Positions 1 through 41,248 of a stretch of 41,248 nt of DNA are shown here, one piece after another. Position 1 is the first letter of the stretch. Each line of letters starts with the position of its first letter. Both the position numbers and the translations under genes were made by a program. The notes below the pieces were generated by a model, which saw only the letters and a list, made by a program, of their open reading frames with translations, had not been told where the DNA came from and ran no database searches. Where the stretch lies: contig CAMHDJ010000026.1 in NCBI GenBank assembly GCA_946183915.1, positions 1 to 41,248 of the forward strand, read 5' to 3'. Source of the stretch: an uncultured Bacteroidales bacterium. Its GTDB lineage: Bacteria > Bacteroidota > Bacteroidia > Bacteroidales > P3.

Positions 1-223
1 CATCAGGGAGTCATCAGGGAGCCACCTAGGAACCATGGGCATTTCGGAGGGGTCGACTCCCCCATATCCTCCGGATTGATCATCCCCCCCTCCCCGCCCC
101 CACCCCGGGGAGGGGGCGGCTGGCGCAGCGCAGAACTGTCTCCTTCCCCACCCCAGGGAGGGGCAAGGGGTGGGGGGCGGTGCCCGACGGGACACAAAAT
201 TCTAACACCGAGGGATAAAAAAA
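1..223. repeat. Intergenic repeat block: 3' end of the 219-bp element and GC-rich hairpins
   Basis: No gene is supported here. Positions 1-22 hold two 11-bp units of the CATCAGGGAGT type, followed by the CCACCTAGGAACCATGGGC tail and a GGAGGGGTCGACTCCCC-like sequence. This matches the right end of the element at 4670-4887, so the window begins inside a third copy. About 85-175 is made of C-rich and G-rich blocks that can fold into hairpins (for example around 99-119 and 150-176). The block lies downstream of queF and its terminator. Confidence 0.75.
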
Positions 224-243
224 AACGCCTCGGGCGAGGCGTT
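224..243 (-). terminator. Intrinsic terminator of the que operon
   Basis: Read on the minus strand, AACGCCTC and GAGGCGTT form an 8-bp stem around a 4-base loop (arms 236-243 and 224-231), followed by a run of T (the A-tract at 217-223 on the plus strand). The stem reaches into the queF stop codon (243-245), so it lies directly at the gene's end. Confidence 0.85.
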
Positions 244-701
244 CAGGGGCGGTAGGTATCCATACGCTGGGCGGCCAGCTGCTCGTAGCGGGTGCCGGAA
301 CGGCCATAGTTGACGTAGGGATGGATGCTGATGCCGCCGCGCGGCACAAAGAGACCCAGCACCTCGATGTAGCGAGGCTCCATAAGCCGCACCAGGTCGT
401 CGAGGATCACGTTGACGCAGTCCTCGTGGAAGTTGCCCTCGTTGCGAAACGAGAAGAGATAGAGCTTCAGGCTCTTGCTCTCCACCATGCGACGGTCGGG
501 GATGTACATGATGCGGATCTCGGCGAAATCAGGCTGCGCCGTGATGGGGCAGAGGGTGGTGAACTCGGGGCAGTTGAACTGCACCCAGTAGTCGCGCTCG
601 GGGTGTTGGTTCTCGAAGGCTTCCAGCACCTCGGGGGCGTAACGCTCGGGGATGTTGCTCTTGTGGCCCAGGGCCTGCAGATGGTCTTGTTCGCGGTTCA
701 T
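243..701 (-). CDS. queF: NADPH-dependent 7-cyano-7-deazaguanine (preQ0) reductase QueF
   Basis: Reduces the nitrile of preQ0 to the aminomethyl group of preQ1 with NADPH, the last step before insertion into tRNA for queuosine. It is a cytosolic T-fold enzyme. The 152-residue length fits the short, single-domain (B. subtilis-like) QueF class. The catalytic stretch has Cys51, which forms the thioimide, in [10 protein letters not shown] with Asp58 seven residues later, the family's spacing. The ESKSLKLYL motif and the HEDCVN segment that follow are also family hallmarks. It is the last gene of queC-queD-queE-queF but is set 123 bp from queE, and that gap can form a large hairpin, so it may be expressed somewhat separately. 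The start at 701 is the first in-frame Met and gives a normal N-terminus. Confidence 0.96.
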
Positions 702-719
702 AGTGCGTTTTTTTTAACG

Positions 720-784
720 ACAACAGAGACCACACCGACAACTTCTTTGCGGCGCAACATGCGCCGCTTGGTTGTCTCTGTTGT
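720..784. other. Nested inverted repeat between queE and queF
   Basis: Outer arms ACAACAGAGAC (720-730) and GTCTCTGTTGT (774-784) enclose an inner perfect hairpin GCGGCGC (749-755) / GCGCCGC (761-767) with a 5-base loop. The right side continues into 9-bp near-repeats of the GTTGTCTCT type (about 771-800). There is no T-run after the stem on the minus strand, so it is not a classic terminator. It lies in the queF leader. Confidence 0.6.
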
Positions 785-824
785 TTCTGTTGTCTCCATT
801 GTCGTACATGTTTGGGTTTTATCG

Positions 825-1406
825 TTATCTTATGCTCAGTATCTTGTGCATCTGTAGCGACAGGCGCCACTCGGGATGCTGGAGGACGTAGTCCACCGTC
901 TGGGCCACAATGCGGGCGTTGCGGGCGGGGTCGCCGGTGTCGACGGGTTGCAGACAGCGGTGACGCACTGCGATGTGGCTGTAAGGGTCGGGGGTGTGGA
1001 GGCCGTCGAAGAGGAGCTTCAGCTCGTCGGCCCGCGTCAGGACAGGAGCGGCCTGCGGCCCGAGCCAGGGATCCTTGGGCGAGAGGGTCACCCAGTCGAC
1101 ATTGTCGGGCAACGGCCGGGTGCCGTTGGTTTCGACAGCCACGCGGCGCCCGGCGCGGTGCAGGGCGTCGACCAGCGAGGCGGTGAGCTGCAGGGCCGGC
1201 TCGCCGCCGGTGACCACCACCAGACGCGCCGGCCACGCTTCGACGGCGGCGACGATCTCCGCCTCGCTCATCTCGCGGCCCGCCTCGTGCTGCGTGTCGC
1301 AGAAGGGGCAGCGCAGGTTGCAGCCACTCAGGCGCACAAAGACGGCGGCCTCGCCGCTGTGCACGCCCTCGCCCTGCAACGAGCAGAATATCTCGTTGAC
1401 CCTCAT
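825..1406 (-). CDS. queE: 7-carboxy-7-deazaguanine synthase QueE (radical SAM)
   Basis: Radical SAM enzyme that contracts 6-carboxy-tetrahydropterin to 7-carboxy-7-deazaguanine, the second pathway-specific step to preQ0. The 193-residue protein starts MRVNEIFCSLQGEG, the family's typical N-terminus. The iron-sulfur cluster motif is C29-x3-C33-x2-C36 in CNLRCPFCDT, and the TGGEPAL glycine-rich SAM site follows. The chosen ATG at 1406 gives a 4-bp ATGA overlap with the end of queD, indicating translational coupling. The reading frame stays open upstream, but that part is only a shadow of queD. The size is close to that of compact QueE enzymes. Confidence 0.95.
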   Translation of the reverse strand: MRVNEIFCSLQGEGVHSGEAAVFVRLSGCNLRCPFCDTQHEAGREMSEAEIVAAVEAWPARLVVVTGGEPALQLTASLVDALHRAGRRVAVETNGTRPLPDNVDWVTLSPKDPWLGPQAAPVLTRADELKLLFDGLHTPDPYSHIAVRHRCLQPVDTGDPARNARIVAQTVDYVLQHPEWRLSLQMHKILSIR

Positions 1407-1741
1407 GGCTCGTCGACCTCGTAGGTGGCCACGTTGCCGGCGGTCTCCTGCACGTCGACGCGGTAGCAGCCCGGCACCTGCTGCTGGCACCACCGGGCCA
1501 TGTTCTCGGCCGTGGGGTTGCAGCCGATGACGTCGTTGACCACCTGGTGGTCCAGCCGGTCGGCGATGTGCCGCTTGATGTCGGCAAAATCCACCACCAT
1601 GCCGTTGCGATCCAGTTCCCTGGCCCTGCAGTAGATGGTGATCAGCCAGTTGTGGCCGTGCAGCTGGGTGCACTTGCTGGGGTAGTCCAGCTCCAGCCTG
1701 TGGGCACCGGCCACTTCAAAGGTCTTTCTTACGTAGTACAT
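1403..1741 (-). CDS. queD: 6-carboxy-5,6,7,8-tetrahydropterin synthase QueD
   Basis: Converts 7,8-dihydroneopterin triphosphate to 6-carboxy-tetrahydropterin, the first dedicated step of 7-deazaguanine synthesis. The 112-residue protein belongs to the 6-pyruvoyl-tetrahydropterin synthase fold. Zinc ligands are His14, His28 and His30 (AHRLEL, then LHGHNW) and the catalytic Cys is C24 in SKCTQLHGH. A DFADIK segment with its following helix (about 52-65) and LDHQVVND are also typical. Its 5' end overlaps queC by 13 bp and its 3' end overlaps queE by 4 bp, so the three are one transcript. No folE, which makes the substrate, is present in the window. Confidence 0.95.
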   Translation of the reverse strand: MYYVRKTFEVAGAHRLELDYPSKCTQLHGHNWLITIYCRARELDRNGMVVDFADIKRHIADRLDHQVVNDVIGCNPTAENMARWCQQQVPGCYRVDVQETAGNVATYEVDEP

Positions 1742-2406
1742 ATCGCTTGGTTTTCGTAGGGTGTCGGGTCGGGTACACCGGCGGCCGCAAAGGCCTCCTG
1801 GCGCTCGCGGCAGGTGCCGCAGCGGCCGCAGTGGCGCTCGCCGCCGCGGTAGCAGGAGTAGGTCTGGCCGTAGTCGATGCCCATGCGGGCGCCGCGCCGC
1901 ACCAGATCGGCCTTGCTGAGGGCGGTGTAGGGCGCCGCCAGGCGCACCCCCTCGTAGGTGCCGGCCTGCATGGCGGCATCCATGGCCTCCACGAAGGCCG
2001 GACGGCAGTCGGGGTAGATGGCGTGGTCGCCCCCGTGGTTGGCGATGAGCACGCGCCGCAGGCCCCGGCTCTCGGCCAGGCCACAGGCCACGCTGAGCAT
2101 GATGCCGTTGCGGAAGGGCACCACGGTACTCTTCATGTTCGCCTCGTCGTAATCGCCCTCGGGGATGGCGTCGGCGCCGGCGGTGAGCGACGAGCGGAAG
2201 TACTGGCCCATGAAGGCCAGCGGGATGACCAGGTGCTCGATGCCGAGCCGCTGGCAGTGGTGGCGCGCACAGGCCGTCTCGCGGGCGGCATGGTTACTGC
2301 CATAGTCGAAGGTGACGGCCAGGGCGATACGCTCGCGCTCCTCATAGAGCAGCGTGGTGGAATCGAGGCCACCCGAATAGATGATCACAGAATCTTTCTC
2401 TGTCAT
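1729..2406 (-). CDS. queC: 7-cyano-7-deazaguanine synthase QueC
   Basis: ATP-dependent ligase that turns 7-carboxy-7-deazaguanine and ammonia into preQ0. The 225-residue protein has the PP-loop SGGLDSTT at residues 11-18 and the C-terminal zinc site C185-x7-C193-x2-C196-x2-C199, both diagnostic. The start at 2406 puts the PP-loop at the usual distance from the N-terminus. An in-frame Met at 2436 would add ten residues lacking family similarity. The gene follows the SIMPL-domain gene by about 50 bp and overlaps queD, so the pathway order queC-queD-queE-queF is kept in one operon. Confidence 0.95.
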   Translation of the reverse strand: MTEKDSVIIYSGGLDSTTLLYEERERIALAVTFDYGSNHAARETACARHHCQRLGIEHLVIPLAFMGQYFRSSLTAGADAIPEGDYDEANMKSTVVPFRNGIMLSVACGLAESRGLRRVLIANHGGDHAIYPDCRPAFVEAMDAAMQAGTYEGVRLAAPYTALSKADLVRRGARMGIDYGQTYSCYRGGERHCGRCGTCRERQEAFAAAGVPDPTPYENQAICTT

Positions 2407-2454
2407 GGTTCTTGTTTTGTTGAAGGGGGTTGGCAAGCACCCCTGAAGGTTCCA

Positions 2455-3162
2455 CTATTTCAGATAGTACTCCACGGTGGTGACAACGCGCACCTTCTTC
2501 ACCTGCGGGGTGTTCTCGTCGAGGTCCTCCACTTCGAAGTAGCCCTGCGAGGCGGTGCGCATCTTGCCGATCTTGCTGTGGCTGTTCTTGGCAAACTCGT
2601 CGGCCGCCGTGCGGGCGTTCTCCAGGCTTTCGGCGATCATGGCGGGCTTGATGTCGTTCAGGCCGTTGTACTCGTAGCTGGCGTAGGTGTTGCTGATGAT
2701 GTTCTGCTTCAGCAGCTCGCCGTCGAGCTTGCTCTGGATGCTGCCCACCTGTTCCATCTTCGACGTGAAGACACTGATGGTCTGGTTGGCCGAGTAGCGG
2801 AAGCGGATGTTGTTGCCGCCGTAGTAGCTGTCGTAGCGGTCGTTGACGTGGGCCGAGGTGTATTTGATCTCGTCGTCGGTGAAACCGGCCTCCTTCAGGA
2901 GGGCGATGATGACGCGGTCGTTGCGCTCCATCGTGGCCCGCAGGGCGGCGAGGTCGTTGTCCTGCTCGCTGTAGTTGATGCGGAGCACCACGCGGTCGGC
3001 GGGCACCTCTTTCTCGCAGAGGCCGCGCACCTTGACGGTGTCGTCGTAGGATTTCAGCGTCTTCACGGTGCAGACCATGAAGATGCCCAGCACCAGGGCT
3101 GCCAGCACGATGGAGCTGCCCTGGATCATGTTCTTCTTGAACGGTACGTTTCTTCCTGTCAT
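2455..3162 (-). CDS. SIMPL domain-containing protein (DUF541)
   Basis: A 235-residue membrane-anchored protein. Residues about 14-33 form one hydrophobic helix after a short basic N-terminus. The rest fits the SIMPL/DUF541 family: a VKVRGLCEKEVPADRV strand near the start, then alternating strands and helices ending in VRVVTTVEYYLK. The family includes periplasmic proteins such as E. coli YggE linked to oxidative stress and signalling, but its biochemical role is unsettled. Here it is probably periplasmic and tethered to the inner membrane. I chose Met at 3162 because the upstream frame to 3318 only shadows the neighbouring gene. It is transcribed in line with queC, but a functional link to queuosine is not evident. 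Confidence 0.85.
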   Translation of the reverse strand: MTGRNVPFKKNMIQGSSIVLAALVLGIFMVCTVKTLKSYDDTVKVRGLCEKEVPADRVVLRINYSEQDNDLAALRATMERNDRVIIALLKEAGFTDDEIKYTSAHVNDRYDSYYGGNNIRFRYSANQTISVFTSKMEQVGSIQSKLDGELLKQNIISNTYASYEYNGLNDIKPAMIAESLENARTAADEFAKNSHSKIGKMRTASQGYFEVEDLDENTPQVKKVRVVTTVEYYLK

Positions 3163-3202
3163 GATATTTGAGTTTTTCTGTTTCGGGAGTATTGTGGTGT
3201 AG

Positions 3203-4348
3203 TTATTGTTCGTCGTTGTGCCAGCTGACGCGCTCGCGTCGGCTCTTGAAGGTGATGCCCAGGTGGACACCGAAGGTGAGACCCTGGTCGCCAGGGGCGA
3301 AGGAGGTGTAGGAGACATAGAGGTTGCCCATCAGCGAGGGGGTGAAGCGGCGGGCCTTGCCGCGGGCGCCGTCCTTGATGGTGTGCCAGTGGTGGAAATG
3401 CCAGAAGCCCATGACGCCCAGCGTATAGCTCGTGCCGGCAAACCAGTCGATGTCAGTGACGCCGAGGGCCACGTAGGGGGTGACGCTGTAGGCGTCGCGG
3501 TCGAGGAGGGTGTAGCCGTAGCCGAGCAGCTGCAGGTCGAGGCGCAGCAGGGGAATCTGCCTCATCTGGCCGTCGTAATCCATCACCGAGTCGTGCGAGA
3601 GCACCTCGGCGTTGAACATGCGGAAGTAGAGCCCGTGGCGGTTCCAGCCGAAGCCGTAGAGGTAGCCCGAGGAGCCGATGGAGGGGGAGCACACCTCGTT
3701 GATGTAGCCCGTCGAGAGGTCGACGCCGAACTCCATGCCGAGCAACCACCAGTAGCGCTGCGGCTCGAAGAGGGGCCGGCCGCCGGGATTGTCGTTGAGC
3801 CACTGGCGGTTGGCAAGGCGTATGCGCTCGAGGGTGGCGCTGTCGCGACCGTAGTCGGTGGCCAGCTGCAGGGCCCTCACCTCGCGATCCAGCTGTTCGC
3901 GCTCGGCCCGGAGCAGGAGGTCGAACTGCGAGCGCCGCTTGGCCACAAGGCCTTGGTGCTGCAGGTGGCGGCGATGCACCTCGACGAGGTCGAAGATGGC
4001 CTGGTTGTAGCTCAGCTCCGCGTCGTTGCGGTGCCCGTCGGCGAACCACGAGGCGGTGGGGTACATCAGGGCCGAGGCACGGCCGTAGACGTAGGTGTGC
4101 ATGCCCTCGTCGTGGCCCGAGTAGTCGCAGCCGAGGCCGTACTCGAGGTGGCTCGACTCGCGGCCCGCCGTGGTCGGCATGGAGGCGAACTCCTCGACAC
4201 GGAGCAGGCCGCGCTTCCACGTGCGGCCCCGACCGGGTCCTTGCGCCGCCACACTGCCGCTGGCCAGCACCCACAACAGCAGCACGGCCGCCGCCGGACG
4301 CACCGACGACCGCCACAACAGCCTACCGTTCAACCTATTGCGACTCAT
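3203..4348 (-). CDS. Secreted outer-membrane-type protein of unknown function
   Basis: A 381-residue exported protein that I do not recognise as a named family. Residues about 1-27 form a signal peptide (basic start, hydrophobic Ala/Leu core, cleavage near SVAAQG). The central part (about 115-160) is charged and helical, rich in Arg, Glu and Leu. The last 180 residues alternate aromatic and polar residues with Gly-rich turns, like a small outer-membrane barrel or barrel-associated protein. The start is 4348 (MSRNR); a Met at 4357 is also in frame but would lie nearly at the transcription start predicted from the -7 box at 4369-4377. About 40 bp separate it from the SIMPL gene, so the two may share a transcript leading into the que genes. 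Confidence 0.75.
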   Translation of the reverse strand: MSRNRLNGRLLWRSSVRPAAAVLLLWVLASGSVAAQGPGRGRTWKRGLLRVEEFASMPTTAGRESSHLEYGLGCDYSGHDEGMHTYVYGRASALMYPTASWFADGHRNDAELSYNQAIFDLVEVHRRHLQHQGLVAKRRSQFDLLLRAEREQLDREVRALQLATDYGRDSATLERIRLANRQWLNDNPGGRPLFEPQRYWWLLGMEFGVDLSTGYINEVCSPSIGSSGYLYGFGWNRHGLYFRMFNAEVLSHDSVMDYDGQMRQIPLLRLDLQLLGYGYTLLDRDAYSVTPYVALGVTDIDWFAGTSYTLGVMGFWHFHHWHTIKDGARGKARRFTPSLMGNLYVSYTSFAPGDQGLTFGVHLGITFKSRRERVSWHNDEQ

Positions 4349-4368
4349 ATCTTTCATATCTTTCAACG

Positions 4369-4400
4369 GCAAAGATACAGAAAAAAAACAAATGGCACAA
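4369..4400 (-). promoter_or_regulatory. Bacteroidota-type promoter for the 4348 gene
   Basis: On the minus strand, TATCTTTGC (4369-4377) matches the -7 consensus TAnnTTTG. A CTTG at 4398-4401, 20 bp upstream, is a three-of-four match to the -33 TTTG. The start codon follows with a leader of only about 15 nt. Confidence 0.6.
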
Positions 4401-4481
4401 GGCGGCGCAGAAAAAAGACACTTTTTGTCCCGCCGCGGGATCGTCGAAACCAAGAACGTCGCCCGACACGCCAACGATTTT

Positions 4482-4663
4482 AACGGCGAATGACTCGAAG
4501 AACTCGAAGCTACGCAGGCTTTTACAACGGCAAATTTTGCGAATTACGCGAATGCTACGCAAACTGATTTCATCGAATTACTCGAATGGTCTGCGCAAGC
4601 CTTTCGAGTAATTAGCTGAAAATTGACCTGCGTAGCTTCGAGTAATTCGAGTAATTCGCCGTT
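4482..4663. repeat. MITE-like element with 37-bp inverted arms
   Basis: The left arm (4482-4518) begins AACGGCGAAT, carries two ACTCGAA units and ends GCTACGCAGG. The right arm (4627-4663) is its near-perfect reverse complement. The inner part also contains ACTCGAA/TTCGAGT pieces. One arm of the same 37-bp length recurs alone at 23611-23647. No ORF lies inside and no target-site duplication is obvious. Confidence 0.7.
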
Positions 4664-4693
4664 TTATCAAAATTAAGTAAATTTAGGTTAAAA

Positions 4694-4717
4694 AATTAGA
4701 TCGTGCACGATCTAATT
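4694..4717. repeat. Palindrome, copy 1 (24-bp perfect)
   Basis: Core TAGATCGTGCACGATCTA flanked symmetrically by AAT/ATT. The same core occurs at 23307-23324 and 38718-38735, and with one change at 39011-39028. It is A/T-flanked, so it could be a bidirectional terminator or a protein-binding operator. Confidence 0.8.
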
Positions 4718-4828
4718 TGCACCTTTAAAACATTCAGAACGAGACGTCTAGTTCTTCGGAAGTGTGCAAACCATGCTGGAAAACTCGCAAAACGCTGACA
4801 GGGCAAGGATTTTGCCCTGGTTTTAAGA

Positions 4829-4872
4829 GAGTCATCAGGGAGTCATCACGGAGTCATCAGGGAGCCACCTAG
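4829..4872. repeat. 11-bp tandem array (GAGTCATCAGG type)
   Basis: Three units, GAGTCATCAGG (4829-4839), GAGTCATCACG (4840-4850) and GAGTCATCAGG (4851-4861), followed by a degenerate fourth, GAGCCACCTAG (4862-4872). There are no spacers. Confidence 0.9.
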
Positions 4873-4973
4873 GAACCATGGGCATTTCAGGGGGGTCGAG
4901 ACCCCCAAAAAAGGGCGGTGGAAAATTTCGTATTCTGTTACGATTTTTTAACATATCCATCCGAAAAAGGTTG

Positions 4974-4982
4974 TATATTTGC
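4974..4982 (+). promoter_or_regulatory. -7 box upstream of the 5061 operon
   Basis: TATATTTGC fits the Bacteroidota -7 consensus TAnnTTTG. A T-rich stretch lies upstream at 4943-4949 but no clear TTTG at -33. It is about 78 bp before the start codon at 5061, with an A/T-rich leader. Confidence 0.6.
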
Positions 4983-5060
4983 ATCCAACAAAAGTGTATA
5001 CCGAAAAACATCAACACGTTGATATAAATAAAATTAAACAAATAAAACAGACGATACGAT

Positions 5061-5465
5061 ATGAACAAAAAAATCATCTGGCTGCTGGCCCTCTGCCTGT
5101 TGGGCACCGCCGTACAAGCACAGAGCGCGAAGCGCGAACGGAAGAAGAACCTGGTGGTCAAGGAGTGGAACACCAAGGCGGGCTCGACGACCCCCTATCT
5201 GGACAATGTGGTGACCTACGACGAGTTGGGCCGCAAGGTGGAGGAGATCGAGTATGCCTCCTACGGGCAGAAACACCGCGTCACCTACGAGTACAACGGC
5301 ACCGACACCAAGTGTGTGCGCCAGGTGGAATACGACGACAAGAACCACGCCACCCGCGTCAAGAAGTTCGAATACAACGACGACGGCACGCGCAAGGCAC
5401 AGTACAACTACAAGCCCAACGGCAAGCTGGAGAGCACCAAGACGTTCGAGTACTCGTACAAGTAA
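5061..5465 (+). CDS. Small secreted protein with YD-like repeats
   Basis: A 134-residue exported protein. Residues 1-21 form a signal peptide (MNKKI start, Leu/Ala core, cleavage after VQA). The mature part has short repeats of the YD/RHS kind, with Tyr-Asp or Tyr-Asn followed by a turn and a charged strand: VVTYDELGRKVEEIEY, VTYEYNGTDTK, VEYDDKNHATRVKKFEYNDDG, YNYKPNGKLESTKTFEY. In the YD/RHS family such repeats form extended beta structures, usually in much larger proteins; this one is only long enough for a small beta sheet. No partner or function is known to me. It is the first gene of the plus-strand cluster, 121 bp before the polymerase start chosen here. Confidence 0.75.
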   Translation: MNKKIIWLLALCLLGTAVQAQSAKRERKKNLVVKEWNTKAGSTTPYLDNVVTYDELGRKVEEIEYASYGQKHRVTYEYNGTDTKCVRQVEYDDKNHATRVKKFEYNDDGTRKAQYNYKPNGKLESTKTFEYSYK

Positions 5466-5547
5466 TGCATCCAGTAGACAAGTAGTCAAGTAGTCAAGGC
5501 AAATGTCAAACAATCAGCTCATAGCTTCCACGGATGGTGCCCCTGTG

Positions 5548-5575
5548 CTACCCACTGCCCACTACCCGCTACCCA
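5548..5575 (+). repeat. 7-bp tandem array (CTACCCA type)
   Basis: Four units: CTACCCA, CTGCCCA, CTACCCG, CTACCCA, preceded by GTG. The reverse complement of 23352-23384 has the same arrangement (GTG then four 7-bp units). Just upstream, 5472-5500 has 8-bp near-repeats of the GTAGTCAA type. Both suggest that this stretch is intergenic, although it is open in the frame of the next gene. Confidence 0.65.
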
Positions 5576-5586
5576 CTCTCGACCGG

Positions 5587-6324
5587 ATGGCGCCCATCGG
5601 GCTGGAGGACATGAAGGCCGTGCGGCTGATGAACCGTGTGGACCAGAAGTACATGGCCCCGGCCGACCTGCTGGAGGAGCTCCTGGCTCGCGTGGCCGAC
5701 GGCTACTACGTGCAGCACATCGAGGGCAACCCCCTGGCGCCCTACCGCACGCTCTACTTCGACACCGACGACCTGGCCATGTACACCATGCACCACAACA
5801 AGAAGCTCAACCGGCAGAAGCTGCGCGTGCGTACCTACCGATCGACAGACACCACCTTCTTCGAGATCAAGAACAAGGACAACAAGAAGAAGACCCGCAA
5901 GGTGAGGATCCCGGTGGACGTGCAGCTGTTCGACCGCGTGCTGGAGGTGCCGGAGGTGTCGCAGTTTGTCGACCGGAACACCCCCTACCCCATCGCCTCG
6001 CTGCACCCCTGCCTGGAGAACCGCTTCGAGCGCATCACCCTGGTGGACCGCGGCATGAGCGAGCGCATCACCATCGACCGCGGCATCACCTTCCACAACC
6101 GCGCCACGGGGCGCGACGCCGACATCTCGCGCCTGCTGGTGATCGAGGTGAAGCACGAGGTGGGGGCCCCGATGAGCGACATCGAGCGGACGCTGCACGA
6201 GCTGCACGTCCTGCCCCGACGCATGAGCAAGTACTGCATCGGCACCGCCCTGACCGACCCGACGGCCAAATACAACCGGTTTAAACCCAAATTGTTATAC
6301 ATAGAAAAATTACACAGAATATGA
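5587..6324 (+). CDS. VTC domain polyphosphate polymerase
   Basis: A 245-residue cytosolic protein of the VTC/triphosphate-tunnel family, whose yeast member Vtc4 builds polyphosphate from ATP inside a tunnel of basic and acidic residues. The expected pattern is visible: LMNRVDQKY (Lys21), RTLYFDTDDL, LRVRTY (Arg80, Arg82), FFEIKNKDNKKK (Glu93, Lys95), ENRFER (Arg146, Arg149), ERITIDR (Arg160), VIEVKHE (Glu187, Lys189) and MSKYCIG (Lys215). The frame is open back to an ATG at 5503, but those 28 codons cross a 7-bp dispersed repeat and show no family similarity, so I start at 5587. It overlaps the next gene by 4 bp (ATGA). A bacterial VTC gene beside DUF4956 is a known association. Confidence 0.88.
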   Translation: MAPIGLEDMKAVRLMNRVDQKYMAPADLLEELLARVADGYYVQHIEGNPLAPYRTLYFDTDDLAMYTMHHNKKLNRQKLRVRTYRSTDTTFFEIKNKDNKKKTRKVRIPVDVQLFDRVLEVPEVSQFVDRNTPYPIASLHPCLENRFERITLVDRGMSERITIDRGITFHNRATGRDADISRLLVIEVKHEVGAPMSDIERTLHELHVLPRRMSKYCIGTALTDPTAKYNRFKPKLLYIEKLHRI

Positions 6325-7040
6325 AACTGCTGCAAATGGACTTCGACCCCGAGATTGCCAATCTGCACCTCGGAAGCGCCGACGACCAGGCCGTCGACTT
6401 CCTCGGCCTGCCCCTCTTCGACGGCCCCAGCCTGGGCAAGATGCTGATCCTCTTCGGCATCAACCTGCTCGTCTGCTGGATCATCACCCACTTCTTCTAC
6501 TACCGCAAGAGCCGCCGCCGCGACTACTACTTCACCTATATCCTTTTCTCGATGGCCATCTTCTTCATCCTCAACCAGCTTCAAAACATGAAAATCGAGG
6601 TGGGCATCGCCCTGGGCCTCTTCGGCATCTTCAGCATGATCCGCTACCGCACCGAGCAGCTGCCCATCCGCGAGATGACCTACCTCTTCGTGCTCATCGC
6701 CATCAGCATCATCAACGGCGCCGGCATGGCCACGAGCTATGCCTCGTTCATCGCCGTCAACGTGCTCTTCATCGTCATCATCGCGGTGCTCGAAGCCGTC
6801 GGCATGTTCAACCACCAGGCCCAGAAGATCATCACCTACGAGAAGATAGCCCTCGTCAAGCCCGAGCGGCGCGAGGAGCTGCTGGCCGACCTGCGGGAGC
6901 GTACCGGCCTCGACATCGTCAAGGTGCAGGTGGGAAGCATCGACTTCCTGAAGGACACCGCCTTCCTCAAGGTCACCTACATCCCCGACGACCCCGAGCC
7001 GAACGACATCGACATGGTCACCAAGTTCAAGAAGAAATAA
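6321..7040 (+). CDS. DUF4956 domain-containing membrane protein
   Basis: A 239-residue inner-membrane protein. Five hydrophobic segments can be read (about 38-60, 70-88, 93-108, 117-135 and 138-160). A soluble C-terminal domain follows (about 165-239) with the pattern ITYEKIALVKPERREELLADLRERTGLDIVKVQVGSIDFLKDTAFLKVTY, characteristic of DUF4956. The family's biochemical role is unknown; it repeatedly sits beside VTC-type polymerases, which suggests a membrane partner or transporter for the polymer. Here its ATG overlaps the polymerase stop (ATGA), which implies translational coupling. The next gene follows after 9 bp. Confidence 0.9.
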   Translation: MKLLQMDFDPEIANLHLGSADDQAVDFLGLPLFDGPSLGKMLILFGINLLVCWIITHFFYYRKSRRRDYYFTYILFSMAIFFILNQLQNMKIEVGIALGLFGIFSMIRYRTEQLPIREMTYLFVLIAISIINGAGMATSYASFIAVNVLFIVIIAVLEAVGMFNHQAQKIITYEKIALVKPERREELLADLRERTGLDIVKVQVGSIDFLKDTAFLKVTYIPDDPEPNDIDMVTKFKKK

Positions 7041-7049
7041 CTACTACCG

Positions 7050-8732
7050 ATGAAACGTACCCTTTTAATGCTCGCGGCAGCGCTGACCATCGGCCTGATG
7101 GCGGCCTGCGAACAGGACGAGATCACCACCACCACCGACACGCCCACGGGCAGCGGGGTGGGGAGCGGCGACGACAATCTGGACTCGGTGTCGGTCGACC
7201 TCGAGGTTACCGTCACCTATGCCAGCGGCGGCGCCACCGTCAGCGGCACCACCGACTCGGTGACCGCCAGCGTCAGCGGCAACCAGGTCACCGTCACCAA
7301 CCTCGGCACCCAGGTGGTACACTACACCCTCACGGGCTCGGCCTCCAACGGTTACTTCAAGCTCTACAGCGGCAAGAAGCAGGTCGTCACCCTCAACAGC
7401 CTCAGCCTGACCAACCCCAACGGCGCCGCCATCAACATCCAGGGGCCCGCCTCGTCGCCCAGCAGCGGCAAGCGCGCCTTCATCGTTGTGCAGGGCTCGA
7501 ACACCCTGGCCGACGGCAGCAGCTACAGCGCCACCCCCTCGACCGAGGACGAGAAGGCCGCCCTCTTCAGCGAAGGCAAGCTGGTCTTCAGCGGTAGCGG
7601 CTCGCTGACCGTCACCGCCACCGGCAAGGCCGGTATCACCAGCGACGACTACGTGCACTTCCAGTCGGGCACCTACCGGGTCACCTCCACCGCCGGCCAC
7701 GGCGTGCGCGGCAAGGACTACATCCTCGTCAGCGGCGGCACCCTCAACGTCGAGACCTCGGCCAGCATGAAAAAAGGCTTCAGCAGCGACTCGCTGGTGT
7801 GCTTCAACGGCGGCGAGACCACCATCCGGGTGACCGGCGGCGCCGCCTACGACAGCGAGGACGGCGAGTACACCGGCACCGCCGGCGTCAAGGCCGACGT
7901 GGCCTTCGTCATGAACGCCGGCAGCCTGACCATCACCAACAGCGGCTCCGGCGGCAAGGGCATCAGCTGCGACGGCACCGGCACCTTCAGCGGCGGCACC
8001 GTCGACGTCACCGTCACCGGCTCCAACTACACCAGTGGCGACATCAGCGCCAAGGGCATCAAGTGCGACGGCAACATCCTCTTCGACGGCGCCACCGTCA
8101 GCGTCCGCGCCGCGAAGCACGAGGCCATCGAGTCGAAAGGCACCATCACGATGAACAGCGGCACGGTCTACAGCTACTCGCAGGGCGACGACGCCCTCAA
8201 CGCCGCCTCCACCCTCACCGTCAACGGTGGCTACCTCTGCGCCCACTCCACGGCCAACGACGGCATGGACGCCAACGGCAACTGCTACATCAAGGGCGGC
8301 CTGGTCTACGCCATCGGCAAGAGACAGCCCGAGGTGGCCATCGACGCCAACACCGAGGGGGGCTACAAACTCTACGTCGAGGGCGGCACCCTGATCGCCA
8401 TCGGCGGGCTGGAGAACAACTCGACGCTCACACAGACCTGCTACCAAGCCGGCAGCTGGACGCAGAACACATGGTACGCCCTCACCGTGGGCAGCACCAC
8501 CTACGCCTTCAAGACCCCCTCCAGCGGCGGCACCCCGCTGGTGATCTCCGGCGCCTCGACGCCCACCCTCCAGTCCGGCGTCACGGCCACGGGCGGCACC
8601 GCCTGCTTCGACGGCACCCTCCTGATCGGTGCTACCGTCAGCGGCGGCTCGGCGGTCACCCTCTCCTCCTACACCGGCGGCAACGGCGGCGGCCCGGGCG
8701 GCGGCGGTCACGGCCACGGAGGATGGAAATAG
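7050..8732 (+). CDS. Surface lipoprotein with Cthe_2159-like beta-helix (carbohydrate-binding domain)
   Basis: A 560-residue lipoprotein. The signal peptide ends in LMAAC, so Cys20 would be lipidated; the following EQDE is acidic, like the lipoprotein export signals of Bacteroidota surface proteins. After a Thr/Ser-rich linker (about 25-60), residues about 60-440 are a right-handed beta-helix-like repeat array with recurring Gly, Ser/Thr, Asn/Asp and rungs such as GTLNVETSASMKKG, GSLTITNSGSGGKGISCDG and GTVYSYSQGDDALNAA. The pattern matches the Cthe_2159 family, whose founding member binds cellulose/pectin-type polysaccharide and calcium. The C-terminus is Gly-rich with HGHGG, which might bind metal. 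It follows DUF4956 by 9 bp and precedes the DUF2490 gene by 27 bp. CotH kinase, another common neighbour of this group, is absent. Confidence 0.82.
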   Translation: MKRTLLMLAAALTIGLMAACEQDEITTTTDTPTGSGVGSGDDNLDSVSVDLEVTVTYASGGATVSGTTDSVTASVSGNQVTVTNLGTQVVHYTLTGSASNGYFKLYSGKKQVVTLNSLSLTNPNGAAINIQGPASSPSSGKRAFIVVQGSNTLADGSSYSATPSTEDEKAALFSEGKLVFSGSGSLTVTATGKAGITSDDYVHFQSGTYRVTSTAGHGVRGKDYILVSGGTLNVETSASMKKGFSSDSLVCFNGGETTIRVTGGAAYDSEDGEYTGTAGVKADVAFVMNAGSLTITNSGSGGKGISCDGTGTFSGGTVDVTVTGSNYTSGDISAKGIKCDGNILFDGATVSVRAAKHEAIESKGTITMNSGTVYSYSQGDDALNAASTLTVNGGYLCAHSTANDGMDANGNCYIKGGLVYAIGKRQPEVAIDANTEGGYKLYVEGGTLIAIGGLENNSTLTQTCYQAGSWTQNTWYALTVGSTTYAFKTPSSGGTPLVISGASTPTLQSGVTATGGTACFDGTLLIGATVSGGSAVTLSSYTGGNGGGPGGGGHGHGGWK

Positions 8733-8759
8733 TGTCAACACGTAACACACAGTAACTCT

Positions 8760-9593
8760 ATGAAAAAGACTATCGTAATCATAGCAACCCTGCTGATGGC
8801 CATCCCCCTGGCCACCAAAGCCCAGACCGATGTCGACCTCGACCCCGAATGGGGCGGCCGCATCAGCGCCACTGTCGACAAGAAGCTCAACCGCAGCCTG
8901 CACATCTACCTCGAAGAGGAGGCCCGCGTGGACGGCAACTTCGGCTCGTTCAACCGCTTGCAGACCACCCTCGGCGCCACCTACAAGCTGCCCGCCGGCG
9001 TCAAGCTGGGCCTCGGCTACGCCCTCATCGCCCCCTACAGCAGCGCCAACAGCGCCTTCAAGAGCGTCCGCCACCGCCTGATGCTCGACGCCAGCTACAG
9101 CTACCGCTTCGGCGACTGGCAGCTCTCGCTCAAGGAACGCCTGCAGGCCACCTACCGCACGGGCGACATGAACGAGTACCAGAACCCGCGCACCGCCCTC
9201 ACCCTCAAGAGCCGCCTGAAGGTGCAGTACAAGGGTTTGCGCCGCCTGACGCCCTACGCCTACCTCGAGCTCCGCAACACCCTCAACTCGCCGGTCATCA
9301 GCGCCTACTACAACGAGACCACCGGAGAGTACTTCACCTCCGAGGGCTCCCTCACCGGCGAGGCCGGCTGGTTCCTCGAGGGCTTCAGCGGGGCCTACGT
9401 CAACCGCGTGCGCGGATGCCTCGGCGCCGAGTACCGCCTCGACCGCCGCAGCCGCCTCGAGGCCTACCTGCTCCTCGACCGCGTCAGCGACAAGCAGGTC
9501 GACGCCAACGCCGAGGGCACCAAGCTCAAGAGTTACACCCGCGAGCAGGGCTTCGTCGGACAGCTCTGCCTCGGCTACAGCTACTCCTTCTGA
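8760..9593 (+). CDS. DUF2490 domain-containing outer-membrane beta-barrel
   Basis: A 277-residue exported protein. Signal peptide about 1-21 (cleavage near TKAQT). The mature part reads as about ten to twelve amphipathic strands with tight turns, opening with DLDPEWGGRISATVDKKLNRSLHIYLEEEARV, the DUF2490 hallmark, and ending CLGYSYSF with the terminal Phe typical of proteins assembled by the Bam machinery. The function of DUF2490 is unknown; a small outer-membrane pore or scaffold is likely. As the last gene of the cluster, it may supply the outer-membrane step for whatever the VTC, DUF4956 and beta-helix proteins build. Confidence 0.85.
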   Translation: MKKTIVIIATLLMAIPLATKAQTDVDLDPEWGGRISATVDKKLNRSLHIYLEEEARVDGNFGSFNRLQTTLGATYKLPAGVKLGLGYALIAPYSSANSAFKSVRHRLMLDASYSYRFGDWQLSLKERLQATYRTGDMNEYQNPRTALTLKSRLKVQYKGLRRLTPYAYLELRNTLNSPVISAYYNETTGEYFTSEGSLTGEAGWFLEGFSGAYVNRVRGCLGAEYRLDRRSRLEAYLLLDRVSDKQVDANAEGTKLKSYTREQGFVGQLCLGYSYSF

Positions 9594-9646
9594 CCCCTCC
9601 CCCGGCGGACCCCCTTCCCGTCGGCGGGCGAAAATAGGAGAGGCCC

Positions 9647-9766
9647 CCCGCAGGGGTGCAAGAACCTAGGCGGGGGCAACGCCCCCGTTGCCGACGGCCG
9701 TTTGGCCCTTTACTCCCCGCAGGCGAATGAGAATCAGCATCTTGTTCCCCTGCGGGGCCATTTTTA
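9647..9766. repeat. Hairpin repeat family (CCTAGGCGGGGGCAACGCC)
   Basis: Includes CCCGCAGGGGTGCAAG, then CGGGGGC-AAC-GCCCCCG (9671-9687), and ends in a CCCCTGCGGGG palindrome near 9748-9758. The reverse complement of 23510-23588 and the forward strand of 23410-23480 contain the same modules. Such small GC-rich hairpin repeats are common between genes in Bacteroidales; no mobility function is visible. Confidence 0.7.
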
Positions 9767-9884
9767 TACCCATCCCCGGGCAACCCAGCGCCGGAACACG
9801 CCCCCAATACCCCATACCACTGAAAATCAACACCATACATATTAATACACATAACCACCTATAAATCAAGACTGTGGAGGTATC

Positions 9885-9957
9885 AAGTCCGCGGCATGTC
9901 CGCAGCAAGTCCGCGGATAGTCCGCCCCAAGTCCGACCGCCGGCGGAGGAACCCCGG
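9885..9957 (-). repeat. 11-bp tandem array (AAGTCCGCGGC type) with conserved flank
   Basis: Units AAGTCCGCGGC (9885-9895), ATGTCCGCAGC, AAGTCCGCGGA, TAGTCCGCCCC and AAGTCCGACCG (ending 9939). The adjoining 27 bp (9931-9957) match the reverse complement of 38771-38797 at 24 of 27 positions, so both belong to one dispersed family. Confidence 0.85.
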
Positions 9958-10004
9958 AGGAGACCCGGAGGTGGGGCGACGGAGGGGCGGCGCGGACCGG
10001 TGGA

Positions 10005-10535
10005 CATGCCACTATCGTGTTGGAGGGCACCAACGTGATCACGAACACGAAATTATATGATGGCGAATTCTCTGCCAGTTATCCCGCCATCTATATTGAA
10101 TCTGGCAATAAAACACTTACTATCGAGGGCACCGGCTCCCTTACTGCTTCAGCAAACCAGAGCTTGGTCATCGGTCCCTATGGTGAAATGATCAACGGTG
10201 TTGTAACCTCTGCCGGCAACCTCGTAATCAACGGTGGCGCGATCACGCTCAATAGTGGTTCGAACTATTCTCCTTATGCTCCTGGCATTGGCGTTTTGGA
10301 TTCATACGACTTTGGCAGGGTTACTGTCAACACCGGCATCACCTCCTTGACGGTCAACGGCGGAGGTTGGACATTTAATGATCCCCTCCCGATAAAAGTC
10401 GAAAGCGATCTCGGTCTATATTTCGGAACTCATGAAGTCTCAGGAGAACTTAGTACAATGACAAGTGGCAATGACTACTATGGGTTCCATGTCGTGAAAG
10501 GCGAGCACTCCCTGACCCTCACGCCTGCCGAATAA
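10005..10535 (+). pseudogene. 5'-truncated fragment of a beta-helix surface protein
   Basis: The coding similarity begins without a start codon at about 10005 (GHATIVLEGTNVITN); a GTG at 10017 could initiate but would give a 172-residue protein with no signal peptide. The text is typical of extracellular parallel-beta proteins of Bacteroidales: YIESGNKTLTIEGTGSLTAS, GNLVINGGAITLNSGSNYSPY, FGRVTVNTGITSLTVNGGGW, EHSLTLTPAE. Upstream, the frame runs directly into repeat DNA (9921-10004). Its base composition and codon use are visibly more A/T-rich than the flanking genes. I infer a gene remnant whose 5' end was lost or replaced by the repeat, perhaps acquired by transfer. A stand-alone small protein is possible but less likely. 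It ends before a strong bidirectional terminator. Confidence 0.65.
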
Positions 10536-10555
10536 AGAACATCCCCCACCACAAC

Positions 10556-10589
10556 AAAAGAAGCGAGACCCCGCGGCCTCGCTTCTTTT
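10556..10589. terminator. Bidirectional terminator between convergent genes
   Basis: Arms AAAAGAAGCGAG (10556-10567) and CTCGCTTCTTTT (10578-10589) form a 12-bp stem with a GC-rich 10-base loop. There are T-runs on both strands, so it can stop the fragment at 10535 and urocanate hydratase ending at 10612. Confidence 0.9.
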
Positions 10590-10611
10590 TGTTCTATAGT
10601 CCCTATTGCCC

Positions 10612-12621
<2,010 letters not shown>

Positions 12622-12671
12622 GATATGTTGTTGTTTTGTTTTCTATTCGATCATCGGAATAATCTAAAACC

Positions 12672-14402
12672 TCACCTGACGATCACCCGTTCGGTCTTGA
12701 CGCCGAGGCTGGTGGTGACGCGGACGGTGTACATGCCGGCCGCCAGGGGGCGGATGTCGAGCGTGCGGCAGTCGTCGTTGCAGCGGCGCGAGAAGACACA
12801 CACGCCGGCGGCGTTGTAGACCTCGACCTGCGTGATGCCGTCGGCCACCACGTTCAGCTCGCCGCTGGTGGGGTTGGGGTAGAGGTCGAACTCCTCCTCG
12901 GGAGCCGATTCGATGCCGTTGGTGCGGGGACGCACCTCCACGTAGATGTCGGCCGTGTCGGTGTGGCCTCGTGTGTCGGCCACAGCCACCTGATAGGTGC
13001 GGCTCTCGGTGATGGTGGCCGTGCTGTACTGCTGGTAGGGGAAGTCGATGTCGGTCTCAGGCATCCAGTGGAAGGTGAAGGGAGGCCGCCCGACGGCCAC
13101 CTCGACGCCCACCTGGTGGCAGGTGTCGTAGGCCACGATGGTGTCGTGCCGCAGGCGCACCACGTCGTCTTCAACCATGATGTAGCGTATCGTGTCGTAG
13201 GTCTTCAGGGCGGGGTAGCCGGAGCAGAGCGAGGTGCTGAGGTAGAGCTCGATGAGCTTGGGCTCGGTGAGGTCGGCCGTGGGGGTGCCGCGGAAGGTCA
13301 GCGTGTGGTTGCCGTTGCCGATGTTGAAGGTGTTGTGCACCACGTCGAGCGAGATGTTCGAGTCGGTGACCACCGTGTAGTCCTCGCCCACCACCGCCGT
13401 GCCGCCGAAACCGACCGCCACGTTGCCGTAGTTATAGCTGCTGCCCGCCAGGGTGAGCGGCAGCACGGTGTTCTTGCTGCGCTCGATGGTGTCGGCATAG
13501 CGGTGCGAGAGGCTCACGTCGGCTGACGGGCTGTTGAAGCTCTTTTTCTCCAGGAAGACGCCGCTGTCGAAGGCGTTGTCGCTCACGTTGCAGACCGAGA
13601 TGTGCATGTGGTACTGCGCACAGGGCACCAGGGTGGCGTTGGCCGAGAGCTTCTGCGTGAAGCCGTCGTACTGCACGCCCTGGGCGTTGTTGGGGCCGCC
13701 GTTGGCACCGGCGGTGTGGTTGATGACGTAGAAGTTGCTGTAGGTGTAGTAGCACCCCGAGCCACCCGAACCACCGGCCACGCCCTGGTTGACCGAGTTG
13801 ATGGTCACCTCGATGCCGTGCGGGTGGGCCGTGCTGACGGTGTGGGGGATGATGGCGGCGTTCCACGTGGCGTTGATCCCCGTTGCGGGGTCGGGACCCG
13901 TGATGAGGAAGCCGAACACGTCGTTGAACGACGAGCAGACATATTCCGGATACTCCTCCGAGCCGAAGCAGTAGTTGACCGCCACGAAGGGCGAGATGCT
14001 GACAAAGTCGAAGTCGATCGTGGCACAGCTGGTGACCGAAAGGCCGCTCCACGTGCCGAGCTGCGAGTCGGTGTAGGCTCCCGTCACGGCAGAGCTGCTG
14101 CTGCCCGAATTGTTCGGGCCCGGGGCCACGCTGACGTTGCCCGTGGTCATCACCACCCCGCTGTCCATCTGCAACTGCATGTAGCCGTTGCTCTGGAAGG
14201 TGCCGATCTGCGGCTTGCTGATATTGCCCGCCGCATTGGCGAACTTGACGTTCCACACGTAGACACCCTGACCGATGAGGTTGTTGTTGATGAAGGTGGC
14301 TATATCTTGCCCTTGCGCCGAGCTGACGCTGATGTTCTGCGCCGCAGCGCCGAACGACATCAACAGAGTGCACAGAAGCACAATACGTTTCAGTTTGACC
14401 AT
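12672..14402 (-). CDS. T9SS-secreted choice-of-anchor L domain protein
   Basis: A 576-residue exported protein. Signal peptide 1-21 (cleavage near GAAAQN). Residues about 25-270 form a choice-of-anchor L domain, recognised by VMTTGNVSVAPGPN, then VNYCFGSEEYPEYV and SSFNDVFGFLITGPD, and a late MHISVCNVSDNAFDSGVFLEKKS segment. Two immunoglobulin-like stretches follow (about 285-410 and 420-490). The last 75 residues are a type A T9SS sorting domain (FDLYPNPTSGELNV through GMYTVRVTTSLGVKTERVIVR), which would be removed during export across the outer membrane. Similar proteins are surface or matrix proteins of unknown ligand. The start at 14402 is the Met that begins the signal peptide. A -7 box lies at 14466-14474. 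Confidence 0.88.
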   Translation of the reverse strand: MVKLKRIVLLCTLLMSFGAAAQNISVSSAQGQDIATFINNNLIGQGVYVWNVKFANAAGNISKPQIGTFQSNGYMQLQMDSGVVMTTGNVSVAPGPNNSGSSSSAVTGAYTDSQLGTWSGLSVTSCATIDFDFVSISPFVAVNYCFGSEEYPEYVCSSFNDVFGFLITGPDPATGINATWNAAIIPHTVSTAHPHGIEVTINSVNQGVAGGSGGSGCYYTYSNFYVINHTAGANGGPNNAQGVQYDGFTQKLSANATLVPCAQYHMHISVCNVSDNAFDSGVFLEKKSFNSPSADVSLSHRYADTIERSKNTVLPLTLAGSSYNYGNVAVGFGGTAVVGEDYTVVTDSNISLDVVHNTFNIGNGNHTLTFRGTPTADLTEPKLIELYLSTSLCSGYPALKTYDTIRYIMVEDDVVRLRHDTIVAYDTCHQVGVEVAVGRPPFTFHWMPETDIDFPYQQYSTATITESRTYQVAVADTRGHTDTADIYVEVRPRTNGIESAPEEEFDLYPNPTSGELNVVADGITQVEVYNAAGVCVFSRRCNDDCRTLDIRPLAAGMYTVRVTTSLGVKTERVIVR

Positions 14403-14465
14403 AACGCGAATTATTAGATATTTATAAATCAACCTCCTACACACATTTCACACACTCTTTGAGAT

Positions 14466-14474
14466 GCAAATATA
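14466..14474 (-). promoter_or_regulatory. -7 box for the choice-of-anchor L gene
   Basis: On the minus strand TATATTTGC matches TAnnTTTG, about 65 nt before the start codon at 14402. The upstream T-run has no well-spaced TTTG. A TAGGAGG sequence lies about 40 nt before the start, too far to be a ribosome-binding site. Confidence 0.6.
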
Positions 14475-14560
14475 CACAAAAAAACCGAAACACACTCCCC
14501 TACCCTCAAAAAAATTACAAATGAGGGCAACATGGGCGTCCCCATCCGCCCCTTCTTCCG

Positions 14561-14604
14561 TGCATCCCCTCTGCATCATCTCTGCATCCCCTCTGCATCA
14601 TCTC
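14561..14604. repeat. 11-bp tandem array (TGCATCMYCTC type)
   Basis: Four units alternate: TGCATCCCCTC (14561-14571), TGCATCATCTC, TGCATCCCCTC, TGCATCATCTC (ending 14604). The strict alternation means the array can also be read as two 22-bp repeats. Confidence 0.9.
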
Positions 14605-14611
14605 TGCTCGT

Positions 14612-14666
14612 ATGCCTAGTTGATGCCTAGTTGATGCCTAGATGATGCCTGGATGATGCCTGGATG
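14612..14666. repeat. 11-bp tandem array (ATGCCTAGTTG type)
   Basis: Five units: ATGCCTAGTTG (twice), ATGCCTAGATG, then ATGCCTGGATG (twice), directly beside the previous array and ending next to the subtilase stop codon at 14673. The reverse complement of the array at 33099-33164 has the same unit. Confidence 0.92.
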
Positions 14667-14672
14667 GTGTGG

Positions 14673-16967
14673 CTAGAAAAGCAGTTGCAAACCGACCTCG
14701 AGGCGCGGCAGCACGATCCGTCCGGCGGGCACCTCCTGGCCGAGGCCGTTGAGGCGGTAGCGCACGTAGAGGCCGTACCAGTCGTTGGCGAGGCGGGTGG
14801 TGAGGCCGTAGTTCCAGCGGTGGCCGTCGAGCATGCTGAGATTGTACACCTTCTCCAGACGCGACGAGGCGATGTCGCCCGAGGTGGAGCCTTTGAGGTT
14901 GTAGTCGCTGTAGCCCCAGTTGCCGTAGATGCCGAGGTCCCAGTGGAAGCCTTTGTGGAAGAGGCCGCCGGGGGTGAAGCGGACGCGCTGGAAGAGTTCG
15001 ATGCCCACCTCGCCGAAGTCGAGGCGGTGGAGGGTGACCTTCTTGTCGAGCCAGCGCACATCGTCGTCCATGAGGGCCATGGAGTCGAGGCGGTTGGCCT
15101 CGTCGCCAAAGCAGAAGGCCGTGTGGCCGTACTCGAGGGCGAGGCCCCAGCCGTAGGCCTTGCTGATGTGGTACTGCCAGCGTACGCCGATACGCTTGGC
15201 GGGCGACCAGAAGCGGCTGTCCAGTTCGTCGCCCATGGCCACGGGCAGACCCAGCTGGAAGTAGCCGTCCCACTCGGAGCGGCTCTCGCGGGCCACATCC
15301 TGGGCCGGAGCGCGGCTGAGGGCGTCGGTGACGCGGAACTCTTTTTTCGGGTCGTTGCTGCGGATGTAGGCCCACTCGTGCTTGTCCCTGACGTTGGAGG
15401 GGCGCTCGAAGCGATAGTCGGCCATGTAGCCGTCCATCATCACCACCAGGTGGTGGCCGCCGTCGATGTCGAGGCTCATGGCGGTGTCGAAGAGGGCCAC
15501 GGTGCGCTTGCCGTACATCAGGATGCGGCCCGTCGCGTCGTCAATGTCCTTGTAGAAGACGTGCACATTGGTGTCGGCCCGTAGGGGGATGACGCTCACG
15601 CGGGTGGGTCCTTGGGGCTCGAAGCGGAAGGTGGGGGCGGGCTTGACGGCCTTTTCATTCAGGAAATAGCCGGCCTGGGGCACGCCGTAACCGAAGGCGT
15701 AGTCGCAGTAGGGGTAGAGGTCGGCCGAACGCTGCAGGGCGTCGAAGAGCTGCATGTTGGTCATGCCCTTGGAGGCCTGCCAGGCACAGGCGGCGAAGCC
15801 TGCCACCAGCGGGCAAGAGAAGGAGGTGCCGTAGACCATCTCGTAGGCGCCGTTGTTCTTGGGGCTGGCGGCCCAGGTGTGAGCGAAGGCGCAGAGGTTG
15901 GGCTTCTGGCGGCCGTCGGCGCTGGGGCCGAAGCTAGCGAAGGAGATGTGCTCGTAGTCGGTCAGCGAGTGGGTGATGCCGCCGATGCAGAGGGCACTGT
16001 CGGCGTCGCTGGGGGTGACGAGGTACTGCCAGCGGTCGTCGTCGGCCTCGTTGCCGGCGCTGCACACCACGAGGATACCCTTGCGGGCGGCCATGTTGGC
16101 GGCCCGGGCCACGTAGCTCTGGCCGTCCATGTCCTTGGTGTAGTAGCGGTCCTTGCCGTAGCCGAGGCTGCTGGAGATGATGTTGGCGCCGCCCTTGTCG
16201 GCCCATTCCACGGCCTGCTGCCACCAGATCTCCTCCTTGAAGGGCTCGGGCTCCACCTCGGTGCGGGCCAGGAGGAACTCGGCGCCGGTGGCCAGGCCGA
16301 GGTCTTTGCCGTTCATGCGGCCGGCGATGCAGGAGAGGGTCATGGTGCCGTGCGAGTTCCAGCCGTAGACGTCCTCTTTCTTGTTGGGGAAGTTCCAGGT
16401 CTGGAGGATGCGCTTGCCCTCGCGCAGGTGGCGGAAGGCCTCGTGGGTGTTCACCTTGGGGAAGCCCCCGTCGAAGACGGCGATGCGGATGCCCGTGCCG
16501 TCGATGCCGGCCTGGCGGAAGAGGTGGCCCTGCATGCGCACCAGCTGGTCGGTCAAGGTGGTGTCGACGGGGTCGGCAGGCGCTGCGGGCGCTGCTTTCG
16601 CATAGCCGGCCAGCTGCATGTCGCCCTTGATCATCTGCACGCGGCTGACGTAGGGCAACCGCTCGATGGCGGCGGCCTGCTCGGGCGTGGCCACCACACC
16701 GATGGCATTCAGCCAGCGGCTCTGGCCCACCTCTTCGGTGGCCAGGGCGCCGACACCGGCCACGTAGGCCTCGGCCAGGGGGTAGTTGCTCCGGTCGTAG
16801 AGGTCGGCGCCGCACTGGGCATAGCGCTCCAGGGCCTTCTGGTCGAAGTAGGTGTAGGGGTCGAAAGTGGTGCCTGCCTTGTCGGCAAGGAACACCCAAT
16901 AGACGTTCTGTGCCGACGCTCCGACGAGGGTCAGCACGAAGCTCAGGATGGCAATAGTCTTTTTCAT
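14673..16967 (-). CDS. Subtilisin-like (S8) serine protease with C-terminal barrel-like domain
   Basis: A 764-residue exported protease. Signal peptide 1-19 (GASAQ). Residues about 25-115 resemble an I9-type propeptide (TPEQAAAIERLPYVSRVQ). The S8 catalytic domain spans about 140-430: Asp166 in IAVFDGG, His206 in NSHGTM, Asn306 in SAGNE for the oxyanion hole, and Ser382 in GTSFSCP, so the active site is complete. The final roughly 230 residues are unlike normal protease tails: alternating strands with aromatic residues (VRWQYHISKAYGWGLALEYG, LDFGEVGIELFQRVRF, WDLGIYGNWGYSDYN) that end LEVGLQLLF with a terminal Phe, as in outer-membrane barrels. There is no T9SS sorting domain. It may be anchored in the outer membrane by its own barrel. 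It begins 1 bp after recO, as the last gene of the mre operon. Confidence 0.88.
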   Translation of the reverse strand: MKKTIAILSFVLTLVGASAQNVYWVFLADKAGTTFDPYTYFDQKALERYAQCGADLYDRSNYPLAEAYVAGVGALATEEVGQSRWLNAIGVVATPEQAAAIERLPYVSRVQMIKGDMQLAGYAKAAPAAPADPVDTTLTDQLVRMQGHLFRQAGIDGTGIRIAVFDGGFPKVNTHEAFRHLREGKRILQTWNFPNKKEDVYGWNSHGTMTLSCIAGRMNGKDLGLATGAEFLLARTEVEPEPFKEEIWWQQAVEWADKGGANIISSSLGYGKDRYYTKDMDGQSYVARAANMAARKGILVVCSAGNEADDDRWQYLVTPSDADSALCIGGITHSLTDYEHISFASFGPSADGRQKPNLCAFAHTWAASPKNNGAYEMVYGTSFSCPLVAGFAACAWQASKGMTNMQLFDALQRSADLYPYCDYAFGYGVPQAGYFLNEKAVKPAPTFRFEPQGPTRVSVIPLRADTNVHVFYKDIDDATGRILMYGKRTVALFDTAMSLDIDGGHHLVVMMDGYMADYRFERPSNVRDKHEWAYIRSNDPKKEFRVTDALSRAPAQDVARESRSEWDGYFQLGLPVAMGDELDSRFWSPAKRIGVRWQYHISKAYGWGLALEYGHTAFCFGDEANRLDSMALMDDDVRWLDKKVTLHRLDFGEVGIELFQRVRFTPGGLFHKGFHWDLGIYGNWGYSDYNLKGSTSGDIASSRLEKVYNLSMLDGHRWNYGLTTRLANDWYGLYVRYRLNGLGQEVPAGRIVLPRLEVGLQLLF

Positions 16968-16968
16968 G

Positions 16969-17652
16969 TTATCTTAATATTGTGTGTAGTATTTCGTGAC
17001 TGTGGAAATTGTGGAAGCCGCTGAGGTGCAGCTGGTAGTAGGCGATGAGCGCGTCGAGCAGCGAGGCGCGTTCGGCGGCGGAGCAGACGGGCGGCAGCTC
17101 GGCGCTGAGGTAGGCGTGCATCAGGGCGGAGAGCCCGGCCGGCAGGGTGGTGTCGTCGGGCAGGCCCACGTAGCGGCCCTCCTCGAGGCTGAAGTAGGGC
17201 TCGCGAGGGGTGCGGTTGTCGAGGGGTTCGATGCCGAGATGGCGGGCCACGGCGAGCATGAACCGCAGCGGCACGTCGCGCCGCTCCGCCGGTTCGCCGC
17301 ACTCCACGTAGTCCCAGAGGTCGGGCATGGGTTCGTCCTCGCGCAGGCTCCGGTAGAGCACCTCGGTCATGAAGAAGCGCAGGGCGTTGTCGACCGGGTC
17401 GGGTGGCGGCACGGGATGGCGGGCGCTGAGCTCGCGCACGTGGTGCAGTTCGCTGCGCGGACTGTCGTAGACCACCATGTCGAGGCAGCTCAGCGGCTGC
17501 AGGAGGTTCTGCTTGACGCGGCCACGCGGCCCGCGGACCCCTTTGATGATGTAGGACTGCAACCCCAGCTGGCGGGTGAACACCTTGGCCACGACCGACG
17601 ATTCGCCGTAGGGAGTGGTGTGGAGCACGAAGCCTGGGGTGGAGAGAATCAT
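16969..17652 (-). CDS. recO: DNA repair protein RecO
   Basis: RecO works with RecR to load RecA at single-strand gaps. The 227-residue protein starts MILSTPGFVLHTTPYGESSVVAKVFTR, the typical N-terminal OB-fold entry, continues with YIIKGVRGPRGR, and has a helical C-terminal part ending in HLSGFHNFHSHEIL, close to the Bacteroidota consensus. The Cys pairs of a zinc finger, present in some RecO proteins, are absent. The ATG at 17652 overlaps the stop of the porZ-like gene by 4 bp. It is a housekeeping gene placed between a T9SS gene and a secreted protease. Confidence 0.93.
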   Translation of the reverse strand: MILSTPGFVLHTTPYGESSVVAKVFTRQLGLQSYIIKGVRGPRGRVKQNLLQPLSCLDMVVYDSPRSELHHVRELSARHPVPPPDPVDNALRFFMTEVLYRSLREDEPMPDLWDYVECGEPAERRDVPLRFMLAVARHLGIEPLDNRTPREPYFSLEEGRYVGLPDDTTLPAGLSALMHAYLSAELPPVCSAAERASLLDALIAYYQLHLSGFHNFHSHEILHTILR

Positions 17653-19955
17653 CGGACAATGAGTATCTTGGTCACACTGCGGTTGGCACCGTCGGCGTCG
17701 GAGGCGAAGACATAGTAGACGCCCGACGCCACCGGCTCGCCGCTGACGGTGCGGCCGTTCCAGATGGCCTGGCCGCCAAAGGCCTGGGTGCTGTAGACGG
17801 TGTGGCCCGCCGCGTCGGTGATGTGCACCAGGGCGTCGCGGGTGAACCCTTTGATGGCGATGGGACCGTCGTAGCCGGGCCGGACGGGATTGGGGAAAGC
17901 GTGGATGTCGTCCAGCGGGAAACTCTCGGCATAGGTGGCCGTGGAGCGGTAGATCTGCAGGCCCTGGTCGGTGCCGATGTAGACCTCGCCGGTGCGAGGC
18001 TGGACGCCGAGGGCGATGATCTTGTTGGAGAAGAGGGGGCTGTTCTCGGCCGTGAAGTGCTCCAGCTGCTCCATGCCGTTGGCCGAGATGAGGTAAAGGC
18101 CGCCGGATGAGGTGCCGACCCACTTGCGGTTGGCGCCGTCGACGGCGATGGCGATGATGCTCTCATAGGCCATCAGGTACTCCGAGAACTCGCCGTTAGT
18201 GATGGTGATATTGCTGCAACTCACGGGCGACACCTCCCCCACCCCGCCATTCTGGAAGGCGCGGTAAGCGTCGTAGATGACCTTCAGCCCCTTGTTGGTG
18301 CCGATCCATAGGTTGCCAGTGCGGTCTTGTACGAGGGCAGTGACGTTGTCGGTCTGGAGTTTGCTGCCGCTGTTGGGGTTGACACGGGCCATACGGCTCT
18401 CGCCATCGTGGACGTAGATCACGTTGTCGCGCCCGCAGAACCAGAGGTAGCCCGTGATGCTGTCCCACACAAGCTTGTCGACCGATGGCACAGAGGCCAT
18501 GCGCGAGGTGGAGAGACGGCTCCAAGTGCCGTCGCGCGAGCGCTTGGCAAGGGCATAGTCGCTGTTGGAGACCAGAACCCAAAGGTTGCCCTCGCGGTCG
18601 AAGGCCACGGCTCCGGTGCGGAGTGTGCTGTAGGTTCCCACCACGTAGGGCGTCAGTGCTCCGCCGGTATTGGCCTCGTTGTAGAGGGTTTGCACCTGGT
18701 TGTCGCGCACCGAAGCCACCCCGGCACCCCACAAGGCCACGACCGTTTCGGTGGTGTCGTAGTTGTTGACGGCGGCATCAACCACATCGCTGGCATGGTT
18801 CAGCAGGCCGTTACTGCGGTCGACCGTGGTCCATCGCTTGCCGACAGCGGTGATCAGGTCGGGCGACAGGTAGGCGTTTGCGTAGACCGTCGTGTGGCCA
18901 CCCGGACAGAGCATCATGCGATAATTGTAGGGCACCAGCCGGTAGACATTGTCTTGCGAGTAGGGTCCCTCGGGTTTGTAGGTGTCTCCCGTGCCGTCGG
19001 CGCGCTTGCAAAGCAGGCCGGCCCAAGTGTGACCCACCCAAAGGGTGCCCCTGAAGGTGACGGCGTCGCGGCACGACATGTCGCCCCAGGCGAAGGCAGT
19101 GACGCTGTCGATCCGTTGCAAGGCACTATCGTAGCGCACCACGCCCTCCTCGCGGGCCAGGGTGAGGCAGCCATCGCCCGCACGGAGGCCAAGGATGGCG
19201 CCACTGTTCCAGGGGGTGAGGCCCGCATCGTCGAGACGGTAGAGGGTGATCTGGCCGGGGTCATAGGTGTACCCTCCCACCATCAGCCGCCCCGCAAAGG
19301 CCTCGAGCATGGTCACCGCGACGCCCGCTGCCCGGCTGTCGGTCGCCCAACGCTCGCTGATGGTGAGGTGGGGCTCGGCCGTAGCGGCACGTTTCAGCCC
19401 CTCGGCAGTGGCCGCGTAGATGCTGTCGCCGCTGAAGGCGAGGTCGACCACGGCGGTGTAAGCCCCGTTTGTGCCAATGTAGCAGGTCTCTTTGATCTCA
19501 CGGCGGGCCAGGTCGATCACCACGATGCCGAAGCCTGTCGCCAGGTAGGCCTTGCCGTCATGGAAGCGTATGCGGTAGATGCTCTTGTCGCCCATGATCT
19601 CGCTGCGCTTGATGTCGGAGAGGTTGTAGACACGTCCTCCCGCCAGCAGGTCGATGTTGGAGTTGGTGTAGGCCACCACCAGCGTGCGGCTGACGCTGTC
19701 GTAGGCGATGGTAGCCACGCCGGCATCGCTGAGTCCGGTGGTCTTGTTGAGGCGCTCCATGCTACCGCTGGCGGTATCGAGGCGGAAGATGCCCCCCCGC
19801 GCGGCGGCGTAGATGCTGCCGGCGGCAGGCTCCACACGGTGCACCTGCGAGTAGTCGAAGCCGTCGCGCCACTGCCCCACCGCCATCTGCGCCCGCAGCG
19901 GGCACAGCATCGACGGCAGCATCAGGCCGAGTATCCAAAGCCACTTCTTTGTCAT
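17649..19955 (-). CDS. porZ: PorZ-like type IX secretion component (two beta-propellers)
   Basis: A 768-residue exported protein, near the 776 of Porphyromonas gingivalis PorZ, which sits on the surface in the T9SS attachment complex and delivers anionic LPS to the sortase-like PorU. Signal peptide 1-22 (LCPLRAQ). The body has propeller-blade repeats of the two-component-regulator type: NKTTGLSDAGVATIAYD, FDREGNLWVLVS, TDNVTALVQDRTGNLWIGTNKGL and VDGANRKWVGTSSGGLYL. The last 85 residues are a sorting-domain-like beta-sandwich (HAFPNPVRPGYDGP through SVTKILIVR), as in PorZ. Overlaps of 4 bp with mreD upstream and recO downstream show tight coupling. The call rests on architecture and length; a generic propeller protein is the alternative. 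Confidence 0.85.
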   Translation of the reverse strand: MTKKWLWILGLMLPSMLCPLRAQMAVGQWRDGFDYSQVHRVEPAAGSIYAAARGGIFRLDTASGSMERLNKTTGLSDAGVATIAYDSVSRTLVVAYTNSNIDLLAGGRVYNLSDIKRSEIMGDKSIYRIRFHDGKAYLATGFGIVVIDLARREIKETCYIGTNGAYTAVVDLAFSGDSIYAATAEGLKRAATAEPHLTISERWATDSRAAGVAVTMLEAFAGRLMVGGYTYDPGQITLYRLDDAGLTPWNSGAILGLRAGDGCLTLAREEGVVRYDSALQRIDSVTAFAWGDMSCRDAVTFRGTLWVGHTWAGLLCKRADGTGDTYKPEGPYSQDNVYRLVPYNYRMMLCPGGHTTVYANAYLSPDLITAVGKRWTTVDRSNGLLNHASDVVDAAVNNYDTTETVVALWGAGVASVRDNQVQTLYNEANTGGALTPYVVGTYSTLRTGAVAFDREGNLWVLVSNSDYALAKRSRDGTWSRLSTSRMASVPSVDKLVWDSITGYLWFCGRDNVIYVHDGESRMARVNPNSGSKLQTDNVTALVQDRTGNLWIGTNKGLKVIYDAYRAFQNGGVGEVSPVSCSNITITNGEFSEYLMAYESIIAIAVDGANRKWVGTSSGGLYLISANGMEQLEHFTAENSPLFSNKIIALGVQPRTGEVYIGTDQGLQIYRSTATYAESFPLDDIHAFPNPVRPGYDGPIAIKGFTRDALVHITDAAGHTVYSTQAFGGQAIWNGRTVSGEPVASGVYYVFASDADGANRSVTKILIVR

Positions 19956-20467
19956 AGTTCTTCTTTCTTGATAAACACTGCCTGGTAGAGGACCGCCAAC
20001 AGGGTGGTGACGACGGTGCTGCACACCGTGGCGACCAGCACCTCGCCGAGGCCGCGGAAGCTGAACAGCTCCAGCGAGAAGAACACCAGGTAGAAGACAC
20101 CCAGCATCAGCATGAGGTAGCTGATGAAGTACTGCGGCGTGACGCTGAAGATGCTGGGCACCGCCACCACCGTGTCCTCGCCGCGTGTGAGGATGCGGTC
20201 GGCAAACGTGATGCGCATCATGGCCACCAGCGTGCAGGCCAGGGCGTGGAATCCCAGGGCGCCGGCCATGATGTCGACCAGCAGTCCCGTACCGAAGGCC
20301 GTCAGGAGCATCGGCAGTCGCTTCATCGACGTCGGCAGCATGAGGATGAACAGCACGTACAGCATCGGCATCACATAGCCGCCCAGGTACACGTTGTTGA
20401 GCACCAGCAGCTGCACCAGCATCAGGAGCACAAAGCGTCCAATATTTCTCCAAACCAGGTTCTTCAT
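19952..20467 (-). CDS. mreD: Rod shape-determining protein MreD
   Basis: A 171-residue inner-membrane protein with about five hydrophobic helices (about 11-29, 33-46, 52-75, 78-88 and 113-163). The conserved MreD core is visible as GTGLLVDIMAGALGFHALACTLVAM, then RILTRGEDTVVAVP. It belongs to the elongasome that directs side-wall peptidoglycan synthesis, together with MreC, whose gene overlaps it by 4 bp. mreB, rodA and pbp2 are not in the window. The start at 20467 overlaps the mreC stop. Its 3' end overlaps the porZ-like start by 4 bp. Confidence 0.92.
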   Translation of the reverse strand: MKNLVWRNIGRFVLLMLVQLLVLNNVYLGGYVMPMLYVLFILMLPTSMKRLPMLLTAFGTGLLVDIMAGALGFHALACTLVAMMRITFADRILTRGEDTVVAVPSIFSVTPQYFISYLMLMLGVFYLVFFSLELFSFRGLGEVLVATVCSTVVTTLLAVLYQAVFIKKEEL

Positions 20468-21288
20468 TGTTTCTCGTTCATCAGTTCCTGCTGTTCGCGG
20501 CGGAATTTGTTGTTGATCACATACACGTGGCTGAGTTTGTTAAAGTCGGTCGCCAGCCTCACGCGCACCCTGTAGAAGCCCGTTCCGGGGTCCGACTCGG
20601 CGCTGACCACATAGCCCACCGGGATCCCTTCGGGGAAGTCGTTGGCCTGGCCCGAGGTGACGATGGTGTCGCCCTCGTCGAAGCGGTAGGCCGTGGGCAT
20701 GTCGACCACCTGCGCGTAGCGGAAGTCGCGCCCGTCCCACACCAGCGAGCCGCTGATGCCGGTGCGTTTCACCTTGACGCTGTTGCGGCTGTCCGAGTGG
20801 AGCACGGGCATCACCGTGGCGAAGTTGGCCGTCGTGTTGACCACCACGCCCACGATGCCGTCGGGCGAGATGACCGCCATGTCGGGCTCCACGCCGTGGC
20901 TCGACCCTTTGCCGATCATGATGTAGTTGTTCTGCTGGCTCCACGAGTTCTTGATGACCGCCGCCTCGGTGTAGTCGTAGCGCTGGCGGTAGACGGTGTC
21001 GTTGACCGTAAACACCGAGTCGGTGTAGCTCATGTAGCTCTCCTCCAGCCGGGCACGCAGCCGGGCGTTCTCGGCTGCAAGCCGGTCGTTCTCCGACTTG
21101 AGGCCGAAGTAGCCCCCGATGCTGTTCACACCGCTGTACCAGCCGCCCGCCACACTGTTGGCCCACGTCACGATCTTCGACTGCTGATAGTAGCTCGTGC
21201 GCGCCATGAGCACCACCGACAGCACCACCAGCACCACGAAGAGCACCACGTAGTCGTACCGCTTCAGTATGTCGAAGAGCTTATTCAT
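20464..21288 (-). CDS. mreC: Rod shape-determining protein MreC
   Basis: A 274-residue bitopic protein. One membrane helix (about 13-29) is followed by a coiled coil (about 58-85, SENDRLAAENARLRARLEES) and the two six-stranded barrels of MreC, marked by AAVIKNSWSQQNNYIMIGKGSSHGVEPDMAVISPDGIVGVV and VLHSDSRNSVKVKRTG. It is a periplasmic scaffold linking MreB and MreD to the transpeptidase of the elongasome. It overlaps gmk by 8 bp and mreD by 4 bp. The C-terminus ends in a short charged tail. Confidence 0.95.
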   Translation of the reverse strand: MNKLFDILKRYDYVVLFVVLVVLSVVLMARTSYYQQSKIVTWANSVAGGWYSGVNSIGGYFGLKSENDRLAAENARLRARLEESYMSYTDSVFTVNDTVYRQRYDYTEAAVIKNSWSQQNNYIMIGKGSSHGVEPDMAVISPDGIVGVVVNTTANFATVMPVLHSDSRNSVKVKRTGISGSLVWDGRDFRYAQVVDMPTAYRFDEGDTIVTSGQANDFPEGIPVGYVVSAESDPGTGFYRVRVRLATDFNKLSHVYVINNKFRREQQELMNEKQ

Positions 21289-21844
21289 TCAGGAATTTCT
21301 CAATCACGGTTCGCGTTTCTTGCACGGCACGCTGCAGGTCGTCGTTGACGATGGTCACGTCGAACTGCGGCGCCTCCTCCAGCTCGCGGGCGCTGCGGGC
21401 CAGCCGTTTGCGGATCGACTCCTCGCTGTCGGTGCCCCGACTGCGCAGGCGCTGCTCGAGCACCTCGACGCTGGGCGGCATGACGAAGATCGACAGCGCG
21501 TCGGTGCCAAACCAGCGCTTGATGCTATGACCCCCGTTGACGTCGACGTCGAACACGATCACGCGGCCAGCGTCCCAGATGCGGTCCACCTCGCTCTTCA
21601 GGGTGCCGTAGCAGGTGCCCTGGTAGACCTCCTCCCATTCCAGGAAGTCGCCCGCCGCCACCCGGCGCTTGAAGTCGTCATGACTCAGGAAGTAGTAGTC
21701 CACCCCGTCTCGTTCGCCCTCGCGCGGCTGGCGCGAGGTGGCCGAGATGCTGAAGTCGAAGCAGTCGAAGTACTGCATCAGCTCGCGGATGATGGTCGTC
21801 TTGCCGCACCCCGACGGGGCCGAGAACAATATCGCTTTACCCAT
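21281..21844 (-). CDS. gmk: Guanylate kinase
   Basis: Phosphorylates GMP to GDP with ATP. The 187-residue protein has the P-loop SAPSGCGKT (residues 8-16), the GMP-binding segment SATSRQPREGERDGVDYYFLS, the EWEEVYQGTCYGTLKSEV region and the R-rich lid (LRSRGTDSEESIRKRL). Length and motifs are those of bacterial Gmk. It starts 5 bp after the proline-rich protein and overlaps mreC by 8 bp, so nucleotide metabolism and cell-shape genes are in one transcript. Confidence 0.97.
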   Translation of the reverse strand: MGKAILFSAPSGCGKTTIIRELMQYFDCFDFSISATSRQPREGERDGVDYYFLSHDDFKRRVAAGDFLEWEEVYQGTCYGTLKSEVDRIWDAGRVIVFDVDVNGGHSIKRWFGTDALSIFVMPPSVEVLEQRLRSRGTDSEESIRKRLARSARELEEAPQFDVTIVNDDLQRAVQETRTVIEKFLNE

Positions 21845-21849
21845 GATGA

Positions 21850-22851
21850 TTAAAACTTCTTGTCAAATATTTTGTAGAACGACCTGACGGTGACCGAGTC
21901 GTTGTCCCATTTGTACTGGGCCGCCACGTCGTGCACGTGGGCCAGGGCCTCCTCGCGCGAGGCGGTGGCGTTCAGCCGCAGGATGAAGTCGTTGTAGGCC
22001 TTCATGTTGTTGTGGAACAGTTCGCTCATGAAACTGAACTTGTCGTTGATGTTGATCACCGTGCGCAGGTCGTCGACCTTCTTCTCGAGCGGGTGCTGCA
22101 TGGCACGGCCTTCGCCGAGGCTCTCGCCCAGGGTGCGCTGCGCCGGCACCGACAGGTAGTCGAGCAGCGAGGCCTGCTGCGTCGGGGCGGCCTGGGCCGC
22201 GGGCTCCGGCGCGGGGGCCGCTGCGGGCTCCACCGCGGGTTCCGGCTCGGGTGCGGCCACGGGTTCGGGCTCCACCGCTGCCACCGGTTCCGGCTCAGGT
22301 TCGGGCATCGGCTCGGGCTCCACCACAGGCTCGGGCTCCACTGCCGCCACCGGCTCCGGGGCGGGCTTGGGCTCCGGGGCGGGGGCCGGGGCCTCCTCGA
22401 TGACGATCTCGTCGAAGAGCAGCGCGTTGTCGCTGTGCTCCAGCTCCTCCATCGGGGGCATCAGGGGCAGTTCGGCCTCGGCCGCCGGGGCGGCTGCGGG
22501 GGCCGGCACTTCGGCCGCGGGGGCCGCAGGCGCCTCGGTCGGCTCGGCGGGCGAAAGGGCCGCCATCGTGGCCATCATGGCCATCATGTGCTCCTCGTCC
22601 TTCACCGGGGGCAGCGTCGGCTGACCTTCGGCGGGACGCTCGGCCGCCGGGGCCGACGGCTCGGCCGCTTCGACAGCCTTCGGCAGCTCGTCGCCGCCCA
22701 TCTGCAGGGCCACGTCGTACAGCCGACGCAGGTCGTCGAGCAGCAGGTCCACCTCGATGCGGCTGGCCTGCCCCTTCTGTGCCACAATCCGGTTGGCCAC
22801 AGCACACAGCCGCTGCATCCCCTCGGTCAGTTCTTTCACATGGTTCTTCAT
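21850..22851 (-). CDS. Hypothetical protein with Pro/Ala/Glu-rich linker
   Basis: A 333-residue, probably cytosolic protein with no signal peptide. Residues 1-55 are helical ([15 protein letters not shown] onward). The middle (about 70-225) is low-complexity, rich in Pro, Ala and Glu, with repeated PEPEPVA and VEPEP motifs, and is probably an extended acidic linker. The C-terminal 105 residues ([29 protein letters not shown] to YKIFDKKF) form a compact helical domain that I recall from uncharacterised Bacteroidota proteins. The start at 22851 is preferred because the longer frame has no support. As first gene of the gmk-mreC-mreD operon it may relate to envelope growth, but that is only context. 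Confidence 0.75.
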
Positions 22852-23148
22852 CGTATTATGCTTGCTATATAGATTTGACATATAAATACTTACACCCACT
22901 CTCGCGGGTTGCAATCTGCTTGTAAAATTACAAATTATTTCGGTCATGACGGTCCCTCGACCCGAAAAGTTTTCAAACAACCCCGTTGATAAACACCTAT
23001 CCCACTCGCAACCAACCCTATACATTCCATCCCTCACCCTCCATTCTTCCACCCCGCCGCCACCGCCCGGGCGTCCCGCCCCCGCCGCTCCGCCGCAACC
23101 CGTGTCCCTCACCCTCGCCGACCGACCCCTCCAAAATGCCCATGGTTC

Positions 23149-23192
23149 CTAGGTGGCTCCCTGATGACTCCCTGATGACTCCCTGATGACTC
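23149..23192. repeat. 11-bp tandem array (CCTGATGACTC type)
   Basis: One degenerate unit CTAGGTGGCTC (23149-23159) followed by three identical CCTGATGACTC units (23160-23192). It is the complement of the array at 4829-4872, but here all three full units are identical. Confidence 0.9.
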
Positions 23193-23306
23193 TCTTAAAA
23201 CCAGGGCAAAACCCTTGCCCTGTCAGCGTTTTGCGAGTTTTCCAGCATGGTTGACACACTTCCGGAAGGCTAGATGGCTCGTTTAGAATGGTTTAAATGT
23301 GCAAAA

Positions 23307-23324
23307 TAGATCGTGCACGATCTA
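23307..23324. repeat. Palindrome, copy 2
   Basis: TAGATCGTGCACGATCTA, flanked by AAAA on the left and ATTTTTT on the right, inside element copy 2. Confidence 0.8.
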
Positions 23325-23351
23325 ATTTTTTAACCTAAATTTACTTAATTT

Positions 23352-23384
23352 AGTGGGTAGTGGACAATGGGTAGTGGGTAGCAC
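23352..23384. repeat. 7-bp tandem array (AGTGGGT type)
   Basis: AGTGGGT, AGTGGAC, AATGGGT, AGTGGGT, AGCAC. The reverse complement has the same four-unit layout as 5545-5575. Confidence 0.7.
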
Positions 23385-23409
23385 ATGGGTAAACGGGAGC
23401 GGCCCGAAA

Positions 23410-23588
23410 GTCCCCACAGGGGACAAAGAGCTTAGGCGGGGGCAGCGCCCCCGATAGTGTTCGGCCCATTGTTTACGCCCCGCAGGGGCACAAGTTGATG
23501 ATTCTTATGCCCCTGCGGGGCGCCAAAACAAAACTGTCATCGGCCACGGGGGCGTTGCCCCCGCCTAAGTGCTTGCACCCCGTTGGGG
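23410..23588. repeat. Inverted pair of the GC-rich hairpin repeat family
   Basis: CTTAGGCGGGGGCAGCGCC (from 23431) and its inverse GGCGTTGCCCCCGCCTAAG (23551-23560 region) flank a centre with CCCCGCAGGGGC and GCCCCTGCGGGG. Each arm matches 9647-9766. It could form a long cruciform. Confidence 0.7.
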
Positions 23589-23610
23589 TGGCGGTAGATC
23601 TTTATTGTTT

Positions 23611-23647
23611 AACGGCGAATTACTCGAATTACTCGAAGCTACGCAGG
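23611..23647 (+). repeat. Solo 37-bp arm of the MITE-like element
   Basis: Same length and near-identical to 4482-4518: starts AACGGCGAAT, carries TACTCGAAT and ACTCGAAG units and ends GCTACGCAGG. No inverse arm is near, although a degenerate GGCGAATTACTC piece follows at about 23657. Confidence 0.7.
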
Positions 23648-23857
23648 TTGATTTGGGGCGAATTACTCTTAGCTGCGCATGTCGGTAGGGTGACATATCT
23701 CCGCCGCCCCTACGGAGCTCCAATTGCATTTGCACCGTTACCGTGGGCTGGCGCCCACGGCTACAGTCCGCCGCCCCTGCGGGGCTTCCCGGCGCCGGAA
23801 GCTCTTGGCCTGTAACTGCCGTTCGGCACCCGATGAAGCCGTCTCGGAAACTTTCGT

Positions 23858-23889
23858 TTTGCCAGTTCGACATCTTTTTGTATATTTGC
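23858..23889 (+). promoter_or_regulatory. Bacteroidota promoter of the M16 protease gene
   Basis: TTTG (23858-23861), 19-bp spacer, then TATATTTGC (23881-23889): a full match to the TTTG / TAnnTTTG consensus. The start codon lies about 60 bp downstream at 23951. Confidence 0.85.
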
Positions 23890-23950
23890 ATTCTCTACCG
23901 ACATGCGATCAATAAGATAATAGATTAATATATAACAAATTGACAACAAA

Positions 23951-26866
23951 ATGAAGAAGACAATCATCAGCCTATGTTTTGTAGCCGTGGCCCTGCTGTG
24001 CAGCCTCGGCGCCAATGCGCAGACGTATGAGTACAAGACCTACCCCAACGACCCGCTCGGCGTACGCGAGTACACCCTTGGCAACGGCCTGAAGGTGTTT
24101 CTGAGCGTCTACAAGGATGCGCCGCGCATCCAGACATACATCGCCGTGCGCGCCGGTTCGAAGAACGACCCGAGCGAGACCACCGGCCTGGCCCACTACC
24201 TGGAGCACATGCTCTTCAAGGGCAGCCATCAGCTGGGCACCACCGACTGGGCCCGCGAGCAGGAAGAGATCCAGAAGATCGAGAACCTCTACGAGGTCTA
24301 CCGCAAGACCACCGACGAGGAGGCCCGCGCCGCCATCTACCACAAGATCGACTCGATCAGCTACGTGGCCTCCACCATCGCCATCGCCAACGAGTACGAC
24401 AAGTCGATGACCGCCATCGGCTCGGAGGGCACCAACGCCTTCACGTCGAACGACTACACGATGTACGTAGAGAACATCCCCGCCAACCAAGTCGAGCAGT
24501 GGGCCAAGGTGCAGGGCGACCGATTCCCGAACCTGGTGCTGCGCCTGTTCCACACCGAGTTGGAGGCCGTCTACGAGGAGAAGAACATCGGCATGGCGCA
24601 GGACAACCGCCGCGTCAACGAGACCATGATGGCCGCCCTCTTCCCCCACCATCCCTACGGCACCCAGACCACCATCGGCACCATCGAGCACCTGAAAAAC
24701 CCCTCGATGAAGAACATCCGCGAATACCACGCCGCCTACTATGTACCCAACAACATGTGCGTGGCCATGGCCGGCGACTTCGATCCCGACCAGGTGATCA
24801 AGATCATCGACAAGTACATGGGCGGTTGGAAGCCCGGCACGGTGCCGACGTTCACCAAGGTGAAGGAAGAGCCCATCACCTCGCCCATCATCCGCCTCGT
24901 GAACGGTCAGGACCCGGCCAACCTCACCATCGCTTTCCGCATCGAGGAGGGCAACGGCAGCCACGACGCCCTCCTGGCCCAGGCCATGGAGATGGTGCTC
25001 AACAACGGCTCGTGCGGTCTCATCGACCTCAACATCAACCAGCAGCAGAAGGCCCTCGGCGCCTACGCCGGCACCTACACGCTCAACGACTACGCCGCCT
25101 TCATGCTCGGCGGCCGTCCCGCTCCAGGCCAGAGCCTTGGACAGCTGCGCGACCTGCTGCTCGAGCAGCTCGACCTCGTGAAGAAGGGTGAGTTCGACGA
25201 GAGCCTCATCGAAGCCTCGATCAACCAGTTGAAACTCCAGATCATGAAGCAGGCCGAGAGCAACAACAGCCGCGCCAGCCAGATGGCCTACGCCTTCGTG
25301 GAACACCGCAACTGGGGCGACGTCTGCAACGAAATCAACGAGCTCTCCAAGATCACGAAGAAGGACATCGTGGACTTCGCCAACCGTATCTGCAAGGACA
25401 ACAACTACGTCATCGTCTACAAACACCAGGACACCCCCGACCCCGTGACCAAGGTCCAGAAACCCGCCATCACCCCGATCTTCGTCAGCCGCGACACCGA
25501 GAGCCCCTTCCTGGCCTCCATCAAGGCCGACGCCGCCAAGGCCAAGCCCATCCAGCCCCAGTTTGTGAACTTCAAGAAAGACCTCCAGAAGGGTAAGACC
25601 CAGAACGGCAGCGAGGTGCTCTACGTGCAGAACAAGGAGAACGGCACCTTCAACCTGCAGTACCGCTTTGAGTTCGGCTACGCCGCCGACAAGGCCATAG
25701 ACCTGGGCTCCGACCTGGTGGAATATCTCAATACCAACAAACACACTGCCGAACAGCTGCAGGAAGAATTCTATAAGCTGGCCTGCAGCTATAACATCCA
25801 CGTAGGAGACGAGGACATCACTGTGGGCATCAGCGGCCTGGCCGAGAATATGGAGAAAGCCATGACCCTCGTGGAGGAAATCATGGCCACATGCCAGCCC
25901 GACGACGAGGCGCTGCAGATGCTTGTGGAGCGTCTCATCAAGAGCCGTACCGACAACAAGACCAACCAGCGTGCCGCTTTCCGCGCCCTGAACACCTACG
26001 GCGTATGGGGTGAGGAATACATCAAGGAGAACACCGAAAGCGATGCCCAACTCCGCGCCTACACCGCCAAACAGCTCACCGACGCCCTCCACGGCCTCTT
26101 CCAGTACAAGCACCGCGTGCTCTACTACGGCCCGTTGAGCCTCAAGGAGGCCACCGCTGCCGTCAACAAGATTCATACCGTGAAGCCCACCAAGGATGTT
26201 CCCGCCAACAAGATCTTCCATCCCCAGGCTGTCAACGAGAACACGGTGTTCTTCGTCAACTACGACGCCAAAAACACCTACGTCACCGAATACTTCCGTG
26301 GCGAGCACTACAACACCGCCATCTCACCCAAGGTATATCTCTTCAACGAATACTTCGGCGGCTCGATGAATGCCATCGTCTTCCAGGAGATGCGTGAAAA
26401 GCGCAGCCTTGCCTACAGTGCCAGCAGCTACTACTCCAACAGTGGACACAAGGACGGCTACTTCTACAACAGCGCCAACGTCATCACCCAGAACGACAAG
26501 CTGCTCGACGCCCTCAACGCCTACGAGGAACTCTTCAACGACATGCCCCAGGCCGAAGCCAACTTCAAGCTGGCCAAAGATGCCCTCATTGCCAGCAGCC
26601 GCACTAAACGCACCACCAAGATGGCCATCATCAGTGTCTACCTGCACTGCGAGCGCATGGGTCTCAAAGAACCTCTGAACAAGCAAAACTTCGCCGCCTA
26701 CCAGAAGATGACGATGCAGGACCTGGTGAACTTCCAGCAGAAGCACATCAAGGGTCAGAAGAAAGCCTACCTCATCCTCGGCAAGGAGAGCGAGATGGAC
26801 TTCAACGCCCTGAGCAAGTTCGGCAAGGTGAAGAAGCTTACGCTCGACGAAATCTTCGGCTATTGA
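23951..26866 (+). CDS. M16 family (pitrilysin-like) zinc metalloprotease
   Basis: A 971-residue exported protease. Signal peptide 1-23 (GANAQ). The inverted zinc motif HxxEH is H82-Y-L-E85-H86 in GLAHYLEHMLFKGS, and the third ligand lies in ELEAVYEEKN (about Glu210). A second, inactive M16 half follows (about 520-960), with the R/Y-type pocket in MREKRSLAYSASSYY, so the polypeptide is a complete two-domain clamshell. Family members degrade peptides in the periplasm. Several helices between the HxxEH motif and the third ligand (about 100-150) form an insertion common in Bacteroidota homologues. It has its own strong promoter. The glycosyltransferase starts 2 bp after its stop. Confidence 0.93.
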   Translation: MKKTIISLCFVAVALLCSLGANAQTYEYKTYPNDPLGVREYTLGNGLKVFLSVYKDAPRIQTYIAVRAGSKNDPSETTGLAHYLEHMLFKGSHQLGTTDWAREQEEIQKIENLYEVYRKTTDEEARAAIYHKIDSISYVASTIAIANEYDKSMTAIGSEGTNAFTSNDYTMYVENIPANQVEQWAKVQGDRFPNLVLRLFHTELEAVYEEKNIGMAQDNRRVNETMMAALFPHHPYGTQTTIGTIEHLKNPSMKNIREYHAAYYVPNNMCVAMAGDFDPDQVIKIIDKYMGGWKPGTVPTFTKVKEEPITSPIIRLVNGQDPANLTIAFRIEEGNGSHDALLAQAMEMVLNNGSCGLIDLNINQQQKALGAYAGTYTLNDYAAFMLGGRPAPGQSLGQLRDLLLEQLDLVKKGEFDESLIEASINQLKLQIMKQAESNNSRASQMAYAFVEHRNWGDVCNEINELSKITKKDIVDFANRICKDNNYVIVYKHQDTPDPVTKVQKPAITPIFVSRDTESPFLASIKADAAKAKPIQPQFVNFKKDLQKGKTQNGSEVLYVQNKENGTFNLQYRFEFGYAADKAIDLGSDLVEYLNTNKHTAEQLQEEFYKLACSYNIHVGDEDITVGISGLAENMEKAMTLVEEIMATCQPDDEALQMLVERLIKSRTDNKTNQRAAFRALNTYGVWGEEYIKENTESDAQLRAYTAKQLTDALHGLFQYKHRVLYYGPLSLKEATAAVNKIHTVKPTKDVPANKIFHPQAVNENTVFFVNYDAKNTYVTEYFRGEHYNTAISPKVYLFNEYFGGSMNAIVFQEMREKRSLAYSASSYYSNSGHKDGYFYNSANVITQNDKLLDALNAYEELFNDMPQAEANFKLAKDALIASSRTKRTTKMAIISVYLHCERMGLKEPLNKQNFAAYQKMTMQDLVNFQQKHIKGQKKAYLILGKESEMDFNALSKFGKVKKLTLDEIFGY

Positions 26867-26868
26867 CG

Positions 26869-27831
26869 ATGCTTGACCGACTGAAGATAGCGGTAGCCAT
26901 ACCGTGCTACAAAGTGGAGCAGCACCTGCCACAGGTAGTGGCGGGGCTGCCCCCTTTCGTGGACAGCATACTGCTTGTCGACGACTACTCGCCCGACGGT
27001 ACACCGGCCCTCGTGGACCGCATGGCCGCCGACGACACACGCGTGCTGGCACTGCACCACAGCGTCAACCAAGGCGTGGGGGGTGCCATGAAAACGGCCT
27101 TCCGCAAGGCACTGGAGATGGACGTGGACGTGGTTGTCAAACTCGACGGCGACGGCCAGATGGACGCCACATACATCCAGTCCCTTGTCGAATCACTGGC
27201 CGACGCCGAATACGCCAAGGGCAACCGGCTCTACGACCGTCGCCAGCTGCGCTCCATGCCCACCGTGAGACGCGTCGGCAATCTGGGCCTCGGCTTCATG
27301 GTGAAGGCGGCATCGGGCTATTGGAACGTGAGCGATCCCGTCAACGGTTTCTTCGCCATCCGCACCTCCACCCTGAGACTGATGGACCTCGACCGGGTGG
27401 CCAACCGCTACTTCTTCGAGAGCTCCATGCTCATCGGTATGCACTACGCCGGGGCACGCATCAGCGAAGTGCCCATGCCCGCCATCTACGGTAGCGAGAA
27501 GTCAAACCTCAGCATAGGCCGCACCTTGGTGGGGTTCCCCCCAAGACTGATGGCGGCATGGCTGCGAAGGCTGCATCTGAGCTACTTTGTCTACGACTTC
27601 AACGTCTGCTCGCTCTACCTGATGGTCGGCTTGCCCTCGTTCCTCTTCGGCCTTGTCTTCGGCCTCTGCAACTGGATACACTATGCCAGCATCAGCAGTC
27701 CCTCGCCCACCGGCACCATCATGGTGGCCGTGTTGACGTTCATACTGGGCTTTCAACTGCTGCTGGCAGCGGCACAGTACGATATAACGGCCGGAAATCC
27801 GTTCGACAAAAACCGCTTTCGGAACAAATGA
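26869..27831 (+). CDS. Glycosyltransferase family 2 (dolichyl-phosphate mannose synthase-like)
   Basis: A 320-residue membrane-associated glycosyltransferase. The GT-A domain opens VAIPCYKVEQHLPQVV and has LLVDDYSPDGT (Asp38-Asp39), the metal-binding DGD at 93-95 in VVKLDGDGQMD, and the acceptor region DPVNGFFAIRT. Two C-terminal membrane helices (about 243-265 and 280-302) anchor it. Such enzymes transfer a sugar from a nucleotide donor to a lipid phosphate or glycan. It is followed, in the opposite direction, by two polytopic membrane proteins of a type that can use lipid-linked sugars, so it may belong to a cell-surface glycosylation set. The ATG at 26869 is used; a TTG at 26863 overlaps the M16 stop. 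Confidence 0.9.
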   Translation: MLDRLKIAVAIPCYKVEQHLPQVVAGLPPFVDSILLVDDYSPDGTPALVDRMAADDTRVLALHHSVNQGVGGAMKTAFRKALEMDVDVVVKLDGDGQMDATYIQSLVESLADAEYAKGNRLYDRRQLRSMPTVRRVGNLGLGFMVKAASGYWNVSDPVNGFFAIRTSTLRLMDLDRVANRYFFESSMLIGMHYAGARISEVPMPAIYGSEKSNLSIGRTLVGFPPRLMAAWLRRLHLSYFVYDFNVCSLYLMVGLPSFLFGLVFGLCNWIHYASISSPSPTGTIMVAVLTFILGFQLLLAAAQYDITAGNPFDKNRFRNK

Positions 27832-27854
27832 CGCCCCGACAAAGGGGACACACG

Positions 27855-29294
27855 CTAACGGAGGGGTGCCAGACGGTACCCCTCTTCTGTCTTTACCAGC
27901 TCGAGGTACCCCTGCGCAGGGAGCCGGAAATAGTGCGGATTCAGTTCATCAACGCTCCATCGTTTCCACCAGTTGACGGCCACATAGGCATCGGTGTCAT
28001 CATAGAGAGGGTCCTGCCGGTCGAAGTCGTCATCCTCCATATAGATAGTCACGGTGTTTTCGGCGCCGTCACGGGCGGTGTAGAGCATACTCTCGAGTGC
28101 CAGACCCCAGATATTCACCGGGAAAATAGCCTCGGCAGTGCTACGCGTAACGAGGAGCTTGTGCTGCCCTTCTGCGCGAGCCTGCGCGGCAATGGTTCCG
28201 ATCTCGGCCAAGCGGTTGGCATAAGGACGGGTACTGACTCCGATTCTCACAAGCGACACCGTGGCCAACAGCACGTAGAGTGCACACACCGTGACGGCAG
28301 GTACCCGGTGCCGACACAGCGCCGGCAGTTCGTCATGCAGGAACACCAGGCCAATAAAGAAGAGCAAGGGAAGGTACGTGCGTTCCATTCCGATGGGGCC
28401 ATCGCCTTTCCAATAGACCACCACGCTCATGACAAAAAAGCCCGTCACGAAGGCAAAACACATCACAAAACGCACCCATTTACGCCTGCGGGCGTAGCCT
28501 ATCAAGGTCAGCAGCCACAGCAGGAATGGGAAGAGATAGAAGTCGGGGAAGTGAATATAGAAGAACTGGATGCTGTTCAGCCGGAAGAAGTGCTGCACAG
28601 CATAACTCAGCGTCTCGACAGTCGGAATGAAACTCTCGTCATGACCGCTTTGCCCCCCCAGCATTTTGACCGCCACACATGCCACCAGAAGCGCAACACA
28701 CACCGTTTGTGGCAGCCCGAAACGTCCGCTGTCGATCCAGCGGTGCAAGACAATGAATGCGATAAAGAAGATTGATACAGGGTGGATGAAGAAGGCAGCC
28801 AGCTCGACAAGCACCGTCAGCGCCCACAGCCACCAGGACCGCCGACCCTCGTCTAGCGACTCGAGGCACGCATAGAGCAGCGGCGCAAAGAACATCAACT
28901 GGAATGTCTCAGAGATACAATGGAAGAAGGTGGCCCTCATGGCCAGCAGGCTGAACACCATCAGCAGCCCCATAGCACGCTTTTTCAGCACATGCACCGC
29001 CAAGATATAGCACCCGTAGGCCATCACCACAAAACCAGCCGAATAGGCCACAATCACCCACCGCAGCGGCACGTGCAGTTTGATGAGTAGCCATGGCAGC
29101 AACTGCGAAAGGACCATACTGTAACGTCGGTCGTTAATGAGGATGCTCTCGTGGTTGATATCATGGAAAAGTTGGTAGGCAGAATCAATGAGCAGCACGC
29201 GTTCTTCGGCGAAATAAACGGCGAGCAGCAGCAACGCCGCCATACATAGATGCCCGAAAAGGACAAGCCGGGAGGTGAGGCGATCGTAGTTCAT
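27855..29294 (-). CDS. Polytopic membrane protein of unknown function
   Basis: A 479-residue integral membrane protein with about ten to eleven hydrophobic helices spread over residues 10-360, then a soluble C-terminal domain of about 115 residues (RLAEIGTIAAQARAEGQHKLLVT to EGYRLAPLR). The layout resembles GT-C type glycosyltransferases and related DUF-named membrane proteins, but I see no diagnostic DxD or DE motif with confidence: candidate acidic residues are Asp37 (LLIDSAY) and Asp45-His (FHDINHES) in the first outer loop. The start at 29294 overlaps the stop of the DUF2079 gene by 4 bp. It converges on the glycosyltransferase gene with a 23-bp gap. Confidence 0.7.
   Translation of the reverse strand: MNYDRLTSRLVLFGHLCMAALLLLAVYFAEERVLLIDSAYQLFHDINHESILINDRRYSMVLSQLLPWLLIKLHVPLRWVIVAYSAGFVVMAYGCYILAVHVLKKRAMGLLMVFSLLAMRATFFHCISETFQLMFFAPLLYACLESLDEGRRSWWLWALTVLVELAAFFIHPVSIFFIAFIVLHRWIDSGRFGLPQTVCVALLVACVAVKMLGGQSGHDESFIPTVETLSYAVQHFFRLNSIQFFYIHFPDFYLFPFLLWLLTLIGYARRRKWVRFVMCFAFVTGFFVMSVVVYWKGDGPIGMERTYLPLLFFIGLVFLHDELPALCRHRVPAVTVCALYVLLATVSLVRIGVSTRPYANRLAEIGTIAAQARAEGQHKLLVTRSTAEAIFPVNIWGLALESMLYTARDGAENTVTIYMEDDDFDRQDPLYDDTDAYVAVNWWKRWSVDELNPHYFRLPAQGYLELVKTEEGYRLAPLR
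27861..27884 (+). terminator. Hairpin terminator for the glycosyltransferase gene, inside the convergent gene's end
   Basis: GAGGGGTGCC-AGAC-GGTACCCCTC forms a 10-bp stem (one G-U pair) with a 4-base loop, followed on the plus strand by TTCTGTCTTT. It lies 30 bp after the glycosyltransferase stop and within the last codons of the minus-strand gene, whose stop is at 27855-27857. Confidence 0.6.
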
Positions 29295-30652
29295 GGCGCA
29301 ACATTGGGGGATTGACGGCGGAGCACCACGGCACCTTCCTCGACAAGAAGAGTGTAGTCGGCCTGCCGTCCGGCGGGGTGGCAGTAGACTTGGCGGCGCA
29401 GTGCAAGGCGCGGCGTGAGACATGAGGCGGCGCTAACCGATGCCCCTTCAGGGACAGCATTGATCGTTTGCAGGGCCTGCCGACGGTCAAAGGTATCGCA
29501 ACGGTAGTGGGCCGCGCTGAAGACACGCACGTTTTCGGTCCTTACCCACGTGCGGGGGTGGTGGCAAGTATAGACCGTGGTGGCCAATACAAGCAAGGGC
29601 AGCAGCAATGCAAGTGCCCGTTGCAACCGATGGTGCTTCATATTGGCGATCGTGATAAAGGCAGCAGGCACCACCACAACCGCACACTCGACGTTGTACT
29701 GGTAGCCGATACCCCAGAAAGCCTCGTCGGCCGAAAGCATCTTCTGTGCCACAAGAGGCACCAGAGGCAGCAACCACTGCGGGCGAAGAAAGCACAGTGC
29801 TCCGCCAGAAAGGAGCAGGCAGACGTAGAACTCGACCTTCTGCCCCGACGGGTCGACAACCAACCGGCGCAACGCCTCGATGGGATGTAAGACCACCCAG
29901 CGTCCGATGGCGCCGAAGCCGTCGCCCATGTAGGCATAGCGCCAGAAGCCAGGCGAGGGATCGGGACAGAGGGCGGGCATCAACCACAGGGTAACAATGA
30001 GCAGATAGGTCAGGCAGAAAAGAGCGGCAGCAGCCAGCCAACGCAACGCTATCTTATCGTGCCTATATTCAACAGCCAGCGCCATCAGCACGAAAAGCAT
30101 CCACAGCGGCATCGACTCCTTGGCCACACAAACCAGCACCACCCCGGCGGCAAACCACCCATAGCGACGTTTGTGCAGGGCCACCATAAGCCATGGCACC
30201 AGCATGGCGGCGACGACGTTGGAATGGTAGTCGAACGCCACAGCATGCCATACGCCGAAAAAGGCAAGAAATGAAACCATGGCCGCCACCGGCAACCACG
30301 GCTGCCGCGCGCTGCATGCCACCAAACAGTACACTCCCGCCGCACCAGCCATTACTGCCAGCAACTGCACAATCAGCAATGTCCAACTGCCACCGAGGTA
30401 CACCAGCGGCGAAATCAGCACCAAGTAAAGGTCGAAATGATCGGAAAGGAGATTGCGCGAGCGGTCAAGAAAGAATGCACAATCGGCCGCACGCAAGTGG
30501 GCATAGTCGTAAAGGGCATGGGTATAGAGGCCAAGGTCGAGACCAAATGTACGGAAACACCAGTGGTTGACCAGCGAGAGCAGAGCGTAGAGCACTGCTC
30601 CTGCAACCAGCACCGCCACCGCGGCCATACGCCACCGCACAGCAATCCGCAT
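29291..30652 (-). CDS. DUF2079 domain-containing membrane protein
   Basis: A 453-residue integral membrane protein with about ten hydrophobic helices. The N-terminal pattern after the first helix, FGLDLGLYTHALYDYAHL, followed by FLDRSRNLLSDHFDLYLVLISPLVYL, is the DUF2079 signature, with conserved Asp and His (SDHFD) in the first outer loop. Another conserved site is FDYHSNVVAAMLVPW. DUF2079 proteins are predicted GT-C-fold membrane enzymes. The gene overlaps the next membrane protein by 4 bp and starts 4 bp after the GreA-like gene. Met at 30652 starts a normal helical N-terminus; the frame upstream to 30700 lies in the preceding gene. Confidence 0.82.
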   Translation of the reverse strand: MRIAVRWRMAAVAVLVAGAVLYALLSLVNHWCFRTFGLDLGLYTHALYDYAHLRAADCAFFLDRSRNLLSDHFDLYLVLISPLVYLGGSWTLLIVQLLAVMAGAAGVYCLVACSARQPWLPVAAMVSFLAFFGVWHAVAFDYHSNVVAAMLVPWLMVALHKRRYGWFAAGVVLVCVAKESMPLWMLFVLMALAVEYRHDKIALRWLAAAALFCLTYLLIVTLWLMPALCPDPSPGFWRYAYMGDGFGAIGRWVVLHPIEALRRLVVDPSGQKVEFYVCLLLSGGALCFLRPQWLLPLVPLVAQKMLSADEAFWGIGYQYNVECAVVVVPAAFITIANMKHHRLQRALALLLPLLVLATTVYTCHHPRTWVRTENVRVFSAAHYRCDTFDRRQALQTINAVPEGASVSAASCLTPRLALRRQVYCHPAGRQADYTLLVEEGAVVLRRQSPNVAP

Positions 30653-30656
30653 GGCG

Positions 30657-31109
30657 TCAGAATATCTCAACGACGGTTTGCCGCTGGCCGTTGAACACAA
30701 GCGAGTCGCCCACCTTGAGCCCTTTCAAGGCCGCATAGATGGGGGTCTGCGCCGAGATGGCAAACCACACTTCGTTTCCCACAGCGAACTTGCCCGCCCC
30801 GATGCTGAGCAGGAAGCGCTGACGGTCGGTGACCACACAGGCGCCGTGCTCCACCACGTCGTGCGGCGGCTCCTTCAGCAAGTCCTGCAGGTAGCGGATG
30901 CCGGCCAGAGCGTTGCTCAACTGCTTGGCATACATGTCGCGGCTGCGCATCATCTTGGTGCGATACGAGTCGTAGCGGTCCACGTTGGCGCCGTAGTCGT
31001 TGCTCTGTTGCTGGGCCGAGTCCATCTCCTGTTTGGCCACAGAAGCAATATGCTCCTGCTGTTCGATGCAGGAGCATATTACCATCTGTCTATGTTCCTC
31101 GCGCGTCAT
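30657..31109 (-). CDS. GreA/GreB-like C-terminal domain protein
   Basis: A 150-residue cytosolic protein. Residues 1-80 are a helical hairpin (MTREEHRQMVICSCIEQQEH to RYLQDLLKE), rich in Gln, Ser and charged residues. Residues 85-150 match the FKBP-like C-terminal domain of Gre factors: GACVVTDRQRFLLSIGAGKF, VWFAISAQTPIYAALKGLKVGDSLVFNG. Gre factors use a coiled coil with two acidic tip residues to reactivate stalled RNA polymerase; the matching acidic pair is not obvious here, so this may be a paralogue with another role. Similar Bacteroidota proteins are often mislabelled as oxoacyl-ACP synthase. The ATG overlaps the aminotransferase stop by 4 bp. Confidence 0.75.
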   Translation of the reverse strand: MTREEHRQMVICSCIEQQEHIASVAKQEMDSAQQQSNDYGANVDRYDSYRTKMMRSRDMYAKQLSNALAGIRYLQDLLKEPPHDVVEHGACVVTDRQRFLLSIGAGKFAVGNEVWFAISAQTPIYAALKGLKVGDSLVFNGQRQTVVEIF

Positions 31110-32371
31110 GCTTTCTTGCGCGCGGCGGGTTTCTTGGCGGCGGCTTTCTTGACCGCCTTCTTGGGAGCGGCGACATCGGTGCGACCCGGGTAGACCTTCA
31201 GGGCTTCCTCGAGACACTTCATGGCGGCCTTCAGGTCGTCGATGCACAGGCAATAGGTGATGCGAACCTGGTGGCGGCCCTTCTCGGGATCGCTGTAGAA
31301 GCCCGTGGCCGGAGCCAGCATCACCGTGGCACCCTTGTACTCGAAGTCCGTCAGCAGCCACTGGCAGAAGTGGTCGCTGTCCTCGATGGGCAGCTCGCAC
31401 ACCGTGTAGAAGGCGCCCTTCGGCGTCGGGCAGAAGCAGCCCGGAATCTTGTTGATACCCTCCACGATGACGTTGCGGCGGGCCACATACTCCTTCATCA
31501 CGGCGTCGAAGTACTCCTGAGGCGTGTCGATGGCAGCCTCGGCGAAGATCTGGCCGAACGACGGGGGCGACAGGCGGGCCTGGGCCAGACGCATCATGGC
31601 GCTGAAGAGCTCGCTGTTACGCGTAATGACACAGCCCACGCGGGCACCGCAGGCGCTGTAGCGCTTCGACACCGAGTCGAACAGCACCACGTTGTTCTCG
31701 CAGCCCGGCAGGTTGAGCACGCTGAAGTGCTTCTCGCCGTCGTAGCAGAACTCGCGATACACCTCGTCGGCAAAGAGGTACAGGTCGTACTTCTTGCAGA
31801 GGGCGCCCACCGCGTAGAGGTCTTTCTCGCTGTAGAGGTAACCCGTCGGATTGTTCGGGTTGCAGATCATGATGGCACGCGTGTAGGGCGTGATGTACTT
31901 CTCGAAGTCGTCCACCAGCGGCAGGGCGAAGCCCGTCTTGATGTCGCTCGGCACGGTGACGATCTTGGCGTCGCACAGTTTGGCGAACGTGTTGTAGTTC
32001 GTGTAGTACGGCTCGGGGATGATGATCTCGTCGCCCGGGTTGAGGCAGCAGGTGAAGGCCATCTGCAGAGCCTCGCTGCCGCCGGTGGTCACCAGGATGC
32101 GCTCCGGCGTGATGTCGATGCCGTGCTTCTTGTAGTACTGGCAGAGCTTCTCGCGGTAGCTCTGGAAGCCGGCGCTGGGGCTGTAGGCCAGCACGTCGAT
32201 CTTTGTGTTGGCCAAGGCTTCGAGGGCTCCCTTGGGGGTCTCGATATCGGGCTGGCCGATGTTCAGGTGGTACACGTGGATGCCGTGGGCCTTGGTGGCG
32301 TCGGCAAAGGGGACCAGTTTACGGATGGCGCTCTGCGGGAGCTCCAGTCCCTTGTGCGATATTCTGGGCAT
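31106..32371 (-). CDS. PLP-dependent class I aminotransferase (aspartate aminotransferase-like)
   Basis: A 421-residue cytosolic enzyme of fold type I. The catalytic lysine is K236 in DSVSKRYSACGARVG. NPNNPTG (171-177), ADEVYREF (Asp202, Tyr205) and the N-terminal HLNIGQPDIETP are the class signatures. It probably transfers amino groups between an amino acid (Asp, aromatic or Ala) and a 2-oxoacid; the exact substrate cannot be read. An unusual feature is the C-terminal tail of about 22 residues, made of Ala, Lys, Pro and Arg (PKKAVKKAAAKKPAARKKA), like a histone H1-type tail. The tail lies in frame and the gene ends in a 4-bp overlap with the GreA-like gene. The DUF1573 gene is 21 bp upstream. 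Confidence 0.92.
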   Translation of the reverse strand: MPRISHKGLELPQSAIRKLVPFADATKAHGIHVYHLNIGQPDIETPKGALEALANTKIDVLAYSPSAGFQSYREKLCQYYKKHGIDITPERILVTTGGSEALQMAFTCCLNPGDEIIIPEPYYTNYNTFAKLCDAKIVTVPSDIKTGFALPLVDDFEKYITPYTRAIMICNPNNPTGYLYSEKDLYAVGALCKKYDLYLFADEVYREFCYDGEKHFSVLNLPGCENNVVLFDSVSKRYSACGARVGCVITRNSELFSAMMRLAQARLSPPSFGQIFAEAAIDTPQEYFDAVMKEYVARRNVIVEGINKIPGCFCPTPKGAFYTVCELPIEDSDHFCQWLLTDFEYKGATVMLAPATGFYSDPEKGRHQVRITYCLCIDDLKAAMKCLEEALKVYPGRTDVAAPKKAVKKAAAKKPAARKKA

Positions 32372-32392
32372 TGTCTTCTGGTTTAATGCGGT

Positions 32393-32920
32393 TTATTTCT
32401 TGATCGGCTGGGGACCGGCAGGGGCGGCCTTGGCGGGCTCGGTCTTCATGGCAGGAGCGGCCTGCACGGGATTGGCGGGATTCACGGCCTGGCGCTGCGG
32501 CTGGCTGTTGCCGTCCTGGGTCACCGTGCCCTTGATGCGCAGCACCACACGCTGGTTGTTCACCGCGTTGCTGGTGACGGTGACGGTCTTCGAGAAGCCG
32601 CCCACGTTGTTCGTGTTGTAGTGCACACCGATAGTGCCCTTCTGGCCAGGCATGACAGGCTTCTGGGTGTACTTGGGCGTCGTGCAGCCGCACGAGGCCT
32701 TCACCGTCTGCAGGATCAGCGGCTCGTCGCCGTCGTTCCAGAAGGTGAACTCGCAGTCGCCGTTGCCACCCTTCTGGATGGTGCCATACTGGTGTTCCAT
32801 CTCCTCGAAGCGGATCTTGGCTCCGTGCTCGGGGGTGTCATTCTTCTGTTCAGCGCTCTGAGCGCCCGCAACCATCGCCATGGTGGCGAAAAGGCAAATC
32901 ATTGCAAACTTCTTCATCAT
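32393..32920 (-). CDS. DUF1573 domain-containing exported protein
   Basis: A 175-residue exported protein. Signal peptide 1-20 (MVAGAQS). The DUF1573 domain (about 35-135) has the family pattern IRFEEMEHQYGTIQKGGNGDCEFTFWNDGDEPLIL, then VKASCGCTTPKYTQKPVMPGQKGTIGVHYN with the typical C-G-C-T-T site, and ends VLRIKGTV. It is an immunoglobulin-like fold of unknown role, common and multi-copy in Bacteroidota. The last 38 residues are a low-complexity Pro/Ala/Gln tail. A start at the next Met (32917) is equally possible. It has a good promoter and probably leads the aminotransferase-GreA-DUF2079 operon. Confidence 0.88.
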   Translation of the reverse strand: MMKKFAMICLFATMAMVAGAQSAEQKNDTPEHGAKIRFEEMEHQYGTIQKGGNGDCEFTFWNDGDEPLILQTVKASCGCTTPKYTQKPVMPGQKGTIGVHYNTNNVGGFSKTVTVTSNAVNNQRVVLRIKGTVTQDGNSQPQRQAVNPANPVQAAPAMKTEPAKAAPAGPQPIKK

Positions 32921-32997
32921 ATCAATTCAGTTTTTAATGTTTATTATTCAGTTCTTTAGACAACCCTCAGGGGTACTTTGCCCCGAATTGTCAGGCT

Positions 32998-33030
32998 GCA
33001 AAATTACTAAAAATAAGTACACACGGCAAA
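32998..33030 (-). promoter_or_regulatory. Bacteroidota promoter of the DUF1573 operon
   Basis: On the minus strand: TTTG (33027-33030), 20-bp spacer, TAATTTTGC (32998-33006). Both boxes fit the consensus. The leader is about 70 nt. Confidence 0.82.
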
Positions 33031-33098
33031 AAAAAACTTGCAAAAAGAGTTAATTTCTGTTTTTTTTCATCGTTTTCGGACCGTCGCGAGCACCTATC

Positions 33099-33164
33099 CT
33101 CCAGGCATCATCCAGGCATCAACTAGGCATCATCTAGGCATCAACTAGGCATGTTGTAGGCATA
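33099..33164. repeat. 11-bp tandem array (AACTAGGCATC type)
   Basis: Six units: CTCCAGGCATC, ATCCAGGCATC, AACTAGGCATC, ATCTAGGCATC, AACTAGGCATG, TTGTAGGCATA. It is the reverse complement family of 14612-14666 and sits 50 bp past the end of the adhesin gene. Confidence 0.92.
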
Positions 33165-33186
33165 ACTGCCTGCCGCGAGGCAGGTG

Positions 33187-33210
33187 GATGCCCCGAGGGT
33201 GCGGGGCATC
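33187..33210. terminator. Hairpin downstream of the adhesin gene
   Basis: GATGCCCC (33187-33194) and GGGGCATC (33203-33210) form an 8-bp stem, and a second small hairpin (CTGCCT/AGGCAG near 33167-33183) follows. No T-run is present, so terminator activity is uncertain. It begins 4 bp from the stop codon. Confidence 0.45.
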
Positions 33211-33213
33211 GGC

Positions 33214-36200
33214 CTACCTTTTCAGCACGCGGGCCGTGCGGCGGCCGCCTTCGGCAGTGGCACACAGGAGGTACACGCCCACCGGCAGCTGCTCCAGGTC
33301 GAGGGTCAGGGTGGGCCCGTCGGCCGTCCAACGGCCACACGTGCGGCCGCAGGCATCGTAGAGCTCCACCGCCTCGGCTACCTGCAGGCCGCCGAGGACC
33401 AGGTAGCGGCTCGTCGGGTTGGGCTGCAGCGTGAGGGCTGTCGGCCGGACAGCCTCGATGCCGACGGTGGGCATCGTGAATTGCTGCCGCATGCTCCACA
33501 CCGAACGCAGGTGCTCGTCGCAGAGGGCACGCACGTAGAGGTCGTAGGTCTCGCCCGGCTGCAGGCCGCCGATCGTGTGGCTCACCGTGGCCCCCGAGTC
33601 GAGCACCGGCCCGCTCACCAGCACCGTCTGGCCGAAGCCTTCGGTGAATCCCGCCGTGCCGTAGACGATCTCCCAGGCGCTTTGGGCGTCGGTGAGGCGC
33701 CAGCTGACCACCGCACTGTCGCCCGCTGCGGCCACCGTCACGTCGGCCACCTGGCGGCAAGCCGTGGTGGTGAACCACAGGGTGTCGCTCCACGGACCGG
33801 TCAACGTGTCGTTGCAGAGCGGCCGCACCAGGAAGGCATAGCGGGTGCCCGGGGCCAGAGTGGTGAAGGAGAGGATCGTGCTGTCGGTGGTGAAGGTCTG
33901 GTTGGTGCCCTCGCCGCGCAGGTACACCTCCCAGCGGCTTTCGTCGCCCTGCGGCGTCCAGCCGACGGTGGCCTGGGTGTAGCCGATGGAATCGGCCCAG
34001 AGTTGCTCGATCGCGTCGCAGCTGGGCGGCGCAATGTAGGTGCCCACCACCAGTTCGTCCATCCGCAAGGTCATGGCGCGGTTGCTGCCCGCGGTGCGGT
34101 GGAAGCGGAAGAGCAGGCGCGAGCCCGGCGCCAAGGGAGGTATGTCGGCCTGCACCTGTTGCCAGGCCGAGCTGTAGCTGCCGTAGGACACCGTGTCGTC
34201 GTAGAGCAGCACGAGGCTGTCGGCCAACGAGGAGAATATCTGCATGCGGGTGTCCATCGGCGTGTGCGTGTAGTGGCTGTCGATATAGCCCTGCGAGGCA
34301 ATCACGTAGAACGACACGCTGAGCGAATCGGGCCCACCGGTCAACTCGGCGGTGGCGAACTCGATGCGGTTCAGGCTGTCGGGAATGTAGGCGTAGAGTA
34401 CTCGGCTGCCGAGCATCGGTAACGAGGCCACCCTCACGTCGCCCTCCAGCACCTGCCAGCAGCGGGGCACCTCGGCGAGTGCCTGCTGATCGAAGTCCTG
34501 GCGGTAGGGCAGCGGCAGCGGGGCGCAGGCTGTGACCAGCGTAGTGCTGACGCCGAAGGTGATGGAGCTGTCGTAGCACACCGCCGCCACGTTGACCGTA
34601 TAGTCGGTGGCCGGCACGAGGGCGCTGAGGTCGACCTGATTGACGGTCTGCGTGCTATCGAGGTCGACAATGAGGGTCGTGGTGCCCTGGGTTGTGGTGA
34701 GTAGCAGACGGTAGCGGCCCGCATGGCCGGCATCGCTGATGCTGAGGGTGGCCGTGGTGGCCCCAACGGTGTCCACCCACACCGAGTCAGGTCGGCTACA
34801 GGGGAGCGTCTGACTGAGCGTCACATCGTCGAGGTACACCAGCGCCGAGCCCCACGAGGTGTCCATACAGTCGGTGCGGAAGGCCACGTGGTGCCCCAAG
34901 CCACTGTAGGGACCTAACTCAATTTGATATTCGGTCCATGTGTTGACTGCCGGTATCATGGCAATCGGCGTGAAGGTGCTGCTGTCCTGCGGGTCGGACA
35001 GGATGCCGACTGTCAACATGGCATTGTTATTCCAGCGCGAATAGAGCCAGAAAGTGAGGTCGACACCGGCCAGGGTGTCCATCGGCGGCATCAGTAAGTA
35101 GGCCTTGGGGGTGCTGCTGTAAACACTCATCAGCAGACTGAATCCCGAAGTGCCATGATGCGTGGTGTCGATGTTTACAAGATACGTTGTGGCGGGCAGC
35201 ACACTCCAGCAATGGCTGAGGGTCGAGGTGGTGAACGGTTCGGTGTAGGGCAACTCGTCTCGCAGCAGGGTGTCGCAATCGGTGGTGAACTCGGCGCTGA
35301 CGATGTGCGAGAGGGCGCTGCCGCAGCGCGTCGCCGCATGCACCGTGTAGTAGCGGCCCGCCACAAGCCCGGTGATGGTGGCCGTGAAGGCATCCACATC
35401 CATCGAGTCGGTGTCGTAGCCGTAGTTCCACGACCAGTAGAGGCGGTAGTGCCCCATGGCATTGCTGTCGGCGATGGTCACGGTGGCAGTGTGTTGTGTG
35501 ACGGTGTCCACCGTCACGGCTGTCGGCCGCTGGCATCCCGTGGCGGCGAAGAGGCCCAGGTTGTCGATAAACACCCGTTGGCTCGAGGTGCTCACATGCA
35601 TCCGCAGCGCCAGCCGACCGCTGTCGGTCGGGGCAAATGCATGCTCATAGTAGCTCCATTCCGACGTCACCGGCACCGTGTCTAACGGCTCGAAGGTGCT
35701 AGCATCGCCTCCGTCGGTCATCAGACCCAGTTCCAGCACGATGTTCGAGGGGGTGCTGTAGAAAGCCCCCACCTCGAATCCGATGGCTGCCCCGCCGAGG
35801 GGGATGCCCGTTTCGGGCAATACCGCCACCGCGTCGTAGGGTTGTGGGTCGACGCTGTAGTTGGTAGCCTGCAGGCAAAGCAGACGGCTGCCGGAGGTGG
35901 AAGCGATAAAGCTGTGGCTGGCAGCCGATACATTCGAGCCCTGGATGCCATCGATGTGGCGCAGCCAGCAGCGGTCCAGCTCGCCGTTGACCCATGACTC
36001 AAAGTCCTCGCGGTAGGGCAAGGCGGCAATGGGTTCGCAGGCGCTGGTGAAGACGGCGTTGCGGCTGGCGGTCCAGCCGTCGTCGCACAGCCGCCTGACG
36101 CCTACCGTGTACGCGGTGCCGGGCGTCAGACCTGTGAGGTGCAACAGGGTGTCGTTGACGGTGTAAGTGTTGCCGCCGCAACTCACACGATACATGCCCA

Positions 36201-38589
36201 CACCGTTGTTCTCCTGCCAATGCACGAGGACCGAGCTGGAGGTGATGTGGGTGAACCACACGGCGGCCGGCCGGTCGCAGGTCGGCAGCGCCTCGATGTG
36301 TACGTTGTCCACATGGCCCAGGTCGCGCCAGTAGCCGGGCACGTACTCGTGGCTGCCGGTGCTGTGCTGCATCAGCACCAAGCGCCCCTCGGCCACCGGC
36401 ACGGCGCCGGTCTCGACGGTGTAGCTGTGCCACAGGCTGTCGCCGGGATAAATGGTCGTGATGGGGATGAAATGGTCGATGTCGTCGTCGCCCGGAATGA
36501 CGCCCACCATGAGCGACATCAGGCCCGGGAAGCGTTCCACGCGGTAGTCGAACGTCAGCCGCAGCCGGTTGACCACGGTGTCGACGAAGGGCAGCAACAG
36601 TATGCCGCGCTCGTAGTGGTAGGTGCTGGTGTACTGCGACGAAAGTTTGACTACGTGACCGCCGGTGGCGGCCATTACTTCGGGCACGGCGGGCGTGTAG
36701 CTGCCCGTGCTGGAGGTGGTGGTCATCGAGGTGGCGCCCCAGCAGTCGGGCAGCGCGAGCGAAGCCTCGAAGTCCTCCGTCAGCGGCAGCGGCAGGGCGC
36801 AACGGGTGCGGAAGGTGGCCGTGGTGAGTTCGCTGGCCGCGGTGTCGGAGCAGAGGGCCCGCACGCCGACCACATAGTCGGTGCCGGCGGCCAGGCCCGC
36901 CAGCAGGGCGCTGTCGGCGGCGGTGGTCAGGCTGTCGGCCAGCCACTCCTGTCCGGCGGGGTACCACACCACGCGGTAGCCGCCTTCGGCAGGCACATAG
37001 GCCGTCCAGCCCACCTGCGCCGTGTGCTGGCCCACCTGGCTGGTCGTCAACGATTCGACTGGCAGGCAACCGTCGAAGACCTCGAGCGTGAGGTCGTCGA
37101 GGAAGAACCAATTGGAGGCCGTCCACTTGACGGCCACCGTGTTGCCCGGGCCGCTGTAGGCGGCCATCGGCACGACGTACTCCTGCCACGAGTTCTGGTT
37201 GACGGTGAAGGTCTGCAGCACCTGCAGCGAACCGATATCGAACGGGTCGTCCATCACGCCCACCTGCACCGTGGCCTGGGGGCTGCTGGTGCCGCCGAAG
37301 GGGCCGTGGCCGCTGAAGCGCAGCACCGTGGTGCGCACGCTGTCGACCGGCGGCAGGCGGAACCAGCCGTTGTTGCTGCCCCGGAGGGCCATGTTCGGGC
37401 GCCCCTCGAAGATCTGCATGTCCTTCACGTAGACCATGTTGCCGCTGCAGCCGCCCCAGAGCGTGGTGTAGCCCTCGGCGAGGTCCTCAAAGTCCTCGGT
37501 GAGCGGCAACTCGTCGTGCGAGAGCGGGGTGCAGGGGGTGGTGAACTGCACGCCGTGCCACTCGCTGCTGTCGGCCCCGCAGTCGGAGCGCATGTAGAGC
37601 CAGTGCTGGTGGTGGGGCGTGAGGCCGCTGAGGTGCATTGTGTCGCCGCCGTAGAGCTGCAGGTGGTGGCCCACGGTGCCGGGCGTGAAGTCCGCGGTAT
37701 CCCATTGTATGCGCACGTAGGATCCATCCACCTCGTTGGGCGTCCAGCTGAGCAGCGCCGTGTCGTGGGCAATGGCGCTGACGGCGATGGCCGTGGGGCG
37801 CGGACAGGGCGGCTGCGGGCGGTGCCAGGTGACCACCGTGCCGCTGTCGGGACAGCCGGCCAGGTTGTTGGCCGCAATCATGACCCAACTGTTGCCCTGC
37901 CGGTAGCCCGGCGAGCAGGCACTGCAGGCAATCACCGAGTCCCACGTGCCGCGCAGCGAGTTCTGGTCCATGTAGGCCCCCATCATCGTGGCCCCGTCGG
38001 TGAGGATGAAGTTGAAGAGCGTATCGCTCGGCACGCCGCTCTGCATGTGGCCGTAGACGGCGCTGATGTCGCCGCTGGCGTGCAGCCGCAGCTGATAGTT
38101 GAAGTTGTCCAAGTCGGTCTCAGCCGACGTGACGGGATAGCTGGGGTAGCGGTGCAGGCCGCGCCACTCGATGACCAGCATCGGGTCGCCGTCGTCGCCG
38201 GTCGTCAGCTGCCACCAGCAGCCCGACCCTGCCCCCACCAGCTGGCCGTCCTTCAGCGGGAAGGGGCTGATGATGCTGGAGGAGGGTTGGCTCCAGTAGT
38301 TGAGCGCAGCGTGGCCACCGCTCGAGCCGCGCATCACCACGAAGCCGTCGGCCCGCACGGTGATGGTGGTGCCCTGCGGATAGTCCGACTGGCCGAACAT
38401 GAAATCGAATGGCAGCGCGAGCGTCTGCGTGCCATAATCGCCTGTGACCGAGGCCAACAGGGTGCCCGTCTGGGTGATGCTCTGCCACTCGCCCGGGGCG
38501 GACGAGGCGGTGTAGGTGATCAGCGTCTGCGCCGTGGCCACGGGGGCGGCCAGCAGCAACGCCAGCAAGAGGGTCGGGATGTGTTTCAT
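33214..38589 (-). CDS. Giant T9SS-secreted modular adhesin (FN3 and jelly-roll-like modules)
   Basis: A 1791-residue exported protein. Signal peptide 1-20 (PVATAQ). An N-terminal globular region (about 21-260) contains SGGHAALNYWSQPSSSIISPF. Modules then alternate. Seven fibronectin type III domains begin at Cys-containing seams such as CPRPTAIAVS, CLPVESLTT, CDRPAAVWF, CQRPTAVTVD, CSRPDSVWVD, CDAIEQLW and CRQVADVTV. Five jelly-roll or MAM-like domains begin LPLTEDFE, LPLTEDFE, LPYREDFE, LPYTEPFT and LPYRQDFD and contain paired TW or SW and YLDDVTL-type strands. The last 75 residues are a T9SS sorting domain (LTLQPNPTSRYLVLGG to RRTARVLKR). It is likely a surface adhesin or glycan-binding protein. 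Cys at most module seams suggests disulfides. The start at 38589 is the Met heading the signal peptide. Confidence 0.9.
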   Translation of the reverse strand: MKHIPTLLLALLLAAPVATAQTLITYTASSAPGEWQSITQTGTLLASVTGDYGTQTLALPFDFMFGQSDYPQGTTITVRADGFVVMRGSSGGHAALNYWSQPSSSIISPFPLKDGQLVGAGSGCWWQLTTGDDGDPMLVIEWRGLHRYPSYPVTSAETDLDNFNYQLRLHASGDISAVYGHMQSGVPSDTLFNFILTDGATMMGAYMDQNSLRGTWDSVIACSACSPGYRQGNSWVMIAANNLAGCPDSGTVVTWHRPQPPCPRPTAIAVSAIAHDTALLSWTPNEVDGSYVRIQWDTADFTPGTVGHHLQLYGGDTMHLSGLTPHHQHWLYMRSDCGADSSEWHGVQFTTPCTPLSHDELPLTEDFEDLAEGYTTLWGGCSGNMVYVKDMQIFEGRPNMALRGSNNGWFRLPPVDSVRTTVLRFSGHGPFGGTSSPQATVQVGVMDDPFDIGSLQVLQTFTVNQNSWQEYVVPMAAYSGPGNTVAVKWTASNWFFLDDLTLEVFDGCLPVESLTTSQVGQHTAQVGWTAYVPAEGGYRVVWYPAGQEWLADSLTTAADSALLAGLAAGTDYVVGVRALCSDTAASELTTATFRTRCALPLPLTEDFEASLALPDCWGATSMTTTSSTGSYTPAVPEVMAATGGHVVKLSSQYTSTYHYERGILLLPFVDTVVNRLRLTFDYRVERFPGLMSLMVGVIPGDDDIDHFIPITTIYPGDSLWHSYTVETGAVPVAEGRLVLMQHSTGSHEYVPGYWRDLGHVDNVHIEALPTCDRPAAVWFTHITSSSVLVHWQENNGVGMYRVSCGGNTYTVNDTLLHLTGLTPGTAYTVGVRRLCDDGWTASRNAVFTSACEPIAALPYREDFESWVNGELDRCWLRHIDGIQGSNVSAASHSFIASTSGSRLLCLQATNYSVDPQPYDAVAVLPETGIPLGGAAIGFEVGAFYSTPSNIVLELGLMTDGGDASTFEPLDTVPVTSEWSYYEHAFAPTDSGRLALRMHVSTSSQRVFIDNLGLFAATGCQRPTAVTVDTVTQHTATVTIADSNAMGHYRLYWSWNYGYDTDSMDVDAFTATITGLVAGRYYTVHAATRCGSALSHIVSAEFTTDCDTLLRDELPYTEPFTTSTLSHCWSVLPATTYLVNIDTTHHGTSGFSLLMSVYSSTPKAYLLMPPMDTLAGVDLTFWLYSRWNNNAMLTVGILSDPQDSSTFTPIAMIPAVNTWTEYQIELGPYSGLGHHVAFRTDCMDTSWGSALVYLDDVTLSQTLPCSRPDSVWVDTVGATTATLSISDAGHAGRYRLLLTTTQGTTTLIVDLDSTQTVNQVDLSALVPATDYTVNVAAVCYDSSITFGVSTTLVTACAPLPLPYRQDFDQQALAEVPRCWQVLEGDVRVASLPMLGSRVLYAYIPDSLNRIEFATAELTGGPDSLSVSFYVIASQGYIDSHYTHTPMDTRMQIFSSLADSLVLLYDDTVSYGSYSSAWQQVQADIPPLAPGSRLLFRFHRTAGSNRAMTLRMDELVVGTYIAPPSCDAIEQLWADSIGYTQATVGWTPQGDESRWEVYLRGEGTNQTFTTDSTILSFTTLAPGTRYAFLVRPLCNDTLTGPWSDTLWFTTTACRQVADVTVAAAGDSAVVSWRLTDAQSAWEIVYGTAGFTEGFGQTVLVSGPVLDSGATVSHTIGGLQPGETYDLYVRALCDEHLRSVWSMRQQFTMPTVGIEAVRPTALTLQPNPTSRYLVLGGLQVAEAVELYDACGRTCGRWTADGPTLTLDLEQLPVGVYLLCATAEGGRRTARVLKR

Positions 38590-38717
38590 CGTATGTCGGT
38601 TTTTAAAGGGTTGCGATCTGTCACCATAGATGCCTGTCGGCACCGCTTTGTTGCCATAAAGACGGATAACACCCCCCGAATGGGTCAGCGTTAACAAAAT
38701 TTAACAACCTCTAAAAA

Positions 38718-38735
38718 TAGATCGTGCACGATCTA
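38718..38735. repeat. Palindrome, copy 3
   Basis: TAGATCGTGCACGATCTA preceded by AAAAA; on the minus strand it is followed by TTTTTAG, so it could terminate transcription running toward the adhesin gene. It lies about 130 bp upstream of the adhesin start. Confidence 0.75.
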
Positions 38736-38770
38736 ATTGCTCCCAACGCCCCATCATCGACGCACCTGAA

Positions 38771-38844
38771 CCGGGGTTTCTCCGCCCACGGTCGGACCAT
38801 CCTCGGACTTACCTCGGACTTACCTCGGACCTACCCCGGACCTG
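38771..38844 (+). repeat. 11-bp tandem array (CCTCGGACTTA type) with conserved flank
   Basis: The flank 38771-38797 matches 9931-9957 (reverse strand) at 24 of 27 positions. Units: GGTCGGACCAT (38790), CCTCGGACTTA (38801), CCTCGGACTTA (38812), CCTCGGACCTA (38823), CCCCGGACCTG (38834-38844). Confidence 0.88.
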
Positions 38845-39010
38845 GCAGGGTGTTGACCCTGAAAGACAACGACTTAGACGGAATTTATACCAAAACGTTG
38901 GTTTTCAGTACAATTACGTCATATCGGGGCATACCCGACCCCACCGGCAGGAGGGCAAAAAAGGGGCGCGCCGGGGCTCGGAGGAGGGGGCGAAAGAGGG
39001 GTGGGAAAAA

Positions 39011-39028
39011 TAGATCGTGCGCGATCTA
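39011..39028 (-). terminator. Palindrome copy 4 acting as likely terminator of the DUF389 gene
   Basis: TAGATCGTGCGCGATCTA, one base different from the other copies. Its outer TAG is the DUF389 stop codon itself (39026-39028 on the minus strand) and, on that strand, the stem is followed by TTTTTCCC. The geometry is that of a short intrinsic terminator. Confidence 0.6.
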
Positions 39029-40324
39029 ATTGCTCTGGCGGACGATGATTTCGAGGTCGTCGCTACCGGCGCGGGCGGGGAGCCATTGGAGGAGCTTCTG
39101 GCGGTCGGCGGTGTCGAGCCGGACGTCGTCGTCGAGGCGCACGAGGGCGGTGGGGCGCCCGTCGAGGAGGCCGAGGCTGACGTCGTCCACGGCGTCGAAG
39201 AGCAGCTGCGCCTCGGCGGTCACGGCGGCGGAGAGGGTGTCGTAGCGGGTGTAGGTGGCCAGCTGGGCCCGGGCGGCGGCGAGCTGGCTGTGGAGCCGGG
39301 CCACCTCGCCGCTGGCAGCGTTGGCGGCGGCCGCGGCATCGGAGGCCTGGATGACGGCGAGATCCTTGATCTTCAGCTTGTAGTAGCCGATGCGGCTGCG
39401 GGCGTCGGCCAGCTCGTCGTCGCTGATGGGGCGGCCCACGGCGACGACGCGCAGCGTGTCGTGCTGCACCTCGTGGGAGAGGATCTGGGTGCCGACCTGC
39501 TGCAACTCGTGGTCGACGAAGCGGGCCACCTCGCGCCGCTGCACGTCGTCGCGCACGATGTTCCAGGTCATGTAGGCCGCCGGGAGCATGGTCAGGACGA
39601 CGACGAGGGTGAGCATGCGCTTGCCGCGGCGGGCCACCTCGGGCGTGAGGCCGGCGTGGCTGTGGAAACGTAGCAGCTTGACACCGAGGAAGGTGCTGAG
39701 GGCGATGAAGACGGTGTTGATGAAGAAGAGGTAGAAGGCGCCGAAGAAGTAGCTCCACTGGGCGGTGGCGAGGCCGTAGCCGGCGGTGCAGAGGGGCGGC
39801 ATGAGAGCGGTGGCGATGGCCACGCCGGGGATGACCTGGCCCTTGCTCTTGGTGGTCAGCGCCAGCACGCCGGCGGCGCCGCCGCAGAAGGCGATGAGGA
39901 CGTCGTAGAGCGTGGGCGAGGTGCGGGCCAGGAGCTCGCTGCGCGCCTCGCCCAGGGGCGAGATGAGGAAGTAGACGGCTGCCGTGACCACCGAGATGAG
40001 GGTGGCGAGGGCGTAGTTTTTCAGGGCGCGGCGCAGGAGGTCGTAGTCGCCGATGCCCACCGAGAGGCCCATGCCGATGATGGGACCCATGAGGGGCGAG
40101 ACGAGCATGGCGCCGATGATGACGGCCGTGGAGTTGACGTTGAGGCCGAGGGAAGCGATGAGGATGGCGAAGATGAGGATCCAGAGGTTGGTGCCGCGGA
40201 AGACAACGCCGGCGCTGACCTCGCGGACCACCTGCTGTTCGTCCTCGCGGTCGCTGCTGAGGTTGAAGTAGCCAGCCAGCTGTCGGAGAGTGCTTTTGAT
40301 GTCGATGCGCATAGGGTGTGGCAT
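39026..40324 (-). CDS. DUF389 domain-containing membrane protein
   Basis: A 432-residue protein of the DUF389/TIGR00341 family. A short cytosolic N-terminus precedes the membrane domain. Helices cover about 44-62, 64-85 (TAVIIGAMLVSPLMGPIIGMG, the family's most conserved motif), 100-122, 140-158, 167-185 and 190-215. Then comes a C-terminal soluble region of about 200 residues that includes an Ala-rich coiled coil (ASDAAAAANAASGEVARLHSQLAAARAQL). The function of the family is not established; a transport or stress role has been proposed. The start is either 40324 or Met 40312. It has its own -7-like box upstream and faces away from the ferredoxin gene. Confidence 0.9.
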   Translation of the reverse strand: MPHPMRIDIKSTLRQLAGYFNLSSDREDEQQVVREVSAGVVFRGTNLWILIFAILIASLGLNVNSTAVIIGAMLVSPLMGPIIGMGLSVGIGDYDLLRRALKNYALATLISVVTAAVYFLISPLGEARSELLARTSPTLYDVLIAFCGGAAGVLALTTKSKGQVIPGVAIATALMPPLCTAGYGLATAQWSYFFGAFYLFFINTVFIALSTFLGVKLLRFHSHAGLTPEVARRGKRMLTLVVVLTMLPAAYMTWNIVRDDVQRREVARFVDHELQQVGTQILSHEVQHDTLRVVAVGRPISDDELADARSRIGYYKLKIKDLAVIQASDAAAAANAASGEVARLHSQLAAARAQLATYTRYDTLSAAVTAEAQLLFDAVDDVSLGLLDGRPTALVRLDDDVRLDTADRQKLLQWLPARAGSDDLEIIVRQSN

Positions 40325-40336
40325 TAAAAGTTCGAT

Positions 40337-40345
40337 GCGAATATA
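40337..40345 (-). promoter_or_regulatory. Possible -7 box for the DUF389 gene
   Basis: TATATTCGC on the minus strand is one base off TAnnTTTG and sits 13 nt before the start codon at 40324. That would give a very short leader and argues for the start at 40312. Confidence 0.4.
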
Positions 40346-40460
40346 ACGGAAAGTGTGGCCAAAAATTGTATCACCAGCACAACACCATGTCTATCAGTAG
40401 GTTTACGGTGACAGAAAAATATTTCTCACCATTTCTAGGTATTATATAGTTTTTTTTTCT

Positions 40461-40469
40461 TATCTTTGC
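40461..40469 (+). promoter_or_regulatory. -7 box for the ferredoxin/2-oxoacid oxidoreductase operon
   Basis: TATCTTTGC matches TAnnTTTG. A T-run precedes it but no TTTG is at the ideal distance. The start codon is 56 nt downstream at 40525. Confidence 0.65.
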
Positions 40470-40524
40470 AGGCACCAATATAGGGAATAGAAACGTATAA
40501 TATTAATCTTATAACATTAAAATT

Positions 40525-40743
40525 ATGGCATTTAAAGGACAAATCATTATCGATACCGAGCGCTGCAAAGGCTGCGGAGTGTGTGTACCCGTGTGCCCGA
40601 TGAAGTGCATCGAGTTGTCGAAAGAAGTAAACGGCAAGGGATATAACTTCACCCATACCGTGAACGAGAGTTGCATCGGTTGCGCAAGCTGCGCCATGGT
40701 GTGCCCGGACGGCGTGATCTCCGTTTACAAGAAAAAAATCTAA
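40525..40743 (+). CDS. 2-oxoacid:ferredoxin oxidoreductase delta subunit (4Fe-4S ferredoxin)
   Basis: A 72-residue dicluster ferredoxin that passes electrons from the oxidoreductase to soluble ferredoxin. Two CxxCxxCxxxC clusters are seen: Cys14, Cys17, Cys20, Cys24 (RCKGCGVCVPVCP) and a second in SCIGCASCAMVCPDG. The DTERCKGCGVCV opening and YNFTHTVNESCIGC middle match VorD/KorD. The alpha subunit gene follows 24 bp downstream, preceded by AAGAGGAAT that resembles a weak ribosome-binding site. Substrate class (branched-chain or 2-oxoglutarate) cannot be settled from this subunit. Confidence 0.93.
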   Translation: MAFKGQIIIDTERCKGCGVCVPVCPMKCIELSKEVNGKGYNFTHTVNESCIGCASCAMVCPDGVISVYKKKI

Positions 40744-40767
40744 AACAAAGAAAAAAAGAGGAATACT

Positions 40768-41248
40768 ATGGCAAGAGAACTGAAACTGATGAAGGGCAAT
40801 GAAGCCATTGCCCGCGCAATGATTGCCAGTGGTACGGACGGCTATTTCGGCTATCCTATCACGCCGCAGAGCGAAGTTATGGAAACCCTGATGGCCGAGA
40901 AACCGTGGGAGACCACCGGAATGACGGTGCTTCAGGCCGAGAGCGAGGTCGCCTCGATCAACATGGTGTACGGCGGTGCCGCTACCGGTAAGAAGGTGGC
41001 CACCTCGTCGTCGAGCCCCGGAATCTCGCTGATGCAGGAAGGTCTGACCTACCTGGCCGGCGCCGAGATCCCCTGCTTGGTTGTCAACGTGATGCGTGGC
41101 GGTCCCGGTCTGGGTACCATCCAGCCCTCGCAGAGCGACTACTTCCAGAGCGTCAAGGGCGGTGGTCACGGTGACTACCAGCTCTACACCCTGGCTCCCG
41201 CCAGCGTGCAGGAGATGTACGACTTCGTGTTCGACGCTTGGGACATCG
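40768..41248 (+). CDS. 2-oxoacid:ferredoxin oxidoreductase alpha subunit (VorB/KorA-like), partial
   Basis: Only the first 160 residues are in the window; the gene runs off the right edge. It begins [22 protein letters not shown], then [19 protein letters not shown] with the Y-P-I-T-P motif of the pyrimidine-binding domain, [44 protein letters not shown], and [18 protein letters not shown]. These are the signatures of the alpha subunit of ketoisovalerate/2-oxoglutarate:ferredoxin oxidoreductases, which oxidatively decarboxylate a 2-oxoacid to an acyl-CoA. The remaining subunits (beta, gamma) are expected downstream. Confidence 0.93.

Follow-up and report, generated by a model that had tools for sequence, protein, structure and literature searches.

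The window analyzed here, a stretch of 41,248 nucleotides, is an entire contig of the 2.22-Mb genome (67 contigs) of an uncultured Bacteroidales bacterium. PorZ and other type IX secretion proteins are encoded in it, and protein searches show that the near relatives of its proteins come from Bacteroidales metagenome-assembled genomes, mostly of rumen and gut origin, one of which is “Candidatus Colimorpha.” An earlier note, made from the sequence alone, had pointed out eight tandem arrays with a period of exactly 11 bp, located outside genes. Tandem Repeats Finder (TRF) and direct reading find all eight at the positions given, and none lies inside any gene called by our own simple codon-usage script, which took the place of a published gene caller. 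The sequences of the arrays are indeed unlike, but they form three families in the window (Table 1) and not the four or more classes originally proposed. TGCATCMYCTC and ATGCCTAGTTG belong to a single family, classes B and C, whose units CATCNNCTCTG and CATCNNCYAGG adjoin in register in other arrays and whose two blocks at 14561-14666 are inverted to each other. Likewise, AAGTCCGCGGC and CCTCGGACTTA represent a single family, class D, on opposite strands.

Table 1. Elements with 11-bp arrays in the window
Position	Strand	Feature	Details
1..55	+	Class A element truncated by contig end (array 1-22)	About two GAGTCATCAGG units and 3' tail GAGCCACCTAGGAACCATGGGCATTTCGG; tail common to other class A copies
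4698..4900	+	Class A element, whole	Palindrome AGATCGTGCACGATCT (4698-4713), conserved body with hairpin CAGGGCAAGGATTTTGCCCTG, array, tail
4829-4864	+	Array within the 4698..4900 element	Three GAGTCATCAGG units
9884..9939	+	Class D array	AAGTCCGCGGC units with variants
14561..14607	+	Class C block	Alternation of CATCCCCTCTG with CATCATCTCTG, which also gives period 22
14612..14666	-	Class B block	Five CATCNNCYAGG units; inverted relative to the C block
23149..23323	-	Class A element	Array 23157-23192, palindrome 23308-23323
33096..33163	+	Class B array	Unit types CATCATCYAGG and CATCAACTAGG, then CATGTTGTAGGCATAACTGCCTGCC
38719..39027	-	Class D element with two bounding palindromes	Array 38790-38844; GATCGTGCACGATC (38720-38733), GATCGTGCGCGATC (39013-39026)

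The class D array at 9884..9939 is preceded by CCACTGAAAATCA (9817-9829), a motif also found before other class D arrays; no palindrome flanking this array was found. The window also contains tandem repeats with other short periods, 7, 8, and 9 bp, namely, the 7-mer CTACCCA, the 8-mer AGTAGTCA, and the 9-mer TTCGAGTAA (4637-4658, 5473-5577, 23351-23381, and 23616-23637). The window has two Rfam matches, both away from the arrays: Acido-Lenti-1, above the gathering score (23741-23786), and sR53, below it (40112-40187). The former adjoins GCCCCTGCGGGG-type palindromes, and similar palindromes surround a Y1 transposase gene in another stretch (L220); this Rfam family may represent a REP-like repeat here. 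In addition to the window, three contigs of the same genome (C4, C15, and C54) start inside class A arrays, and three more (C16, C18, and C38) have a class A array within their first 300 bp. The class A repeat probably breaks the assembly at contig starts.

Dispersed repeat families and the 11-bp period

Each class in the window forms the body of repeats that are dispersed in intergenic DNA. The class A pattern, GAGTCATCAGG, has 90 forward and 89 reverse matches genome-wide, and its array terminates a conserved body, at whose start lies the palindrome AGATCGTGCACGATCT. To the left of this body is one of several other repeats, such as the 9-mer TTCGAGTAA, the 7-mer CTACCCA, or a GCTGCGATCCGAAAACGCAGC hairpin. 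In class B/C arrays (CATCNNCYAGG and CATCNNCTCTG), the unit types are ordered and there is a recurrent 3' end, CATAAATGCCTGCCGG. As in miniature inverted-repeat elements (MITEs), the copies are dispersed, short, noncoding, and intergenic; as for inverted repeats at both ends, the other MITE feature, seven class D elements have the array between two palindromes (spans of 282 to 347 bp), class A has one palindrome only, and class B has a partial inverted end. The palindrome has 48 sites in 841 kb, none of them coding, with 32 located at most 350 bp from class A and 14 from class D. The remaining two form a pair (L044, contig C14, 9672-9899; span, 228 bp) that has no 11-bp array between them.

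The independence of the classes is lower than the earlier note had claimed, as some of them join in one array and there is a weak common consensus. In C04 (32265-32379) and C09 (26169-26263), CTAGGGTAA units pass into class A-like units. The 46 unit consensuses have a shared information of 5.98 (30 starts) or 5.67 to 5.95 (12 starts), compared to a column-shuffled maximum of 5.63 (60 nulls, 12 starts), a result that is suggestive only, with related units kept in and dinucleotide preference uncontrolled. Among 21 array rows that remained unclassified, 17 match at least one other locus in BLAST searches that included the flanks, and 4 rows, from 3 loci, match none in the sample.

The period spectrum has an intergenic peak at 11 bp. 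In a first sample of 441,248 bp from this genome (the window and 20 stretches of 20 kb), the 73,206 bp of intergenic DNA contains 67 period-11 arrays, compared to a mean of 0.0 in five dinucleotide shuffles, followed by 16 arrays of period 7, and the 368,042 bp of coding DNA contains one. With 20 added stretches, the sample grows to 841,248 bp (shuffles were run on the first sample), and its 124,319 bp of intergenic DNA encompasses 120 arrays of period 11, 12 of period 22, 24 of period 7, and 19 of period 9, with a single period-11 array in 716,929 bp of coding DNA; the added half alone accounts for 55 arrays at period 11 and 5 at period 22. Scarcity inside genes is by itself weak evidence, because 11 is not a multiple of 3.

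The same period comes first in the congeners, with 62 arrays in 187,110 bp of intergenic DNA, a density biased upward because 20 of the 80 stretches sampled, at greater depth, six genomes already known to have arrays (the first 40 and the last 20 stretches were sampled blind). Period 7 is next, with 45 arrays. These counts come from 72 stretches, after the removal of 7 that were masked and 1 with less than 50% coding DNA; 32 of the 72 have a period-11 array, whereas 1,032,702 bp of coding DNA has none and three shuffles combined give one. Elsewhere in the order, 34,590 bp of intergenic DNA sampled from other families contains no period-11 arrays (18 of 20 stretches; 2 were masked). Named near relatives have 13 such arrays in 62,068 bp (8 of 26 loci), and distant named Bacteroidota have 3 in 98,864 bp (54 loci), with periods 7, 8, and 14 coming first. 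Separately, the distant Bacteroidetes genome UBA4416 (L163, 11422-11676) contains period-22 arrays with a unit resembling ATGTACCCTTCGGTATATAGAC. The peak over shuffled controls that the earlier note looked for is thus present in the genome sample and in the genus, and, in the genome sample, neither of the two outcomes that it named as contrary, a spectrum with no peak at 11 and an equal frequency of arrays in genes, is observed.

Unit sequences turn over between species while the 11-bp step is kept. Among 61 genomes (this one, 36 congeners, and 24 other members of the order), the patterns for class A, class B(/C), and the palindrome are found only in this genome; a reversed class B control pattern has five matches in G023, the sole such case. 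Arrays of TGTTCTTCGAT have 704 matches in G029, 31 in G001, 16 in G012, 3 in G004, none in this genome, and one, with two mismatches, outside the genus. CAWCTCCTACT arrays are present in 10 of the 37 genus members, this genome among them, and in none of the 24 others, with one control match in G005. Many CAWCTCCTACT elements of the congeners (L261-L280 and G029 stretches) have a second, inverted 11-mer arm around a short apex, e.g., CCTACCATGGTAGG, and a CTGWAAATCA-like motif sometimes precedes these two-armed elements. A scan for the CTGAAAATCA motif near arrays of other species proved too noisy for use. Carriage of the arrays by phages was considered and set aside: viral contigs, in a search whose scope may omit records close to this genome, have no exact match to two array patterns.

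Within the arrays, neighboring GCATC sites of class B are 11 bp apart in 213 cases, 12 bp apart in 1, and 10 bp apart in none, and all 86 spacings between class A GAGYCAYC motifs are 11 bp. The step of class D is looser, with GTCCG spacings of 11 bp in 47 cases, 10 bp in 7, and 12 bp in 1. There are 339 substitutions between the 213 GCATC-anchored B units, and the class A body, which excludes the array, shows 324 substitutions and a single gap. Because this nonarray body is equally gap-free, the paucity of indels supports selection for phase without proving it. Indels are found in 10 of 164 TRF arrays at period 11 and in 18 of 114 at periods 7 to 10 and 12 (Fisher p = 0.014). Just beyond the detected arrays, lag 11 comes first among 31 lags in each of the four classes but not in control intergenic DNA, so that degenerate units appear to extend past the visible arrays. 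The predicted curvature of 58 arrays of at least 44 bp, calculated from wedge parameters, is 17.5 degrees over 44 bp, compared to 15.6 in shuffled and 20.5 in random intergenic DNA. Bare curved DNA of the phased A-tract kind can therefore be rejected, and this ordinary curvature points to a bound protein and not to bent DNA.

Even spacing of the pooled arrays

Over the 800 kb measured, the arrays are evenly spaced along the chromosome, with members of unlike classes keeping apart. Merging within 300 bp yields 98 loci and 78 gaps in 20 contigs of 40 kb; these were compared to equal numbers of loci taken from intergenic regions (minimum length, 120 bp) with length weighting. The pooled loci have a mean gap of 7.5 kb and a coefficient of variation (CV) of 0.34, versus 0.75 in the null (0/2000). 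Both tails are trimmed: 1% of the gaps are shorter than 3 kb (23% in the null), and 0% are longer than 15 kb (8% in the null; 1/1000). The variance/mean ratio of the counts per contig is 0.26, versus 0.73 (5/2000), and the CV stays below the null value of 0.75 to 0.76 at detection thresholds of 12, 14, 16, 18, and 20 (0.34, 0.35, 0.43, 0.50, and 0.42; 0/500 each). Arrays of other periods are clustered instead (42 loci; CV of 1.03, versus 0.72). Neither class A alone nor class B alone is significantly underdispersed (199/1000 and 455/1000), which makes the regularity a property of the pooled classes. When each class is rotated independently per contig, ignoring genes, 18.9 pairs of unlike classes are expected at distances below 3 kb and 30.8 below 5 kb, whereas 1 (0/2000) and 9, respectively, are seen.

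Held-out DNA, contigs C1 to C10 past 40 kb, shows the same trend, with none of 27 gaps below 3 kb, versus 6.9 expected (0/5000), and a CV of 0.61, versus 0.87 (61/5000). These values, as well as those from the G029 position lists that follow, refer to the matches listed, which are near-exact and may miss diverged neighbors, and to a uniform, not an intergenic, null. Six contigs of G029 carry two interleaved families whose units are unrelated, and the matches listed there yield 56 gaps with a mean of 10.9 kb, a minimum of 4.4 kb, and a CV of 0.38, versus 0.93. Among these matches, no gap is below 4 kb (17.8 expected; 0/5000), and no cross-family pair is closer than 5 kb (11.0 expected; 0/5000). 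Direct reading of 120 kb each gives a CV of 0.43, versus 0.75, for 9 loci of G001 (52/2000) and of 0.57, versus 0.80, for 10 loci of G029 C1 (231/2000), the latter with no gap below 3.5 kb. The matches of one family in G022 leave 11 gaps, the shortest being 5.5 kb. The spacing of 5 loci read directly in G004 is not significant (251/2000), and G003, with 3 loci and one gap of 2.2 kb, shows the opposite trend and does not fit even spacing.

What could keep the arrays apart

Our tentative best explanation of these sequence patterns, favored at somewhat less than even confidence, is that the arrays, as bodies of several dispersed families, form one evenly spaced series of what are likely interchangeable docking sites for a putative chromosome-organizing protein. 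A common binding protein, or protein family, would read all classes, binding one unit per helical turn, and binding could be cooperative and head-to-tail, in underwound DNA with a turn of about 11 bp. The spacing would result from selection for approximately one array per 5 to 10 kb, the organizing role being perhaps the anchoring of loops or supercoil domains beside promoters. The arrays would spread as repeats, gain or lose whole units, and persist where a site is needed. The role of a chromatin or nucleoid protein, suggested in the earlier note, gains support from the even spacing common to all classes, but raised bending of the bare DNA is not part of it. A stronger form of the proposal, which we regard as possible and advance with more reserve, is that of a ruler: every 5 to 10 kb would carry one array whose identity is the 11-bp step and not the sequence, all classes being read by a single fast-evolving architectural protein, so that families are replaced between species and the lattice persists. 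Unlike arrays swapping on one lattice would be what a site defined chiefly by its step looks like, and would equally be what target immunity by a common transposase looks like.

Target immunity is the main rival, and we consider it less likely than docking. The arrays would then be transposase-binding ends of nonautonomous elements, and the bound complex would block further insertion within several kilobases, so that, near saturation, even spacing would arise in the absence of any chromosomal function. The dispersal of the families, the restriction of the A and B patterns to this species among 61 genomes, the matching palindromes that bound class D elements, and the soft minimum of avoidance near 3 to 4 kb all fit this scheme, and random packing with an exclusion zone should also trim both tails of the gap distribution. 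However, the mutual exclusion extends to unlike classes, which would require one protein capable of recognizing them all, and the stretches that we read contain no autonomous copy. The two Y1 transposase genes adjoin other hairpins and not the arrays; a class B array lies about 1 kb from one of these genes, in a separate intergenic region. Mobilization by RAYTs can be rejected, as the intergenic DNA around both Y1_Tnp genes contains other hairpins, with no 11-bp array. Searches for Mu-transpos_C gave no match in 14 genomes, and the control also had no match anywhere. The docking explanation is favored over target immunity on three grounds: both tails of the gap distribution are cut, other repeats form clusters, and no mobilizing enzyme could be linked to the arrays. 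Purging of close copies by recombination was also considered and rejected, as it leaves the avoidance between unlike classes unexplained.

Another alternative ties the arrays to transcription: they could be sets of operators phased with the promoters that they serve, and their spacing would be that of the regulated promoters. Of 104 cases in which an array faces a gene, 60 have a TAnnTTTG box, which we take to be the Bacteroidota -7 element, between the array and the start codon, compared to 8 of 104 on the control strand. In the sample from this genome, the unit-to-box distances are periodic at 11.0 bp (combined 2nR2 of 53.5, 12 df, p = 3e-7), with values of 15.3 for start codons, at most 21.6 for other motifs, and 37.1 for TTTG, which is part of the box. 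In held-out class B arrays, the mean phases agree (2.9 versus 3.0 and 8.6 versus 9.1), but the V-test gives p = 0.028 for the opposite orientation (n = 7) and 0.26 for the same orientation (n = 5); the held-out class A set has 2 usable distances. In G029, the promoter phase is not significant at 11.0 bp (13.4 on 8 df; 16.9 at 10.5 bp). Array-promoter phasing at 11.0 bp, strong in sample and weakly replicated, is thus suggestive. Against regulation as the reason for the lattice, the distance from array to box ranges from 17 to 333 bp, 12 of the 96 loci with both neighbors called are located between two 3' ends, and regulation does not explain avoidance between unlike classes, which makes this alternative improbable. 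No clear enrichment in divergent promoter regions is observed (11 of 25 class B loci versus 35% of intergenic base pairs).

Still less probable in our view is that the arrays are arms of long hairpins, in RNA or extruded DNA, with 11 bp corresponding to the pitch of an A-form duplex. Inverted partner arrays (p ≤ 0.05) do accompany 14 of 18 arrays of G029, 6 of 14 class D arrays, and all arrays of G012 (two), G023 (two), L106 (two), and L117 (three), and the second arm of many CAWCTCCTACT elements is of the same kind. However, such partners are mostly absent from the commonest families of this genome (2 of 39 for class A, 0 of 10 for BC, and 6 of 28 for B), and we reject the hairpin as a general function on this ground. 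In addition, there is no Rfam match at the window arrays. Seven in-register elements, an underpowered set, show no covariation of the arms, and the larger set is confounded by register; neither set serves here as evidence.

Fixed-step slippage, a genus-specific replication or repair process that would make functionless 11-bp intergenic tandem duplications and that the earlier note had offered as a possible mechanism, is very improbable and fails as the whole story, since the conserved bodies, ends, and flanks of dispersed copies, the regular intervals, and the mutual avoidance of classes are not what it predicts, and since arrays with other periods form clusters. Local growth by unit steps does contribute: adjacent class B units are identical in 44 of 168 pairs, compared to 32.8 in shuffled order (6/2000), and the number of GCATC units per array varies from 3 to 12. 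The three unclassified loci with no other BLAST locus in the sample also fit slippage.

Comparison with known repeats

Intergenic repeats of bacteria are usually viewed as scattered parasites. In this species, and in a second one whose units are unrelated, dissimilar families instead act as a single series at regular intervals, and what defines it is a step close to one helical turn. If chromosome organization is the cause, the spacing of domains could be read from the sequence; if target immunity is the cause, these genomes would offer a clear natural example of a genome shaped by immunity. In either case, what is conserved is the period, and repeat searches based purely on sequence would miss it. 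The new finding here is the even spacing of the pooled arrays. A literature search, largely beyond subscription journals, returned nothing on 11-bp intergenic tandem arrays in Bacteroidetes, on 11-bp direct repeats at promoters, or on such repeats in rumen Bacteroidales.

Several known systems share some of these properties. REP/BIME elements, associated with RAYT transposases, are mosaic intergenic repeats with hairpins, present in many copies per genome. The arrays are likewise mosaic, intergenic, numerous, and accompanied by hairpins, but they are direct repeats of a fixed step, and the hairpins that flank the two Y1 transposase genes are different ones. CarH-type operators and the ParR/parC iterons consist of 11-bp direct repeats to which the protein binds head-to-tail, one site per turn; these are found at one or a few loci with a known protein, whereas here the loci are many and the protein is putative. 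The STRR heptamers of cyanobacteria have a 7-bp unit that is typical of the clade and forms many intergenic sets. The available part of a report on Beggiatoaceae describes TAACTGA repeats, also of 7 bp but of a single sequence, mostly located just before start codons (PMC4679880). With both of these, the arrays share a clade-typical short unit length and many intergenic sets; they differ in having a step of 11 bp, many sequences, a position that is often upstream of the core promoter, and even spacing.

A nucleotide periodicity of about 11 bp has been described in bacterial genomes, including those of cyanobacteria (PMC4132750) and Escherichia coli (PMC516772), and plectonemes are pinned upstream of promoters (PMC6301789), according to the parts of these sources that were available. 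The similarities are the 11-bp length, which is commonly taken to reflect the helical pitch of DNA under negative supercoiling (PMC4132750, PMC516772), and the location upstream of promoters (PMC6301789). In these available parts, the signals are diffuse A/T runs or curvature (PMC4132750, PMC516772, PMC6301789), whereas here the arrays are discrete and predicted curvature is not raised.

In the available part of their description (PMC4596501), the BrickBuilt and PgRS/MITE464 elements of Porphyromonas gingivalis are dispersed, always intergenic, and of limited host range, with a leader, a tail, and spacer-free tandem repeats; the unit is 23 or 41 nt, one strain has 19 BrickBuilt copies, and the terminal repeats are IS5-like. 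Like BrickBuilt (PMC4596501), the arrays described here belong to a member of the Bacteroidales and consist of spacer-free tandem units inside a dispersed intergenic element. Unlike BrickBuilt, with its 23-nt unit in that source, they have a unit of 11 bp, occupy about 100 loci in 800 kb, and comprise several unlike families that are evenly spaced.
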